NCBI GenBank assembly: GCA_002840755.1
Contig: PHBZ01000025.1
Coordinates: 1-64,000 of the forward strand
DNA from: Chloroflexi bacterium HGW-Chloroflexi-10
GTDB taxonomy: Bacteria; Chloroflexota; Anaerolineae; Anaerolineales; Anaerolineaceae
Direction: 5' to 3'
Length of the DNA stretch: 64,000 nt
Shown here: positions 1 to 64,000 of the stretch, piece after piece
Layout of the letters: each line of letters opens with the position of its first letter
Numbering within the stretch: the stretch's first letter is position 1
The notes under the pieces: generated by a model
What the model was told of the DNA's origin: nothing
Databases searched by the model: none
The model's input: the letters and a program-made list of their open reading frames with translations, nothing else
Translations under genes and position numbers: made by a program

Positions 1-427
1 TGAGCTTTTCATAATAAGTACCGGGTAGGATCTTGACCGTATCCCCTGCTACCAGTGTATTGGCCGCTTTTTGGATTGTACGCCAGGGTTTCGAAAATGT
101 TCCGGGGTTAGAATCATTGCCGGTTTGGGCAACAAAATAATCGACTCCTGACGCACTTTCAGGAGACTTAATTATGGTTGGAAGAAATATTTGAAAGGGT
201 TGGAGACTGTTAAAGTTGATTGTTTTTAACTTGGCTGTAATGGCTGCAAATGTTTCGTGCCAATGGTTATTGGTTGCAGTATTTTTGGGAAATGTCATTT
301 CTATTTGGGTCTTTTGACCCAAAGTCATGTTTTCTATCCGATTCAACCCAATCTCATTGTAGGAAGGGAATAATAGTATTCCGAAAAATACAAGAATTGT
401 AAATGGCACTCTGTTTATTATCTTCAT
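1..427 (-). CDS. Secreted right-handed beta-helix protein, 5' part only (runs off the left edge)
   Basis: Reading the minus strand from the ATG at 427-425 gives 142 open codons to the window edge. A ribosome binding site AAAGGAAAGG lies immediately upstream. The protein starts MKIINRVPFTILVFF, a basic then hydrophobic stretch that fits a signal peptide or anchor. Near residue 85 it carries PFQIFLPTIIKS, which resembles the LPLLLK tails of two other secreted proteins in this window. From about residue 99 it reads YFVAQTGNDSNPGTFSKPW followed by RTIQKAANTLVAGDTVKILP. That is the typical opening of DUF1565 / pectate-lyase-like beta-helix proteins. The substrate and total length are unknown because the rest lies outside. 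The reading frame is clean. Confidence 0.8.
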   Translation of the reverse strand, partial: MKIINRVPFTILVFFGILLFPSYNEIGLNRIENMTLGQKTQIEMTFPKNTATNNHWHETFAAITAKLKTINFNSLQPFQIFLPTIIKSPESASGVDYFVAQTGNDSNPGTFSKPWRTIQKAANTLVAGDTVKILPGTYYEKL

Positions 428-1114
428 ACCTTTCCTTTAAAAGTAGGATTCTTATTTTGTCATTGTATTAAAATAATATCGAGACAAAAATCACCTTTAA
501 AGACGTTTGTATTAATAATTTATTGAGTTGAACATTAATTTTTTCTGTAATTTTCAGATCATTAACAATATTTTTTAAGTTTTTCTAGACATACCTGCCG
601 AAAAATTGGAGCAACAAGAAGATACCTGAAATGCGTTACCAGGCAAATTGGTAAAACCTTGGGTTAACAACAAACCGAACGAAGTCTATTAAAATCCATC
701 TTTTTCAGTTAAGTTACAATTTTGTTTTTTTTCTAAACAAAACAGGCATGCATATTCCGGTTGTTTAATGTGCGTATTGTAAAAATCTATGTTAACAGAA
801 ACTACCAGAACTACTATGATATTAGTCTCTATGATAGAAGTTATTACGAACGATGCCGTTTGCATTAGCGTAATTTTTGTTCACTATTGGATCCCTATGA
901 AAAAGGACAGATCAGCAATTGCTAATGATTTGGCAAATCAGTCGATTGTAAATTAACAATGTTGATATTGAAACATTTTACAAAAAAAAGTCTACTAAAT
1001 CAAGTCCTATTTAATTGTGTACAAATCATTTGATGGGTTATATCTATAAACTCTTACCAGAAAATATAAGCGAGATCAGTATCGAATCTCTAGATTAATG
1101 CGTATAAGCCCCTA

Positions 1115-1143
1115 TTGAAAACTTAATATTATTGTTATATAAT
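1115..1143 (+). promoter_or_regulatory. Sigma70-like promoter
   Basis: TTGAAA at 1115-1120, a 17 bp spacer, then a perfect TATAAT at 1138-1143. Transcription would start near 1150 and read into the structured stretch that follows. No gene is found directly downstream, so the product may be a non-coding RNA or the leader of a lost gene. Confidence 0.5.
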
Positions 1144-1149
1144 ACTTAC

Positions 1150-1300
1150 ATAGGAAGCTTGATTCGATATCACAGCTAGGGCGCTTAACTGGGACAAGCC
1201 GTTAAAGTTATCGGGGAGTTAGTATCGTAATCAGCTGTATTACCTGGATTTGGGTAATTAAAGGGTATTTAAATTTAGTTTTAATATTGCAGACAGGAGG
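1150..1300 (+). ncRNA. Candidate structured RNA or orphan 5' leader
   Basis: ACAGCT at 1172-1177 can pair with AGCTGT at 1233-1238 and enclose two internal hairpins (CTTAAC with GTTAAAG; TTATCG with CGTAA), giving a three-way junction. A perfect hairpin ATTACC (1239-1244) / GGTAAT (1253-1258) with an 8 nt loop follows directly. An AGGAGG-type ribosome binding site sits near 1297, but no open frame starts after it. The layout of promoter, multi-helix leader and binding site resembles a riboswitch leader. I could not match it to any riboswitch class I know. Confidence 0.3.
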
Positions 1301-1510
1301 TTAAAAGACAAACATATTTCTAAATCTATAAGATTATATTTTTTGCATTTTCGTTGATCTTGTTAGCCAATCAAAATAACTGCAGTGAGCATCCACGAAA
1401 ATCATAGCCTCATTAAAGAATCTCTGTTACACCATCCCATTTTTTTCACAGTCTCATTCTAATCATTACCCCATTTCAGCACAATACGCAGCCTGTAGGC
1501 AAACACTTCA

Positions 1511-1552
1511 CCATGATTCACTAATCATGGTATATCGTTTTCGATAAACGAT
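1511..1552. repeat. Two adjacent perfect inverted repeats
   Basis: CCATGATT (1511-1518) and AATCATGG (1523-1530) form a perfect 8 bp stem with a 4 nt loop. Three bases on, ATCGTTT (1534-1540) and AAACGAT (1546-1552) form a 7 bp stem with a 5 nt loop. Back-to-back hairpins in an otherwise unstructured AT-rich region could be regulator sites, a terminator pair or the end of a decayed element. No T-run follows. Confidence 0.45.
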
Positions 1553-1624
1553 GTTTGCACTAATGGTTCGAGCTGTGGTGTTTTCTATTTCCATAGTTGA
1601 AATCAAATTAATATTCTAACCGGT

Positions 1625-1643
1625 TGTAAGTTCAAAACTTACA
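1625..1643. repeat. Perfect palindrome TGTAAGTT-N3-AACTTACA
   Basis: TGTAAGTT (1625-1632) and AACTTACA (1636-1643) are exact reverse complements separated by CAA. The arms use the same TGTAA/TTACA words as the operators at 43922, 44988 and 61667, but in the opposite order. No gene start lies within 300 bp downstream other than the transposase remnant. Confidence 0.4.
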
Positions 1644-1983
1644 TCTGCTTTTCTGATTGGCTATTGCCTATTTCGGCCCTACAATCACGACCAAAGAAGG
1701 CCCAACTGATAAAGTAGATAAACTAAAAATTTTTCAAACTACTTCATTTTAAATAATTCTTTAACCAACAATACACTTTTTCAAAAACATACTCAATTTC
1801 CTAAATCACATCACGCGTATGAGCCTCCTAGTCCAAACCCTGTAATCCAAACACTGACGGCCTTACTCGTCATTTCCCTACACATAAATCAATTTCAGCT
1901 GACAGCCAGAGATACCCTTCACCGATATAGTAGATCAATGTAAAAAAAAAGCAGATTTGCAAGTCCACCCTGATTAATTTAAC

Positions 1984-2512
1984 TGATGTTACGTACGGAG
2001 CGCGAAATCCGATCAAGATTTGAGATGGACAAACAATATATGGAACCATACACATCTTATTTACTGAGCACAATCGGCTATACAACAGCAACCGGTCTTT
2101 CACGGATGGTTGAAGGACTACTGATGCATGACCAAATCACCCGGATTTTGTCAGCAGAAATATTCACCTCCAAAGATTTATGGACATTGGTGAAACCAAC
2201 AGTACGTGAAATAGAAAAGGAGGAAGCCGTTCTAATTTTTGATGATACGATCCAAGAAAAACCGTACACCGACGAAAACGAAGTGGTGTGCTGGCACTTC
2301 GATCATACAAAAAGCCGCGCAGTTCAAGGGGTCAATCTCCGGGTCATCACACAAAACAATCATGTTTTCGCCGTCTTGTACGCCGTTTTCAAATTGGAGT
2401 GCCTTTCAATAAAGCGACACCTCAATCATTTTGCTTTGCGGGCTCAGTTGTATCTCAAAGCTTTTCACGTGGCCCTCGATGAATTACAAATTCTCAAGGC
2501 TGCGTAACATCA
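1984..2512 (+). mobile_element. Internally deleted insertion sequence with terminal inverted repeats
   Basis: TGATGTTACG at 1984-1993 and its exact complement CGTAACATCA at 2503-2512 bound a 529 bp element. The transposase frame fills it almost end to end, with its stop codon inside the right repeat. I see no obvious target-site duplication in the flanks. The enclosed transposase lacks its middle, so the element is a non-autonomous relic that could move only with help from a full-length relative. It ends 33 bp before the start codon of the next gene. Confidence 0.7.
2025..2507 (+). pseudogene. Transposase (IS4/IS701-like DDE type), internal deletion
   Basis: The frame from ATG 2025 starts MDKQYMEPYTSYLLSTIGYT. 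It keeps the N-terminal part of the family, including FDDTIQEKPYTDENE, where the first Asp pair of the DDE fold sits, and CWHFDHTKSRAVQGVN. It then jumps directly to C-terminal sequence of the family (NNHVFAVLYAVFKLECLSIK, LNHFALRAQLYLKAF). Family members are usually about 340-400 residues, so roughly half, including the later catalytic acids, is missing without loss of frame. The frame is also open back to 1986, inside the left repeat. The protein should be inactive as a transposase, though it might still bind the repeats. Confidence 0.7.
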
Positions 2513-2545
2513 ATTACCTGAATACCACATTAAGGAGATTAGTAA

Positions 2546-5500
2546 ATGAAACCTAAACTTTTGTCTTTCGTTATCATTTTAAGCCTGATATTTTCCTTTT
2601 CCGGAATAAATTCTCCGGTCGAGGCCGAGTTCACTCCGCCTTCACCAGATCTGGATCAGGATGGCTTATCAAATGTGTTGGAAACCATGGGTTGGCACAA
2701 TCTATCGGGTGGGCCATATCAGACTGATCCAAATATGGCTGACACCGACCAAGATGGCCTGACTGACGCCGAAGAGAAGCTCTTTGACACCAATCCGATC
2801 GACTCAACAAGCCCAGGGATCGCCGTTAAATATGAAGACGCCTTTAAGACTTTTGAATACTATCGTACATCCGACCCTGCCTACCTGCGCATGGTGCAAG
2901 GCGGAGATCAGTATTTATTAACTGAGGCGCTGGTAGTCCGACGCGGAACGACCTTTAAAATTGCAGCAGTCAGTTCAAGTGCAGCCACATTAACAATCAG
3001 CGGAAGTGGGTTGACCAGCATAACACCCGTCCGTGACCCGGCCTATGGCGGATGGAATGTCACCATTCCACCCAACGGAACGGTGGGTACTTATACAGCA
3101 ACAATCACTGCCGGTGCATGGTCAAGAAACATGTTGATTTATGTCATCTTTGAACTGCCTACCGGTATGACCCAGGAACAAATTGAAGCTTACTTATATG
3201 ACGACGACCCGCAAAACCAACGCGACGAAGTCGCTGTGTGGTGGCGTGTCCGAGATTGGCAATACTACAATGACGATTCCGAAACACCGACCCCCTGCGA
3301 AGAAAGTGACCCGATCTGTTCAAATTGGAAGTACCATGTAAATTTTGGTTATGCTCAGGCATTCTGGACAGAACAATTTACCAAAAAGGTGTTAATAGAC
3401 TTTACCATGCCGGTGATCCAGGGTAAAACCAACACATTAGCCGCCACTGAGTCTATCGTTATACAAGCCGATAAATCTACGCGGGTTAATTATCCAAGTA
3501 CAAAGAACAGCTTTTCAAGCGCAACCACCTATTATATTGATATTCACCAACCTGAGGGGAAAATCTATGGAATGACCGGGGGAGCGTGCGAAACCAATTC
3601 CGGTGTATTTACTTCGATGTTACGCTCAGTGGGGATCGCTGCGCGTATGTTTAATTTGGACTACAACAAAGTCGTGAATCAACATGGGGAATTAGGTAAC
3701 ACTGGCATTTATGAATATGATCACGCCGTCATGATGTGGGCTAAAGGTCAGAGCGATTCTACCTATATATGGTATGCCGGTCGGACTGCTATTACTGCAG
3801 AAGATGAATACCAATTCACACCTGAATGGGTAGGCTCTTCCCCACCTCCGCCCATACGTCCCTTCGCAAATGTCGGAATTTATGATCCTACTCATCCTTC
3901 AAATCAATTTGCCAAATTCCAGGATATCTATGCTGACCTAATTCAATCAACCAATGAAGGTTGGGATTTTCAGGACGGCAGTCTCGGCGGCGGAATGGTG
4001 AACACAGTATGGGGCGCTCTAGGCGTGCCGCCGGAAGAATTTGTAAACCCTGCTAACCCATCAGATCCTTATCTCAACCGTGATTACAAATGGGATAGCC
4101 AGAGACCATTAAGCATGAACTATCAATCTCCTTACATGGATATATTCAATTGCCAACTCTGGAACGGAGATGCCTGGGCACCGAGCGAGTGGCAAGATCC
4201 ACCGATCAGTGATCCAGAAGGACGCAACGCGAGAAGAACCTATCTTCTTCCTGCGGGAATTCCGGATGCGAGCGACCCATTAGAAAACTGGCCCTTTAAT
4301 CCCAAACCAGATTTTTGCAGCCCCTCTGCAGCTGGTACAGAAGATTGTACAGAATTTTTAGCGAGTTGGCAAGCCGCCTGTACTTCGCTGCCCGGACAGG
4401 CGTCGATCAGTTCCCAAACACCGGCGTTCCAGACCGCTCAACTTCCGGCTGTTGCTTTCAACAAATCCATCCAGATTGGGGATATCATCAGTGATACCGG
4501 CGCAGACTATGATAAAGACGGGCGTTTTGATCGACTCATCGTCATGTTTGAAATCACCAGTGATCTGGCTGGTGAATATCAACTGGGCGGCTGGTTAAGA
4601 GCCGGGGATCAGCAAATCCGTGCTGAGACCTCCAGGGTTTCTTTAATCTCCGGCAAGCAATTGGTCGAGATTGCATTTGATGGCCAGGCCATTGGTGATA
4701 GCCAAATCGATGGACCTTACCAGATTGAAGCAATATGGGTCGCCCCGGCAGACCAGGCAATTTCAGAACCCGTACTTCTTGATGAAATGGCTGCGTACTC
4801 AACCGATGTATATACTACCCAGGCGTATCAAGCCAATAATTTCACTGTGCGGGCAGCCTACATCGCAAACAATTTTTCCTACTCCGCCAACTCCAAAAAC
4901 ACCAACGGAGTAATTGACTCTATTACCATTTCTGTCCCGCTGGACATCGCCCTCCCAGGCACTTTCACTGTAGAAGGTGATTTATTTGACGGTCTAGGAG
5001 AATTTGTTGGGCATGCTGAATGGACCGGGAGCAGCTCGGCTGCCTTACTGAAATATGCAATAGCCAGAACACAACCGCCGTATAGCTTAGAACATCTGAA
5101 TCTGTTCGACAACCGAGGAAAGGCTCTCGATTCTCGGTACGCACCAGTTTACACGATTGACGATCTGCCTGGAGAAATTGAAAACAGTAATATCACCCTG
5201 AGCAGCAATGCTATTCTACCCACACCGAAGACTATAATTCCAACCAGCCCATTCACTGCAACTACTTTGGACACAAATGCCAACGGACGCATCGACCAAC
5301 TGGTTGTATCAACAACAGTGGATGTATCCGTAGCCGGCTCCTACTGGATGGAAGGACTACTCGTCGGAGAGTATAACCGGACAGCGGCCTGGAGCGTAGG
5401 CACTCCACAAACCCTAACAGCGAGTGCAGGTCAGACTATTCAAATGGTGTTTGATGCTCAGATGCTTTATGATCATCTCCCGGTGACTGGTACCCAGAAT

Positions 5501-6640
5501 TTTACACTTATCGCTGTCCAACTTTTTAGCGGTGACCCGGGCAATCCAGTTATTGAGACTGCTGTTCCAATCCCAGGTTTTGATACAGCTGCTTATTCCC
5601 GCGCGCAACTCGAACCTTCCGCACCAGGATATGCAGTATTCGAGGATGATATCGAGAATGGTGCAACCAATTGGTACAAAGAAACACCTTCCCAGTGGAA
5701 CCTGACAAATAATGTAAAAACTTCTCGAAGCGGCTCAAACTCCTGGATAGCAAATGGTTCAACTACTAATAGTGGGTTATTATCGTTTGCTACGCCGTTA
5801 GATCTGAGCGGATTTGTCAATCCCTGGTTACGTTTTAACACAGCTCACAGATTGTCTGCCGCCCAGAATCTTTTGTTGGAGGTATCCACAAATGGTACTG
5901 ATTGGACCACATTAGAAACCTACACTGGGAGTACCGCTTACTGGTCCACTAAAATGATCGACCTGAGTGCATACGAAGAGACTGAAAACGTAATGATCCG
6001 TTTCAACGCCCAAAACTCTTCCGGGCTGGTCTGGATCATCGATGATGTGTTTGTTTACGGCGGGCCATCCATCCAATCAGCTTCCTTCACGCATTCCACG
6101 CCCGTTGAGGCAATGGCAGCTATAACATTTACAGCTAATTATGTCTCTGTGGATATGACTCTGCCTATTACTTACACATGGGACTTTTGCGGAGTGAGTG
6201 AGGAAACATCCAGCCCTACAATCGTACACACATTTACCGAGGTTGGAGATTGCCAGGTAGGGGTAACTGTGGACAATTTCTATGATAGCGCAAGCGCTAT
6301 TCCACAAACTATTTCAGTGACGCCGCCAACAATACAATCCGTCTCCTTCGTACATTCTTCGCCGGTTCAGGCATTGGGAAACACAACTTTCACAGCATCC
6401 TATGTTTCTTCAAATATGACAATACCGGTTACCTACACATGGGACTTTTGCGGTGTGACTAAAGAAACCACGAATTCCACCATCATTTATAAATTTACAG
6501 AGGTCGGGATCTGTCAGGTTACAGTAACTGTGGACAATTCGTTTGTTAGCGCTACATCCGCTCCACAGACACTTCAAGTGGCTGAGCCAGACCCAGAAAA
6601 CTTACCGAAGATTTATCTCCCACTCTTACTAAAGAACTAA
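2546..6640 (+). CDS. Large secreted transglutaminase-like protein with TSP3, jelly-roll and PKD-like domains
   Basis: 1364 residues. AAGGAG lies 9 bp before the ATG. A signal peptide (1-27, cleavage after VEA) leads into two thrombospondin type 3 calcium repeats (DLDQDGLSN near 35, DTDQDGLTD near 70). A transglutaminase-like core follows: Cys348 in GGACETNSGVFTSMLRSVGI, His393 in YEYDHAVMMW and Asp447 in GIYDPTHP make a plausible Cys-His-Asp triad. About residues 1031-1171 form a MAM/immune-inhibitor-A-like jelly roll (SSGLVWIIDDVFVYGG), then two PKD-like domains with TYTWDFCGV. It ends in IYLPLLLKN. It probably acts at the cell surface as a protease or cross-linking enzyme; the substrate is unknown. 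Its promoter must lie in or beyond the insertion-sequence remnant just upstream. Confidence 0.85.
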   Translation: MKPKLLSFVIILSLIFSFSGINSPVEAEFTPPSPDLDQDGLSNVLETMGWHNLSGGPYQTDPNMADTDQDGLTDAEEKLFDTNPIDSTSPGIAVKYEDAFKTFEYYRTSDPAYLRMVQGGDQYLLTEALVVRRGTTFKIAAVSSSAATLTISGSGLTSITPVRDPAYGGWNVTIPPNGTVGTYTATITAGAWSRNMLIYVIFELPTGMTQEQIEAYLYDDDPQNQRDEVAVWWRVRDWQYYNDDSETPTPCEESDPICSNWKYHVNFGYAQAFWTEQFTKKVLIDFTMPVIQGKTNTLAATESIVIQADKSTRVNYPSTKNSFSSATTYYIDIHQPEGKIYGMTGGACETNSGVFTSMLRSVGIAARMFNLDYNKVVNQHGELGNTGIYEYDHAVMMWAKGQSDSTYIWYAGRTAITAEDEYQFTPEWVGSSPPPPIRPFANVGIYDPTHPSNQFAKFQDIYADLIQSTNEGWDFQDGSLGGGMVNTVWGALGVPPEEFVNPANPSDPYLNRDYKWDSQRPLSMNYQSPYMDIFNCQLWNGDAWAPSEWQDPPISDPEGRNARRTYLLPAGIPDASDPLENWPFNPKPDFCSPSAAGTEDCTEFLASWQAACTSLPGQASISSQTPAFQTAQLPAVAFNKSIQIGDIISDTGADYDKDGRFDRLIVMFEITSDLAGEYQLGGWLRAGDQQIRAETSRVSLISGKQLVEIAFDGQAIGDSQIDGPYQIEAIWVAPADQAISEPVLLDEMAAYSTDVYTTQAYQANNFTVRAAYIANNFSYSANSKNTNGVIDSITISVPLDIALPGTFTVEGDLFDGLGEFVGHAEWTGSSSAALLKYAIARTQPPYSLEHLNLFDNRGKALDSRYAPVYTIDDLPGEIENSNITLSSNAILPTPKTIIPTSPFTATTLDTNANGRIDQLVVSTTVDVSVAGSYWMEGLLVGEYNRTAAWSVGTPQTLTASAGQTIQMVFDAQMLYDHLPVTGTQNFTLIAVQLFSGDPGNPVIETAVPIPGFDTAAYSRAQLEPSAPGYAVFEDDIENGATNWYKETPSQWNLTNNVKTSRSGSNSWIANGSTTNSGLLSFATPLDLSGFVNPWLRFNTAHRLSAAQNLLLEVSTNGTDWTTLETYTGSTAYWSTKMIDLSAYEETENVMIRFNAQNSSGLVWIIDDVFVYGGPSIQSASFTHSTPVEAMAAITFTANYVSVDMTLPITYTWDFCGVSEETSSPTIVHTFTEVGDCQVGVTVDNFYDSASAIPQTISVTPPTIQSVSFVHSSPVQALGNTTFTASYVSSNMTIPVTYTWDFCGVTKETTNSTIIYKFTEVGICQVTVTVDNSFVSATSAPQTLQVAEPDPENLPKIYLPLLLKN

Positions 6641-6652
6641 AAGTGCGAAAGA

Positions 6653-6694
6653 GGGTACAAATGCATTCTTATAAGTCAGAATGCATTTGTACCC
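6653..6694 (+). terminator. Perfect 17 bp hairpin after the transglutaminase gene
   Basis: GGGTACAAATGCATTCT (6653-6669), an 8 nt loop, then AGAATGCATTTGTACCC (6678-6694), a perfect match beginning 12 bases after the stop codon. No T-run follows, so it may act as a U-tract-independent terminator or an RNA 3' end protector. Confidence 0.6.
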
Positions 6695-6974
6695 CTCAAT
6701 AAATTCTTCGGATTGGTACTTTAAGTTTTCAATCTTCACCCAGGCAACAATAAATGTACGTGAGATCGTGTGAAGCGCCATTGTAGAAAAAGTCATCCAG
6801 ACCCAATTCATCCAGTTATCAGATTTGGGATTTTCTAAAAAATGACAAATTGGACAATGTCGAAAGGGCGGAGCATGCCCGAATATAAAAGAAATGGATT
6901 CATCCACACAATGCGAATGGATAAAGCTTGGATCCATACGCAGGAATCAAAAGGTTCGAGCCTGAAGCCGAGCA
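6695..6974. other. Gene-free gap upstream of the polysaccharide cluster
   Basis: This gap, together with the hairpin before it, makes 334 bp between stop and next start. A minus-strand frame of 102 codons (6937 to 6629) crosses it, but it has no ribosome binding site, runs through the hairpin and ends inside the neighbouring gene, so I do not call it. The promoter for the polysaccharide cluster should lie here; I found no well-spaced -35/-10 pair. Confidence 0.4.
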
Positions 6975-7847
6975 GTGAAGAGTGATATGAAGACAATACG
7001 AATTCGAATTATACTCCTGGAAAGCTGGCTAATTTTCTTCTGCGTCATCGCTATTCTGCTGAATTCTTTTACCTTCAGTATGCTGATGATCGGGATTGTA
7101 TATGCCACAGTATTCTCAGTAATTGTAATTCCACAAATAGCGAAAGCGCCATTGTGGAGCGTTTTGATTATTCCCGCTATCGCGCTGATGGTGAGCCAAT
7201 ACACGGTTAAAGATTTTTCAGGTAATCTGGCAATATTATTCTCCGTTATTGAAGTTTTTAGCATCGTAATAACAACTACCCTTTCCCGTTGGGTTAGTAT
7301 GGGTTTAAGTGAATTTGATCCTACTGTTGCGAGTAACTCCCTTGGAGAGGGCGCACAAAATCCAGAATCAGCTGATTCGGGGCAAGGATTGATCTACAGG
7401 GAAGTGCGGCGAGCCAGGAACCATCAACGGCCTCTAACCCTGCTATCCATATCCATCGACGAAAAGTCAATTGCCCAACATCCTGATAGCAGGGTGCAAA
7501 ATTCCCGACAGTTGAAAAAGTTACAAGTAAGTTTCCACAATTTATCTAAATTGCTTTGCGAGCAATTGGAAGATTGTGCTGTTATTGTTCAAAACAAGGA
7601 GCATTATTTGGCAGCTTTACCAGAAACAACACCTGAAGAATTGCCTTTTATTGTAAAACGTCTACAACAGAAGACCCGGGAGCTGATTGGTGTAGAGATC
7701 AAAATCGGGGCGGCAAACCTTCCGCAAGATGGTTATACCTTTGAGGGTCTTTTTGAAAAAGCTACACAATTAATGTTAAAAGATCGAGAGCCGCAACCAT
7801 CTGAAGTTATAGAACCTTATCCAGTAGAACAGCAAATCATCCGTTGA
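6975..7847 (+). CDS. Membrane protein with degenerate GGDEF-like domain
   Basis: 290 residues from a GTG; the ATG at 6987 with GAAGAG just upstream is an equally good start. The first 110 residues hold about four membrane helices. The C-terminal part (about 130-275) resembles a nucleotidyl-cyclase fold: GLIYREVRRARNHQRPLTLL, then VKRLQQKTRELIGVEIKIGA and a closing helix. The GGDEF loop itself is missing; the corresponding turn reads DCAVIVQNKEHYLAALPETT. It should therefore not make cyclic di-GMP but may sense a ligand or act as a scaffold. As first gene of the polysaccharide cluster (27 bp before the priming transferase) it is a candidate regulator of export. Function is inference from position and fold. 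Confidence 0.6.
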   Translation: MKSDMKTIRIRIILLESWLIFFCVIAILLNSFTFSMLMIGIVYATVFSVIVIPQIAKAPLWSVLIIPAIALMVSQYTVKDFSGNLAILFSVIEVFSIVITTTLSRWVSMGLSEFDPTVASNSLGEGAQNPESADSGQGLIYREVRRARNHQRPLTLLSISIDEKSIAQHPDSRVQNSRQLKKLQVSFHNLSKLLCEQLEDCAVIVQNKEHYLAALPETTPEELPFIVKRLQQKTRELIGVEIKIGAANLPQDGYTFEGLFEKATQLMLKDREPQPSEVIEPYPVEQQIIR

Positions 7848-7874
7848 TTTTCATTTAAGATTTGAGAAAAGCCT

Positions 7875-8549
7875 ATGGAATCTGTAATAATAAATCCACC
7901 TCGGGTCATCCCACGCAGACCCATTTATCAATCAGCAAAGCGATTGGTTGATTTGATTTTATGTTTGTTCTCGCTGCCAATTGCCATCCCTCTCCTGATC
8001 ATATGTGCACTCGCAATAATGCTTGATTCAGGCAGCCCGGTTTTCTTTATTCAGGAACGAATCGGGAAAGGTGAACGACGCTTTCGCATTTATAAATTTC
8101 GCACCATGAAGACAAAACTTGATGAAAGGGAAAGCCGATCTTTCATGAAAGCCTATGTTCGCGGCAAAATCGACATGGATAAAGCGGGCATTTCGACCTT
8201 TAAACCAGTGACTCACGAGCAAACTTTCCCAGTCGGACGTTTCCTGCGCCGGACAAGCCTGGATGAATTGCCTCAGTTGATTAACGTTCTAAAGAAAGAA
8301 ATGAGTATTGTTGGCCCACGTCCGAATGTACCCTGGGAAGTTGATGAATACTACCCCTGGCATTACGAACGACTGGAAGTTCTGCCAGGCATCACCGGGC
8401 AGGCACAAATCAATGGAAGAAGCGACATCAGTTTTGATACGATCGTCCGATACGATATCAACTATATTGAGCACCAAAGTCTGGCGCTGGACTTAAAAAT
8501 CATCTGGAACACAGTAAAATCGGTCATTCTTAGTAAAGGTGCTGGATAA
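7875..8549 (+). CDS. Priming polyprenyl-phosphate phosphosugar transferase (WcaJ/PglC type)
   Basis: 224 residues of the bacterial sugar transferase family, which moves a sugar-1-phosphate from a UDP-sugar to undecaprenyl phosphate at the inner face of the membrane and so starts each repeat unit. One hydrophobic N-terminal segment (about 20-45) is followed by PVFFIQERIGKGERRFRIYK-type sequence, FRTMKT, then RRTSLDELPQLINVLK with the catalytic Asp-Glu pair and MSIVGPRPN. The length fits the minimal monotopic PglC-like form without the extra N-terminal helices of WcaJ. It lies 27 bp after the GGDEF-like gene and 76 bp before the Wzz-like gene. Confidence 0.9.
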   Translation: MESVIINPPRVIPRRPIYQSAKRLVDLILCLFSLPIAIPLLIICALAIMLDSGSPVFFIQERIGKGERRFRIYKFRTMKTKLDERESRSFMKAYVRGKIDMDKAGISTFKPVTHEQTFPVGRFLRRTSLDELPQLINVLKKEMSIVGPRPNVPWEVDEYYPWHYERLEVLPGITGQAQINGRSDISFDTIVRYDINYIEHQSLALDLKIIWNTVKSVILSKGAG

Positions 8550-8625
8550 ACTCTCTATTGAGTTTTCAAACACAATTTACAACCTGCGATGAGGCCGTTT
8601 TAATACGGAGGATAAGCAAGAACCT

Positions 8626-9216
8626 ATGGAATTAATCATATTTCTTCGAATGCTTCAAAAAAGATGGTGGATCATTTCCATAATCCTGTTTGTAACAATA
8701 GCTGGTACCTTTTTGTTTACGTATTATAAAACCCCAATCTATTCTGCGGCTGCCACATATGTTGTATCTCCCTCTCCTCAAATATTAGATGGAACAGAGT
8801 TTTTGAGCGGTCTTTCTATTCTGGGTGGGCAGCCTACAGTGGCAAGCACCTATGCAACCATAGCCACGAGTGCTGTTGTAAAACAAAACGCCACCGAAGC
8901 ATTAGGGTTAAAAAATGACCAGGCCAGGAACCTAGCCGTCTTCAGTAGAGTGCGAACAAACACCCATATAATCGAGATCACGGTTGAAGGCAATGACCCC
9001 TTCCTTGTTCAGGTTTTTACAAACAAAATTGGTAAAAGTACTATCGATTATGTAAATACACTAAATGGTGTATATAATTTGCAGCTTTTGGATTCTGCCG
9101 TGACTCCGGAACAGCCTATCAGACCAAACATGAAAATCAACCTGATGCTGGGTGCCGCATTGGGATTAGTTCTAGGCATTGGGATAGCATTTTTATCAGA
9201 CTTGAAGGATTATTAG
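8626..9216 (+). CDS. Wzz-like chain-length regulator, no kinase domain
   Basis: 196 residues. A membrane helix at about 16-35 follows the opening MELIIFLRMLQKRWW, which is typical of Wzz/CapA proteins. A periplasmic or extracellular domain follows, then PEQPIRPNMKINLML leading into the second helix (about 170-188) and a short tail SDLKDY. Such proteins control polymer length in Wzy-dependent systems. There is no tyrosine-kinase partner in this window, so regulation by a BY-kinase, if any, comes from elsewhere. AATACGGAGGATAAG supplies the ribosome binding site. Its stop codon touches the start of the flippase gene, so the two are translationally coupled. Confidence 0.85.
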   Translation: MELIIFLRMLQKRWWIISIILFVTIAGTFLFTYYKTPIYSAAATYVVSPSPQILDGTEFLSGLSILGGQPTVASTYATIATSAVVKQNATEALGLKNDQARNLAVFSRVRTNTHIIEITVEGNDPFLVQVFTNKIGKSTIDYVNTLNGVYNLQLLDSAVTPEQPIRPNMKINLMLGAALGLVLGIGIAFLSDLKDY

Positions 9217-10866
9217 GTGCCGGATAACAACCCAATTAATAATCAATCACAAAAAGAAACAAACCTAGCCGGCGACGAAACGAAAACTATTGGTCTGAAT
9301 ATGCAGGACAAACTCACAAACAATTTACAATCTACTGACGATAGAACCTATCAGCAAAACATCCTTATTACTGCCAAAGGAGGCAGTATTTCCTTCGTTG
9401 GCAGAATATTTGAATATAGTGTCCGGTTTATTTTTAGCATTCTGGTAGCTCGAGCTATCGGCTCTGAACTTTATGGTTTGTATACACTGGGGCTCACTAT
9501 CGTCCCTATCCTTTCAATGCTGGCATTATTGGGGCTTCAAACCGGAGTAGTAGCCTATCTTGCCCCAGCTATCCGGGAAAAAGATGATAAACGCATTTGG
9601 GAGATAATTCAGGTATGTGCTGGAATTCCAGCGATATTAAGTCTTCTTTTTGGTGCCGGATTATTTCTGTTTGCAGAAACAGTGGCGGTTCAAGGTTTTC
9701 ATGATCCTCGGCTGATCCCCTTGCTGCAGATTGTTAGTGTGAGTATACCGCTGGATGCAATCAGCTTCATTGCTTACCAAATCATCATCAGTTACAAAAA
9801 ACCCCAATATAGTGTTCTCGCCAATAACATGGTTTTACCTCTCGCAAAGTTGGCCCTCACCATGGGATTTCTGGCTGTGGGTATGGGTGTCTCCGGAATT
9901 ATATTAGCCCATGTAATTGCTTCCTTCATCGGATTGGTTCTGATAATCTACTATGTGAATTCGCTCTTCGCGCTGAACCGCTCCTTTACCCCTTCCAAAC
10001 AGCTTGCAACCCAATTACTGCGTTACTCGCTTCCCGTTCATCTGGGATGGGTATTTAATACAATTCGGGGCACTTTGGAGACTTTAGTGCTGGGCTTTGT
10101 TGGATTGATCAGCGGCGTTGGTGTTTTCGCAGTAGCATCTCGTTTGAGCACCCTGGGCACAATGCTGTTTCTTTCGGTAGGCAATATCTCAACTCCGATC
10201 ATCGCTGAATTTCACAACCGGGGAGAGACAGGAAAATTAAAACGCTTATATCAAACAACAACCAAATGGATATTAATGTTCAACCTACCTCTTTTCCTCA
10301 CTTTTGTCTTTTTTTCAAAACCGCTGCTCTCAATTTTTGGCGGCGATTTCACCAATGGGACAACAGCCCTGATTGTCCTTGCGATTGGTAATCTGGTTTA
10401 TACAGGAACAGGGATTGGGGCCAACATTTTGGATATGACCAATCATACCAAATACAACAGCATCAACTCAATTATTTTAGTTTTTGTAACCATAGCCTCT
10501 GACTTGCTTCTCATTCCGCGTTGGGGTGTAATAGGAGCCGCTGCCGCTGCTTCATTTTCTACCGTTATCGTGAATGTGGTCTGCATGGTAGAAGTTTATG
10601 CGCTGCTAAAAATTCATCCCTACGGACGAGAAATCTTCAAACCGCTATTCGCCTTTGCCATCACAGCAATATTGTTCTATTTTCTTAATCCATATCTGGC
10701 TCTACCCTCCATTCTGTATCTGCTGGTTGGAGGTGCTATCTTATGGAGTATCTATATTCTGATTTTAACCCGCCTGGGTTTTTCTGAGGAAGACCTGCTC
10801 ATCCTCACCAAGCTCCAATCTCGCCTTAAGTCCATGAACCCTTTTCGCCGACCTGTCGTGCAATAA
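9217..10866 (+). CDS. Wzx-type lipid-linked oligosaccharide flippase
   Basis: 549 residues with about 14 membrane helices, polysaccharide biosynthesis protein family of the MOP superfamily. It would turn the undecaprenyl-linked repeat unit to the outer face. The start is GTG directly after the preceding TAG, with AAGGAT 7 bp upstream; the first 45 residues are polar and unusual, and ATG 9301 is an alternative. Recognisable parts are GSISFVGRIFEYSVRFIFS at the first helix, the helix pair near VGMGVSGIILAHVIASF, and RWGVIGAAAAASFSTVIVNV late in the protein. Confidence 0.88.
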   Translation: MPDNNPINNQSQKETNLAGDETKTIGLNMQDKLTNNLQSTDDRTYQQNILITAKGGSISFVGRIFEYSVRFIFSILVARAIGSELYGLYTLGLTIVPILSMLALLGLQTGVVAYLAPAIREKDDKRIWEIIQVCAGIPAILSLLFGAGLFLFAETVAVQGFHDPRLIPLLQIVSVSIPLDAISFIAYQIIISYKKPQYSVLANNMVLPLAKLALTMGFLAVGMGVSGIILAHVIASFIGLVLIIYYVNSLFALNRSFTPSKQLATQLLRYSLPVHLGWVFNTIRGTLETLVLGFVGLISGVGVFAVASRLSTLGTMLFLSVGNISTPIIAEFHNRGETGKLKRLYQTTTKWILMFNLPLFLTFVFFSKPLLSIFGGDFTNGTTALIVLAIGNLVYTGTGIGANILDMTNHTKYNSINSIILVFVTIASDLLLIPRWGVIGAAAAASFSTVIVNVVCMVEVYALLKIHPYGREIFKPLFAFAITAILFYFLNPYLALPSILYLLVGGAILWSIYILILTRLGFSEEDLLILTKLQSRLKSMNPFRRPVVQ

Positions 10867-10911
10867 ATAAAAACCTGACTTCAACCTTCATCATTTAGTA
10901 GGAAGCGCATA

Positions 10912-12387
10912 TTGATCGAAAACAGTAAACAAATCCATGATAATACTGCCATCCATTCCAAACATGACGTGGACAGCCGGCTCTCTTTAGCACTGTTGGT
11001 CTTTATTGGAATTCTGATTAGTTTGCTGGCGTCTTATCATATCTCTGAGGGCAATTGGTTTATTGTCGGGGTAACCGTTGCACTGGTCTCTGCGATTGTA
11101 TTACTATTCGCACAGCCGTTTTTGGGTGTAATCGCGTGGCTGGTGATCATGCCATTTGTCTCAGCATTACCAAGATCAGACCTGGTATACTGGGCGATTT
11201 ACCGCATTTTACCGCCATTTCTTTTATTCCTAGCAGTGTTTTCCCGAATGGTCAAAGACCGTCAGTATCCAACTGCACGGCTGGGACCACCCGAACTAAC
11301 AATGATTATCCTGGTGATGTATATTCCCGCCTCCATTATCTTAACCCAGGCTTCTCCAAGCCTGGCCATCATTCGCTTCGGGGATCGGGTAATCCTGCCT
11401 TTTTGCATGTATTTGGTTATGCGACTTTTAGCTCCACGGGAAAAAGAATTCACCCAATTGGTATGGGCTGCTCTTTTTATTGCATTAAGCCAGTCGATCG
11501 TTGGTTTTTTATCATGGTACGCACCGCATGTTTTACCCAAAATCTGGCATTATTTAAACGGAATAAGAACGACGGGCACTGTAAAAGACCCTGACCTTTA
11601 CGCCTTATTGCTTGTTTTCAGCGCCGTTCTTTTGATCCATGCTGCGGTGAATAAAAAGTCGATTTTGACCCGTTTGTTTTTTTACCTGGTATCAGGTATT
11701 TGTGCACTCTTCGCATTTCTATCTTTAGAGCGCGCCGCATGGCTAGGTGGTTTATTTGTAACCATCGGTCTGGTTTTTCTGTTTCCGAAGACCATGCTTC
11801 GACTGTTATTTTTTGGCGTAATCGTTGCGATAATATTGAGCGCCGGAATATTGTCTACCCATGTATCTTTATCGATTGAGCGTTTTAGCGAATCGAATCC
11901 AGTTTACGACCGGCTTGTAGTATTTGATGCAATGTCACAAATGTTTGCAGAGAAACCAATGTCTGGTTGGGGATACGAAACCCTGGATGGGGATATCCAA
12001 CAGTATTATCGCCGTGTGGGAGAGGCTTCAATCTCAACCCGGTTGGTTACTTCACATAATACTTACATGACGATTCTGACTGAACTTGGATTGCTTGGGT
12101 TCATTTTATATATCTTTCCAGTTATCTGGTGGTTTATATTATCGGGCCGAGTCTGGCGGCGTATACCGAAAAGTGGATATTGGAGCCGGCCTTTATTGGG
12201 TTCCTTATGGTTAATCATGGGTTTTAATTTTACGATCTGTAATTTCTTCGACATGCGCTGGTTTGGAATTGGATTGATCCTGTGGTGGATGGTACTCGGA
12301 CTGATTGCAAATATGGTCTATCCATACTTAAAAAACCGTGAATTGATGCCCGTATTTCAACCTGCATTGGAAATTCGCCATGAGTAA
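10912..12387 (+). CDS. O-antigen ligase / Wzy-type polymerase family membrane protein
   Basis: 491 residues with about 12 membrane helices. The TTG start has TAGGAAG about 9 bp upstream. The Wzy_C signature region is present: LERAAWLGGLFVTIGLVF, then the long extracellular loop with GWGYETLDGD and TSHNTYMTILTELGLLG. In a cluster with Wzx and Wzz the simplest reading is the polymerase that joins repeat units; the same fold also includes ligases, and sequence alone cannot separate the two. The gene overlaps the next glycosyltransferase by 8 bp. Confidence 0.82.
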   Translation: MIENSKQIHDNTAIHSKHDVDSRLSLALLVFIGILISLLASYHISEGNWFIVGVTVALVSAIVLLFAQPFLGVIAWLVIMPFVSALPRSDLVYWAIYRILPPFLLFLAVFSRMVKDRQYPTARLGPPELTMIILVMYIPASIILTQASPSLAIIRFGDRVILPFCMYLVMRLLAPREKEFTQLVWAALFIALSQSIVGFLSWYAPHVLPKIWHYLNGIRTTGTVKDPDLYALLLVFSAVLLIHAAVNKKSILTRLFFYLVSGICALFAFLSLERAAWLGGLFVTIGLVFLFPKTMLRLLFFGVIVAIILSAGILSTHVSLSIERFSESNPVYDRLVVFDAMSQMFAEKPMSGWGYETLDGDIQQYYRRVGEASISTRLVTSHNTYMTILTELGLLGFILYIFPVIWWFILSGRVWRRIPKSGYWSRPLLGSLWLIMGFNFTICNFFDMRWFGIGLILWWMVLGLIANMVYPYLKNRELMPVFQPALEIRHE

Positions 12388-13561
12388 GAAAATTGGTGTT
12401 GTGATGTTGGGTGCCTATCCAATGGATGCTACCCGAATCAATGGAGGTGTGCAAGCCGCTTTTGCTTACCTGGTGAAAGGACTGGCGCAAACTGACAACC
12501 TTGATTTGCATGTTCTTACCCTCACCCCTTCCAATTACAATGGACCAGATCGGGTCGAGCAGGCAAACCTGACAATACACTTACTCCCCTCCTATCCTCG
12601 TTTTGAACGGCTGCGAAACTACCGTACTTACCAGAGCGTCATTAACAAAAAATTGGCACAACTTCGCCCTGACCTCATTCATGCTCAGGATGCCGGAGCA
12701 GATGCCTTCGTCGCCCTAAGATCTGGTATACCAACCGTCATTACAGTGCATGGCATACGTTGGGAGGATGGAAAACACTACAGTTCGTGGATCAAGCGAG
12801 TGCGGATGTATTACGACAGTCTCATAACAGAGCGCTATACGGTACGTCATGCGCAGAACATGATTGCTATCAGCCCTTATGTAACCCGTTACTTCAAAGA
12901 TTTACTCAGACCGGATATCCAGGTTTATTATGTACCAAACGCCATCGATGAACGATTTTTCAATCACGAAAAAGGTTCAAATAAGCAGATCGTATTATTT
13001 GCTGGACGTGTTCTCCCTCGTAAACGCGTCTTTGATTTGGTGCAAGCCTTTTCTCTGGTACTCATCCAGGTTCCATCCGCCCGCTTACACATTGCAGGTG
13101 AGATCAGCACAGAGCCAACCTACGTCGAATCGATCCGCAAGTTGGTAAAAGAAACACACATAGAAAAGCAGGTAAGTTTTTTAGGCGCTTTATCAGAAGA
13201 AGCAATTTTCCAAGAATTTGCCAACTGCAGCATGCTGGTACTCCCCTCTTCGCAAGAGACAGCACCAATGGTGATAGCGCAGGCAATGGCTGCCGGAAAA
13301 CCGGTTGTTGCTACCCGGGTAGGCGGCGTTGCAGAAATGGTCGGTGAGGATAGTGGACGAGGAATTCTGGTGAATGTTGGCAGCATAGATGGTTTGGCAA
13401 CAGCAATGACTCATCTACTGCTACGTCCGGACCTGCAAGAAAAGATGGGGCAAACTGGCAAGGCATATGCTGAGGAAAATTACCACATTGAACGTGTCGC
13501 TCAGAATACAAATAATATTTATCATCAAATCGTATTTAAGGAACACAAAGGTAATGTCTAA
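12380..13561 (+). CDS. Glycosyltransferase family 4 (GT-B fold)
   Basis: 393 residues. The N-terminal domain begins KKIGVVMLGAYPMDATRING and has the donor-free Rossmann half with DLIHAQDAGADAF. The C-terminal GT1/GT4 half begins VLFAGRVLPRKRVFDLVQAF. The usual E-x7-E pair reads ETAPMVIAQAMAAGKPVVAT, so the second glutamate is a glutamine, which may alter but need not abolish donor binding. It would add one sugar to the lipid-linked repeat unit in the cytoplasm. It overlaps the genes on both sides by 8 bp. Confidence 0.85.
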   Translation: MSKKIGVVMLGAYPMDATRINGGVQAAFAYLVKGLAQTDNLDLHVLTLTPSNYNGPDRVEQANLTIHLLPSYPRFERLRNYRTYQSVINKKLAQLRPDLIHAQDAGADAFVALRSGIPTVITVHGIRWEDGKHYSSWIKRVRMYYDSLITERYTVRHAQNMIAISPYVTRYFKDLLRPDIQVYYVPNAIDERFFNHEKGSNKQIVLFAGRVLPRKRVFDLVQAFSLVLIQVPSARLHIAGEISTEPTYVESIRKLVKETHIEKQVSFLGALSEEAIFQEFANCSMLVLPSSQETAPMVIAQAMAAGKPVVATRVGGVAEMVGEDSGRGILVNVGSIDGLATAMTHLLLRPDLQEKMGQTGKAYAEENYHIERVAQNTNNIYHQIVFKEHKGNV

Positions 13562-14840
13562 TCCACTCTTAATCGCTGCGAAAGGTAAGGGGTTTCTGCC
13601 CATGCTGGCGCGTAGCCGGATGATTGTCAATCGCTATGGGCTTACTGCTGGAAAAATGGATGCTGCATTAACTGCATTAATGGAACCATTAACCCATTAT
13701 TCCTGTTCTGCTACTATTCCAGTTACCGCATCTGCTCTGGCATCCAACCCCGGCGCAATAAAAAAGAATTCCCTCAAAGGTTTGGAATTTGCTGTCCACG
13801 GACTGTATCATGTGGATTATTCACAGCTCAATCTGGAACAGCAACTCAAACATATACGAGAAGCCCGAGGAATCTTTCACCAGTTAGACATCCCGGTAGC
13901 AGGCTTTCGCTGCCCATACCTACGCTGGAATAAGGATACATTAATCGCCCTGGAAGAAACTGGTTTTGACTACGACAGCAGCCAGGCTCTGTCTATGGAT
14001 GTTGTGGATGAATTTTCGACGGAAACATACCATCGGGTGCTTGATTTCTATCGGGCACAATCTGCGAATGATTACCCGGCCCTGCCGAGTTGGTCTGACA
14101 ATTTAATCCGCATTCCCTACTGTTTACCAGATGATGAAGCTCTCATTGATCGTCTTCATATAACTGATACTGGCATCATGGCGCATATATGGTTGGCAAT
14201 GCTGGATCATGTTTATCAATCAGGCGAATTATTTACCCTGGGATTACATCCCGAGCGCGCCTCAGCCTGCCAGGCAGCCCTGCATGCGGTTTTGGCCAAG
14301 GCGCGCTCGCTTTCTCCAAGCGTGTGGATTGCACGTCTGGATGAAATTGCTGCCTGGTTTCGTTCCCTCGGACAGACTACCTGCAAAATAGAAAATGAAG
14401 GTGGTTCTCTTTATTATGTACAAATTATTGGACCCAAACGAGCAACCGTTCTGGTTCGGTCATCCGAAATAATAGCACCTACCCAACCCTGGGATATAGA
14501 TTACAAAGCAGTCTGTACCAATGAATTTTTTCTACGCAGTGACAAACGGCCACTGGTTGGGCTCACTCCATCCTCCTCCATTTCCTTGCAACGGTTCTTG
14601 CGCTGCCAAGGTTATCTGGTTGAATTGAGCGCCGATTCTGAAGATTATTCCGTGTATCTGGACAGGGATACTTTTAGCCGCGAGGATGAACGGCCCTTAT
14701 TGGCTGAGCTGAAACAAGATCATAGACCGTTGGTACGTCTTTCCCGCTGGCCAGACGCTGCACGCTGCGGGTTAGCCATCACCGGAGATGTCGACGCCTT
14801 TACAATCTGGGATTATGGAAAGCGAATTTTCATCCGCTAA
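13554..14840 (+). CDS. Polysaccharide deacetylase-like (NodB-fold) protein
   Basis: 428 residues from ATG 13554, which overlaps the preceding stop by 8 bp. The frame is open further upstream to 13467, but that part is antisense-like and lacks family resemblance. The N-terminal half resembles polysaccharide deacetylases: AVHGLYHVDYS (His-containing metal motif), AGFRCPYLRWNKDTL and GFDYDSSQA. The last residues LAITGDVDAFTIWDYGKR again look like the first strand of a NodB domain, as if a second domain began and stopped, or as a swapped strand. It may remove N-acetyl groups from the polymer or its precursor. Confidence 0.7.
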   Translation: MSNPLLIAAKGKGFLPMLARSRMIVNRYGLTAGKMDAALTALMEPLTHYSCSATIPVTASALASNPGAIKKNSLKGLEFAVHGLYHVDYSQLNLEQQLKHIREARGIFHQLDIPVAGFRCPYLRWNKDTLIALEETGFDYDSSQALSMDVVDEFSTETYHRVLDFYRAQSANDYPALPSWSDNLIRIPYCLPDDEALIDRLHITDTGIMAHIWLAMLDHVYQSGELFTLGLHPERASACQAALHAVLAKARSLSPSVWIARLDEIAAWFRSLGQTTCKIENEGGSLYYVQIIGPKRATVLVRSSEIIAPTQPWDIDYKAVCTNEFFLRSDKRPLVGLTPSSSISLQRFLRCQGYLVELSADSEDYSVYLDRDTFSREDERPLLAELKQDHRPLVRLSRWPDAARCGLAITGDVDAFTIWDYGKRIFIR

Positions 14841-14925
14841 TAGATATTTGTAACTGAAAAAAAAATTTATTTCACCGTTTACGTGTCTCTGATTTGTTGA
14901 AACAAATTATGAAGAAAGGATAATA

Positions 14926-16782
14926 ATGGCTGGTTTTGCGATCCTGGTCGAACCAGGTACCTCACCTCAAACACTCGAAGCCGATTTCCAGAACCTGATG
15001 GACTTAACCGGCCAATATAAGCAATTAAAAACACCTAGTCTCACAATCTCTGGAAAAGATTGTTTAGCCGCCAAACTCGATTCAACCGCTACAATTCATC
15101 CAGGGGTTATTCATGATAATCAATCCGGGTCATGGCTGCTGGCAGCTGGTACAGTTGTCGCTTTAACAGGTAATAACGAACCCAATTCACTTCTCCGGGA
15201 TCTGCTCCAAGATTACCTCAAAATCGGCAGCAAAGCATTAGATCGTTATGATGGTCACTTTGCGCTGGTCATCTATGATCGCCCTAATGACCTCCTTTCC
15301 ATTATTTCTGACCCGATGGGCTTTTTTTCCATCTTCTATAGCAAACAAGGAAATAAAACATTTATCTCTACTTCAGCGCTTGCTATTGCTAAGCTGATTA
15401 AGTCAGAACCAGATGTCCTGACCATAGAAAGTTTCTTAAGAAGTGGCATGGTTCATGGCGAACTGACTTTCTGGCAAGATGTGAAACGCCTCCTACCTGC
15501 GACAATTTATACAATTAGCGACAATAAATTGGTTGTTTCTGAGTACTGGGCTCCAAACTATGATGAAAACATAACAAAATTGAACCTGGATGAAGCTATG
15601 ATATGCGCAGATGAAATGATTAAGGATATGATGGCTCGCATATTAAGCCGTGAAGGGAAAGTTTTGGCTGATTTAACAGGGGGTTTTGATTCTCGGGTCA
15701 CTTCAATGTATATTGAAAAAGTGGGTAATCCTTTCGTCACCTATTCTGTCGGTTCTGAAAATCATCCAGATGTATTGATACCCAGGCTCATCAGCAAGGC
15801 TACGGGCTGGGAATACCAATATATGCCCTTACCGGATAATTGGTCCGAAATTCAATTCGATTGGCTACAAACCGCACTCAATAAAGGTGATGCGCGACTG
15901 AGTGTAGCCTCATTAGCAGGCGTTTTATATGGACATCAGAAACGATCCTCGATTTGTAAAACAAATGTAACTGGATTGGGCGTAGATGAATGGCGAGAAA
16001 TTGCCTATCTTAATTCCTTTTTATTCAACTGGGGAAAGGATTATGCTTTTGACCGTCTTATAGATGCAGGTATCCTCGGTTCTCTCCCGGCTTCCACTAT
16101 GCGCACAAATCGAGAGACTCTCATCCGTGAAGGATGGAAATCTTATTTATCAAAGCAAATAACTAATTATTCAGAATTTCCTAATTACATTAAAAGCCAT
16201 ATTATGTTTATCCGGTACCGATATCCATCTCATGGTGGCGCTTATCTTTCAGCCGCGTCCGGAATTCTACGTTCAATCAGCCCATTCTGTTTTAAATTAC
16301 CGGTTAACTTCGCTCTCTCTTTACCCCATCAATGGCGCTTTTTCTACCAACATACATTTATTCGTTCTTTACTGGAAAGGGAGAATCCCAAATTAGCGAA
16401 TATAGAAACGGCCAATGGTGGACCTGCTGTACCTATGAAAATCAGAAATCTACATCGATTTTGGCCTCTTTGGAGTTCATTACTTGATAAAAATATCAAC
16501 CGGGTATCACAAAAAGTACTCCATAAATCAACTCATATTAACCAAAAACCCCAAGTTAATGAATATCCCTTAAAACCCTGGCGAATAGCATTTGTCAAGC
16601 AAGCCAACGCCGATGGATTTTTTACTGCTTCCAAAATGAATAGCGGTAATCTCTACGAGGCTGAATCATTGCGATCTTTAGTAAACGAGGTAGAAACAGG
16701 TCAGACCGAACAATGGTCTTTCCTGGAACGGGTAATGACAGTTGAAATGGCCATGCGTACGGTTGGCTCAAGTATTGCCTGA
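14926..16782 (+). CDS. Asparagine synthase-like amidotransferase lacking the glutaminase cysteine
   Basis: 618 residues. The N-terminal region has the class II glutamine amidotransferase fold (RYDGHFALVIYDRPNDLL, then SDPMGFFSIFYSKQ), but residue 2 is alanine (MAGFAIL), so the nucleophilic Cys is gone. The C-terminal synthetase domain keeps the ATP-pyrophosphatase loop as LADLTGGFDSRVTS and binding residues further on (VTGLGVDEWREIAY). It should activate a carboxylate with ATP and attach an amine not taken from glutamine. Relatives in polysaccharide loci (WbpS type) amidate uronic acids. With the WbpB/E/D genes downstream, an amino-uronic acid is a sensible acceptor; this is inference. Confidence 0.78.
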   Translation: MAGFAILVEPGTSPQTLEADFQNLMDLTGQYKQLKTPSLTISGKDCLAAKLDSTATIHPGVIHDNQSGSWLLAAGTVVALTGNNEPNSLLRDLLQDYLKIGSKALDRYDGHFALVIYDRPNDLLSIISDPMGFFSIFYSKQGNKTFISTSALAIAKLIKSEPDVLTIESFLRSGMVHGELTFWQDVKRLLPATIYTISDNKLVVSEYWAPNYDENITKLNLDEAMICADEMIKDMMARILSREGKVLADLTGGFDSRVTSMYIEKVGNPFVTYSVGSENHPDVLIPRLISKATGWEYQYMPLPDNWSEIQFDWLQTALNKGDARLSVASLAGVLYGHQKRSSICKTNVTGLGVDEWREIAYLNSFLFNWGKDYAFDRLIDAGILGSLPASTMRTNRETLIREGWKSYLSKQITNYSEFPNYIKSHIMFIRYRYPSHGGAYLSAASGILRSISPFCFKLPVNFALSLPHQWRFFYQHTFIRSLLERENPKLANIETANGGPAVPMKIRNLHRFWPLWSSLLDKNINRVSQKVLHKSTHINQKPQVNEYPLKPWRIAFVKQANADGFFTASKMNSGNLYEAESLRSLVNEVETGQTEQWSFLERVMTVEMAMRTVGSSIA

Positions 16783-16800
16783 AAGATTCTTACTTAAATC

Positions 16801-18123
16801 ATGAAAACAGTAAACCATCAAGAATTAAACAAAATCAAATTGGTATATCTCATTGGTACCTATCCCGAGTTAACCAACACCTTCATCGACCGGGAAATTA
16901 CAACCCTCAGACAACTGGGAGGTTTCCAGATCCGGATTGTTTCCCTCAGATCACCTCACACAATCGATTCATATTCTCCGGAACAAAAAGCACTACACCA
17001 GGAAACACTTTACTTGATTCCTGAGCGCTGGTCGCGCTTTAACTATTTAAAGTTTATTCTGGCGAATCTATACTTTCTTCTTTTCAAACCTCAGCCTTAT
17101 TTCCACACACTTTTCGAATTACTAACACATTCTAAGGAAGGGATGAAAGGCTGGATGAGGACTATTTTGCACTTTTGGCAAGGAGTTTACACGTCTTTCC
17201 TCTTACGTCACACAGATTTCGATCATTTACATGTCCATTTTATGGACCGTGCGGTTTTGGTCGCCTTGGTGGTTAGCCGTTTTCTTGGGAAATCCTATTC
17301 CTTTACAGCACATGCAGCAGACATTTATACCGGAGCAACCCTGGTACGTGAGAAAATCGAGAATGCAAGCTTCATGGTCACCGTTTCGCATTACAACAAG
17401 CAGCACTTGCAGGCAGCCTATCCCGGGATTCAGGCAGATAAGATCCATCTTTTGCATCCATGGGTTGACGTTTCACATTTCAGACCCAACGGCAATCATC
17501 CACCTCATGGCAGCTTCCACATCCTTTCTGTTGGGCGCCTGGTTGAAAAGAAAGGACATTTGGACTTAATCGATGCCGTTAATTTTTTGCGTGAAAAGGG
17601 AGTGGATGCCGAATGCCAAATAGTGGGAGAAGGTCCCCTTTATACAAAATTAAAAGAACGCATCACTGAGCACGGTTTGCAGGATCACGCGCGTCTACTG
17701 GGTGGATTGCCTCAGGGCAATGTTCTGCAACTACTCAAAGAATGGGCCGATGTATTCGCACTAGCGTGCGTCATCTCCGAAAATGGGGATCGGGACGGCA
17801 TACCTGTATCGTTGGCGGAAGCTATGGCAATGAAACTTCCCGTTGTTTCAACGGATATCGTCGGTATTCGCGAGCTGGTGCAGCCTGGATCAGGATTCCT
17901 TGTTCCACCACATGACCCGGCTGCCTTAGCAGAAGCCCTTTATACAATAGCCAGTCAGGATCACGCCAGCACAACCAGAATGGGATATAAAGGTCGAGAA
18001 GTTGTGGAAAACGAATTCAACCTGCTTAAAGGTACTCAAGCACTTGCCGAACTATTCCACCAGACAGTTAGAAAAGGTGTTGTTAAGAATGACATGAAAG
18101 AGGTAAGTCATGTTATCAATTGA
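16801..18123 (+). CDS. Glycosyltransferase family 4 (WcaL/colanic-acid-like)
   Basis: 440 residues. It begins with IKLVYLIGTYPELTNTFIDR, the characteristic opening of WcaL/AmsK-like transferases. HLHVHFMDRA and FTAHAADIYTGATLVREKIE follow in the N-terminal half. The donor half has SVGRLVEKKGHLDLIDAV, AECQIVGEGPL and NGDRDGIPVSLAEAMAMKLP, where D-x7-E replaces the classical E-x7-E as is usual in this subgroup. It starts 18 bp after the amidotransferase and overlaps the next gene by 14 bp. Confidence 0.88.
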   Translation: MKTVNHQELNKIKLVYLIGTYPELTNTFIDREITTLRQLGGFQIRIVSLRSPHTIDSYSPEQKALHQETLYLIPERWSRFNYLKFILANLYFLLFKPQPYFHTLFELLTHSKEGMKGWMRTILHFWQGVYTSFLLRHTDFDHLHVHFMDRAVLVALVVSRFLGKSYSFTAHAADIYTGATLVREKIENASFMVTVSHYNKQHLQAAYPGIQADKIHLLHPWVDVSHFRPNGNHPPHGSFHILSVGRLVEKKGHLDLIDAVNFLREKGVDAECQIVGEGPLYTKLKERITEHGLQDHARLLGGLPQGNVLQLLKEWADVFALACVISENGDRDGIPVSLAEAMAMKLPVVSTDIVGIRELVQPGSGFLVPPHDPAALAEALYTIASQDHASTTRMGYKGREVVENEFNLLKGTQALAELFHQTVRKGVVKNDMKEVSHVIN

Positions 18124-19027
18124 ATCTTCGGTTTTAAATAATAACCATACGAAAAATATTAAGTACGCGGTCATATCCCCGGTTAAGGACGAGGCAGCCT
18201 ACATTGAGGCTACAATTAACTCGATGATTGAACAGACAATTTGCCCAGCCATTTGGGTAATTGTTAACGACGGTTCTAGCGATGAAACCCAATCAATCGT
18301 TGAGAAATACACCCGGAAATATAACTGGATTAAGTTAATCAACCGCCAAGATTCTGGGGTTCGTAAGCGAGGCAAAGGGGTTGTGGAAGCCTTTTATGCC
18401 GGTTATGAAACCCTCAGCGGTATATATGACTTTATCGTCAAGCTTGATGGTGATGTAACTTTTGGGCCGGATTATTTCGAATCTTTGTTTATGCAGTTCT
18501 ACAAGGATCCTCTGCTGGGTATAGCCGGTGGCGGATTATACGAAAGGCCGGATGGAACTACATGGGTTTTGTATACGGTGAAAAACCACGTGCGCGGTTG
18601 CACAAAAGTTTACCGACGCGAGTGCTTTGAGGCAATTGGAGGCCTGGTAGCTTCGATGGGTTGGGACGGGATCGATGAATGGATTGCCCTCGCCAAAGGA
18701 TGGAGAGTGCGCAGCTTTCTTTCACTGAAAATTTACCATTATCGTTTCACCGGAGCAGCAACGGGGTTTCTGAAAAGCTGCGTAGAGCAAGGTCACGGAG
18801 CTTACCGCATGGGGTACCACCCACTTTTCATGATCGCTCGCGGGATTCGCCGCATGACTGACCGACCTTTTTTGATTGGGGGAGCAGCAATGATAGGTGC
18901 ATATTTCATGGCGTGGTTGCATAAACAGGAATTACTGGCCGACCCTATGGTTGTACGCTATGTACGCCAAACACAAATGAAACAATTGGCTGGTTTGATC
19001 TCAGGGAAACCGATTCACGGGGATTGA
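18110..19027 (+). CDS. Glycosyltransferase family 2 (GT-A fold)
   Basis: 305 residues. VISPVKDEAAYIEATINSMI, then VIVNDGSSDETQSIVEKY is the nucleotide-binding half. KLDGDVTFGPDYF supplies the Asp-x-Asp metal site and WDGIDEWIALAKGWRV the acceptor-side acidic motif. It has a short hydrophobic segment near the C terminus (about 258-276) but no clear multispan region. It overlaps the preceding GT4 gene by 14 bp, which suggests coupled translation. The sugar is not predictable. Confidence 0.87.
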   Translation: MLSIESSVLNNNHTKNIKYAVISPVKDEAAYIEATINSMIEQTICPAIWVIVNDGSSDETQSIVEKYTRKYNWIKLINRQDSGVRKRGKGVVEAFYAGYETLSGIYDFIVKLDGDVTFGPDYFESLFMQFYKDPLLGIAGGGLYERPDGTTWVLYTVKNHVRGCTKVYRRECFEAIGGLVASMGWDGIDEWIALAKGWRVRSFLSLKIYHYRFTGAATGFLKSCVEQGHGAYRMGYHPLFMIARGIRRMTDRPFLIGGAAMIGAYFMAWLHKQELLADPMVVRYVRQTQMKQLAGLISGKPIHGD

Positions 19028-19094
19028 GGAGAGTAGTGGCTAACAGCAATTTCATATGTAAAGTTTTAGCAAAGCAGGGAGAAATTACAAAAAT

Positions 19095-19244
19095 ATGACC
19101 AGCAAGAATTCACGACAAGGCCTGATGGGAGATTACAAATTACAAGTGCATTATGTGTCTACCCATTCATGCTGCTATCGAATAATCAATGGAAATACAA
19201 ATTTTTTCGACACTTTCCGTAATAGATCGTATTTCAGGAGATAA
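19095..19244 (+). CDS. Possible 49-residue small protein in the intergenic gap
   Basis: ATG 19095 opens 49 codons that stop at 19242-19244, ending inside the ribosome binding site of the next gene. AGGGAGA lies 12-13 bp upstream, farther than ideal. The product begins MTSKNSRQGLMGDYK, has two adjacent cysteines and resembles nothing I know. It could be a small regulator or leader, but it may equally be chance in a 220 bp gap. Confidence 0.2.
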   Translation: MTSKNSRQGLMGDYKLQVHYVSTHSCCYRIINGNTNFFDTFRNRSYFRR

Positions 19245-19247
19245 AGC

Positions 19248-20483
19248 ATGACAGAAAAAACAAATCCAAAACGTTGTTGTATGATCGTCTATGCTATCTA
19301 CCCACTTGCTGAAACCAGGGTTCAACGTGAGGCGGAAATACTCTTAAGGAATGGATATGAGGTAGATGTCATTTGTTTGCGATTGCCGGATGATTTACCT
19401 ATAGATAACTATAAAGGTGTTCAAATTTATCGTGAGAAATATCGATTCCCATTTTTGGGGTCTAAGAAAACCGGTTTGAAAGGGCGATTCTTAAATTACA
19501 TCCGCTTCTTTTTCTCAGCAGCTATACGGATTACCCGGCTGCAATTCAAACACAAGTATGACATCATTCAGGTACATAACCTGCCCGACTTCCTGGTGTT
19601 TTGCGCATTTATCCCCAAATTGATGGGAGTGCCCATTATCCTGGACCTGCATGACCTGATGCCTGAATTCTTTGCAGGCCGGTTTAAGGCACGTATGTCC
19701 TTTTTAGCGAAACTTGTCACCTGGCAGGAACGCATGGCTTGTAAATTTGCCAATCATGTTATTACGGTTAGCGACCATTGGCGTAAGGCGTTGATTAAGC
19801 GCGGTGTCGATGAACATAAATGCAGTGTAATTCTGAATGTCGCGGACGATAAAATTTTTTATCCCGTAGAAAAAAGAACCGGCTTTGCTCCTCAATCTGA
19901 TCAATTCCGGCTTATCTACCATGGCAGCATTCACGAACGCTACGGACTGGATCTTGCTGTGAGGGCCGTCGACCAGTTACGCAGTGAAATTCCAAATATT
20001 CACTTTACGTTAATCGGAAATGGAGATTTCCTACCCCGCATTGTCGAATTGGTCGAGGAGCGCAAGTTAAGTGAGTTTGTCACTATTGAAAAACTTCATC
20101 TAGCAGAAGAACTGCCAGATATTATCCGCACTTGTGATCTAGGCATTGTTCCCTACCAAAATGATGTATTCACGGATGGGCTGCTTCCGACCAAACTGAT
20201 GGAATATGCAGCTTTGGAATTACCTGCTATCGCCTCGCGGACAACAGCCATCCAGGCGTATTTCAGTGACACGAACACTGAGTTCTTTGAGCCAGGTAAT
20301 GTGAATGATCTGGCCCAAAAAATTCTTTACTTACACAACAACCCAGTCAGATTGAAAGAGTTATCACAGGGGAGTCGAAAGTTCAATCAACGTTATAACT
20401 GGTCTATAGTAGGGGCTGAATACGTTAAATTAGTGGAGCAGGTAAGGAAGGAAAATGGACTTTATCATTACCGATACGCTTGA
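19248..20483 (+). CDS. Glycosyltransferase family 4
   Basis: 411 residues with CAGGAG 8 bp before the ATG. The acceptor half has RCCMIVYAIYPLAETRVQRE, HKYDIIQVHNLPDFLVF and ILDLHDLMPEFFAGR. The donor half has RLIYHGSIHERYGLDLAVRA, FTLIGNGDFLPRI and TDGLLPTKLMEYAALELPAI, a variant of the usual donor motif seen in the LPTKL-type subgroup. It follows a 220 bp gap, so it may start a second transcription unit. It overlaps the next gene by 29 bp. Confidence 0.87.
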   Translation: MTEKTNPKRCCMIVYAIYPLAETRVQREAEILLRNGYEVDVICLRLPDDLPIDNYKGVQIYREKYRFPFLGSKKTGLKGRFLNYIRFFFSAAIRITRLQFKHKYDIIQVHNLPDFLVFCAFIPKLMGVPIILDLHDLMPEFFAGRFKARMSFLAKLVTWQERMACKFANHVITVSDHWRKALIKRGVDEHKCSVILNVADDKIFYPVEKRTGFAPQSDQFRLIYHGSIHERYGLDLAVRAVDQLRSEIPNIHFTLIGNGDFLPRIVELVEERKLSEFVTIEKLHLAEELPDIIRTCDLGIVPYQNDVFTDGLLPTKLMEYAALELPAIASRTTAIQAYFSDTNTEFFEPGNVNDLAQKILYLHNNPVRLKELSQGSRKFNQRYNWSIVGAEYVKLVEQVRKENGLYHYRYA

Positions 20484-21474
20484 CAAAACAGTTTGGAGGG
20501 ATTTTGTAGATCAACATCCTCAGGGAAATATTTTTCAAACACCTGAGATGTTCCAGGTCTTCTCACGAGCCAGTGGTTACCAACCGGAACTCAGAGCAGC
20601 GATTGGTACAGATGGCCAGGTATTGGCATTATTGGTGCCGGTCCAGGTCAGCTTGAAAAATGGCTTGTTACGCCGTCTGACAACACGATCAATTGCTTAC
20701 GGCAGCACCTTATGTACGCCAGATGCTGCCGGTAAAGAAGCGCTGAAAGCTTTACTGAGCGATTATACAAAAAAAGCGGGGCGGGATGGTTTATTTACCG
20801 AACTACGTCACCTATCTGACTTGAGCGCCTACCAACCCATTTTTACTCAATGCGGATTTGGATACGAAGAGCATCTGAATTACCTGATTGGTTTGGATTG
20901 TACGAAGGATGAGGTGTTTAATCGAATTGGGGCGCGAACACGCAAACATATCCGGCGCGCAATAAACAAAGGTGAAATCGTTGTCGATGAGGTTAGCGAT
21001 TTAGATCAGATTAAAACTATTTATGAGTTGATCAAAAAATCTTACCTTGAAGCTCATATCCCTCTTGCCAGTATTTCTCTGTTTGAAGCCGCCTTCGAAG
21101 TGCTTTATCCTCAAAAAATGATTAAGTTCAGCTTAGCGCGAATTGGCGACACATATATCGCCTCATCCGTGGAGCTACTGTATAAAGACGTTATCTATGG
21201 TTGGTACGGAGGGGTTGACCGGGCGTTTTCAAATTATACGCCCACAGAAGTGCTAACATGGCGCATCCTTGAATGGGGCGCCGAGAATGGGTATCGCACA
21301 TACGATTTCGGCGGCGCGGGCAGTCCGAGTGAGAAATACGGTGTTCGAGATTTCAAGTCCAAATTTGGGGGCGATCTGGTTTGTTTCGGTCGAAATACCT
21401 GTGTGCATGATCCGGTCCTATTGCGATTAAGCACCGCAGGGTACAGCGTTTTTCGTCACTTTATACAGAAATGA
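20455..21474 (+). CDS. FemAB/BioF2-like acyltransferase
   Basis: 339 residues with AAGGAAGG a few bases before the ATG. The double GNAT fold of FemAB-like proteins is visible: GNIFQTPEMFQVFSRASGYQ near the start, ARTRKHIRRAINKGEIVVDE in the middle, and YGWYGGVDRAFSNYTPTEVL followed by YRTYDFGGAGSPSEKYGVRD near the end. FemA/FemX use aminoacyl-tRNA to add amino acids to lipid-linked peptides, while relatives in polysaccharide loci acylate sugars. Its place beside a GNAT enzyme, a CapK-like ligase and an amidotransferase suggests decoration of the polymer with an amino acid or acyl group. Confidence 0.8.
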   Translation: MDFIITDTLDKTVWRDFVDQHPQGNIFQTPEMFQVFSRASGYQPELRAAIGTDGQVLALLVPVQVSLKNGLLRRLTTRSIAYGSTLCTPDAAGKEALKALLSDYTKKAGRDGLFTELRHLSDLSAYQPIFTQCGFGYEEHLNYLIGLDCTKDEVFNRIGARTRKHIRRAINKGEIVVDEVSDLDQIKTIYELIKKSYLEAHIPLASISLFEAAFEVLYPQKMIKFSLARIGDTYIASSVELLYKDVIYGWYGGVDRAFSNYTPTEVLTWRILEWGAENGYRTYDFGGAGSPSEKYGVRDFKSKFGGDLVCFGRNTCVHDPVLLRLSTAGYSVFRHFIQK

Positions 21475-22106
21475 ATCCATTAATCCGGTTAGCTGAATTA
21501 ACTGAAGACTGGAAATATGTTACTGACCGAAACGGTTTTAAGTCATCTTTGCAATTCATCATCTCCGATTTTGCAAAGTTACCTTACCGGCATCTCCGGT
21601 TTTTTATTCTATCCCGCTCGCTACTTGAACCATTTCCTGATTACCAACCTCGAAAAAAATTATCTATTCGCCCTTTTGAGCAAGATGATCTCCATGTAGT
21701 AAGGCAAATAGATCGTCCGTCAGAAGCTCGCTTGTGCGCACAGCGACTAAAAGATGGTCATCGAGGATTAATTGTGTTTTGTGATGATCACCCTGCTGGA
21801 TATACCTGGGGAAGTATGGACCTGCAAACGCGGTTGGAAAGAGTGCATCCCAGGCTCAATCCCGGTGATGTTCTTTGCACCGATTCCTTTACCGCCCCTG
21901 AATTTCGTGGGCATGGTATCCAAACTGCATTGACTCTTGCCCGTTTCAACTTGTTTCGAGAATTAGGATGCGTTCGGGCAATCTGTTGCATCGAGGTCCG
22001 AAATGCTCCATCGTTAGCTGTATGGCAGAGAAAATTTAACAGCCAAACCATCGGTACAATTGACTTCATCCGTATCGGTCCCTGGTACCGGGTGCGTTAT
22101 CACTGA
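21471..22106 (+). CDS. GNAT-family N-acetyltransferase
   Basis: 211 residues, overlapping the FemAB-like gene by the 4 bp ATGA. The first 60 residues are unlike other GNATs. The acetyltransferase core runs from about 65 (LSIRPFEQDDLHVVRQID) through VLCTDSFTAPEFRGHGIQTA, where RGHGIQ is the acyl-CoA pyrophosphate loop, to ICCIEVRNAPSLAVWQRK. It probably acylates an amino sugar or the product of the preceding enzyme. Confidence 0.75.
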   Translation: MNPLIRLAELTEDWKYVTDRNGFKSSLQFIISDFAKLPYRHLRFFILSRSLLEPFPDYQPRKKLSIRPFEQDDLHVVRQIDRPSEARLCAQRLKDGHRGLIVFCDDHPAGYTWGSMDLQTRLERVHPRLNPGDVLCTDSFTAPEFRGHGIQTALTLARFNLFRELGCVRAICCIEVRNAPSLAVWQRKFNSQTIGTIDFIRIGPWYRVRYH

Positions 22107-22185
22107 GGCTGACTGTTTTAACAAATGAAGATCTATGGTTTAAAGGTTCGCGTTTTGAAATCAATTACAAAAGCAGGTGGTCAAA

Positions 22186-23595
22186 ATGACAATAAATGAA
22201 ACCTTCCGTCGCGGAGTACTCAACCTCCACACAGCCATTACGGGCCGGCATATCCTGGATTGCCTGGATGAGCTAAATCGCACTCAATGGCTCAGTTATG
22301 ACAATCTGATGGATATGCAGCGTTACAAGCAACAGCGCCTCTTGGAATACGCCTATCAATATGTGCCTTATTACCACCGTATTTTCGACAATGCAGGCTT
22401 TCATCCCAATGATATGCGTGACAATCCGGCAGCTTTTCAAAAATTGCCAATCCTGACCAAAAGCTTGATTCGTGAGAATTTTTCCGAGTTGCAAACGACC
22501 GAGCCACAGCGCCGCAAGCAGTTAAGTAAAGTAACAACTTCTGGTTCAACAGGACAGCCGCTGGTTTTTTATCAGGATCATGCTTTTCGGGATAACGTCA
22601 CTGCCGATATCCAACGCCACTTGGGATGGGCCGGTTGGAAAATGGGACAGCTGCATGCCTACCTTTGGGGCGGCGCATTTGAAGAAACATTATCACACTC
22701 TGTTCGTAACCGTCTGATCGATTGGGAATGGAACCGCTTTTTGTCGAATGCATTCACATTAACCGAAGAAAAAATGGCTGCATTTGCTGAACAGGTTAGA
22801 CGTCAACGCCCGCGCATCCTTTTTGGTTATGCATCCAGTCTACTCTCGTTTGCGCAGTTTGTCCGGCAAGGATCTTACCCGGATATTACCTTCGACGGAA
22901 TCATTTCATCTGCTGAGGTGCTGCCTGAAGCTTTTCGTCAGATCATTGAAGAGACTTTCAAATGCCGGGTTTATAACCGCTATGGCACGAAAGAGTTAGG
23001 TGGAGTTGCCAGCGAATGTGAGGCGCAAAATGGATTACACGTGAGTGTAGAGAATAACCTGGTCGAAATTCTGAACGATGGGCACACGGCGCAACCAGGT
23101 GAGGTTGGCAGCATCATTGTAACTAATCTAAATAACTGGGGCATGCCTTTTATCCGTTACAGCATTGGTGACGAAGCTTCCTGGGCTGATGGAAGCAAAT
23201 GCTCTTGCGGTCGTTTATCTCCCCGGCTTAAATCAGTTGAGGGGCGCATCGTAGATCAATTCGTTACCCGCGATGGACGAGCTTCTTGGGCAGGATTTGC
23301 AGGAGACGGATATAGCAGCCTGCTTGCGCAACCATCCATCAAGCAATTTCAGATTATCCAGGAATCAATAGACAATATCAAAGTCCTTCTTGTGAAAGAT
23401 GGTGAGGTCCCTGTTTCTTTATTGAAACGGATCGAACGGACGATGCAAGCCGCATTTGGAGAAGAAATAGCCATCGAATTTGAATTCCCTGAGAAAATTT
23501 CTCCTATGCCTTCCGGAAAACATCAGTATGCAATATCAAAATTGAGCCAATCTCAGGGAATAGGTACCAATATGACACTAACGAACAATTCATAG
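22186..23595 (+). CDS. CapK/phenylacetate-CoA-ligase-like adenylating enzyme
   Basis: 469 residues from ATG 22186, which has AGGTGG 5 bp upstream; the GTG at 22177 is less well placed. The ANL-family phosphate loop reads VTTSGSTGQPLVFYQDHAF and the adenine-side motif YNRYGTKELGGVASECEAQN. SWADGSKCSCGRLSPRLKSV, then EGRIVDQ and the short C-terminal domain with SPMPSGKHQ follow. It would activate a carboxylic acid as an acyl-adenylate. CapK-like proteins occur in capsule loci, where the acid and its acceptor are mostly unknown. Confidence 0.82.
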   Translation: MTINETFRRGVLNLHTAITGRHILDCLDELNRTQWLSYDNLMDMQRYKQQRLLEYAYQYVPYYHRIFDNAGFHPNDMRDNPAAFQKLPILTKSLIRENFSELQTTEPQRRKQLSKVTTSGSTGQPLVFYQDHAFRDNVTADIQRHLGWAGWKMGQLHAYLWGGAFEETLSHSVRNRLIDWEWNRFLSNAFTLTEEKMAAFAEQVRRQRPRILFGYASSLLSFAQFVRQGSYPDITFDGIISSAEVLPEAFRQIIEETFKCRVYNRYGTKELGGVASECEAQNGLHVSVENNLVEILNDGHTAQPGEVGSIIVTNLNNWGMPFIRYSIGDEASWADGSKCSCGRLSPRLKSVEGRIVDQFVTRDGRASWAGFAGDGYSSLLAQPSIKQFQIIQESIDNIKVLLVKDGEVPVSLLKRIERTMQAAFGEEIAIEFEFPEKISPMPSGKHQYAISKLSQSQGIGTNMTLTNNS

Positions 23596-23725
23596 TGTAT
23601 TAAATTTGAATTGGTTGTTGTAGGTATTTCATTAATACTAACGACAGAAAAAACAATTTAAATCGAGAAACCAGCTTAGATCCCAATATTCTTTCATCTT
23701 TTTTATGGAATAAAACGAGGTATTC

Positions 23726-24307
23726 ATGAATGTTCGCATACATACAACTGCAGAAGTATCGGATAAAGCAAGTATAGGAGACGGCACAAGTATCTGGCAT
23801 CAATGCCAGATACGCGAAGGCGTCACAATCGGGGAAAAATGCATCCTTGGAAGAGGTGTCTATGTAGATGCCGGAGTTTCCATTGGAAATCATGTAAAGA
23901 TTCAAAACTATGTTTCTGTTTACCATGGAGTAACCATTGAAGATGGGGTATTCATCGGCCCACACGTGTGTTTTACCAATGACATGCGGCCACGCGCAAT
24001 CAACCCGGATGGTTCCATCAAAGCAGCAGATGATTGGGAATTAAGCCTGACCAAGGTGAGACGAGGAGCTGCATTAGGCGCTAATTCCACTATCCGCTGT
24101 GGAGTAACGATTGGCGAATGGGCAATGGTTGGCGCTGGCAGTGTCGTAACCAGAGATGTTCCTGATTATGGCCTCATCCTGGGAAACCCGGCTAAGCTAT
24201 TTGGCTATGTATGTCCCTGCGGAGAGAAACTACTAACCAAAAAAAAACTTCCAGGAGAAACAATATTGTCCTGCCCCAAATGCAATTTTGAATTAAAGCT
24301 CGTTTAG
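23726..24307 (+). CDS. wbpD: UDP-3-amino-sugar uronate N-acetyltransferase (WbpD/WlbB type)
   Basis: 193 residues of left-handed parallel beta-helix hexapeptide repeats (SIGDGTSIWHQCQIREGVTI through ANSTIRCGVTIGEWAMVGAG). The C terminus is a four-cysteine zinc-ribbon-like tail (VCPCGEKL ... CPKCNFELKL) found in WbpD/WlbB relatives. It would acetylate the 3-amino group to give UDP-2,3-diacetamido-2,3-dideoxy-glucuronic acid. A weak promoter (TTGGTT at 23611, 16 bp, TAATAC at 23633) may lie in the 130 bp gap before it. The aminotransferase and dehydrogenase of the same pathway follow directly. Confidence 0.85.
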   Translation: MNVRIHTTAEVSDKASIGDGTSIWHQCQIREGVTIGEKCILGRGVYVDAGVSIGNHVKIQNYVSVYHGVTIEDGVFIGPHVCFTNDMRPRAINPDGSIKAADDWELSLTKVRRGAALGANSTIRCGVTIGEWAMVGAGSVVTRDVPDYGLILGNPAKLFGYVCPCGEKLLTKKKLPGETILSCPKCNFELKLV

Positions 24308-24344
24308 CCAATCCAATGAAAAAATAGAAACAGGAGGTTACACA

Positions 24345-25418
24345 ATGATTGCTATTTCGAAACCGTATATCGGCGAAGCAGAAAAACAGGCTGTTATTGA
24401 AGTTATGGAGTCAGGGATGCTTGTACAGGGTCCGCGGACAGCTAAACTGGAAGAAAAATTTGCTGCAATTTGCGGCACACAGTATGCTATTGCCACATCC
24501 TCTGGAACCACCGCTCTGCACGTTGCTCTGTTGGCCAACGGCATCAAACCTGGCGATGAAGTAATCACCACTCCTTTTACCTTCATGGCCTCAGTGAATT
24601 CTATTCTCTATGTCGGTGGCAGGCCAGTTTTTGTGGATATTGAGGAAGACACGTTTAATATTAATCCACAGTTGATTGAAGCAGCGATCACACCAAAAAC
24701 GAAAGCAATCCTACCAGTTCATTTATATGGATATCCATGCAACATGGATATGATTATGAATATCGCGAATAAGTATGGATTACTCGTCATAGAAGACGCC
24801 TGCCAGGCCGTTGGTGCCAGATATAAGGGTAAGGCTATGGGGTCCTTTGGTACCGGATGTTTCAGCCTGTATGCGACTAAAAACATAATGGCTGGTGAGG
24901 GAGGCATGATCACTACAAACCTGGAAGATGTCGCGCAGCGCTGCCGGATGATCCGCAATCATGGGATGCAGCGGCGTTACTACCATGAAATGTTGGGCTA
25001 CAACTTCCGCACATCTGATCTCCATTCAGCCATCGGTTTAGTTCAGGCTGACCGGTTAGAAGATTTCACCACAAAACGGAAAGCGAACGCAGCCTTTCTA
25101 AACGAACATATTACCAGCGTAAAAACGCCACAAGTCAAAGAAGACTATGAACATGTATGGCACCAATATACAATTCGGGTTGATGGCGGTCGCAGCCGGG
25201 ATGCTGCCGTAAAAAACTTAACTGACGCGGGTATCGGCACTGGCATATTCTACCCCATCCCGGCCTACCGGCAAGCTCATCTCGTCGAAGCAGGTTACGG
25301 AAACCTTTCTCTACCGGTTACGGAACTCATAGTGAACGAAGTTATTTCTTTACCTGTTCATCCACAGTTGAGCCAGACGGATTTAGAAACTATAGTAATG
25401 GAGGTAAACAAGCTATGA
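24345..25418 (+). CDS. wbpE: DegT/DnrJ-family 3-oxo-sugar aminotransferase (WbpE/WlbC type)
   Basis: 357 residues with GGAGG 9 bp before the ATG. It opens IAISKPYIGEAEKQAVIEVM. The PLP-binding lysine is Lys179 in FSLYATKNIMAGEGGMITT, and the AlaThrSerSerGlyThrThrAla phosphate-cup motif is intact near residue 50. It would place an amino group on C3 of UDP-2-acetamido-3-oxo-glucuronate using glutamate as donor. The WbpB partner, which makes the 3-oxo intermediate, overlaps it by 4 bp. Confidence 0.88.
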   Translation: MIAISKPYIGEAEKQAVIEVMESGMLVQGPRTAKLEEKFAAICGTQYAIATSSGTTALHVALLANGIKPGDEVITTPFTFMASVNSILYVGGRPVFVDIEEDTFNINPQLIEAAITPKTKAILPVHLYGYPCNMDMIMNIANKYGLLVIEDACQAVGARYKGKAMGSFGTGCFSLYATKNIMAGEGGMITTNLEDVAQRCRMIRNHGMQRRYYHEMLGYNFRTSDLHSAIGLVQADRLEDFTTKRKANAAFLNEHITSVKTPQVKEDYEHVWHQYTIRVDGGRSRDAAVKNLTDAGIGTGIFYPIPAYRQAHLVEAGYGNLSLPVTELIVNEVISLPVHPQLSQTDLETIVMEVNKL

Positions 25419-26449
25419 CACTAAAAACAGCAGTCATCGGTGTTGGCAGTATGGGGCGCAATCATGCCCGCGTGAACTGGGAATTACCAAATGTACATCT
25501 TGTGGGTGTAGCTGATCGCAATGAAACCACTGTCAGGACAATCGCAGATCGCTACAACACCAGGCCCTATACCGATTATCGCCAGTTATTGGATGAACAA
25601 AAACCTGACGCGGTTACAATTGCAGTACCAACCAGTTGTCACCAAGAAGTAGCTCTGGAAGTGATCCAGCGTGGGATTCACCTGTTAATCGAGAAACCCA
25701 TCGCATTCAACATAGAAGAAGCAAAAGCCATGATTAATGCTGCACAAAATGCAAAAGTCCATCTCATGGTTGGCCATATCGAACGATTTAATCCGGCCGT
25801 GATCGCACTCAAACAACACCTGGCTAACAATGAATTAGGTCATGTATTCCAGGTTGATGCTCGCCGGCAAGGCCCGCTTCCCGAAAGGATTAATGACGTT
25901 GGTGTAGTTGTAGACCTGGCCGTCCATGACCTGGATATTATGCGCTACGTAACTCAGGCAGAAATTACCCGGGTTTATGCCGAAACCGAAAATGGAATTC
26001 ACAGCCAAAAAGAAGACCTACTTTCCGGAGTTGTACGTTTAAGCAATGGTACAATAGGAACACTACTTATTAACTGGATTACACCTACGAAAATCCGTGA
26101 GTTCTATGTAACCGGTGAAGGAGGCATGTTCAAGGTCGATTATCTGACCCAGGATCTATACTTCTTCGAGAACGGAAAAGCTAACGGTGGTGAATGGGAA
26201 TCCATGCGTGTCCTGCGTGGGGTAAGCGAGGGGCGAATGGTACGTTATCACATAGAAAAAAGAGAGCCGCTGCGGGTTGAACATGAAGCCTTCCAGGCAG
26301 CCGTACGCGGCGAAGCGCCAATCGCAGTCTCCGGAGAAGATGGATTGATTGCCTTGGAACTTGCTCATGCAGTGGTCAACTCTGGTTTCAAACACGAATT
26401 GATCATGTGTGAACATGAAAACTCTTTAATCCCATCATATAGTAATTAA
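25415..26449 (+). CDS. wbpB: Gfo/Idh/MocA-family UDP-GlcNAcA 3-dehydrogenase (WbpB/WlbA type)
   Basis: 344 residues. The NAD loop is VIGVGSMGRNHARV near the start; LLIEKPIAFN is the conserved Glu-Lys-Pro motif and VVVDLAVHDLDIMRYV the catalytic helix. It would oxidise C3 of UDP-2-acetamido-2-deoxy-glucuronate; known WbpB/WlbA enzymes recycle NADH with 2-oxoglutarate. The required UDP-GlcNAc 6-dehydrogenase (WbpA) and the 2-epimerase (WbpI) are not in this window, so the precursor must come from elsewhere and the product may remain in the gluco form. Confidence 0.86.
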   Translation: MTLKTAVIGVGSMGRNHARVNWELPNVHLVGVADRNETTVRTIADRYNTRPYTDYRQLLDEQKPDAVTIAVPTSCHQEVALEVIQRGIHLLIEKPIAFNIEEAKAMINAAQNAKVHLMVGHIERFNPAVIALKQHLANNELGHVFQVDARRQGPLPERINDVGVVVDLAVHDLDIMRYVTQAEITRVYAETENGIHSQKEDLLSGVVRLSNGTIGTLLINWITPTKIREFYVTGEGGMFKVDYLTQDLYFFENGKANGGEWESMRVLRGVSEGRMVRYHIEKREPLRVEHEAFQAAVRGEAPIAVSGEDGLIALELAHAVVNSGFKHELIMCEHENSLIPSYSN

Positions 26450-26492
26450 TCGCGGTGATCAGGGTCAGAGGTAAGATAATGGACATATTTAA

Positions 26493-27944
26493 ATGAAGCG
26501 TGAATTTTCCCAGAATATAATTCCAAAATGGACTGTATTAGGATTTGTTTTCATTGTACTGGCATTAACTGCTCTAATGTCTACGAACGTCTTCTCCTCT
26601 TATCTATCCTACACCCACCCCACCTACCTGACTGTTGTCAATGGAACAGTAAAGGTCGACGATGGTAAGTCTGACATTGTTACAAGCAAAGGAGCCATCA
26701 TCTCGTTGAATTCGCCCACCCAGGTAAATACTGGTGAAGGAGTTGCCAGTGTGCAGCTTTGGGATGGTTCACTTGTAATACTGGACTCTGATTCGACAAT
26801 CGAGTTTAACCGACCCAATGAAAACAACTCCGAAACATCCTTTGCTTTTAAACTGGTGAAAGGAAAAGTGTTGGTGATAAATGAAAAAAGCAGCCTGACA
26901 CCCACTCAGATCATTATTGGCGGTGATGTTATTATCCGAATTTTCCAGGCTGCTGTGGGTTTGGAAGTTTCATTGGAAAGCCAGATAATTTCAAAAGCTG
27001 ACTGTCTTGTAGGAAAATGCCTTGTGAATGGGGTGTACGAATTGGTAACAGGGCAAAATGCTCAGATCCAACAGGGAAAAAATATTCAGATCAACGATGG
27101 TTTTGCTTATTCAGACTGGGTAACACTCTGGATGGATAGCAAACCCAATCCTGACCTCACAAAGCTATTGGTTAATATATTCCCCAATAGTATTCAGGCG
27201 ATTCTTCCTATAAGTACACCAACGAAATTCACAATGGGTTTCTCTAACCCAGATTTATTTAAAGCAACCTCCTCTCCAAGACCCAGTCTAACCAATAAAC
27301 CAACCACAACACCAGCTTCTACGATTCTTACCACTCCTTCGCCATTTATAGTCCCCAGTCGGACGATCAAACCGTTCAGAATTCCATCTTTAACCGCAAC
27401 AGAAGACCCACCCTCTGTTCCTGGCCCGACAAATACATTTATTCCAACAAAGACTCTGGTGCCCAGTACTACCCCAACCCTGACTTATTCGCCATCTCCA
27501 ACCACTACCCGAACCTTAACAACCACACCTACCTCGACAAAAACGGCAACTACAACATCCACACCAACCCCAACAACCACACCGACACCAATACCTACCA
27601 GGACCCCGGTACCAACAAACACTGCGACACCCTCGCCAACGCCAACTTCTACCCGAACTCCTCTTCCAACAAATACTCCTACACCACTGCCAACGTCCAC
27701 ACCAACACCAACGGATGAACCTACCCCAACACCCACGCCTGTGCCGCCCACATCAACGCCAACGGAAGAGCCCACATCAACGCCAACGGATGTGCCCACT
27801 TCAACGCCAACGGATGAACCAACGCCAACAGATGAACCAACGCCAACGGATGAGCCAACCCCAACGCCAACGGATGAGCCACCCACATCAACACCGACAG
27901 ATGAGCCAACCTCAACCCCCGAACCTACTGAAACCCCTACTTAA
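26493..27944 (+). CDS. Membrane-anchored FecR-domain protein with Pro/Thr-rich tail
   Basis: 483 residues. A single membrane helix (about 13-35, WTVLGFVFIVLALTALMSTN) is followed by an FecR domain (about 45-140: LTVVNGTVKVDDGKSDIV, then GEGVASVQLWDGSLVILDSD). A further folded part extends to about 240. From about residue 255 the chain is low-complexity Pro/Thr/Ser and ends in acidic TPTDEPT repeats. FecR domains are surface signalling or assembly modules; the long tail may span the cell wall or be glycosylated. It lies 43 bp after the WbpB gene and just before the giant surface protein, so a role in surface assembly is plausible. Confidence 0.75.
   Translation: MKREFSQNIIPKWTVLGFVFIVLALTALMSTNVFSSYLSYTHPTYLTVVNGTVKVDDGKSDIVTSKGAIISLNSPTQVNTGEGVASVQLWDGSLVILDSDSTIEFNRPNENNSETSFAFKLVKGKVLVINEKSSLTPTQIIIGGDVIIRIFQAAVGLEVSLESQIISKADCLVGKCLVNGVYELVTGQNAQIQQGKNIQINDGFAYSDWVTLWMDSKPNPDLTKLLVNIFPNSIQAILPISTPTKFTMGFSNPDLFKATSSPRPSLTNKPTTTPASTILTTPSPFIVPSRTIKPFRIPSLTATEDPPSVPGPTNTFIPTKTLVPSTTPTLTYSPSPTTTRTLTTTPTSTKTATTTSTPTPTTTPTPIPTRTPVPTNTATPSPTPTSTRTPLPTNTPTPLPTSTPTPTDEPTPTPTPVPPTSTPTEEPTSTPTDVPTSTPTDEPTPTDEPTPTDEPTPTPTDEPPTSTPTDEPTSTPEPTETPT
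27690..27930 (+). repeat. Tandem repeats encoding PTPTDEP units
   Basis: Imperfect copies of CCAACGCCAACGGATGAA-like units of 18-24 bp follow one another in frame inside the FecR gene. They encode alternating Thr-Pro with periodic Asp-Glu-Pro. Such arrays change copy number easily by slippage, always in multiples of three here. They are protein-coding repeats, not spacers of a CRISPR array. Confidence 0.8.
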
Positions 27945-28466
27945 ACTGCTTTGAATGCAGTCACATAGCCTGGAGGCGTGGGGCTAACAAACCTCCGGAA
28001 TACCTACTACTGAGAAAGAACCAGAGTAATTATGCTCTGGTTCTTTTGATTCTCAGAGGAATCCATAAAATATATTCTCACACCTTGAAGTCGCTACACG
28101 CATACGTTTTACAAGTGCGATCCTTTCGAAAAAGATTAAGGATGTGACCATTTTCGTTGACAATCTTCATATTGGAAAGAATACCGCTAGAATTTTAGCT
28201 TTTAACGGGAATTTTACCCGATATTTATTCAAATTTTAAAGGCACAGCACACTATATATGCTATTTTTATCATGTTATAGACTATTCTTGATAAAAATGC
28301 TGATAGTCTGTCGCTGTCTGCACGCATAAAGCAGTTCTTTGCGTCGGTTTGTAAAGGGTTTCTAAGATTTAAAACAAGAAGGGTAAGAAATTTCAGTGAA
28401 TATCAAAAGAAACCTTATAAAAATTTGGTATCCCAGCACTTTAATTTGCTGTGGAAAGGGATTTTA
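27945..28466. other. Intergenic region upstream of the giant surface-protein gene
   Basis: 522 bp. It holds a small GGAGG/CCTCC hairpin near 27972-27995, the terminator described separately, and then AT-rich leader sequence. AGACTAT (28279-28285) and ATAGTCT (28303-28309) form a 7 bp inverted repeat with a 17 bp centre that could be a regulator site for the giant gene. A TTGACA lies at 28157-28162, but I see no well-spaced -10 box for it. Confidence 0.5.
28015..28047 (+). terminator. Intrinsic terminator after the FecR gene
   Basis: AAAGAACCAGAG (28015-28026), an 8 nt loop, then CTCTGGTTCTTT (28035-28046) is a perfect 12 bp stem ending in TTTT. An outer CTGAGA (28010-28015) / TCTCAG (28051-28056) pair can extend it. 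It ends the polysaccharide transcription unit about 70 bp past the stop codon. Confidence 0.8.
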
Positions 28467-31400
28467 ATGAAATATCGCCTCACCTCATCCGGCACCAGTA
28501 TCGTGAAACACATGTCTTTTTTCATCTGTATTATTGTCATGATATTTTCTGGGCTAATTCCCATTCATACAGTCCATGCAGCGAGCACATGGTATGTAAG
28601 TACAAGTGGAACTGACAATGGATCTTGTGGGGCAGAGTTAACCCCATGTGAGACGATTGCCCAGGCTGTATCAAATGCAGCATCCGGGGATACCATTTTG
28701 GTGGGTGCAGGAATCTTCTTCCCTCCGACCGAAACGCCTATTAACATAAACAAAAACCTGACCATCCTGGGACAAGGTGCCACCGATACAATGGTATACC
28801 GTTCAGGAACTGCAAGGTCAGTTTTTGATGTTTCGGGCGCTGATGTTTTAGTGACACTGGAAAACCTGACGATATGGAATGGATCTGGGACGCAGGGTGG
28901 CGGTGCAAAGGTTTCAAACGGTGCTTCCCTGACGTTAAATGGGGTGACACTCAAGGATAACCGGGCAGCCAACGGTGCAGGCGTATACCTTGAAGGCACT
29001 GGAAATCTGACGGTTAGCAATTCAACTTTCACCAACAATATCGCCACAGGAAATGGTGGTGGTATCTTTAAAGCCGGAACTGGAACCCTGAATGTCACTT
29101 CATCTACCTTTGGTGGCAGCAGTAGTGTTCGTAACCAGGCTTTAAACGGCGCAGCAATCTATCTGGCCGAAGGCGCTGCTACCATCTCTGGCGGATCATT
29201 TTCTTCTAATACCGCCAGTGGCTCCGGTGGTGCATTCTACCTGGCAAATGGAACGTTACAAACCAGCTCTGGTGTGCTGATCAGCAGCAATACTGCCACA
29301 TTAAACGGAGGTGGTATTTACCAGGCTGGAGGTACGCTAACACTTACCGAATCCACATTAAACAATAATGCTGCGGTACTTGGCGCAGGTGTTTATCAAC
29401 AGGCCGGCACATTGGTAACCAACAGCAGCACATTCAACGCAAATACAGCCAGCACATCCGGTGCTGGGTTATACCTGGCCAGCACCAGTGGTGCAAATAC
29501 CCTGGCGAATACCACTATCTCCGGCAACACAGCCAACGGATCCGGAACCAGCGATGGCGGTGGCGCAATTTATAAAGCCGGCGCGAGCACTTTGAACCTG
29601 GACAGCCTGACCATTGCGTATAACATATCCGCTCGTAATGTCAACTCAGGCCTGAGAGTGATTAGCGGCAGCGGGGCAATTACTGCAGAAAACAGCCTTT
29701 TCTATGCAAATGGCACGGGGATAACGCATGTAAACTGTTCCGGTGTTATCAATGCCACGGGTGAAACCAACCTGGACAGCGGCACAACCTGCGGATTGTC
29801 CCCGGATCGTTCCAATAAGGATCCTCAATTGATTTCCCTGGCAAATAACGGTGGGCTGACATTTACGCATGCGCTGCCTTACCTGAACGGAAACAACCCT
29901 GCCATTGATGCCGGCTCTACCAGCCTGCTCATTGACCAACGCGGAAAGACCCGTGCCACCGGTGTACACCCCGATGTTGGCGCTTTCGAATTTCAACAAC
30001 CTACGATTTCCGTGAATACCGCCACCGAGCTGAGTTATACCGAACTGGATGGCGCCACTCAAATAGCACCTATCGCCAGTTATGTAGATGACGTCAGCGC
30101 GTATGCCACCGGTGACCAATTAATGGTATCACTGTCCGAACCACATCAATCCGGGGATGTTTTGGGGATTAAAACAACCACAAAAATCCAGGTTATTCCC
30201 AATAGTGGCAGTTATTATATTCTCTACGATGGATCGACCAATATCGGTACGGTAACAGGCGGAAAATACCAGGCGATTCCTGATTCTTCTGCCCTGGTCA
30301 TCAGCTTCACCAGTAATGCATCCAGAACCGCAATCGAATATTTAATCCGGGCAGTATCCTTTGAGAATACGCTCATTAACCCGGTTACAACGAACCGGAC
30401 AGTCTCGTTTTCAATTCTTCATGATGGCGTGAATGGCACAGATAGCCGGGATATTATTGTCCTTAATCCGAACCTGCTTCCGCTAGCAAAGAACATCAGC
30501 ACAACAATCAGTGAAAATGGCAGCCTAATGGATGCTTTATTTTCAGACGCAAGCCACTTTGAAGATCCGGATCAACACGGTTTGTATGGAGTCATTATCA
30601 CCCAACTTCCAACCCACGGCGCCCTGACAGTTAATGGGGCACCCGCTATTTTGGATACTATGGTGGAAATTGGCTCTGGAGTCGCCTACACACCAACAAA
30701 TAATTATTACGGGGCGGACTCTTTCCGCTGGAAAGCTGTAGATAACGGGAATGAGAGCATCCCTGGATCTGACAAAAAAGTCTCGACGCTCGCAGCCACT
30801 TATTCTATAAACGTGGTAGCCATCAATGATGCCCCAACCACCAACAGCCAGACATCCAAGACACTGGCTGGAGTTGCTGAAGACACATCCAGCCCTTCAG
30901 GAAATTCAGTGTCCGATCTTATCACATCTGCGACCAGCGCTTATTATGATGCGGATGGAGACGTTTTTGCCGGTGTTGCGGTGGTTGCGAATGCTTCAAC
31001 CGCAGACCAGGGTTTCTGGCAGTTCTCTACCAACAGTGGATCCACCTGGACAAATCTGCCAGCCGCAGTTGGCACCGACCCCGACATTACTAAAGCACTC
31101 GTCTTGGAAAGCGAAGCCATGCTGCGCTTTTTGCCTGCTGCCAACTGGAACGGTACCCCAGGTGGCCTTGCCATCCACGTGTGGGATGGAACAGCAGGCC
31201 TTTTATCTGGGTCAGCAGGAATCCTGCGCGATATCAGCAGCCTGGTCAGTACCAGCGGATCATTTTCGAGTAACAGCATTTCTTTGTTAACTGAAATTAC
31301 CCCGGTAAATGATGACCCAACGCTCGTCCTGCTTTCATCAACCCAGGTCGCTGAAAATATGCCCATTGGTGCATTGATAGGGACGGTTTCTGCTACAGAT

Positions 31401-34400
31401 GCAGATTTGGTAACGAATCCGGGTGATGAAACAATGACCTATACCCTTGGTGGGACAGATGCTTCTAAATTTAGCATAGCTGGGAACGAGCTAAAAACTA
31501 CCGAGATGTTTAATTTTGAATCAATGCCTTCATACGATATTGAAATAACCGCAACAGACATTGAATCAAAAAGCGTTACAACACCATTCACAATTATGGT
31601 GATGGATGATATTCTGACAGTCAGCATCTCTAATACCGTGAATGCAAATGAAAAAGCTATTCCGGATAACGGGCAATTCACATTTACGCTCGAAAAATCT
31701 TACCCCTATGACGTTGTAATTAATTACACTCTTACCGGTTCAGCGGATTCACCATCCGATTACACCCTGCTGGACGGGGTAACGCCGCTCGCCGGAACAG
31801 TAACATTCCTCGCAGAGGAAACTGAGAAATACCTCACGGTGAGTGTGAGCGATGACGATATGGTCGAAGGTGATGAAAGCGTAATTCTGACTCTGACAGG
31901 AACAGATAATGCTGATGTAGTTGTAGCCGGCCCGCCCGCAAATACTGGAACAGTCACCATTAGCGATGACGATTTTAGTTCTGCTACAATCGCTGCCAAT
32001 GTTGCGACAGCGGTTGAAGATGGGGCAAATGGCCGATTTATCGTAACTCTGGATAAAGAATCCAAAACAGACACTGTGGTAACCTATTCAATAAGCGGCA
32101 CAGCAGCCAACAATACCGATTACACTTCGCTAGGCAGTGGAGATCCCTTGACAGGGACAGTCACAATCCCGGCTTATACGTCATCAGCAACGATTGATGT
32201 GGAAGCGCTCACGGATTCTCTGGTTGAGGGTACCCAGACAGTGATTCTCACTCTGGATAGTACCGATAATTCCCGGATCAGCGTCAGCGGATCGGCTACA
32301 GTAGACATTACCGATGTTGATTCCGCCACAATCTCAATCGCTGGAACAACCGCTGCCAGAGAACCATCAACAAACGGTTTGTTTACATTGACGATGAGCC
32401 ATGCCGCGGAATACGCTGTAACCGTAGATATCAGCAGCAACCCCGCATCTTCCTCGGATTTTGCAGATTTGCCAGACACGATTACATTCCCAGCGGGGCA
32501 AACCACCGCCACTATCCAAGTAATGGTGATTGATGATACCTATGATGAAAATGATGAGACGCTGACTGTAACCCTGGGAACAATTACTGGAAATGGTCAG
32601 TTCTCGACAGGTACGGAATTCGCTTCGATCCTGGTGGTCGATGATGACGCTTTACCCAGGATTTCCATTGATGATGTGACTATAGATCCGGAGGGGGACG
32701 CAGGGTCTGCAACAACAGCACGTTTCACGGTTACCCTGAATAGAGCTACAGAAAAGGCAGTTCAAATCGATTATGTCACAGCGGATGATACGGCTGTCTC
32801 AGAAAGTGATTACACTGCCACAAGCGGGACGCACACCTTTGATACAGCCACCCACGAAACCAGTTTTACCTTCGATGTAACTATAAATGGCGATGACCTC
32901 GTTGAAGGAGATGAAGCGCTCAATATTGAATTAACCCTGGTTAATTCCAGCAACGGGGTAATAAGTAAAGGTATCGGTATTGCTACAATCAATGATGATG
33001 ACGAAGCTGAGGTACAAGTTACCGCATCGACAGCGACTACCATTGAAGGCAGCAGCACGGCAGGACAATATACAGTTACACTGACAAAAGCCTCACAGGT
33101 CCCGGTTGTAGTGAACTATACAATTGAAGGTACAGCAACCGCCGGCAGTGATTTCACAGCATTAGCTGGTTCGGTTACCATCCCGGCGAACTCCCTCTCA
33201 GCAACCATCAGTTTAGTCTCGACCCAGGATGATCTGGTTGAGGATGACGAAACCGTATCTATAACGCTGACCGGTACGAATAACAGTGGTGTTGATCTCG
33301 GAACGAATTTAACTGCCAGCATAACAATTGAAGATGAGGATTTAGCGGTAACGAGTGTTGCCGCCAGCCCATCCAGTACAACGGAAGGCAGCGCCACACC
33401 TGGCACATTTACCCTGACCCTGGATAAACAATCACAATCAGATATAACCGTTAACTATTCGATTACAGGTACGGCCACCTCAGGAACGGACTTTACCGAA
33501 TTATCAGGGAACGCGCTGATACCTGCACTGACTTCTTCCATCAGCATCAACCTCTCAGCCATTGATGATAACATCGTGGAAGGTGATGAAACCGTCATTA
33601 TGACATTGAGTGGTACGGACAATTCCCGAGTATCTGTCGCAGCTCAGGCTGCTACAATAACATTTGAAGATAATGACGCGGCTGAGTTTAGTGTCACAGC
33701 TACACAGAGTGCCGCTGCAGAAAATGGAATCGACGAGCCTACGAATGGGCAATATACGATCACATTGAGCAACGCCGCCCGAGCCAATGTCACCATTGAC
33801 GTAACCATGAGCGGCTCTGCCACAAATGGAGATGACTACACCAGTATTACCTCGCCTGTCACATTCCTCGCAGGCGAGACTGAGAAAACAATCTCATTGG
33901 CTGTCAGCGAGGACGAACTGGTGGAGGGCGACGAAACCGCCATTCTGACTATTTCCAATCCGCAAGCGACCGGTGGGTTAAGTAATACACTCTTCTCAAT
34001 TTCAGAAACCGCCAATCTGGCAACAGTCACAATTAGCGATGACGATACCGCTGCCCTTACAATCCTGGCAACTTCGTCTCCGGCTATTGAAGGTACAGCA
34101 AACGGTGAGTTCACTATTACTGCGTCGAAAGCCTCGCAGGATGAGGTGTCCGTAGATTACACAATTACAGGAACAGCCACAAACGAGGCTGACTATACTG
34201 TTTTATCAGGAACTATTACCATACCGGCAAACCAAACCAATGTTACTATTCCGGTCACCGTTGTAGATGATGACCTGGTCGAAGGCACCGAAAGCGTTAT
34301 CCTTACCTTGAGCGCTCCAACCTCTGGTCTGGTTCAAATAGATTCCGGGAGCAGTGGTACCGCAATTCTGGATATTCAGGATAACGACCAGGCTTTGATT

Positions 34401-37400
34401 TCCATAGAGAAACTTACCGATACTGCCGAAAATGGTAACGCGGAAAGTTTCCTGATTTCTGTTGATAAACCTTCTCAAGGAGATCTGCCGGTTACTTTCT
34501 CGCTTGGTGGAACCACTGACAGCAGCGGCGGATATCAGGATTACAGCCTGTCATCTGCGGATGCGGTATTATCTGGATCTACCCTTACTCTACCTGGTGG
34601 TGCCAGTTCCGCTCATCTCACTGTTACTCCTATAAATGACAACCTGGTTGAGGGATCTGAGACCCTCATCGTCAACTTGGAGGGACCCACCACCGGTTTG
34701 GTCATAGTAACCTCTGTCGAGACAGATAATTCAGCTGCGATGACAATTGCCGATGATGATACTGCTACGTTAACGATTTCTGCCAGCGGCTCACCCGCAG
34801 AAGGCAGTGCTAATGGTGCATTTACTATCAGTACCAGTAAGAATTCGCAGACGTCAACAACTGTCCAATATTCCATCACAGGAACCGCAGCCAATGGCAG
34901 TGATTTCACTTCTGCAGGTGCAGCGTTATCAGGTACTGTAACCATTCCCGCATTTACCGCTTCTGTTGATCTTCCAATCACTATTGTGAACGACTTAATT
35001 GTGGAAGACACTGAAACCATTGCTCTAACCCTTACATCACCAGACAGCGGATTGGTTCAAATCGATACCGGAACCGGCAAAAGCGCAAACCTTTCCATCA
35101 TCGATAATGATACTGCCGCTATCAGCGTACTGACCTCAGCGAACGCTGCTGAAGGTGGCGCTGTTGGCAGTTTTGTTGTCAGTGTGTCCAAAGCATCACA
35201 ATCCGCAGTAGCCGTAGGTATTTCAATCGGCGGCACAGCATCAAATCCGAGTGATTACAGTTTATCCTCCCCTAATGCACAATCATTGACCAGCAGCGTA
35301 GTAACGTTGGCGCCAGGAGCACTATCAGCAGAAATCCGTGTTACTCCGATTGATGATAACCTGGTTGAAGGTGGTGAAAATCTGGTGATCATAATCACCA
35401 GTCCACAAACAGGAAGCGTAACAGTCGGAACTCCCAATACTGCTGCAATGGTGTTGGCTGATAATGACACCTCTATTATCGAAGTTGCCAATATTTCCAA
35501 TGCAGCCGAAGGTGGAGACACCGGTCAATTTGAAATCACTTCAAGTAAACCATCTGCAACAGACATCACCGTGACATTTACCATCAGTGGATCTGCGAAT
35601 AAGGATGGAGATCACCAGGATTTCAACCTTAACTCAACAAATGAGACTTTGACAGCCACGACAATCATCATCCCGGCAGGTGAGACATCAACAAGCATTG
35701 ATTTGACAGCCGTCAACGATTCCGTTGTGGAAACAACCGAAGATGTTATCCTGACCCTCAGCGGCTCTTCTAGTGAATTGGCTCCTGTATCTGCCAGCGA
35801 AGGCGGAGCAGCAACGGTTTTGATTACGGATAACGACAGTGGTACTATCTCGATCAATGCCAGTGATTCTTCCATTTTGGAAAGCGACGCAGGGTTACAG
35901 TATACAGTAACCACGACCGCTGCATCACAGCAGCCGATAGAGGTAACTTACACGCTCACAGGCAATGCCCAAAATGGGGAAGATTACAACCTGTCCACAC
36001 TCATGACCGGATCAGTAACGATCCCTGCCTATATCACCCAGGCAACATTTGACCTGACACCGGTTCAGGATACCCTTGTTGAAGGAAATGAAAGCGTAGT
36101 CCTGAACCTCAGCGGCACCAACAATACTGATCTGTCTATCGCAACCGATGAAACCCAATCTTCCACAATAACGATTAACGACGACGATACTGCACAATTT
36201 AGCATCCTGGCCGCCCCAGGTAGCGCTGCAGAAAATGGAGAAGGTACACCCAGCAATGGTGAATACACTATTGAGCTGAGCAATGCCGCCCGAGCCAACG
36301 TCACCTTAGATGTGGCTGTAACCGGCAGTGCTTCCAATGGAACGGATTACACCAGCATTGTTTCCAGTATCACCTTCCTCGCCAGTGAGACCACAAAAAC
36401 CATCCCCCTGGCTGTCATCGAAGACGCACTTGTGGAAGGTAATGAAACTGCTATCCTGACTATCTCCAACCCACAGCCAGCTGATGGGTTGGACAGCGGT
36501 CTGTTCTCCATTTCGGTAGCTGCTACATCGGCAACCGTTACCATCTCCGATGATGACACCGCAATTGCAAGCATTGCTCGAGACAGTAATGCGGCAGAGC
36601 CGGACAGCGATGGTCAATTTTCCGTCAGCGTGGATAAAGCCTCACAAGCAGCCGTCACTTTAACCTACGAAGTAGATGGAAGTTCAACGGCCACAGATGG
36701 AAGTGACTACACTACCTTGAGTGGCGAGGTGATTATCCCCGCAGGCGAATTCAGTGGCACCATTATTCTGGACGTTAAGGATGACACTATTGCAGAAAAT
36801 GACGAAAGAATAACCCTGAACCTGACCGGCGTAAGCAGCAGCCGGGTCAGCCTGCACACAACGAACAACACGGCTGAGTTGACGATCACCAGTGACGACA
36901 CCGATCCGACAATCTCCATCGATGATGTCACGGTAACGGAAGGCAACACCGGAACAACCACTGCCAGCTTTACCGTCACCCTCAGCCATCTTAGTGAGAA
37001 AGGTGTCACGGTTGAGTATAGCACTGCCAATGAAACCGCCATCGCCGGTTCAGATTACACCGCCGGCAGCGGAACACTGACATTTAGCAACACCCAGTTG
37101 ACTCAAACCGTATCGGTCCTGGTCGCCGGAGACCTTCTGGTGGAAGACACCGAGTCATTCAATCTGAACCTGACAAACCCTGCAAATGCCACTTTCCTCA
37201 AGCAGACAGGCACAGGAAGCATAACCAACGATGACAACGCTTCGGTGAGCATTGCCAACACCCAGAATGCCGCCGAACCGGCAACAAACGGACAATTCAC
37301 CCTGACCCTGTCCAATCCGGTACAGGTAGATACATCGATCACTTACGCTGTGACCGGTAATGCTACACCTGGTGCAGATTACAGCGCTCTGACTGGTTCG

Positions 37401-40400
37401 GTGATCATCCCAGCCGGTCAGACCAGCCAGACAATTTCTGTAGCCGTGATCAATGATGCGATTGCAGAATTCAGCGAAACAGTCCAGCTCACCCTCACCG
37501 CCTCCAGCGGTATAGTTACACTGGATGCTACTCCGGAGAATCGGGTTGCTATCCTCAATATCACCGATGATGAAACCGACCCAACCATATCGATCAATGA
37601 TGTCTCGGTTACTGAAGCAGACAGCGGAACCACTACAGCCAGCTTCACGGCAACCCTCAGCCATCTCAGTGAAAAAGGTGTCACAGTTCAGTATCGCACC
37701 ACCAACGGCACTGCCATAGCTCCGGATGATTTCACAGCTGCCACAGGAACACTCTCCTTCAGCGGTACCGAACTGACCAAAAATATTGCTGTCCTGGTTG
37801 CCGGTGATGAACTTGTCGAAGAGAACGAGTCTTACAATGTTGTTTTGGAAAACCCAACCCATGCCGCCCTCAACAAGGGTGTAGGAGCGGGAACAATCCT
37901 TGAAAATGACTCGGCAATCGTCCGTGTGGAAACGACCATTAATGCCGCCGAAGAGGATCTGGCTGCGGGACAATTCACCCTGACCCTGACACAAATGGTT
38001 GACAGTGCTTTGACGGTTACCTATTCGGTTGACGGTTCTGCAACCGCTGATTCGGATTACACAGCGCTTTCAGGTACGGTAACCATCCCGGCCAATACGC
38101 TTACAACAACCATCGCCGTAACACCATTAGAAGACGATTTGATTGAAGGAACGGAAACGGTTTCTGTGACCCTCCTCACTGTAGATAATAGCCGCGTTTC
38201 CATTAATACTGCTCCGGAAAACCAGACAGCTTCTGTGGACATTGTCGACAACGATTCTGCAGTGGTCAGCGTTGGTGCCAGTCCATCCACCACGGCGGAA
38301 GGCAGCGCCACACCCGCTACCTTTACCCTGACTCTGGATAAACAGTCTCAATCTGCAGTTACTGTTTCTTATCTCATTTCAGGTACTGCCACTCAAATTG
38401 CGGACTATACATCATTAAGCGGTTCTGTCACCATCCCAGCGCTGACTTCTTCAGTCAACATCGACCTCTCTGCTATTGATGATCTCATTGTGGAAGGCGA
38501 TGAAACTGTAATCCTGACCCTCAACGGGACCAACAATCCAAGTATTTCCGTGTCAGCTCAGCCAGCCACGATCACATTTGCGGACAACGATACGGCTGAA
38601 TTCAGCATTCTGGCGACCACAAGCCCTGCTATAGAAAACGGGCTAGGTGCAGCCACTAATGGACTATTTACTATTACGTTAAGTAAGGTTGCCCGAGCCG
38701 ACGTCACAGTTGATGTGGCTGTGACCGGCAGCGCCACCAATGGAACGGATTACACCAGCATTGCTTCTAGTATCACCTTCCTCGCTGGTGAGACCATGAA
38801 AACCATCCCACTGATGGTCACTGAAGATTCCCTGGTAGAAGGCGTTGAAACCGCTGTCCTGTCCATCTCCAACCCACAAGCAGCCGGTGAATTGGAGGAT
38901 GCCTTGTTCTCCATCTCGGAAACTGCCAATGATGCGATCGTCACCATCACCGATGATGATACTGCCATTGCCAGTATTGCAGGGGTAAGTGATGGCGCAG
39001 AGCCGGGCATTAATGGTCAGTTCACCGTCAATGTGGACAAAGCCTCCCAATCAGCTGTCACCCTGACTTATGAAGTAGATGGCGCCTCCACCGCCACACC
39101 TGATGAGGATTACACAGCCTTGACCGGTTCGGTTATCATCCCTGCCGGTGCCAGCAGCGCTAGCATTATTGTAGATGTGCTGGATGATAACATCGCTGAA
39201 AACAACGAAATCGTCACACTGAACCTGATCGAAACCAGCAGTAGCCTTGTCACCATTGACCTGTCTGATGATACGGCCTCGGCAACCATCACCAGCGATG
39301 ATGCAGACCCGGTGGTCAGCCTCGCGGCACCTATTGGTATCCTCACCGAAGGCGACACAGGGACAACCACAGCCACCTTCACCGTCACCATGAACCGCGA
39401 CAGCCAAAAAGGTGTTAGTGTAGCCTATACCACGCTGGATGGAACAGCATTGCAACCCACAGATTACACCACCTCTGCCGGTATACTGACCCTCGGAAAT
39501 GGGGTTACCAATACAACCATTGATGTGACTATCCTGGGTGACACCCTGGTGGAAGGTGACGAGACTTTCATTCTCACACTCAGTGAGGCAAACAATGCCA
39601 CATTCTCCAATGAGGAAGACACTCTCAGTGCGAACGCTACTGTGACAGATGACGACACCGCCTTATTGAGTATCGCCAACACCCAGAATGGTGCCGAACC
39701 CGCAACCAACGGTTTGTTCACCCTGACCCTGTCCAATCCGGTACAGGTGGATACCACCATCGGGTACAGCGTGGCGGGAACAGCTTCCGTTGGGACAGAT
39801 TACACAGCACTGTCAGGCACAATTACCATCCCGGCTCTATCCACATCGGTTACGATTACTGTACCGGTTTTGGATGATACAATTTCAGAGAATTCAGAGA
39901 CAGTCATAGTAACCCTGACCGATGTGAGTGGTCTGGTTTCGCTGGATACCACTCCCGCAAATCTGACCGCCTCAGTCACTATGAACGATAATGAAGCCGA
40001 CCCAACCATTTCCATTAATGATGTTTCGGTTACGGAAGCAGACAGCGGAACAACCACTGCCAACTTCACCGTGACCCTCAGTCATCTGAGCGAGAAAGGT
40101 GTCTCGGTTCAGTATGGCACTACCAACGGCACTGCCGTCGATCCGGATGATTTCACCGCTACAAACGGAACACTTTCCTTCAGCGGCACCGAACTGACTA
40201 AAACCATTACTGTTCTGGTTGCAGGTGATGTGCTTGTCGAAGAGAACGAGTCTTACAATGTTGTTTTAGAGACCCCAATCAACTCCACCCTCAATGATGG
40301 GGAAGGTGCGGGTGCCATCCTGGAAAATGATACGGCCGTCGTTCGTATGGAAACGACCAACAATGCCGCCGAAGAGGATCTGGCTGCGGGTCAATTCACC

Positions 40401-43400
40401 CTGACCCTGACACAAATGGTTGACACAGATGTGACTGTTGCCTATTCGGTTGACGGTTCTGCAACTGCCGCTTCAGATTACGCTGCTTTATCCGGTTGGG
40501 TTACCATTCCAGCCAATACCCTTACAACAACCATCGCCATAACACCATTCGAGGATAACCTGGTCGAGGGTACGGAAACCATTGCAGTGACCCTCGCCTC
40601 TGTGAACAACAGTCACGTCTCCATCGATACTGCCCCGGAAAACCAATCAGCTTCTGTAGACATTGTCGACAACGATTCCGCGATGGTCAGTGTCAGTGCC
40701 AACCCATCCACCACGGCGGAGGGCAGCAGCACGCCAGGTACATTTATCTTTACCCTGGATAAGCAGGCGCAGTCTGCCGTTACCCTTTCCTATTCTGTTT
40801 CGGGTTCCGCCATATCGCCTACTGATTATTCGTCCTTGAGCGGCACTATCATCATTCCCGCCCTGACTTCTTCTGTCAGTATCGACGTCTCTTCTATAGA
40901 TGATATTATCGTCGAAGGCGATGAGAATGTCATTCTGACCCTCACTGAAACCAACAATTCCGCTGTTACGGTCGCATCTGATGCCGGTCTATCGGCAACC
41001 GTCACTTTTACAGATAATGATACTGCTGAGTTCAGCATCACAGCCTCTATAGACGCAGCATCCGAGAATGGTGTGGGTTCCCCCACCGATGGTGAATTCA
41101 CCTTTACGATGACCAAAGCTGCTCGCGTTGATGTAACGATCAATGTGGCAGTATCTGGCTCCGCTGCTAACGGCACGGATTACAACACAATTGGATCTTC
41201 TCTCACTTTTCAGGCTGGTGAAACATCGAAAACAATCACTGTGGCTGTCATTGAGGATACACTTGTCGAAGGAAACGAAACCGCCACCCTGGCCATCTCC
41301 GACCCGCAGCCAGCGGATGGAGTAGACAGCAGTCTGTTCTCCATCTCTGATACCACCAGTTCTGCGACTGTAATTATCACCGATGATGATCCGGACCCCA
41401 CAACAAGTGTAAATGATCCTGAGGTAACAGAAGGCGACACGGGAGTAAACACCCTGACGTTTGTTATCACGCTCTCACACGAAAGTACAAAGACCGGTAT
41501 GGTTGATTACACACTGGAGGGAGATAGCGCAACGTCGGATGTAGATTTTGTATTCAAATCCGGAACACTTACCTATGAACCTGGTGAAACCAGCAAATCC
41601 GTCGATGTCTCCGTCATCGGAGACCTGATAGAGGAACCCACTGAAACTTTCCATTTGAGGCTTTCAAACGGAATCAACATCACCATTCAGGATGATTCGG
41701 GAATCGGAACGATCCGGGATAATGATACGGCTGAGTTGAACATTGCCGATGTCTCAATGGCGGAAGGCAATGACGGGAACACTGAGTTCAACTTTACGGT
41801 TACCATGAACCCACCCACCATAGAAACAGTCACCGTCGATTTTGCTACAGAGGACAACACCACGCTTGCCAGTGAGGATTACACTGCAACATCCGGTACT
41901 CTTACGTTCGGCCCAATGGAAACCACTCAGACAATCACGGTTCTTGTATCCGGGGATACGGTATATGAGAATGATGAGAGTTTCCTCGTCAACCTAAGCA
42001 ACTCGGAAAACGCTGTGATATCTACAACAGCGAACCAGGGCACCGGAACCATTGAAAATGATGAAGCGCAACCGATTCTCTCAATCGGGTCAGTCAGCCA
42101 AAACGAAGGCAACAGTGGAACCAGCGATTTCGTCTTTACAATCACGATGGACCACGCCAGTGCCTTTACAACAACGGTTGATTATGCTACGGAAAATGGA
42201 ACAGCGACGACAGCCGGAGGTGATTACTTGGCAGCAAATGGTACGCTTACCTTTAATCCTGGGGATACGATCAAAACAATCCGGATCAGCATCAATGGTG
42301 ACCGGCTGGTAGAAAGTAACGATACGTTCGTGGTCAACCTGAGTAATATGTCTGATAACGCAACAATTTCCCCGATTGCAAACCAGGGCACCGGAATAAT
42401 ATTAAACGACGACCACGCTCCTACCCTGCTTTCTAATATCACACAGGTGGTGGACGAGGACAATATACTCGCATTTATTCTTACTGATTTCACGGATGCT
42501 TATACCGATGCCGATAATGACGCGTTGGTCAGTGTAACCGTCACTTCTCTGCCTACTCACGGTGTACTCAAAATTAACACAACCGCAATTACGCTCAATC
42601 AGGTAATCCTCGCGGCAAACTTGAGCAGTCTGACCTACACCCCAGCATCGCAGTATTTTGGAAGCGACTCCTTCACATGGACTGCTTCCGATGGAGTAAA
42701 TATGGCAGTCGCTGCCTGCCAGGTCAACATCACTGTAACCTCCGTCAACGACGCACCCACACTGGATGAAATTGCTGATGTCGAAATTCTCCGAAATGCC
42801 CCCAGCCTGGAACTTCAGCTGACCGGGATCTCGGCAGGAGGCGATGGCGAAATTGCCGGTCTGACAGTAACTGCTGAATCCAATAATTCGACAGTGTTAC
42901 CCAACCCGGTAGCGACTTACCAAAGCGGTACCTGGAAACTTACCCTGCATCCAACGGCAGTTTCCGGTACGGCAACGGTCACTGTCACCGTTGATGACAA
43001 AGGCACGACAAACAACCTGGTCACACGAACCTTTATCGTTACAGCCAAAGACCCAAGCATTGTGATAACTCCCTTAAATGGGCTAACGACCAACGAAGAT
43101 GGCGGAACAGCCGTATTCTCCGTTCGCTTAGGTGTCAGACCGAACAGCACGGTGAGCATTGCCCTGTCCAGTTCAAATGACAATGAGGGCATCACTGATA
43201 AAACCACCCTGGTATTTACGCCGGATAACTGGAACACACCGCAGCAAGTAACGATTACCGGTCTAGATGATGATCAAATTGATGGGACTATTGAATATCA
43301 GATCATTCTGAATCCATCAGGAAGCAGTGACTCTGAATATCGCACAATGGAAACCCTATCAGTCCGGGTTAACAATCAGGATAACGACGTTGAAAACAAT

Positions 43401-43436
43401 AACTGGAGTGTATTCCTGCCCTTGCTCGTCAAATAG
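28467..43436 (+). CDS. Giant secreted protein: beta-helix, cadherin-like domains and about 31 Calx-beta repeats
   Basis: 4989 residues from ATG 28467, chosen because GGAAAGGG lies 6 bp upstream and a signal peptide follows (cleavage after HTVHA, residue 38); a TTG at 28425 is in frame but poor. The order is as follows. A parallel beta-helix ends in a choice-of-anchor-Q-like segment (NNPAIDAG, HPDVGAFEF; to about 29995). Cadherin-like/VCBS-like domains run to about 31606. About 31 Calx-beta domains (31610-42415) each carry a DDxLVEGxE core and a SDDD-type acidic linker. Two cadherin/Ig-like domains follow, then a last Calx-like domain with NWNTPQQVTITG and the tail NWSVFLPLLVK. Calx-beta linkers bind calcium, so a stiff, calcium-dependent surface fibre or adhesin is likely. 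Confidence 0.9.
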   Translation: MKYRLTSSGTSIVKHMSFFICIIVMIFSGLIPIHTVHAASTWYVSTSGTDNGSCGAELTPCETIAQAVSNAASGDTILVGAGIFFPPTETPININKNLTILGQGATDTMVYRSGTARSVFDVSGADVLVTLENLTIWNGSGTQGGGAKVSNGASLTLNGVTLKDNRAANGAGVYLEGTGNLTVSNSTFTNNIATGNGGGIFKAGTGTLNVTSSTFGGSSSVRNQALNGAAIYLAEGAATISGGSFSSNTASGSGGAFYLANGTLQTSSGVLISSNTATLNGGGIYQAGGTLTLTESTLNNNAAVLGAGVYQQAGTLVTNSSTFNANTASTSGAGLYLASTSGANTLANTTISGNTANGSGTSDGGGAIYKAGASTLNLDSLTIAYNISARNVNSGLRVISGSGAITAENSLFYANGTGITHVNCSGVINATGETNLDSGTTCGLSPDRSNKDPQLISLANNGGLTFTHALPYLNGNNPAIDAGSTSLLIDQRGKTRATGVHPDVGAFEFQQPTISVNTATELSYTELDGATQIAPIASYVDDVSAYATGDQLMVSLSEPHQSGDVLGIKTTTKIQVIPNSGSYYILYDGSTNIGTVTGGKYQAIPDSSALVISFTSNASRTAIEYLIRAVSFENTLINPVTTNRTVSFSILHDGVNGTDSRDIIVLNPNLLPLAKNISTTISENGSLMDALFSDASHFEDPDQHGLYGVIITQLPTHGALTVNGAPAILDTMVEIGSGVAYTPTNNYYGADSFRWKAVDNGNESIPGSDKKVSTLAATYSINVVAINDAPTTNSQTSKTLAGVAEDTSSPSGNSVSDLITSATSAYYDADGDVFAGVAVVANASTADQGFWQFSTNSGSTWTNLPAAVGTDPDITKALVLESEAMLRFLPAANWNGTPGGLAIHVWDGTAGLLSGSAGILRDISSLVSTSGSFSSNSISLLTEITPVNDDPTLVLLSSTQVAENMPIGALIGTVSATDADLVTNPGDETMTYTLGGTDASKFSIAGNELKTTEMFNFESMPSYDIEITATDIESKSVTTPFTIMVMDDILTVSISNTVNANEKAIPDNGQFTFTLEKSYPYDVVINYTLTGSADSPSDYTLLDGVTPLAGTVTFLAEETEKYLTVSVSDDDMVEGDESVILTLTGTDNADVVVAGPPANTGTVTISDDDFSSATIAANVATAVEDGANGRFIVTLDKESKTDTVVTYSISGTAANNTDYTSLGSGDPLTGTVTIPAYTSSATIDVEALTDSLVEGTQTVILTLDSTDNSRISVSGSATVDITDVDSATISIAGTTAAREPSTNGLFTLTMSHAAEYAVTVDISSNPASSSDFADLPDTITFPAGQTTATIQVMVIDDTYDENDETLTVTLGTITGNGQFSTGTEFASILVVDDDALPRISIDDVTIDPEGDAGSATTARFTVTLNRATEKAVQIDYVTADDTAVSESDYTATSGTHTFDTATHETSFTFDVTINGDDLVEGDEALNIELTLVNSSNGVISKGIGIATINDDDEAEVQVTASTATTIEGSSTAGQYTVTLTKASQVPVVVNYTIEGTATAGSDFTALAGSVTIPANSLSATISLVSTQDDLVEDDETVSITLTGTNNSGVDLGTNLTASITIEDEDLAVTSVAASPSSTTEGSATPGTFTLTLDKQSQSDITVNYSITGTATSGTDFTELSGNALIPALTSSISINLSAIDDNIVEGDETVIMTLSGTDNSRVSVAAQAATITFEDNDAAEFSVTATQSAAAENGIDEPTNGQYTITLSNAARANVTIDVTMSGSATNGDDYTSITSPVTFLAGETEKTISLAVSEDELVEGDETAILTISNPQATGGLSNTLFSISETANLATVTISDDDTAALTILATSSPAIEGTANGEFTITASKASQDEVSVDYTITGTATNEADYTVLSGTITIPANQTNVTIPVTVVDDDLVEGTESVILTLSAPTSGLVQIDSGSSGTAILDIQDNDQALISIEKLTDTAENGNAESFLISVDKPSQGDLPVTFSLGGTTDSSGGYQDYSLSSADAVLSGSTLTLPGGASSAHLTVTPINDNLVEGSETLIVNLEGPTTGLVIVTSVETDNSAAMTIADDDTATLTISASGSPAEGSANGAFTISTSKNSQTSTTVQYSITGTAANGSDFTSAGAALSGTVTIPAFTASVDLPITIVNDLIVEDTETIALTLTSPDSGLVQIDTGTGKSANLSIIDNDTAAISVLTSANAAEGGAVGSFVVSVSKASQSAVAVGISIGGTASNPSDYSLSSPNAQSLTSSVVTLAPGALSAEIRVTPIDDNLVEGGENLVIIITSPQTGSVTVGTPNTAAMVLADNDTSIIEVANISNAAEGGDTGQFEITSSKPSATDITVTFTISGSANKDGDHQDFNLNSTNETLTATTIIIPAGETSTSIDLTAVNDSVVETTEDVILTLSGSSSELAPVSASEGGAATVLITDNDSGTISINASDSSILESDAGLQYTVTTTAASQQPIEVTYTLTGNAQNGEDYNLSTLMTGSVTIPAYITQATFDLTPVQDTLVEGNESVVLNLSGTNNTDLSIATDETQSSTITINDDDTAQFSILAAPGSAAENGEGTPSNGEYTIELSNAARANVTLDVAVTGSASNGTDYTSIVSSITFLASETTKTIPLAVIEDALVEGNETAILTISNPQPADGLDSGLFSISVAATSATVTISDDDTAIASIARDSNAAEPDSDGQFSVSVDKASQAAVTLTYEVDGSSTATDGSDYTTLSGEVIIPAGEFSGTIILDVKDDTIAENDERITLNLTGVSSSRVSLHTTNNTAELTITSDDTDPTISIDDVTVTEGNTGTTTASFTVTLSHLSEKGVTVEYSTANETAIAGSDYTAGSGTLTFSNTQLTQTVSVLVAGDLLVEDTESFNLNLTNPANATFLKQTGTGSITNDDNASVSIANTQNAAEPATNGQFTLTLSNPVQVDTSITYAVTGNATPGADYSALTGSVIIPAGQTSQTISVAVINDAIAEFSETVQLTLTASSGIVTLDATPENRVAILNITDDETDPTISINDVSVTEADSGTTTASFTATLSHLSEKGVTVQYRTTNGTAIAPDDFTAATGTLSFSGTELTKNIAVLVAGDELVEENESYNVVLENPTHAALNKGVGAGTILENDSAIVRVETTINAAEEDLAAGQFTLTLTQMVDSALTVTYSVDGSATADSDYTALSGTVTIPANTLTTTIAVTPLEDDLIEGTETVSVTLLTVDNSRVSINTAPENQTASVDIVDNDSAVVSVGASPSTTAEGSATPATFTLTLDKQSQSAVTVSYLISGTATQIADYTSLSGSVTIPALTSSVNIDLSAIDDLIVEGDETVILTLNGTNNPSISVSAQPATITFADNDTAEFSILATTSPAIENGLGAATNGLFTITLSKVARADVTVDVAVTGSATNGTDYTSIASSITFLAGETMKTIPLMVTEDSLVEGVETAVLSISNPQAAGELEDALFSISETANDAIVTITDDDTAIASIAGVSDGAEPGINGQFTVNVDKASQSAVTLTYEVDGASTATPDEDYTALTGSVIIPAGASSASIIVDVLDDNIAENNEIVTLNLIETSSSLVTIDLSDDTASATITSDDADPVVSLAAPIGILTEGDTGTTTATFTVTMNRDSQKGVSVAYTTLDGTALQPTDYTTSAGILTLGNGVTNTTIDVTILGDTLVEGDETFILTLSEANNATFSNEEDTLSANATVTDDDTALLSIANTQNGAEPATNGLFTLTLSNPVQVDTTIGYSVAGTASVGTDYTALSGTITIPALSTSVTITVPVLDDTISENSETVIVTLTDVSGLVSLDTTPANLTASVTMNDNEADPTISINDVSVTEADSGTTTANFTVTLSHLSEKGVSVQYGTTNGTAVDPDDFTATNGTLSFSGTELTKTITVLVAGDVLVEENESYNVVLETPINSTLNDGEGAGAILENDTAVVRMETTNNAAEEDLAAGQFTLTLTQMVDTDVTVAYSVDGSATAASDYAALSGWVTIPANTLTTTIAITPFEDNLVEGTETIAVTLASVNNSHVSIDTAPENQSASVDIVDNDSAMVSVSANPSTTAEGSSTPGTFIFTLDKQAQSAVTLSYSVSGSAISPTDYSSLSGTIIIPALTSSVSIDVSSIDDIIVEGDENVILTLTETNNSAVTVASDAGLSATVTFTDNDTAEFSITASIDAASENGVGSPTDGEFTFTMTKAARVDVTINVAVSGSAANGTDYNTIGSSLTFQAGETSKTITVAVIEDTLVEGNETATLAISDPQPADGVDSSLFSISDTTSSATVIITDDDPDPTTSVNDPEVTEGDTGVNTLTFVITLSHESTKTGMVDYTLEGDSATSDVDFVFKSGTLTYEPGETSKSVDVSVIGDLIEEPTETFHLRLSNGINITIQDDSGIGTIRDNDTAELNIADVSMAEGNDGNTEFNFTVTMNPPTIETVTVDFATEDNTTLASEDYTATSGTLTFGPMETTQTITVLVSGDTVYENDESFLVNLSNSENAVISTTANQGTGTIENDEAQPILSIGSVSQNEGNSGTSDFVFTITMDHASAFTTTVDYATENGTATTAGGDYLAANGTLTFNPGDTIKTIRISINGDRLVESNDTFVVNLSNMSDNATISPIANQGTGIILNDDHAPTLLSNITQVVDEDNILAFILTDFTDAYTDADNDALVSVTVTSLPTHGVLKINTTAITLNQVILAANLSSLTYTPASQYFGSDSFTWTASDGVNMAVAACQVNITVTSVNDAPTLDEIADVEILRNAPSLELQLTGISAGGDGEIAGLTVTAESNNSTVLPNPVATYQSGTWKLTLHPTAVSGTATVTVTVDDKGTTNNLVTRTFIVTAKDPSIVITPLNGLTTNEDGGTAVFSVRLGVRPNSTVSIALSSSNDNEGITDKTTLVFTPDNWNTPQQVTITGLDDDQIDGTIEYQIILNPSGSSDSEYRTMETLSVRVNNQDNDVENNNWSVFLPLLVK
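36189..41395 (+). repeat. Higher-order tandem repeat: seven-domain Calx-beta unit of about 2.4 kb
   Basis: Domains starting TAxFSI begin at 36189, 38592 and 41022, giving periods of 2403 bp (801 codons) and 2430 bp (810 codons). The seven domains between the first two starts match, one for one and in order, the seven between the second and third; for example SIANTQN-AEPATNG, ISINDVSVTEADSGTTTA and NAAEEDLAAGQFTLTLTQ occur once in each. The third unit stops after its first domain. An older, more diverged member of the TAxFSI class at 33678 is preceded by the same neighbour class. The array grew by in-frame duplication of a multi-domain block. Confidence 0.8.
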
Positions 43437-43491
43437 ATTTTCACAGGGTTCAATTTAGTATCAGAAATACCAGAGTAACACTACCTGAGAA

Positions 43492-43529
43492 ATCCCCTAC
43501 CCGCTCTCATAACTGAGCGAGTAGGGGAT
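43492..43529 (+). terminator. Hairpin after the giant gene
   Basis: ATCCCCTACCCGCTC (43492-43506), an 8 nt loop, then GAGCGAGTAGGGGAT (43515-43529), with 14 of 15 positions paired, 55 bp past the stop codon. Outer CTGAG/CTCAG bases can extend it. No T-run follows. Confidence 0.6.
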
Positions 43530-43879
43530 AACAACCCTCAGAGTAAACCAATTTATATTTTTCTACTGACTAATCCAGAAAGCACTGCGTTGTAATTTTC
43601 TAGGCTGCATATCCTTTTCAAAGGCTTCGCAATTGATTTATGCAACCAATATTTTCCGCTTTCTCTGTTATTAAACTGATAATAACTGTCTTTGTAAAAT
43701 AGAGGATAAAAGCCAACAGGTGCCTGCCAGGAGATTTAGTTGTATATTTAAATCCCTGATTAAATTATGCAGCTCAACCAGGAACACTATCGGCTTTCTA
43801 AGCCGGCGCACGCAACCAACAAAATTCAAGCACATAGTTGACGACGCATTTACCCGATAAAACTTTTTTAAGTCTTGCT

Positions 43880-43908
43880 TTTACATAAATAATGCTGTAA
43901 GATATATT
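43880..43908 (+). promoter_or_regulatory. Promoter of the HAD gene
   Basis: TTTACA at 43880-43885, a 17 bp spacer and TATATT at 43903-43908. The operator-like palindrome begins 14 bp downstream, so a bound repressor would cover the start of transcription and the first transcribed bases. Confidence 0.5.
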
Positions 43909-43921
43909 AATGTAAGTTAAT

Positions 43922-43944
43922 TTACATTTTTTTTATTTATGTAA
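43922..43944 (+). promoter_or_regulatory. Operator-like palindrome A, TTACA-N13-TGTAA
   Basis: TTACA (43922-43926) and TGTAA (43940-43944) with 13 bp between. The identical 23 bp layout recurs before both RpiR genes (44988 and 61667). A further TGTAA-like half-site lies just upstream at 43911. The likely ligand is one or both RpiR regulators. Confidence 0.6.
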
Positions 43945-44147
43945 GTTTTACGAAACAAACACGTCATTCGTGCCAACGTGAACCACAGTTAATAAAAATT
44001 TCAATATTACGATAATCTAGCCACACTTATCACATCGGCCAGGAAACAACCTGAAAACAAATTTAACTAAAAAATATGCAAGCTGAGAAAGCCACTATAG
44101 ATAGTTATTTTTTATTATTGATTTTATAAAACATAGGAGATAACAAA

Positions 44148-44834
44148 ATGATTAAAGCAATTTTTTTTGACGCAGCAGGAATATTATATACAAGAAATGG
44201 TCCAACAGAGGAGTTTGCGATACATCTCCTTCAAGATAATGGATTTTCTACTGAGATTTCCTCTGATCTAATACAGAAACAATTTTCATTACGATCCCAA
44301 GCCAACCAGGGTGTTATCAACCATGAGATATATTGGGAACAATACTTGTTGGTGCGGAAAGTCACTGATCCTGAACTACGAAAAAAGTTTATTGAACAAA
44401 TCATTAATTATTCAAACAACATTCAATCCATTCCAGGCAGCAGGGAGACACTTGCCGAATTAAAACGCCGGGGTTTTCTCATGGGAATTATCACAGATAC
44501 GATGTACCCTGTCGAATGGAAAATGCGCCGCCTTGAAAAAGCTGGTGTTGCTCAATTTATCGAAATCGTCGCTTGCTCGACGGATCTTGGTGCGCATAAA
44601 CCAGATCCTGTGGTTTATTCATATGCATTGCAGCAAGCGAACCTCACACCGGATGAATCCGCCTTCGTTGGGCATCTCGGTATTGAACTCGAGGGTGCTC
44701 AAAAAGCAGGAATGACCACGATTGCAATTAACTATGACGTTGATGCTAAGGCAGATTACTATTGCAGTTCGCTACTGGATTTATTGAATCTTCCAATTCT
44801 GCAAAAATCCATACATGAGTCAATCGTGAAATAA
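44148..44834 (+). CDS. HAD-superfamily protein with altered catalytic motifs
   Basis: 228 residues, HAD subfamily IA layout. Motif I reads IFFDAAGILY: nucleophile Asp8 is kept, but the usual second Asp is Ala10. Motif II is GIITDTMYP, motif III is the lysine in GAHKPDPVVY. Motif IV reads FVGHLGIELEGAQKAGM, so the metal-binding Asp is His and the second acid is Glu. Typical phosphatase chemistry is therefore doubtful; it may bind a phosphosugar or be a specialised hydrolase. It is closely related to the second domain of the double HAD protein at 54777-56216. It has its own promoter and operator and precedes the RpiR gene by 196 bp. Confidence 0.8.
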   Translation: MIKAIFFDAAGILYTRNGPTEEFAIHLLQDNGFSTEISSDLIQKQFSLRSQANQGVINHEIYWEQYLLVRKVTDPELRKKFIEQIINYSNNIQSIPGSRETLAELKRRGFLMGIITDTMYPVEWKMRRLEKAGVAQFIEIVACSTDLGAHKPDPVVYSYALQQANLTPDESAFVGHLGIELEGAQKAGMTTIAINYDVDAKADYYCSSLLDLLNLPILQKSIHESIVK

Positions 44835-44942
44835 ATATCAAAATTGTTCTATTGACCTTAAAAGGATCAGGTTCTTAGGGAGTTCTCTTAGAAAGTTTTG
44901 TAAGTAGCTGTAGAAGTAACCAAATAATAGCATTTTTATTGC

Positions 44943-44971
44943 TTGTAAATAGGTTTCATTTGATGTATTAT
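44943..44971 (+). promoter_or_regulatory. Promoter of the left RpiR-transporter operon
   Basis: TTGTAA at 44943-44948, 17 bp, TATTAT at 44966-44971. The operator-like palindrome starts 17 bp after the -10 box. The corresponding promoter on the other side of the island (61709-61737) has the same TATTAT and the same 17 bp spacing. Confidence 0.5.
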
Positions 44972-44987
44972 AAAAATGTTAGTAAAC

Positions 44988-45010
44988 TTACATAATTATA
45001 ATTTTTGTAA
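44988..45010 (+). promoter_or_regulatory. Operator-like palindrome B, TTACA-N13-TGTAA
   Basis: TTACA (44988-44992) and TGTAA (45006-45010), with an extra A/T pair of flanking bases (ACTTACA ... TGTAAGT including the outer positions). It matches copy C at 61667-61689 in 20 of 23 positions, including the AT-rich centre. It ends 20 bp before the RpiR start codon and so probably serves autoregulation. Confidence 0.65.
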
Positions 45011-45030
45011 GTATCACAAACAGAGGTGCC

Positions 45031-45927
45031 ATGAGCAGTGATGGAATTGAACAAGTTGAATTTAGTAAATTAATAGCTGAACATTACGACGAACTTACGA
45101 TCAGTGAAAAACGTATAGCGTCTTTCATAAGCCAGAATCAGGATGAAGTTGCATTCATGTCTGCAGCGGAAGTTGCTGATGCATTGAATTTAAGCGAACC
45201 AACCATGTTACGCTTCGCGCGAACGCTGGGTTTTGAGAGTTACCCTGCCATGCGAGTAGCGCTACAAGCAAAAGTTCGTAACCTTGTCAACCACTCTGCT
45301 CGGATTCGTAGTCGGTTGGATGATTTGCGTGTGTCTGGCGATATTTATGAACAACTGGTCACTTCAGAGATTGATTTCCTTACAGAATCACTCCATTCTC
45401 TGGACCGAGAAGCCTTTAATATGGCGGTTGAATACCTTCGCGTCCATCAACGTGTTTTTGTTTTCGGTTTAGGACCATCCGTTTCACTCGTGGATCAGTT
45501 GGAAATCCGGTTGACTCGCTCTGCCAGGCATGTTATTCCCCTTCGAACCTCTGGACGAGAATTGTTAGAACCCCTGCTATTAATGGGTAAAGATGACCTT
45601 CTTATTGCGATCGGGTTCCATAGCGTAACCCCCTATTTGGAATTGGTCCTTGAGCGAGCAAATGAGTATAACACGCCTGTCATTCTGATTACTGATACTC
45701 TGGGTGACCTTGTGGGTAACAAGGCGTCTGTAGTCCTTGCTGCTCGGCGTGGACCTGTTTCTGCATTTCACTCGCTGACTGTCCCAATGACGATTATTAA
45801 TACCTTGCTGCTTGTCTTGAGTTCCGTTGATCAGGAAAGAATCATGAATAATCTGGATAAACTCGACCAATTGCGGGACAGCGTACGGCGAAAGAATTTT
45901 TTGCCTTTAGCCAGAAAAAAGAAATAG
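45031..45927 (+). CDS. MurR/RpiR-family transcriptional regulator
   Basis: 298 residues with AGAGGTG just before the ATG. An N-terminal helix-turn-helix (about 15-90) contains ALNLSEPTMLRFARTLGFES, typical of HTH_6. The C-terminal SIS sugar-phosphate-binding domain (about 125-260) contains RVFVFGLGPSVSLVDQLEIR and VILITDTLGDLVG. RpiR proteins respond to phosphorylated sugars. The strong similarity to the RpiR protein at 60745-61617, including GPVS-FHSL near the end, marks the two as paralogues likely to share the TTACA-N13-TGTAA operator. It is 6 bp from the permease gene. Confidence 0.9.
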   Translation: MSSDGIEQVEFSKLIAEHYDELTISEKRIASFISQNQDEVAFMSAAEVADALNLSEPTMLRFARTLGFESYPAMRVALQAKVRNLVNHSARIRSRLDDLRVSGDIYEQLVTSEIDFLTESLHSLDREAFNMAVEYLRVHQRVFVFGLGPSVSLVDQLEIRLTRSARHVIPLRTSGRELLEPLLLMGKDDLLIAIGFHSVTPYLELVLERANEYNTPVILITDTLGDLVGNKASVVLAARRGPVSAFHSLTVPMTIINTLLLVLSSVDQERIMNNLDKLDQLRDSVRRKNFLPLARKKK

Positions 45928-45933
45928 GAGCCT

Positions 45934-47772
45934 ATGATGGTTGCCCACATAAACCCCCAAAAATCAGTACACCAACCATTCAGTGCTCATTTCAGGCGAT
46001 TCATGCGTTGGCTCACAAGTCCACACGTACTTCTGACGCTTATTATGCTTGCTTTGATGATTTATCTGATTATTATTCCACTTTTCCGGATGGTCATCAC
46101 TACACTCACGTTTCAGGAAAAAGATATTGTCACGTATCCTGATGCCGTTGTAGGTAGCTTCACACTCTACCACTGGATCAGGATGCTTACCTCCAAGATC
46201 AGTCAGATTATATTGTACACACCGTTGCAGCATTCGCTGGTTGTCTCAGCTGGGGCTACGATTATTGCTGCCGTGTTTGGGTGTTTGATGGCATGGTTTG
46301 TTATTAGAACGGACATGCCCGGTAGAAAAATAATAAATGTCCTGGCAATCATTCCATACATGATGCCATCCTGGACAATTTCAATGGCCTGGACAGTATT
46401 ATTTAAGAACCGAACAATTGGTGGAGCGCCGGGAATTCTTGAGTTTTTATTGGGAAAAGGTCCACCCGACTGGTTTGCTTATGGACCAGTACCGATCATG
46501 ATCAGCAGTGGACTGCATTATTACACATTCTTTTTTCTATTTGTTTCTGCAGCGTTAATGTCCATCGATTCCAATCTTGAAGAAGCAGGCGAGATTATGG
46601 GAGCCAATCGCTGGCGAATCTTGCGGAAAATTACATTCCCGCTTGTTCTACCAGCATTAATGTCAGGTTTTATTATGACTTTCTCAAGGGTCATGGGGAC
46701 CTTTGGCGGGCCTAATATTTTAGGTGTTCCCGTCCGCTATTACACCCTTTCAACCATGATTCGTGCAGATATGAAACTGGGGAACAATGCAGATGGTTTT
46801 GTATTGGCACTCATGTTAATAGCGATTGCGATCATTACTGTTTTTATAAACCAAAAAGCAATGGGAACCAAGAAAAGTTTTGAAACCATAGGTGGGAGAG
46901 GTCTTGTAATCAAGCAGGTGCAATTAAGGAGTTGGCGGATCTTTCTAACAACACTGGTGATTACTACCGAAATCATCATAGCTGTCATTCCCGCAAGTCT
47001 CTTATTGTGGAACACCTTTATGAAAACATCTGGGGATTACAGTTTATCCAACTTGTCTCTGATTCATTGGATTGGAAAGAGCGACCCGTTAATTGATGAT
47101 GGGTTGCCAGGAATTTTTCGAAATCCTGCAATCTATCGTGGCGCCTGGAATTCTATAAAACTTGCTTTTAGTACTGCCTTTTTTTCCGCCCTATTAGGAG
47201 TGATTTTGGGTTATGCCATTGTTAAAGGCCGGGGCACCAGGCTATCCAAAATCATTGAGCAGCTTGCCTTCATTCCATACGTGATTCCAGGAATTGCCTT
47301 TGGGGCGGTATACATTTCCATGTTTGCAAAACCGGTTGGACCTATCCCGGCTCTGTACGGAACTTTCGCATTACTGATTGTCGTTTCTGTCGCCAAGAAT
47401 CTTCCTTTTTCCAGTCGTACGGGGGTAACTGCAATGATGCAGGTTGGAAAAGAACTGGAAGAAGCTGCGATGGTGGCTGGAGCAAATGCCTGGCTTCGCT
47501 TTACAAGGATCCTCTTTCCTCTCACAAGAAGTGGATTTGTATCCGGATTTTTACTAACCTTCATTACGACTATGCGAGAGTTATCTTTGATCATTCTGTT
47601 GGTAACCCCGGCTACTCAAGTCCTCGCAAGTATGACTATGCGCTATACCGAGAATGGAAGCGAACAGAAGGCAGACGCGGTGATAATCTTGTTGATCGTG
47701 CTCATACTTGGCGGAAACTGGCTCATCAGCCGCTTCCGAAAAGGTAGTTTAGAAAAGGGGTTAGGTATTTAA
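45934..47772 (+). CDS. Fused two-domain ABC transporter permease (AfuB/FbpB type)
   Basis: 612 residues with about 12 membrane helices and two binding-protein-dependent transport domains in one chain. Each half has the EAA loop that docks on the ATPase: LEEAGEIMGANRWRILRKIT near 213 and LEEAAMVAGANAWLRFTRIL near 507. Annotation pipelines usually call this family ferric iron permeases, but the AfuABC branch carries hexose phosphates, and the RpiR context favours an organic phosphate. The paralogue at 58869-60704 is nearly the same length and similar throughout. No functional ATPase gene follows here. Confidence 0.88.
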   Translation: MMVAHINPQKSVHQPFSAHFRRFMRWLTSPHVLLTLIMLALMIYLIIIPLFRMVITTLTFQEKDIVTYPDAVVGSFTLYHWIRMLTSKISQIILYTPLQHSLVVSAGATIIAAVFGCLMAWFVIRTDMPGRKIINVLAIIPYMMPSWTISMAWTVLFKNRTIGGAPGILEFLLGKGPPDWFAYGPVPIMISSGLHYYTFFFLFVSAALMSIDSNLEEAGEIMGANRWRILRKITFPLVLPALMSGFIMTFSRVMGTFGGPNILGVPVRYYTLSTMIRADMKLGNNADGFVLALMLIAIAIITVFINQKAMGTKKSFETIGGRGLVIKQVQLRSWRIFLTTLVITTEIIIAVIPASLLLWNTFMKTSGDYSLSNLSLIHWIGKSDPLIDDGLPGIFRNPAIYRGAWNSIKLAFSTAFFSALLGVILGYAIVKGRGTRLSKIIEQLAFIPYVIPGIAFGAVYISMFAKPVGPIPALYGTFALLIVVSVAKNLPFSSRTGVTAMMQVGKELEEAAMVAGANAWLRFTRILFPLTRSGFVSGFLLTFITTMRELSLIILLVTPATQVLASMTMRYTENGSEQKADAVIILLIVLILGGNWLISRFRKGSLEKGLGI

Positions 47773-48167
47773 GGAGATATTGAATATGACAGGAATATAA
47801 AAAGTTAAGAACTTGATGAAACTCTTGGAAATAGCACTACAACTTAGAATTCCACCTCATTAGTTAAATTCAAAGATATGTAACCACACCCCGTCCTTCT
47901 CTATCTGAAGATAAGAGATCTCCTTGTGTAAAGCTCCTAGCAGGAACTGAAAGGCCACAAGAGAGTATTTCATGCCGCTTATTTTTGGCCAAGATGATCA
48001 AATTTTTTAAAAGTATCCTGCGAAATCCTGCCAATAATGAACTAAATGAGAATTTTGACCATTTCATAAAGTAAAAAAGTGTTCAAAAAAGGAGGCGAAA
48101 ACGAAATAAAAGTGATTGTTCTCAAAGTTGATCCAATCAGATTTCTATATTCATTAAGGAGAAGAAA
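47773..48167. other. Gap between permease and binding protein
   Basis: 395 bp holding the ATPase stub described separately and otherwise no supported gene. AAGGAGGCG near 48090 and AAGGAG at 48156 are ribosome-binding-like; only the second has a gene behind it. A minus-strand frame of 65 codons (48067 to 47870) has no support. Confidence 0.5.
47786..47863 (+). pseudogene. Remnant of an ABC transporter ATPase gene (first codons only)
   Basis: AAGGAG at 47771-47776 and an ATG at 47786 sit 13 bp after the permease stop, the same spacing as the ATPase start after the paralogous permease (12 bp). The frame reads M T G I stop, then KVKNLMKLLEIALQLRIPPH and a second stop. VKNLMK aligns with IKNLTKKF at the start of the ATPase at 57774-58856. 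The rest of the 395 bp gap shows no Walker motifs. This looks like the stub of a deleted ATPase, so the left transporter must borrow one. The match is short. Confidence 0.45.
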
Positions 48168-49439
48168 GTGAAAAAGATTTTTAGAATTGCATCTCTTGTT
48201 CTAATGATTAGCTTATTAGTGGCTTGTGCGCAGCCTACAGAGGCGCCAGTTACTAATCAGGCGCCGTCAGTAACCGAAGAAATAGTTGTTCCACCCAGTG
48301 ATAGCCCTGCTGCAACCGAAGAAAAAGTTGTTCCACCTACCGAAATTTCACTCAGCCCGGCTGAGCAGTGGGCAAAAGACAATGGCATTGGTACTTACCA
48401 ACCTGAAACCGAGGACTGGGCGGCTATTGAAGCAGCAGCTAAAAAAGAGGGTTCCGTAATTGTCTACGCCAATTCTTCCAGAATTCAGGATGCAGCCGCA
48501 GCATGGGCATTATTGTACCCTGAGATCACTATCGAAGCCAATGACATGGGTGGAGCGGACGTCATCACCAAGGTTCGTGAAGAACAAAAAGCAGGCGCAT
48601 TTACCGGAGATGTCTGGTTCAGTGCTGGTGGACCAGATATTGAAGGAGAGTTTGTTCCCAACCAATACATTTGGAAATACATTCCCCCGGAATTACTCTC
48701 TGTTATCCCCGCCGAGAACCAAGAGCCAGTTGTTACTTCAAGCACAGAATTATTTGGTTGGGTCTATAATTCCGAATTGAATGAAACCTGCCCAATTTCT
48801 AACTGGTGGGAACTTACCGATCCGGCCTGGAAAGGAAAAATCTTTATCAAGGATCCAATCAATAGTGCTGAAGACCTTGGAATGTTAATGAGTGTTACCA
48901 CGCATGCCGATGAGCTGGCAGCAGCATATAAAGATCTCTATGGCACTGATGTTGTCCTGGATGAAGATACTCCTGATGCTGGTTGGTTATGGTTAAAGAA
49001 GTTTGCACAAAATCAACCCATTGGCGTTGGGGGAAGCGATGATGTATGGGGCGCCATGGCAATTCCAGGTTTGCAGGATAATATGCTCGGATGGCTGCCG
49101 TTGTCAAAATACCGAAACGTTATTTCCGGAAAAGCTGTCTTTGAACCCTGTGTTGAATTAAGTCCTGTAGTTGGTGTTCAAAAACACAATTATTTGGCTA
49201 TTATCAACCAGGCCCCGCATCCTAATGCCGCCAAATTGTTCCTCAGATTTGCTTTGAGCGAAGAAGGATTTGCACCATGGAATCAGGTTGGGCAATATTC
49301 TGGACGAACCGATATCATACCAGGAGAAGCTGCCCTTCCGTTCAAATCCCTGACTGTTTATAACTTTGACAACTTGTTTGTTTACAAAAATATCACAGCA
49401 TACCACGACTTCTATTCAATCAGTTTGCTGACCCCATAA
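48168..49439 (+). CDS. ABC transporter substrate-binding lipoprotein (AfuA/FbpA-like)
   Basis: 423 residues from GTG, with AAGGAG 6 bp upstream. The signal peptide ends in the lipobox LLVAC, so Cys20 would be lipidated. A 45-residue Pro/Thr/Glu linker follows. The type 2 periplasmic-binding fold starts near WAAIEAAAKKEGSVIVYANS and includes AGAFTGDVWFSAGGPDIEGE, YNSELNETCPISNWWEL and DEDTPDAGWLWLKKFAQN. The paralogue at 56387-57643 shares all of these. The solute is unknown; a phosphorylated sugar or polyol is inferred from the neighbours. Confidence 0.88.
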   Translation: MKKIFRIASLVLMISLLVACAQPTEAPVTNQAPSVTEEIVVPPSDSPAATEEKVVPPTEISLSPAEQWAKDNGIGTYQPETEDWAAIEAAAKKEGSVIVYANSSRIQDAAAAWALLYPEITIEANDMGGADVITKVREEQKAGAFTGDVWFSAGGPDIEGEFVPNQYIWKYIPPELLSVIPAENQEPVVTSSTELFGWVYNSELNETCPISNWWELTDPAWKGKIFIKDPINSAEDLGMLMSVTTHADELAAAYKDLYGTDVVLDEDTPDAGWLWLKKFAQNQPIGVGGSDDVWGAMAIPGLQDNMLGWLPLSKYRNVISGKAVFEPCVELSPVVGVQKHNYLAIINQAPHPNAAKLFLRFALSEEGFAPWNQVGQYSGRTDIIPGEAALPFKSLTVYNFDNLFVYKNITAYHDFYSISLLTP

Positions 49440-49449
49440 AACAATTACA

Positions 49450-49485
49450 TTTATGGACACGGGTACGTATGCCCGTGTCCATAAA
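49450..49485. terminator. Bidirectional hairpin between convergent genes
   Basis: TTTATGGACACGGG (49450-49463), an 8 nt loop, then CCCGTGTCCATAAA (49472-49485), a perfect 14 bp stem. It lies between the stop of the binding-protein gene (plus) and the end of the MBL-fold gene (minus) and can serve both strands. Only a short T-rich run follows. Confidence 0.7.
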
Positions 49486-49556
49486 CATTTTGATCACTGT
49501 GGGCATTGAAAGAAGAGAGACCAAATATTTTTTTATCAGCTGCAATAAGATGAAGA

Positions 49557-50420
49557 CTAGAGCGTAATGGATTGCCCAATAAGAGCGGAGGCAACCGGAA
49601 TAGCGGGATTTAGCTGTTGAAGACGGTTTTTCACCATTTCGTAATGGCAGCAATCCCAAAATTCATTGAGGACGCGGCCAATTTCATGCAGGTGCGTGAT
49701 TACCAGACGCTGCGGTTGGAGAGCCAGGAAAAAGCGGCAAAAATCTTCCACCTTGGGCGGATTAAGCATATCCGCGCATGCTTTTCCAAGCCAGAGATGG
49801 GCAAAAACGATATCAGGTGGGGAAAACACAGGTATTTTTTCAGGTTGATGAGAGCGGGTATCGCCGGGGAATAACCAGGATTGAGCGCCGCAACTGACGT
49901 GATAACCCATCGCAGGCACACCGCGGGGAACACCATCTGCAGTGGTATGAAAATGTAGCCCGTCAAAGGGAGTGATGCAGATACCATTCAAGTAAATGGG
50001 CTCGAGAGGTTTGGGAACAATGATGTTACCGGGATCCAACCCGCAATCCTCCAACTGCTGCTGGAGGATTGCGGGGATGACCCACCGGATAGGTAAGTGG
50101 GCAAGTGACCGGATGAGTGGCCTGTCGAGGTGGTCCGCGTGGCTGTGAGTGAGAAGTACAAAATCAAGCTGCTGAAGATCATGTGATAGATCAAAAGGAG
50201 GTGTTTGACCAAGGCGGGTGTAAATGGTGAAAGGGTCAATCGCCCAGCGGATATTTTGGGTACGAAAGAGATAGTTGGCAGAATACAGCAACCAACAACG
50301 GTCTTCCGAACTATTGGTCTGCCATTGCGTAATCATATCCGACCAGAGTGATGGATAGGATGAAATTATTTGATTTTTTATTGCCGTAACAACTTCCTGG
50401 CGATTAGAAACTGGAACCAT
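49557..50420 (-). CDS. Metallo-beta-lactamase-fold hydrolase (UlaG-like)
   Basis: 287 residues from ATG 50420, which overlaps the kinase gene by 17 bp; a further upstream start at 50471 would overlap much more. The metal motif is LLTHSHADHLDRPL (His-x-His-x-Asp-His). A later Asp lies in SWLFPGDTRSH and a final His in RLVITHLHEIGR. UlaG, a relative, opens the lactone of ascorbate-6-phosphate, and similar proteins cleave phosphodiesters or lactones. As last gene of the right operon it may open a cyclic or lactone intermediate; the substrate is inferred only from context. Confidence 0.75.
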   Translation of the reverse strand: MVPVSNRQEVVTAIKNQIISSYPSLWSDMITQWQTNSSEDRCWLLYSANYLFRTQNIRWAIDPFTIYTRLGQTPPFDLSHDLQQLDFVLLTHSHADHLDRPLIRSLAHLPIRWVIPAILQQQLEDCGLDPGNIIVPKPLEPIYLNGICITPFDGLHFHTTADGVPRGVPAMGYHVSCGAQSWLFPGDTRSHQPEKIPVFSPPDIVFAHLWLGKACADMLNPPKVEDFCRFFLALQPQRLVITHLHEIGRVLNEFWDCCHYEMVKNRLQQLNPAIPVASALIGQSITL

Positions 50421-51303
50421 GATTATAGTTCTTCTGAATGAAAGCCTGTACTTCTGAGAGGGTGCGATCAAAGGGTCCCAGTTTTTCCATCTTCATACTG
50501 GTAACCGCAGCGGCCCAGATACCAGCTTCATAGGGGGTTTTGGTGAGACGCATGGCTACATAAGTGCCAATACAGGTATCACCGCGTCCGCTGCGCCCGA
50601 TTAGTTGTGAAGGATAAAACGGAAATTCATGGAATTCGCCGAGCGCATAGATCAGAACACCATCTTTGTGGGTCAGGACAATTTCCTGAGGGCCCATGTC
50701 TGCGAAAATTTTAGCAGCCTTGCGGATATCGGCTTCACCGGTGAGAAATTCTGCCTCAACCGCATCACTCTTGAGGATGTTCAGATGGGCAAGAGTTATT
50801 TTCATATCTTCCCATGGCTCGTACTTGAGCTCTTTTCCACGCAGGACACGCACAAAACCCTGCATATCGGCGGCAACCTGCATATTTTTTGCCTGCAGGG
50901 CTTCGATAACATCCAGACCGACCTCACCACGGATGCTGGAACCGATCACAGCAGCCTGGGAATCGATATCCTGGACAGCGGCGGGGGTGATGGTGCCGGC
51001 GATGGATGAGACAGACAAATTACGAATGTCCGGGTTGGCAGTGGGGTACTCTAGGAGCATGGTGGTGGATTGGGGCGAATAAGTGGGATAACAATCGATA
51101 CCGGCGGATTGGAATTTTTCGACAACACCGATATCTTCACGGGCTAAACGAGTGACGACGGCGACATGGAAACCGAGATTGACTACCGCGTGAGCTGAGT
51201 AATTGATAGCGCCGCCATCGACAAATTTGGTTTCAGTCGGCGTGATAATTTTGTCTTTGGTATAGTTTCCAACGTAGAGAACATCGTATTTGGTTTGGTT
51301 CAT
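50404..51303 (-). CDS. PfkB-family carbohydrate kinase
   Basis: 299 residues, ribokinase fold. YDVLYVGNYTKDKIITPTET opens the first strand, FVDGGAINYSAHAVVNLGFH is the substrate-side signature, and GRSGRGDTCIGTYVAMRL holds the anion hole and the catalytic Asp. The usual GAGD reads GRGD, a conservative change. It would phosphorylate a sugar, polyol or nucleoside with ATP. With HAD phosphatases, a TIM-barrel isomerase and an MBL hydrolase in the same operon it fits a catabolic pathway. The gap to the PiT gene upstream is 89 bp. Confidence 0.85.
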   Translation of the reverse strand: MNQTKYDVLYVGNYTKDKIITPTETKFVDGGAINYSAHAVVNLGFHVAVVTRLAREDIGVVEKFQSAGIDCYPTYSPQSTTMLLEYPTANPDIRNLSVSSIAGTITPAAVQDIDSQAAVIGSSIRGEVGLDVIEALQAKNMQVAADMQGFVRVLRGKELKYEPWEDMKITLAHLNILKSDAVEAEFLTGEADIRKAAKIFADMGPQEIVLTHKDGVLIYALGEFHEFPFYPSQLIGRSGRGDTCIGTYVAMRLTKTPYEAGIWAAAVTSMKMEKLGPFDRTLSEVQAFIQKNYNHGSSF

Positions 51304-51392
51304 GTTGATTCTGCCTTTTATTGATAATAATTTATTTTTTGACGAAGTTAGTGATTATATCCACTTTTCAGAAAAATTCCGAAACAACCTGG

Positions 51393-52379
51393 TTATGGAA
51401 GGAAGCGGGAAAGGACCCAATACAAACCGGCAGCCATTAGGGCGGCGGCGGGTATGGTTAATAACCAGGCTGTGAGAATTTCGGTGGCTACGTTCCAGCG
51501 CACTTTATTTAGTCGTTCTCCTGCCCCAACACCCATAATCGCTGAGCTGACCACCTGGGTGGTGCTGACGGGACCGCCTACCAGGGACGCGCTCAGGATC
51601 ACAACCGCTGAAGCTAATTGAGCTGAGAATCCATCGATTGGACGAATTTTATAGAACTTACTACCCAACGTGCGGATCAATTTCCATCCGCCCAAAGAGG
51701 TTCCGAGAGCGATCATGGTAGAACATGCGACAATGACCCAGACGGGCACGGCAAATTTTTCCAGATAGCCGCCGGTAACCAGGGCCAGGGTGATAATACC
51801 CATTGTTTTCTGGGCGTCATTGGTGCCGTGGCTGAGCCCTAATGCTAAAGAGGTAACTATTTGGCTGCGTTTGAAAAAGCCGTTAATTTTTGGAGACGCA
51901 TTCCAACTAAAAATAACACTCAAACGTAAGATAATATACCCGACCACAAGACCGATAATCGGTGAAGTAAACAAAGCGATCAGGATTTTTTCCAGACCCT
52001 TCATTTGGATAGCTCCTACACCCGCACCCATGATCACGGCGCCGATGAAGCCGCCAATTAGCGCATGGGATGAACTGCTGGGGAAACCCAAATACCAGGT
52101 GAGCAGATTCCAGATGATGGCGCTGGAGAGGGCAGCCAAAAGAACGTTGATATTGATCGAATTAGCTGTTACGATTTCATGTCCGATGGTATTGGCAACG
52201 GCAACTCCAAAGATGAAAGGTCCGGTGAACTCTGCAAGGGCGGTCATGGTTAATGCTGTACGGGGTGCGAGAGCCCTGGAAGAGATCATGGTGGCAACCA
52301 CATTGCTGGAATCATGGATACCATTCAAGAAATCGAAGCCGAGCGCCAAAATAATCACGATAATAACTGTTATTGACAT
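51393..52379 (-). CDS. PiT-family inorganic phosphate transporter
   Basis: 328 residues from ATG 52379, which has GAGGAT 6 bp upstream; the TTG at 52409 would overlap the DUF47 gene. About ten membrane helices. The two inverted PHO4 halves carry FDFLNGIHDSSNVVATMISS and SLALGLSHGTNDAQKTMGI, the paired signature with the conserved Asn-Asp. PiT carriers move metal-phosphate with a proton or sodium ion. Placed with DUF47 inside an organophosphate-type operon, it may remove or reuse phosphate released by the HAD enzymes. Confidence 0.9.
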   Translation of the reverse strand: MSITVIIVIILALGFDFLNGIHDSSNVVATMISSRALAPRTALTMTALAEFTGPFIFGVAVANTIGHEIVTANSININVLLAALSSAIIWNLLTWYLGFPSSSSHALIGGFIGAVIMGAGVGAIQMKGLEKILIALFTSPIIGLVVGYIILRLSVIFSWNASPKINGFFKRSQIVTSLALGLSHGTNDAQKTMGIITLALVTGGYLEKFAVPVWVIVACSTMIALGTSLGGWKLIRTLGSKFYKIRPIDGFSAQLASAVVILSASLVGGPVSTTQVVSSAIMGVGAGERLNKVRWNVATEILTAWLLTIPAAALMAAGLYWVLSRFLP

Positions 52380-52389
52380 ATAACGATCC

Positions 52390-53010
52390 TCATGTTCTTT
52401 TAACAACAATATCAGCGATCACATTGGCAGCCTCATCACCGCGATCAGATGCATTACTAAGGTGGCGGTAAACTTCGCGGCGTTTTAAGACTAAAATCAT
52501 TTCATTGATATCGGTTACATTGTTGAACATATCCGCCAGGGCTTCGCGGTAGAGTTTTTCAATCTGATTTTCAAGCGCCTTAGCCCGTTGGGCATGTTCA
52601 ATGGAGACGGCCGGGTTTCTTTCCATACGTTCAACTGCCTGATAAAGCTCAAAGGCGCTATCACGCAATAAAGAGCCCATGCGCAGCATGTGCGGGGTTG
52701 CCTCGATCTTGAATATGACCATTTCATCGACAGTGCTATAGGCATAATCCAAAACATCATCGATTGTTCTGGAAAGATTAAAGATGTCCTCGCGGTCAAA
52801 CGGGGTCACAAAGGTGCGATTTAGCTCATCGATGAGGATCCGACGCGCTTCATCGGCTTCTTTTTCCTTTTTAGTGACTAATTCTGCGTAGATGGGATCA
52901 TTGGTTTCAAAGTATTTCTTGAGAGCTTCCAACCCTTCCAGCGTCAATGCGGCTTGGTCCGCAATTAATGTATGAAAAATGTTCTTTCGTTTTTTGAATA
53001 AGCCTAACAT
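52390..53010 (-). CDS. DUF47 (PhoU-like) regulator of the PiT transporter
   Basis: 206 residues, nearly all helical. FHTLIADQAALTLEGLEALK opens the first bundle, KEKEADEARRILIDELNRTF and TPFDREDIFNLSRTIDDVLD are the conserved acidic motifs, and the C-terminal helices resemble PhoU. DUF47 genes are usually paired with PiT genes, as here (10 bp apart), and are thought to modulate transport. It begins 18 bp after the HAD-TIM gene, so it is part of the same unit. Confidence 0.88.
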   Translation of the reverse strand: MLGLFKKRKNIFHTLIADQAALTLEGLEALKKYFETNDPIYAELVTKKEKEADEARRILIDELNRTFVTPFDREDIFNLSRTIDDVLDYAYSTVDEMVIFKIEATPHMLRMGSLLRDSAFELYQAVERMERNPAVSIEHAQRAKALENQIEKLYREALADMFNNVTDINEMILVLKRREVYRHLSNASDRGDEAANVIADIVVKRT

Positions 53011-53028
53011 GAATTCTATCCTTTCAAT

Positions 53029-54696
53029 TTATACGGGGAATATACAGCCTTTTTCGAGCAGATAATTCAATCCGGATTTCACCTGTTCAACGGTGTTAAA
53101 CTCCTGAAACTCACAGGTACGAATTGCATTCAGAGGTAAATATCTGGCCACCATATCAAAATCAACTTCTCCCATCCCTGGAGCCAGGTGGTCGGTTGTC
53201 CCTAGTACATCGTGCATATGGGTTTCGATTATTCGGGAGGCAAACCGGTCGAGCCATTCCTGATGGGGATAAAAACCAAGCCGGTCCAGTGTTTGGGCAT
53301 GGCCAACATCATAAATAAAGCCAATCTGTTCAGGAGTGGCCATGTTTAATAAGATTTCCAATTCGTCCGGACTGGGGATTTCCATGAAATGGTAACGCAC
53401 TTCAATTCCCAACCGGATGCCAAGCGGAATAGCGTAATCCAGCAACTCACGCACACTTTTTTTGACCGATTCAAAATGAGGAACGGCTAATTCAGAGCGC
53501 AATTTGATCATGCCGTCTCTTATGGTTTTATATTCAGCGGTACTATCTGTGCCGGCTGCAATCATCGAGCGTAAAAGATTTTCATGGTGTTTCTGTGGTT
53601 GAACATGGCCGGCGTGAATCACGATTAACGAAGCTCCAAACCGTTTAGCGATATCAATGCTTCGTTTTATCGAATGAACGCCCTTTATACGAAACTCTTC
53701 ATTAGTGGATGAAATCAGATAATCTTTTTCTTTTAAAGCCTCTGCAGAAATATCTGCCGGGCATGGCTCATGAATACTGCTGATAGGCATAACGCTCATA
53801 TCCGCGTGTTCGAGCATAGCTGAGTTGACCAGATGGTTAAGTTCAACAGCGGCGAAGCCTAAACGGCGGGAAGACTCAAAAAAATCCGCCAGGGCAGGAA
53901 AGTTCTTGATAGCCCACATGGTTGAAAAAGCGGCATTGTATTTTGGTTTTAAATAATTTTTTGATAAAACAGGGAAAATGTTAAGTAAATCGGTCAAATT
54001 ATTTACAAAATAATCCGGAGCAAGTGATGGATCTTTTACCAATTGTCCTTCGGGGTTGGCAGGGTCAGCGATGATAATGGTCATTGCAAAGCCTGCCTTT
54101 TTGGCAGCATATACATCTCTTTCTACACGATCACCAATATAAACGCATTTCTCGGCGCTGACACCCATCCGTTGAATAGCTTCAAGTAATATGGAAGGGT
54201 CAGGTTTCCGTTTTCCTATCACAGCAGACAATATAACTGTTTCAAAACAACCGGAAATATTCAGCTCTTTTAATGCAGCCGGTACTTCAACACTGCTGGT
54301 AGTATTGCTAACCAATCCCAGGCGATAGCCCCGCCGAAAGAGGTTGATGACAACCTCTTTTGTTTCAGGGAAAACCGTTCTGCGATTGATGGAATCTCGA
54401 TAGAGTTGATTTAATTCAATAGCATGTTGGTGAACCAGTGGCTCCAAGCAATCAGGCAGCATCCACTTCGTCCACAACTCTTCTTCAGTTAATTCAATGA
54501 ATGTTTCCTCGGCCCATTTTTTGTAATTATAGGCTCTCTGATTAAGCAGGCTGGCAAATTCAACAGGAGAAGCTTCCACTCCTGCTATTTTCATTATCCC
54601 TACGATAGCATTTTGCTTTTCAGATTCGGTACTTTTTCTTGAACCTCGTAAGGTACCGCCCATATCAAATAAAATTGCTTCAATATTATTGATCAT
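53029..54696 (-). CDS. Fusion of a HAD hydrolase with a xylose-isomerase-like TIM barrel
   Basis: 555 residues. Residues 1-235 are a HAD domain: IEAILFDMGGTLRGS (nucleophile Asp11, second position Gly), GLVSNTTSSVE, GKRKPDPSILLEA and VYIGDRVERDVYAAKKAG with motif IV acids intact. Residues about 258-555 are a sugar-phosphate isomerase/epimerase barrel of the EndoIV/IolE type: LIVIHAGHVQPQKHH, GIEVRYHFMEIPS, GFIYDVGHAQTLDRL and IIETHMHDVLGTTDH supply the His, Glu and Asp metal ligands. Fusing the two suggests successive steps on one sugar, for instance isomerisation and dephosphorylation. I know of no characterised protein with this order. Confidence 0.8.
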   Translation of the reverse strand: MINNIEAILFDMGGTLRGSRKSTESEKQNAIVGIMKIAGVEASPVEFASLLNQRAYNYKKWAEETFIELTEEELWTKWMLPDCLEPLVHQHAIELNQLYRDSINRRTVFPETKEVVINLFRRGYRLGLVSNTTSSVEVPAALKELNISGCFETVILSAVIGKRKPDPSILLEAIQRMGVSAEKCVYIGDRVERDVYAAKKAGFAMTIIIADPANPEGQLVKDPSLAPDYFVNNLTDLLNIFPVLSKNYLKPKYNAAFSTMWAIKNFPALADFFESSRRLGFAAVELNHLVNSAMLEHADMSVMPISSIHEPCPADISAEALKEKDYLISSTNEEFRIKGVHSIKRSIDIAKRFGASLIVIHAGHVQPQKHHENLLRSMIAAGTDSTAEYKTIRDGMIKLRSELAVPHFESVKKSVRELLDYAIPLGIRLGIEVRYHFMEIPSPDELEILLNMATPEQIGFIYDVGHAQTLDRLGFYPHQEWLDRFASRIIETHMHDVLGTTDHLAPGMGEVDFDMVARYLPLNAIRTCEFQEFNTVEQVKSGLNYLLEKGCIFPV

Positions 54697-54776
54697 TTTT
54701 CATTATCCTCAAGCAATAAATTTATAGATAAACCCAGAGTTATATTGCTGTTTCTTCCTTTAATAACAGGTTATTC

Positions 54777-56216
54777 TCAACTACCCTGGATATTGGAAGA
54801 AGGGCAAATGATTGGAACATTCAGGAGGTCTGAGAATTCCTTAATATAGAAATCAGATTCGACGCCATTTTCATAATTAAATGCAATGGTCTGCATGCCT
54901 ACACTATGCGCACCCTCAATTTCTGTTTTTTTATGACCAACAAAGACAGCCTGACCAGACTCAATATTCAATTGGTTGAGGGCAGCTTGATAGATGATCG
55001 GGTCGGGTTTACGGACGCCTATTTCTTTGGATGATATGATGGAATCCCAAATATGGCCAAAACCAGCATCTTCAAACCACGCAAGTTTGGATGATATGGG
55101 ATTTGCAGTATCGGTAATAATTCCCAAATAGAATTCTCTCCGTTTTAACTCCAGCAATGTATCTTTAACACCATCAAAAAAATGAACACTATTATCCTCA
55201 TCTTCGAGAATTTGTTTGCCACGTTCTATCAAGGTAGGGTCAGAAATTCCAAATAAATGTAAATACGCTTCGCGATATTCATCCTGTTTTATTTGACCAC
55301 GATAGGCTTTTTGAGTTAACACATTTTTTTCCTGTGCATGATTGTTTAGAAAATCAATATTTAATTCCTTTAAAAATTTCACAAATTCATTACCGCGATC
55401 TTCCCGATAATAGAGAATATCACCCGCATCAAAAAGTATTGCCTGGATGGGTAATGAAGATTTTTTATCGGTTTGTGTATTTACGTTTTTAACCAGGGCA
55501 ATTAATTCACTCATATTTGTAATAATTGCATCCGGAACCGGACCAGAATCGTCTTCACCATGTTTAAAATCATGTTCAATCTGAACAGCCATTCCATATC
55601 CTGCTTTACGCGCCCCCTTAATATCTCGTTCAACCCGATCACCCACATATAGGCATTCACTGGTAGCAACATTTGCCATTCTGGCAGCGTAGTGAAAAAT
55701 GGAAGGATCAGGTTTACGCCGGTGATACTCACTGGAAAGGATAATTGGGTTAAAAAAATGACTGATATTGTATTTTTTCAAATTCAATGGAACCAAACCA
55801 ACACTATTGATATTACTGATTAAACCTATTTTTAAATTCATGCGTTGTAATTCTTCTAAAACCTGAGGTATTTCCGGACGCATCTCGCGATAGTAAAAAT
55901 TCGTTTCTACATAAACCATTAATTCTTCTGAGATAGAAGAAAGTTTTTCCGGATCAATTGAAAAACCTTTAAAAACAAATTCAGACCAGACTCGGAATGG
56001 AGAATATTCCTCATGCGTTTTCAAACTTGTCTCGTGATATTCTTTGATTCCGTTCGTTACAATCTCATATAGGGAAAGGGTCGATTGATTCAGATCGATT
56101 CCGACCTTGGAAAGGGTTGCTTGTATTCCGGGAGTTGCTGCCAATCGTAATTCACGGGTATACCCATATGTTTCAATAGTTCCACCCATATCAAAGAAAA
56201 CTGCTTTAATTGTCAC
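54777..56216 (-). CDS. Protein with two fused HAD domains
   Basis: 479 residues. Domain one (1-240): IKAVFFDMGGTIETY (Asp9), GLISNINSVGL, HRRKPDPSIFHYA and LYVGDRVERDIKGARKAG, motif IV intact. Domain two (about 255-479): IQAILFDAGDILYYRED (nucleophile kept, second Asp replaced), GIITDTANPISS, GVRKPDPIIYQAAL and VFVGHKKTEIEGAHSVGM, where His replaces the motif IV Asp. Domain two is a sister of the single HAD protein at 44148-44834. One probably active and one altered domain in a single chain suggest a catalytic and a binding or regulatory half. It follows a hairpin after the binding-protein gene. Confidence 0.82.
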   Translation of the reverse strand: MTIKAVFFDMGGTIETYGYTRELRLAATPGIQATLSKVGIDLNQSTLSLYEIVTNGIKEYHETSLKTHEEYSPFRVWSEFVFKGFSIDPEKLSSISEELMVYVETNFYYREMRPEIPQVLEELQRMNLKIGLISNINSVGLVPLNLKKYNISHFFNPIILSSEYHRRKPDPSIFHYAARMANVATSECLYVGDRVERDIKGARKAGYGMAVQIEHDFKHGEDDSGPVPDAIITNMSELIALVKNVNTQTDKKSSLPIQAILFDAGDILYYREDRGNEFVKFLKELNIDFLNNHAQEKNVLTQKAYRGQIKQDEYREAYLHLFGISDPTLIERGKQILEDEDNSVHFFDGVKDTLLELKRREFYLGIITDTANPISSKLAWFEDAGFGHIWDSIISSKEIGVRKPDPIIYQAALNQLNIESGQAVFVGHKKTEIEGAHSVGMQTIAFNYENGVESDFYIKEFSDLLNVPIICPSSNIQGS

Positions 56217-56325
56217 ACCATTTCTCCTAAAAATAATAAGGATTTACCCAAGGCAAACAAATTTGCACCAGATACACAATTGTTATTTCATAAATAAACT
56301 GCCAGGTATTAGAACTCTTCAGATT

Positions 56326-56357
56326 GCAGGGCACGGGTTTATTAATCCGTGCCCTGC
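56326..56357 (-). terminator. Hairpin between the binding-protein gene and the double HAD gene
   Basis: GCAGGGCACGG (56326-56336) and CCGTGCCCTGC (56347-56357) form a perfect 11 bp GC-rich stem with a 10 nt loop, 30 bp past the stop of the binding-protein gene on the minus strand. It may partly stop transcription so that the transporter genes are expressed more than the downstream enzymes. Confidence 0.65.
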
Positions 56358-56386
56358 ATAATTAACTTTTATCAGTCCAATAGCTG

Positions 56387-57643
56387 CTATCTGCCGAGAT
56401 TAATCAGATAGAAGTCACGTGCTTCGATCATATGATCATAAGCATACTGTTCAGCGATGAACCAGGTCATAGAAAAGATTTCGTCTAATGTTTTCTGGCC
56501 TTCGGGAACTTCATAGGTAGAATCCGGGAAATAGGTACCAAATTTTGCCCAGGGGTCCCTACCTTCTGCACTCGTAATGAACTGTATCCACAACTTGGCT
56601 GCGTTGGGGTGCGGAGCCTGGTTGATGATACCGACATAACTCTGGCTCTGAATACCTACAGTGGGAGAAAGCCCCCAACAGGGTTCGAAAGCTAAGTTGC
56701 CTTCCAACACATCCGTCATGTTGGAATAAGAGGTCAGTGCCATATAGCTATCAGTCATTCCTGGTGTAGCAAATGCGGAATCGACTTCATCTCCACCCGG
56801 TTCAGGTGTAGGACCATTCTGAGCAAAACGCTTCAACCACAACCAACCAGCATCCGGGGTGTCATCATCCAGAACAGGTTCTGAACCGTATAGTTCAACA
56901 TAGGCTGCTTTCATCTCATCAGGATGAGCAGCGATGGTGATCAGTTTGCTGAGGGTAGAAGAATCATTCATGGGATCTTCAATGAAAAATTTTCCTTTCC
57001 ATTCCGGGTTAGTAAGTTCCCAAATGTTGGAAATCGGGCAGGTTTCATTTAATTCCGAATTGTATGCAAACACACCGGTACCAAAACGGCTCATCAATAA
57101 TGGTTGTGTATATTTCTCATCAGTCACTGCAGCAGCACTCTCTGGTACAAACCGCCAGACATAGTTCTTCGGCATAACGCTGCCAATCAGTTCAGCACCA
57201 CCGCTGCTAAACCAGACATCACCTGTAAATGCGCCGGCTTTTTGTTCTTCAACAGTCTTGAGAAGAACATCATCACCGCCAAGGTCAAATGCTTCAACCT
57301 TAATTCCGGGGTATTTTTCCATGAATGCTTCGGCGGCTTTTTCAACCTTTGAAGAGTTCGCATAAACAAGTAATTTTCCTTCGGCAACGGCGGCGGCTTC
57401 AATCGCTGCCCAATCGTGCGTATCCGTATAATACTGACCGAGCTGGTTGGTTTTCAACCACTCTTCTTGTGCAGATAAGGGAGCGACTGTTGCAGGTGCT
57501 GATGTAGCTGGTACTTCAGTTGCTGCCGGCACATTATTTTCTACGGGTGCATTGGTATTGTTGGGCACATTTGTGGGTTGGGCACAAGCCGCCAACATAC
57601 TGATCGCTACAATCAATATAACCATTCTTAAAAGACTTTTCAT
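56387..57643 (-). CDS. ABC transporter substrate-binding lipoprotein (AfuA/FbpA-like), second copy
   Basis: 418 residues. The lipobox MLAAC makes Cys20 the lipidation site; a Pro/Thr/Ala linker follows. The fold mirrors the copy at 48168-49439: WAAIEAAAVAEGKLLVYANS, AGAFTGDVWFSSGGAELIGS, YNSELNETCPISNIWELTNP and DDDTPDAGWLWLKRFAQNGP. The pocket-side segment differs (for example PTPEPGGDEVDSAFATPGMT), so the two proteins may prefer related but different solutes. It lies 130 bp after the ATPase. Confidence 0.88.
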   Translation of the reverse strand: MKSLLRMVILIVAISMLAACAQPTNVPNNTNAPVENNVPAATEVPATSAPATVAPLSAQEEWLKTNQLGQYYTDTHDWAAIEAAAVAEGKLLVYANSSKVEKAAEAFMEKYPGIKVEAFDLGGDDVLLKTVEEQKAGAFTGDVWFSSGGAELIGSVMPKNYVWRFVPESAAAVTDEKYTQPLLMSRFGTGVFAYNSELNETCPISNIWELTNPEWKGKFFIEDPMNDSSTLSKLITIAAHPDEMKAAYVELYGSEPVLDDDTPDAGWLWLKRFAQNGPTPEPGGDEVDSAFATPGMTDSYMALTSYSNMTDVLEGNLAFEPCWGLSPTVGIQSQSYVGIINQAPHPNAAKLWIQFITSAEGRDPWAKFGTYFPDSTYEVPEGQKTLDEIFSMTWFIAEQYAYDHMIEARDFYLINLGR

Positions 57644-57773
57644 TTGACTTCCTCCATAACTAGTTAGGAAACAGTATCACTTTTTGTGAATCCAGTGGGG
57701 CCTAATTATTTTCCTTTTGCCTCCTTTATGTTGATGGTGTCTATGTCTGAAGAGAAAAAATCAATCCTTGCAA

Positions 57774-58856
57774 CTATTTAGTAATCAAATTGCCGGTTGC
57801 TTTATCGTAAAGGTTGATGGCATCTTCATTGAAGTTCAACCAGATTTTTTGATCCATTTGGATTTTGCTTACACCCATTTCCTTTACTGTCAGTTCAGTG
57901 TCACCATTGCGCGCAATGATTGTTGTTTCGGCGCCTGACGGCAGCACGGAATACGCCATGAATTCCACTCCACCGTTATCCGAATTCGTGGTCAAGGTAA
58001 TATCTTCAGGTCGAATACCAATGACGACTTCTCCTTTTTGATTATAGGTTTTCACCGGAACATCAAACCTTCCGAGATCCACCATATTCTTACCCGAGAC
58101 CTGGCCCGGCATCAGATTTACTTTGGGATTACCAATAAAATCTGCCACAAACAGGTTGGAAGGGAAGTGATATACCTTATCAGGAGTATCCATCTGCTGA
58201 ATGACACCTTCTTTCATGACGGCGATGTTCGTAGACATGGTCATAGCTTCTATTTGATCATGAGTAACATATACTGTTGTAGCACCAGAAACATGATGTA
58301 AACGTTTGAGTTCTGTGCGCATGTCCATTCTCAAACGGGCATCCAGGTTGGAAAGCGGCTCATCCATAAGGAACACAGTTGGGCGATAAGCAAGCATACG
58401 CGCCAGAGCAATACGCTGCTGCTGTCCGCCACTCATTTCGCGTGGGTAACGGTCTTCGTATCCTGACATTTGAACCTCAGCCAGAGAATCCTTTACCCGT
58501 TTATCCATATCCTCCTTGGAAAGTTTCTGAATTTCAAGAGCGAAGGTAATATTTTTATAAACATTCATGTGCGGCCATAACGCGTAATTCTGGAAAACCA
58601 ATCCAAGTTCACGCTGACCGGGGGGTAAAGAAATCCCCTTCACGTGAGAATAGATCAGTTTGTCACCAATATAGATTTCACCTTCATTGGGATCTTCCAA
58701 TCCGGAAATACAGCGTAACAATGTGGTTTTTCCGCAGCCTGAAGGCCCTAATAGAGTCAGAAATGTTCCTGGTTCAATCGTTAGGCTGACGTTATTTACA
58801 GCGACTACATTACCAAATTTTTTTGTGAGATTTTTTATAATAATAGGGTTTTCCAT
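57774..58856 (-). CDS. ABC transporter ATPase (AfuC/PotA/MalK type)
   Basis: 360 residues. Walker A is LLGPSGCGKTTLLRC near 36-48, the Q-loop VFQNYALWPHMNV, the signature MSGGQQQRIALARMLAYRP, Walker B VFLMDEPLSNLDA and the switch His in TTVYVTHDQIEAM. A C-terminal TOBE-like regulatory domain follows (VIGIRPEDITLTTNSDNGG). It begins 12 bp after the permease stop. Since the left island has only an ATPase stub, this protein probably drives both permeases, as MsiK/MsmK-type shared ATPases do in sugar uptake. Confidence 0.92.
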   Translation of the reverse strand: MENPIIIKNLTKKFGNVVAVNNVSLTIEPGTFLTLLGPSGCGKTTLLRCISGLEDPNEGEIYIGDKLIYSHVKGISLPPGQRELGLVFQNYALWPHMNVYKNITFALEIQKLSKEDMDKRVKDSLAEVQMSGYEDRYPREMSGGQQQRIALARMLAYRPTVFLMDEPLSNLDARLRMDMRTELKRLHHVSGATTVYVTHDQIEAMTMSTNIAVMKEGVIQQMDTPDKVYHFPSNLFVADFIGNPKVNLMPGQVSGKNMVDLGRFDVPVKTYNQKGEVVIGIRPEDITLTTNSDNGGVEFMAYSVLPSGAETTIIARNGDTELTVKEMGVSKIQMDQKIWLNFNEDAINLYDKATGNLITK

Positions 58857-58868
58857 GTTTTCCTCGCT

Positions 58869-60704
58869 CTACATTCCCAGCCCTTTTTTCAGGCTGCCAC
58901 CGCGGAAGCGGCTGATGATGAAATTACCAATCAAGACTAAGGTGATCAGAATGATGATGACAGCGTTTGCCTGCTGTTCATTTCCGTTTTCAATATATCG
59001 CATGGTCATACTTGCCAACACCGCAGTGGATGGGGTTACCAGTAAAATAATCAGCGATAGTTCGCGCATCGTAGTAATAAACGTAAGCAGAAATCCCGAA
59101 ACAAACCCCGTACTGGTAAGTGGAAAAATGATCCGTTTAAACCGGTGCCATGGGCCAGCTCCAGCAATAGCAGCTGCCTCTTCTAATTCTTTGCTCACTT
59201 GCAACATAGCAGAAACACCGCTTCGTGAGGAGTAGGGAATGTGTTTGGCAACAGATACGACAACCAACAACGCGAAGGTTCCATACAAAGCCGGGATTGG
59301 CCCAAAAGGTTTGGTAAACATGGAGATATAAACCGCACCAAATGCTATTCCGGGGATGACATATGGGATAAAAGATAGTTGCTCAACCAGTTTGGAAAGC
59401 CTTGTTCCGCGCCCTTTGACAATTGCATACCCAAGGATCACTCCGAATAAGGCTGTGAAAAAAGCGGTAAATAATGAAAGTCGGATAGAGTTCCAGGCAC
59501 CTTTCCAAATTTTTGGATTAAGTAAAACGCCTGGCTCTCCATTGTTTACTGTTAAATCTCCCTGGCCAATCCAATGCGCCAATGTGAAATTGCTAAGACT
59601 ATAGTCTCCGGTTCGCAGCATCAGCGTGCTATAGATCAACAGGGACAAAGGTAGAACCGCTATGATAAATTCGAAAATGAGCATGAAAAAGGTAAGAATA
59701 CCTTTCCAGTTGCGAAGTTTCATCTTTTTCGACATAAAACCGCGCCCACCGATGGTCTCATAACTCTTACGGGTACCTACCAATTTTTGATTAAGCATCA
59801 CCGTTGTCATGGCGAACATGATCAGTACTACTGCAAGGACAAATGCATCACCATAATTCCCGATCCCAGTATTTGAGCGCAGCATGGTTGAGAGTGTGTA
59901 ATATCGTACCGGCACACCCAAAACATTAGGACCACCAAACGTACCCATGGTTTTAGAAAAGGTCATAATAAAACCGGAAGCAATGGCGGGAATCACCAAC
60001 GGAAAGGTGATCTTGCGCATGATGCGGGAACGGCTGGCGCCTGCCAATTCTCCAGCTTCTTCAAGCGATGAATCAATCGAGAGTAGGGCAGCAGATACAA
60101 AAAGGAAAAAGAAGGTATAGTAATGCAGCCCGCTGCTGATAATAATCGGAATTGGACCATATGCCAGCCAATCTGGTGGTGCTGAACCGGTTAAGAATTC
60201 GAGTAAACCCGGAGTACCTCCGGACGTCCGGTTCTTAAAGAGCACAGTCCACGCCATTGCAATTGTCCAGGAAGGCATAATATAAGGTATTGTTGCTAAT
60301 AAATGGACTATTTCACGCCCTGGCATATCTGTGCGAACAACCATCCAGGCCATCAAACCACCAATGGTTAAAGCCAGAACAGTTGCGCCAAGCGATATCG
60401 TTAACGAATGCACCAATGGTTCAAACGTCATAATCACGGCGATCTTACTGGATAACATTCTAACCCAGTGATACAGTGTAAAATCGCCAATCTCTGCTCC
60501 ATCAATGGCTCGGAGGTCAATTTCCGCAACCGTAATGGTGGTCATAACCATGCGGTATAGCGGGATAATGACCATATAGAATATGATTACCAGCATGATC
60601 AAGGACAGGAAGACATGCGGTTTTGTCAACCAGTGGAAAACTCTGCGAACAATTGCAGTCAACCGCTGGGACCAAGGGAGAGAAGTATCTGAAAAACCAG
60701 CCAT
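58869..60704 (-). CDS. Fused two-domain ABC transporter permease, second copy
   Basis: 611 residues with about 12 helices and two EAA loops (LEEAGELAGASRSRIMRKIT and LEEAAAIAGAGPWHRFKRII). Long stretches are almost identical to the permease at 45934-47772, such as IPYIMPSWTIAMAWTVLFKN and SSGLHYYTFFFLFVSAALLS, which points to a duplication inside this region. The two genes are in opposite orientation. It begins 40 bp after the RpiR gene and shares its promoter. Confidence 0.88.
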   Translation of the reverse strand: MAGFSDTSLPWSQRLTAIVRRVFHWLTKPHVFLSLIMLVIIFYMVIIPLYRMVMTTITVAEIDLRAIDGAEIGDFTLYHWVRMLSSKIAVIMTFEPLVHSLTISLGATVLALTIGGLMAWMVVRTDMPGREIVHLLATIPYIMPSWTIAMAWTVLFKNRTSGGTPGLLEFLTGSAPPDWLAYGPIPIIISSGLHYYTFFFLFVSAALLSIDSSLEEAGELAGASRSRIMRKITFPLVIPAIASGFIMTFSKTMGTFGGPNVLGVPVRYYTLSTMLRSNTGIGNYGDAFVLAVVLIMFAMTTVMLNQKLVGTRKSYETIGGRGFMSKKMKLRNWKGILTFFMLIFEFIIAVLPLSLLIYSTLMLRTGDYSLSNFTLAHWIGQGDLTVNNGEPGVLLNPKIWKGAWNSIRLSLFTAFFTALFGVILGYAIVKGRGTRLSKLVEQLSFIPYVIPGIAFGAVYISMFTKPFGPIPALYGTFALLVVVSVAKHIPYSSRSGVSAMLQVSKELEEAAAIAGAGPWHRFKRIIFPLTSTGFVSGFLLTFITTMRELSLIILLVTPSTAVLASMTMRYIENGNEQQANAVIIILITLVLIGNFIISRFRGGSLKKGLGM

Positions 60705-60744
60705 TAAACAAACTCCTTAATGAATTTATTACGCTTTAGAGCTA

Positions 60745-61617
60745 TTAACTTATTTTTTTCAGGTGTTGTCGGAAGTGATCCAGCTTATCCAAGTGAGCAA
60801 TAACCTCTTCTTGGTTCTGGCTGGCAAGTGCTAAAAGCAGTGCATTGATAATGGTCATTGGTACAACCAGGGAATGGAACTCAGATACCGGTCCACGTTT
60901 GGCGCTTAATACAACATTCGCTTTTTCCCCAATGATGGATCCCAATGTATCAGTGAGCATGATTACTGGGCAATGAACTTCATTTGCATAATCTAAAAGC
61001 AGCTGTAGAGCCGGAGAAACATCAAAAAAGCAGATAACAAACAAAAGATCCTGCTCCGTCATCAAAAGTAAAGGTTCTAGAAATTCCCTGCCTGCGGTTG
61101 TTAGTGGAATTACCTGACGACCAAATCTGTTTAATCGGATTTCTAACAAATCTACCAACGTTATGGACGGACCTAGTCCAAATACAAATACACGCTTAGA
61201 CGCAACCAGCAAATCTACTGCCTGATCCAGAGAATCACGGGATACTGTTTCCAAAGCCTGGGTCATATAATCCATTTCAGATACAACCAGGCGTTCAAAA
61301 ATATCTCCTGAATCCCGTAAATCATCTAATTTGCCACGCAATCGGGCTGAATGAGTTACCCTTCGTCGAAATGATTCTTGTAAAACCGTTCGCATTGCCG
61401 GATAACTGTTATAACCCAGCGTACGGGCAAATCGAACCAGGGTCGCCTCACTTAAATACAAACGTTCTGCTAATTCACTTGCGGAAAGAAAAGCAGATTC
61501 CTCTTGATTTTTTCTGAGGTAATTGGCTATTCTTTTCTCACTTTTTGTGAGTTTGCTGTAACAGGCACTTATAACCTGGCTGAAATCATCAGCATTGGGG
61601 TCAAAAGCCTCTACCAT
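60745..61617 (-). CDS. MurR/RpiR-family transcriptional regulator, second copy
   Basis: 290 residues. The helix-turn-helix contains RLYLSEATLVRFARTLGYNS, and the SIS domain RVFVFGLGPSITLVDLLEIR and VIMLTDTLGSIIGEKA. The DNA-reading helix is nearly the same as in the copy at 45031-45927, consistent with both reading the TTACA-N13-TGYAA palindrome. It heads the transporter operon on the minus strand, with operator copy C ending 50 bp upstream of its ATG. Confidence 0.9.
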   Translation of the reverse strand: MVEAFDPNADDFSQVISACYSKLTKSEKRIANYLRKNQEESAFLSASELAERLYLSEATLVRFARTLGYNSYPAMRTVLQESFRRRVTHSARLRGKLDDLRDSGDIFERLVVSEMDYMTQALETVSRDSLDQAVDLLVASKRVFVFGLGPSITLVDLLEIRLNRFGRQVIPLTTAGREFLEPLLLMTEQDLLFVICFFDVSPALQLLLDYANEVHCPVIMLTDTLGSIIGEKANVVLSAKRGPVSEFHSLVVPMTIINALLLALASQNQEEVIAHLDKLDHFRQHLKKIS

Positions 61618-61666
61618 AATCGGACCTCATTTATTAAGTTATTGTTTTTTGGGGTGGCGGGATATA

Positions 61667-61689
61667 TTACAAAATTATATTTTTTGCAA
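61667..61689 (-). promoter_or_regulatory. Operator-like palindrome C, TTACA-N13-TGCAA
   Basis: TTACA (61667-61671) and TGCAA (61685-61689) on the plus strand, with the same 23 bp length and an AT-rich centre nearly equal to copy B (20 of 23 positions). It lies 19 bp downstream of the -10 box of the right promoter. Confidence 0.6.
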
Positions 61690-61708
61690 TATTTCTTACA
61701 TTTGCTAA

Positions 61709-61737
61709 ATAATACAACAATTCTTATTGATATGCAA
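61709..61737 (-). promoter_or_regulatory. Promoter of the right RpiR-transporter operon
   Basis: On the minus strand TTGCAT (61737-61732), a 17 bp spacer and TATTAT (61714-61709). Together with operator C it repeats the arrangement before the left RpiR gene. Confidence 0.5.
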
Positions 61738-61784
61738 GTAATATTTCATAAAATTTTTGAACATATGTCACTTTCTCGTTAGGT

Positions 61785-62996
61785 TCAAAACCTCAAAAGA
61801 TCTCTGGTAATGGGTGAAGACCATAATGCTGCTCCGGTCGTATCGACAACGAGATCACAAATTAGCATTTGTGGGATATAAACTTCTTGCGCCATAATAA
61901 ACTGCTCTCGAAAATACCGGTTGCGAAAATAATTCAGATCATACTTTTTTCTAAAATCAATATCTCTCCTCCATTTTCGTTTCATACGGATATCATCGTC
62001 GGTCATATAAACAACTTTAATCCCTACGAGATTGCTTAATTCAGGATATAAGAAAGGAAAGTTTCCTTCAATAAAGATAATATCTGCCGGTTCAATTTCA
62101 AGCATTGTAGCACCCGGTCTTAACTTTCCATCTATGTCGTGGGTAGATGTGGCAGCGACAAAGTCATATTGTGGGATCTGAATGGTTTCTCCCCGGCAGA
62201 TCTGTTCTAAGCTTTGTAATAATAAATCAAAGTGGAGCGCTTCTTTGCCTAATGAATCTATCCCTTTTTGTTCCCGGTATTCCCGATCTGTTAAAAAATT
62301 ATCCATCTCGATCGTACAAATCTTCTTACCAATGTTTACAAATGCATCCCGCAGCTGCATAACAATCTCTGTTTTCCCCGCTGCTGTTGGGCCTGCAATC
62401 CCAAGAATGATCGGAGTCCCTTTAAGGGCAACCAAATCAATTACACATTTAATAAAGAACTGGTCCAATTCCTGGTTGGCCTGCATAAAATCTTTGTAAC
62501 CAATTTCTTGAAGTGTTTCAAATTTTTTTTGATTGCGTGTAAAGCGGCGGAATGGTTTTTCTCCAAGGTAATCATGAACTTCCTGGGTAAAATAAACTGT
62601 TCTATGCAAAAAATAAAAACCACGAATATCAAAATAAAAATTTTCTCTTAACCATTCGCCAGTATATTCTCCGGTTACCAGACCAACGAAAAGCATTTGA
62701 GTCAAACGAATAATTTGCGGATCTAATTGAATTCTCCCATCCAGAACCGGTTTCAACTGGATGGATTTATAGGTGACCTGATTTGTTAGCTGACTTTCAA
62801 TATCAGAGGCTGATGCTAATGTTATGGAATTCCAACCACCGGCAGGGAGAACATTCTCAAGGGCATATCGAAACTCGTAGATTTCCAAATCCCGCAAACC
62901 GAAATTTAAAAGCTTCAGTTTTTCGAATAATATTTCCGAGAATTCATCCGGTTTATCCAATATCTGTGTTTTTTCAGTCAAGTTACTTTCCTCCAA
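61785..62996 (-). CDS. P-loop kinase of the uridine kinase/phosphoribulokinase family with N-terminal extension
   Basis: 403 residues. The first 190 or so have no recognised domain and include FYFDIRGFYFLHRTVYFTQE. The kinase part starts near 195: PIILGIAGPTAAGKTEIVMQ is Walker A, CTIEMDNFLTDREYRE the substrate-side acidic motif, IQIPQYDFVAATSTH the conserved Pro-Tyr-Asp, and ADIIFIEGNFPFLYPEL Walker B with its Glu. The C-terminal RKWRRDIDFRKKY resembles the lid arginines. The substrate is unknown; the family phosphorylates uridine, ribulose-5-phosphate, pantothenate or glycerate. It is 5 bp from the phosphomutase gene, so the two products probably act together. Confidence 0.7.
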   Translation of the reverse strand: MEESNLTEKTQILDKPDEFSEILFEKLKLLNFGLRDLEIYEFRYALENVLPAGGWNSITLASASDIESQLTNQVTYKSIQLKPVLDGRIQLDPQIIRLTQMLFVGLVTGEYTGEWLRENFYFDIRGFYFLHRTVYFTQEVHDYLGEKPFRRFTRNQKKFETLQEIGYKDFMQANQELDQFFIKCVIDLVALKGTPIILGIAGPTAAGKTEIVMQLRDAFVNIGKKICTIEMDNFLTDREYREQKGIDSLGKEALHFDLLLQSLEQICRGETIQIPQYDFVAATSTHDIDGKLRPGATMLEIEPADIIFIEGNFPFLYPELSNLVGIKVVYMTDDDIRMKRKWRRDIDFRKKYDLNYFRNRYFREQFIMAQEVYIPQMLICDLVVDTTGAALWSSPITRDLLRF

Positions 62997-63001
62997 AATT
63001 A

Positions 63002-64000
63002 TCAGGCGCCATACTTTGCAATCCGCCCTGCGTTTGCCAATGCAATCGGCATCACGTGCCTGGCTGGGATCAAACCCAAACTTCCACGCGAACAGGCATG
63101 TTCGCCAAATTCCGGTATATCATCGGATCGAACATATTTCGAATACAAGAGAACCGGTACCGGGTGCCAGCTATGGGATTTCATTACCGCCGGGGAAGAA
63201 TGGTCTCCCCCGATGATGACCACATCCGGATTGAGGGCCATCAGGCGAGGAATACACGCATCCATTTCTTCAATCGCCTTGACCTTTCCTTCAAAATCAC
63301 CCTTTTCTCCGCAGGTATCTGTCTTTTTAAAATGCAGGTAAAAGAAATCGTAATCCATCCAGTTTTTCTCAAGGGTATCAAATTCATCGGCAAGCGTCTG
63401 ACCATCTACATGTAAAACATCCATCCCCGCTAACCTGGCAACACCCCGGTACATGCCATTAACTGCAATCGCCGCTGCATGCAACCCGAACATTTCTGCA
63501 TAAGAAGGCACCTGCGGAAACTTCGCAAACCCGCGCAGCATAATCATATTCGCGGGGTGCCGATCCTTTAATATTTTTCGGGCTTCTGTAATAAACAGGT
63601 TGACCTTTTTGGCTGCCAATTCGGAATTTGAATTCTGCGCTACTACAGGCAAAGGTGGTACACCTGTTTTTAATGGGTCTGTTTCACTCAGATCTTCGCC
63701 TAACCCGGATGCACGCATTACAAAAGCGAATCGATGTTCTTTTACAGGTTCAATAAAGAACTCTACCCCATCAACCTTAATTGTTCTCAGCATTTCGACC
63801 AGTTTTATACTGGATTCAGTCGGAAGACGACCCGCTCTTCGATCCAATAGAATCCCCTCATCATCAACCGTACAAAAATTTCCACGTGCGGCCAAATCAT
63901 CAGGACCCAATTCAAAATCTACACCCAAAACTTCCAGAACCCCACGTCCTATCTCATAATCAAAAGGGTTATAGCCAAAAATAGAAAGATGTCCCGGTCC
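63002..64000 (-). CDS. ApgM-type 2,3-bisphosphoglycerate-independent phosphoglycerate mutase-like enzyme, N terminus beyond the edge
   Basis: 332 residues are visible and the frame is open to the right edge, so the first 60 or so residues, with the catalytic Ser and first metal ligands, are missing. GPGHLSIFGYNPFDYEIGRG, RGNFCTVDDEG, GMYRGVARLAGMDVL, FFYLHFKKTDTCGEKGDFEG and VIIGGDHSSPAVMKSHSWHP are hallmarks of the archaeal-type ApgM branch of the alkaline phosphatase superfamily. It may be the glycolytic phosphoglycerate mutase or a phosphomutase for another substrate. Its coupling to a PRK-like kinase suggests the latter is worth considering. Confidence 0.85.
   Translation of the reverse strand, partial: GPGHLSIFGYNPFDYEIGRGVLEVLGVDFELGPDDLAARGNFCTVDDEGILLDRRAGRLPTESSIKLVEMLRTIKVDGVEFFIEPVKEHRFAFVMRASGLGEDLSETDPLKTGVPPLPVVAQNSNSELAAKKVNLFITEARKILKDRHPANMIMLRGFAKFPQVPSYAEMFGLHAAAIAVNGMYRGVARLAGMDVLHVDGQTLADEFDTLEKNWMDYDFFYLHFKKTDTCGEKGDFEGKVKAIEEMDACIPRLMALNPDVVIIGGDHSSPAVMKSHSWHPVPVLLYSKYVRSDDIPEFGEHACSRGSLGLIPARHVMPIALANAGRIAKYGA

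Follow-up and report, generated by a model that had tools for sequence, protein, structure and literature searches.

In the available part of PMC12713135, the operator of Streptococcus pneumoniae NanR, an RpiR-family regulator, consists of TGAAAG half-sites in the inverted repeat TCTGAAAGTACTTTTAGA, with a separate additional half-site proposed, and the SIS phosphate loop of the protein is formed by Ser179, Leu180, Ser181 and Thr184. The same portion of that paper describes a proposed tetramer of E. coli MurR that bridges two adjacent sites overlapping the −35 and −10 boxes, with a span of 47 bp. For Pseudomonas, the accessible text of PMC5489143 gives the HexR operator as TTGT-N7-8-ACAA and the RccR operator as TGTAGT-N3-ACTACA, together with a 28-bp form whose linker is longer.

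The window analyzed here is a stretch of 64,000 nucleotides (positions 1 to 64,000 of contig PHBZ01000025.1, GCA_002840755.1) from Chloroflexi bacterium HGW-Chloroflexi-10, probably a member of the Anaerolineaceae. To our knowledge, few regulators have been studied in the host phylum. Within the open-licence literature, we found no paper joining RpiR with the Anaerolineae; among the accessible texts on RpiR, Chloroflexi and regulons there was only a Staphylococcus study, and the accessible portions of the GlaR and ClaR papers yielded no RpiR operator sequence. The same multi-part element recurs at both RpiR genes of the window and at neighboring transport and phosphate-metabolism genes, and is found in relatives too, which gives this RpiR branch a concrete candidate operator and regulon where we found none in that literature.

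Copies of the pattern and the genes behind them

An earlier note on the window had proposed a 23-bp palindrome, TTACA-N13-TGYAA, at three promoters. The pattern lies exactly at 43922-43944 (copy A), 44988-45010 (copy B) and 61667-61689 (copy C), with no further occurrence in the window. The promoters with 17-bp spacing are likewise present at all three copies, and the gaps from promoter to 23-mer are 13, 16 and 19 bp for copies A, B and C, in agreement with the claimed 13-19 bp. The claimed 20/23 identity between copies B and C holds when C is read opposite to the strand of its gene, whereas on the gene strand the identity is 15/23. The genes concerned are as follows.

44148..44834, + strand: HAD_A, a HAD-family hydrolase (PF13419), first gene behind copy A
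45031..45927, + strand: RpiR1 (PF01418 HTH_6 and PF01380 SIS), behind copy B
45934..47772, + strand: PERM1, a fused ABC permease, PhnU2-like but below the family cut-off
48168..49439, + strand: SBP1, a solute-binding protein (PF13416)
49557..60704, − strand: genes following RpiR2 in the same orientation
60745..61617, − strand: RpiR2 (PF01418 HTH_6 and PF01380 SIS), behind copy C
61785..63928, − strand: uridine-kinase-like gene and apgM-like phosphoglycerate mutase gene (the latter extending past the window end), distal genes of the operon of a fourth site described below

Both RpiR1 and RpiR2 exceed the gathering scores of PF01418 and PF01380, which places them in the RpiR family, and RpiR2 shares 58% identity with RpiR1 over the matched region. 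The genes at 49557..60704 comprise PERM2, an ATPase, SBP2, HAD-HAD, HAD-xylose-isomerase-like, DUF47, a PiT-like permease, PfkB-like and MBL-fold; PERM2, the ATPase, SBP2, HAD-HAD, DUF47 and MBL-fold are named from Pfam or as homologues, and the remaining products we take, from their sequences, to be of PiT, PfkB and xylose-isomerase-like type. Gene order and strand suggest that this set may form one operon with RpiR2, transcribed from site C.

A composite promoter element in relatives

When the promoters of relatives are compared, the 23-bp palindrome proves to be mis-framed as an operator. The conserved core is a 16-bp inverted repeat, TGNAA-N6-TTNCA (O2), located directly after the −10 box, and the palindrome corresponds to the right half of O2 plus a third half-site. 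The full arrangement is a composite, in which a further repeat (O1, typically TGMAA-N6-TTGCA) starts 46-49 bp upstream of O2 and overlaps the −35 box, while the third half-site (TGNNA) follows 13 bp downstream of O2. The element is built of repeated TGNAA(G) half-sites, kept at fixed spacing while the spacers drift, and spans about 82 bp including the third half-site. TGNNA is found at +29 in 23/33 promoters, compared with at most 2/33 at any of 28 other offsets tested, and in 6/8 held-out promoters. Strict O1 is present in 20/33 promoters, and strict TGNAA-N6-TTNCA occupies the anchored O2 position in 22/33, whereas the exact pattern of the earlier note fits that position on the gene strand in 3/33.

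Upstream of RpiR genes, TGWAA-N6-TTDCA occurs in 15/38 regions versus 0.17 expected, the top shuffle count at any spacing being 3. Among 21 distant regions outside profile training, TGNAA-N6-TTNCA is found in 11, of which two share one site and several come from one genus (null mean 0.13, maximum 2 in 200 shuffles); in the other 10 the strict repeat was not found. It is unlikely, given these counts, that TTACA-N13-TGYAA is itself a dimer operator common to RpiR1 and RpiR2. The fixed 13 bp before the third half-site and the over-representation of TTDCA-N13-TGWAA upstream of RpiR genes (5/38 versus 0.13 to 0.19 expected) would fit such an operator, but the 16-bp repeat is the commoner form in those regions, and in distant families the N13 form is seen in only 2/21.

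Closer to the window, the strict repeat is present upstream of RpiR in 8/17 regions from the family and G510 (G513 was left out of the upstream-region counts, as its contig ends early), and the nine regions without it mostly have RpiR close behind another gene. A search for O1 plus promoter gave 28 matches in 35 stretches (about 620 kb) versus none in the reversed control. RpiR or HAD promoters account for 27/28 of these, including two matches to the opposite strand of one promoter, and the remaining match falls inside PERM1. A looser triple half-site gave 61 matches versus 12 in the control. In five genomes (G007, G003, G024, G027 and G510, each with one RpiR above threshold), the RpiR promoter and the HAD promoter both carry the element. 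Conservation beside orthologous RpiR genes, the absence of which the earlier note had named as a refuting outcome, is present among these relatives, which are non-independent samples, and the note's view of the sites as parts of a small regulon at RpiR and HAD promoters is borne out. A TGNAA-like inverted repeat near the regulator gene's own promoter, by which we would recognize an RpiR operator, is also found. The sites in the host genome (G000) are listed below, with E-values from a profile (R1) trained on 21 promoters of relatives, the window's genome excluded.

43870..43947, + strand: composite A, upstream of HAD_A; TGTAA-N6-TTACA-N13-TGTAA without a clear O1; E 6.4e-5, whole genome
43880..43908, + strand: promoter of A, TTTACA/TATATT, 17-bp spacing
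43911..43926, + strand: O2 of A, TGTAAGTTAATTTACA
43940..43944, + strand: third half-site of A, TGTAA
44939..45013, + strand: composite B, upstream of RpiR1; TGTTA-N6-TTACA-N13-TGTAA without a clear O1; E 1.1e-4
44943..44971, + strand: promoter of B, TTGTAA/TATTAT, 17-bp spacing
44977..44992, + strand: O2 of B, TGTTAGTAAACTTACA
45006..45010, + strand: third half-site of B, TGTAA
61665..61751, − strand: composite C, upstream of RpiR2; O1, O2 and third half-site; E 1.6e-12
61733..61748, − strand: O1 of C, TGAAATATTACTTGCA, overlapping the −35 box TTGCAT (61737-61732)
61737..61709, − strand: promoter of C, TTGCAT/TATTAT, 17-bp spacing
61685..61700, − strand: O2 of C, TGTAAGAAATATTGCA
61667..61671, − strand: third half-site of C, TGTAA
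G000:C38:68612-68698, 4.6 kb beyond the window: fourth site, from the profile R1 search

The placement of O1 over −35 with O2 after −10 is seen in copy C, the fourth site and the relatives, and not at copies A and B. The fourth site has CGAAA as the left half of O1 and a mix of TGAAG, TTTCA and TGTAA. Copy B, with its left half TGTTA, is the weakest of the four, and a site of its kind was not found directly upstream of RpiR1 in G158 and G161. The triple half-site of copy A does recur upstream of the HAD_A orthologues of these two genomes, unaltered in G161 and differing at the last base in G158.

Specificity of the element

As a genome scan, TTACA-N13-TGYAA gives 13+18 strand-matches in 6.57 Mb versus 15+18 for the backwards-read control, and the bare pattern is therefore unspecific. 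A single symmetrised 16-mer matrix at threshold 9 has five matches in the window (O2 of A, O1 and O2 of C, and positions 29016 and 59832) and misses O2 of copy B; the single 16-mer is thus too weak, and the composite is needed. With profile R1, four sites stand ahead of noise in the whole 6.57-Mb genome, namely A, B, C and the fourth site (E 2.9e-13 to 1.1e-4), and the next match has E 0.099. A third RpiR match (C42, 24% identical) was left out of the regulon, with the nearby profile match (E 0.0986) about 10 kb off.

Across 147 family genomes, profile R1 has 29 matches at E ≤ 1e-8: 19 training promoters, two sites in the window's genome and eight held-out sites. Training promoters had been drawn from 12 of the 13 family genomes that have an RpiR orthologue, so that the matches there arise by construction. 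All eight held-out matches precede genes of the same island on their strand (four HAD, one RpiR, two PERM1 and one DUF47-PiT-PfkB group). Copies A and B are weak, being near or level with unexplained matches in G347 (1.1e-4), G105 (1.8e-4), G006:C94 (2.7e-4) and G167 (3.8e-4). We treated the weak matches in these genomes and in G139:C337 (E 1e-4 to 2e-3) as noise; the stretches fetched around the five contain no island-gene homologues except for a 32% ATPase-domain match in L190. Nine further weak family matches have E 0.001 to 0.01, and as the family and class searches kept only the best candidates per genome under stricter filters, weak sites can be missing.

The genome-wide counts of the bare pattern (31 versus 33) and the near-noise scores of copies A and B are what one would see if the palindromes were chance AT-rich promoter sequence without function. 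The anticipated objection of many unrelated matches accordingly holds for the bare motif, but it fails for the composite, the larger element being specific. The profile singles out these loci in 6.57 Mb, the five strand-matches to TTACA-N13-TGYAA in the window are reached by none of 100 dinucleotide shuffles, and the composite, with its half-sites at fixed spacing, is kept beside orthologues. Chance is already disfavored by this evidence, and we regard it as very improbable.

Candidate regulators and proposed mode of action

On the strength of sequence comparisons, we consider it quite likely that each site is the operator of the local RpiR-family regulator, probably acting in repression through a tetramer bridge of the kind proposed for MurR. 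Most likely, RpiR dimers would occupy O1 and O2, and a SIS-domain tetramer would join them across the promoter and block RNA polymerase, with the third half-site adding grip. The predicted targets are genes for the regulator itself, for HAD phosphatases, for the ABC transporter and for phosphate handling. The likeness to MurR lies in the described layout: its two sites span 47 bp, whereas here the starts of O1 and O2 are 46-49 bp apart and the element with its third half-site is longer. NanR, as far as PMC12713135 is accessible, shares the TGAAAG-type half-sites in inverted repeat and the proposed separate half-site, and its base-contacting recognition-helix Arg56 is conserved in the present RpiR, the aligned PDB chain being taken as NanR because its residues match those named there. 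Unlike in NanR, however, the hexamers are separated by 4 rather than 2 bp, which sets the sites apart from an SpNanR-type operator, and the essential minor-groove Arg67 aligns with Pro. NanR moreover activates transcription, from a site about 55 bp upstream of −35, while the present sites straddle the promoter. From the available text on HexR and RccR, the TGT..ACA half-sites are a common trait, but the spacing here is longer (copy A has TGT-N10-ACA), there is a third half-site, and the targets are transporter, HAD and phosphoglycerate mutase genes; compared by eye, neither the four G000 sites nor the relatives' O2 form a HexR operator.

The operators could instead belong to a LacI-type regulator, whose gene (L111:6700-7806, + strand) is divergent from the HAD promoter. 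Operators of the LacI family, too, are TGNAA..TTNCA-type inverted repeats. By positions read by eye, a LacI homologue (at least 47% identity) begins immediately next to the element in 14 fetched stretches; the location is the HAD promoter for L103, L104, L105, L107, L108, L109, L110, L111, L112, L182, L183 and L185, an RpiR fragment for L186, and the DUF47 side for L181. Against this assignment, G007 (L102), G027 (L101) and G169 (L188) keep the HAD element with no LacI homologue within 2.3 to 6 kb on that side (tblastn, E ≤ 1e-10), and in L097 and L100 the homologue is about 2.7 kb from it. No LacI homologue was found in O1-carrying RpiR stretches of other families (L114-L117, L119, L120, L122 and L123), copies A, B and C sit 7 to 25 kb from the LacI-type gene, and the repeat has an N6 spacer without a central CG. 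A LacI-type regulator is thus a decidedly unlikely owner of these sites.

If RpiR proteins bind here, cross-talk between RpiR1 and RpiR2 through common sites is plausible. A serious, if lesser, possibility is split specificity with little cross-talk, RpiR1 recognizing TGTAA/TTACA and RpiR2 recognizing TGMAA/TTKCA, with copy C mixed; this is compatible with RpiR operators and bears on cross-talk only. The RpiR1-type recognition helix SEPTML is confined, among 36 aligned sequences, to G000, G158 and G161, which are the genomes with a TGTAA/TTACA operator at HAD_A. However, a TTACA-containing operator lies at PERM1 in G164, where the only RpiR found has a helix of the RpiR2 type; the fourth site combines half-sites of both kinds, and few independent lineages are represented.

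Phosphosugar-responsive RpiR proteins have an S-x-S-G-x-T-type phosphate loop in the SIS domain. Alignment to solved chains gives GFHSVT in RpiR1 and CFFDVS in RpiR2, and the loop is absent from 17/17 aligned sequences of the family and G510, which speaks against presuming a sugar-phosphate effector when assays are set up. More speculatively, this could be an Anaerolineae RpiR clade that has lost canonical sugar-phosphate sensing along with the phosphate loop, in which a linked tetramer clamps promoters by reading five half-sites in a fixed array (a pair each in O1 and O2 and one beyond) and coordinates transport of a phosphorylated compound with phosphate export and phosphoglycerate mutases. 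Since the array is fixed, the proposed tetramer bridging is directly testable. As for the transported compound, SBP1, for which no NCBIfam family match was found, partially matches iron-binding-protein structures (residues 85-236, E about 1e-10).

Architecture of the composite element

Three 23-bp palindromes, TTACA-N13-TGYAA, had been described in the earlier note at promoters of the transporter island (copy A, 43922-43944; copy B, 44988-45010; copy C, 61667-61689). All three are present, the window holds no further match to the pattern, and the promoters claimed at copies A, B and C and their distances to the sites are correct. The reported identity of copies B and C (20/23) is recovered only when C is read opposite to its gene's strand; on the gene strand it is 15/23. 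In a whole-genome scan, the bare pattern was not enriched over the control, the same pattern read backwards. The interpretation as a regulatory site stands, while the register of the palindrome has to be revised and a fourth site added.

Among the regions upstream of RpiR genes, TGWAA-N6-TTDCA is the most frequent arrangement (15 of 38, versus 0.17 expected), and the general form of the 23-bp arrangement, TTDCA-N13-TGWAA, occurs in 5/38 versus 0.13 expected. When the promoters are read jointly, a 16-bp inverted repeat, O1 (TGMAA-N6-TTGCA), lies over the -35 box; a second, O2 (TGNAA-N6-TTNCA), follows the -10 box, 46-49 bp beyond O1 in promoters having it; and a third half-site, TGNNA, lies 13 bp past O2. 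The 23-bp sites are the right half of O2 plus this half-site. With O2 anchored regardless of the third half-site, TGNNA is found at +29 in 23/33 promoters, versus at most 2/33 at each of 28 other offsets tested. By group, it is found in 13/21 promoters of relatives used to build our profile (training), 6/8 strong matches outside both training and the window's genome, G000 (held-out), and 4/4 in G000. Strict O2 is present in 22 of the 33 promoters and strict O1 in 20, while TTGCA, which is the right half of O1 and also the -35 box, is found in 30. Across the aligned promoters, spacers drift and half-site positions are nearly invariant. The element is real and conserved, with a composite architecture, and is probably an operator of the RpiR type.

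Profile matches in G000 and the predicted regulon

The profile, made from sequence only, was run on the whole of G000 and gave 14 matches at E ≤ 10. The best four lie on a single contig, C38, which carries the window, and the fifth-ranked match follows at E 0.0986. That the sites are chance sequence is very unlikely. The fourth site is beyond the window edge, immediately upstream of a HAD gene. Judged from gene order and strand, the four sites would control the following genes.

Profile matches and the operons predicted behind them
Copy A, 43870-43947, E 6.4e-5: upstream of HAD_A
Copy B, 44939-45013, E 1.1e-4: upstream of RpiR1 (45031..45927, +), PERM1 (fused ABC permease) and SBP1 (solute-binding protein)
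Copy C, 61665-61751, E 1.6e-12: upstream of RpiR2 (60745..61617, -) and same-strand genes reaching 49.5 kb
Fourth site, G000:C38:68612-68698, E 2.9e-13: upstream of two HAD genes, a phosphoglycerate mutase, a kinase-like gene, an apgM-like mutase and a second kinase-like gene, reaching back to 61.8 kb

Copy A is not wholly independent evidence because G158 and G161 contributed their HAD_A promoters to the profile. Copy B scores level with an unexplained match in G347 (1.1e-4), and another unexplained match, in G105, is not far behind (1.8e-4). The case for both depends on position and, for A, also on its triple half-site, which is conserved in G161 and nearly so in G158. No ATPase gene was seen adjoining PERM1-SBP1 (45934-49439), nor in the fetched stretches around the PERM1-SBP1 clusters of G158, G161, G112 and G164; sharing of the ATPase behind site C would therefore make joint control sensible. 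An ORF of 5003 aa with many repeats (28425-43436), which we take to resemble Calx-beta domains, adjoins the island.

Occurrence in relatives

RpiR1 homologues were found in 13 of 147 family genomes at E ≤ 1e-40 (G000 counted in) and, at E ≤ 1e-25, in 16/396 class and 6/400 phylum genomes, these samples overlapping. From relatives, 15 + 19 stretches were fetched and scanned for homologues of the window's genes. The family search (147 genomes) gave 29 profile matches at E ≤ 1e-8 in 19 genomes, comprising 19 training promoters, 2 in G000 and 8 held-out. All eight held-out matches lie upstream of island genes on the same strand: before HAD genes (G006, G087, G139, G169), PERM1 (G112, G164), an RpiR fragment close to a contig end (G150, residues 11-97 matched) and DUF47-PiT-PfkB (G004, DUF47 matched over residues 133-206 only). 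All 13 RpiR-bearing family genomes have a strong match, 12 of them having supplied training sequences; in six genomes with a strong match, whose assemblies are of 180 to 540 contigs, no RpiR was found at E ≤ 1e-40. The class search gave matches at E ≤ 0.001 in 7/396 genomes: G000, the training genome G510, four at RpiR promoters (G305, G208, G417, G384) and G347, whose fetched stretch contains no island genes. Upstream of distant RpiR genes, TGNAA-N6-TTNCA is present in 11 of 21 regions (null mean 0.13, maximum 2), two of which, G209 and G209b, represent one common site, and absent from 10.

Assignment of the element to a LacI-type regulator instead of RpiR deserves weight because a LacI-type gene begins directly beside it in 14 fetched stretches. 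However, the element is kept in G007, G027 and G169, and also at RpiR genes of other families, with no LacI homologue found in the stretches examined. We consider the LacI assignment improbable and favor the RpiR-type operator.

Regulators, proposed mode of action and a permuted mutase

RpiR1 and RpiR2 share 55% identity within their HTH regions and 58% elsewhere. Both were aligned to a solved chain with residues matching those described for S. pneumoniae NanR. Both retain the base-contacting Arg56, whereas the minor-groove Arg67 is replaced by Pro, and the hexamers are separated by 4 bp in the composite element versus 2 bp for NanR. The Arg67-to-Pro change would agree with the wider spacing at the dyad. 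The SIS-domain phosphate loop (S-x-S-G-x-T kind) is absent in this RpiR clade, including the products of 45031-45927 and 60745-61617, which cautions against presuming that the effector is a canonical sugar phosphate.

O1 and O2 straddle the promoter, resembling the arrangement described for E. coli MurR, for which a tetramer is proposed to bridge two sites over -35 and -10 (PMC12713135). By analogy, repression would be the likeliest mode, although NanR provides a counter-case, showing that RpiR proteins can also activate. O1 is not present at copies A and B, where control may operate through O2 and the third half-site.

Two further genes were observed in L111, a fetched stretch of C38.

L111:3442-5037 (-), equal to G000:C38:65441-67036, just beyond the window: a phosphoglycerate mutase of the 2,3-bisphosphoglycerate-independent type, circularly permuted
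L111:6700-7806 (+): LacI-type regulator gene, adjoining a tagaturonate epimerase (UxaE) gene and divergent from the HAD promoter

In the permuted mutase, the two parts of TIGR01307 are swapped, the C-terminal one (214-504) standing ahead of the N-terminal one (2-236); a literature search turned up no paper whose title points to such an enzyme. The only other match in G000 is weak and partial (E 2.8e-5), and homologues occur in G139 and G169 (64-66%).
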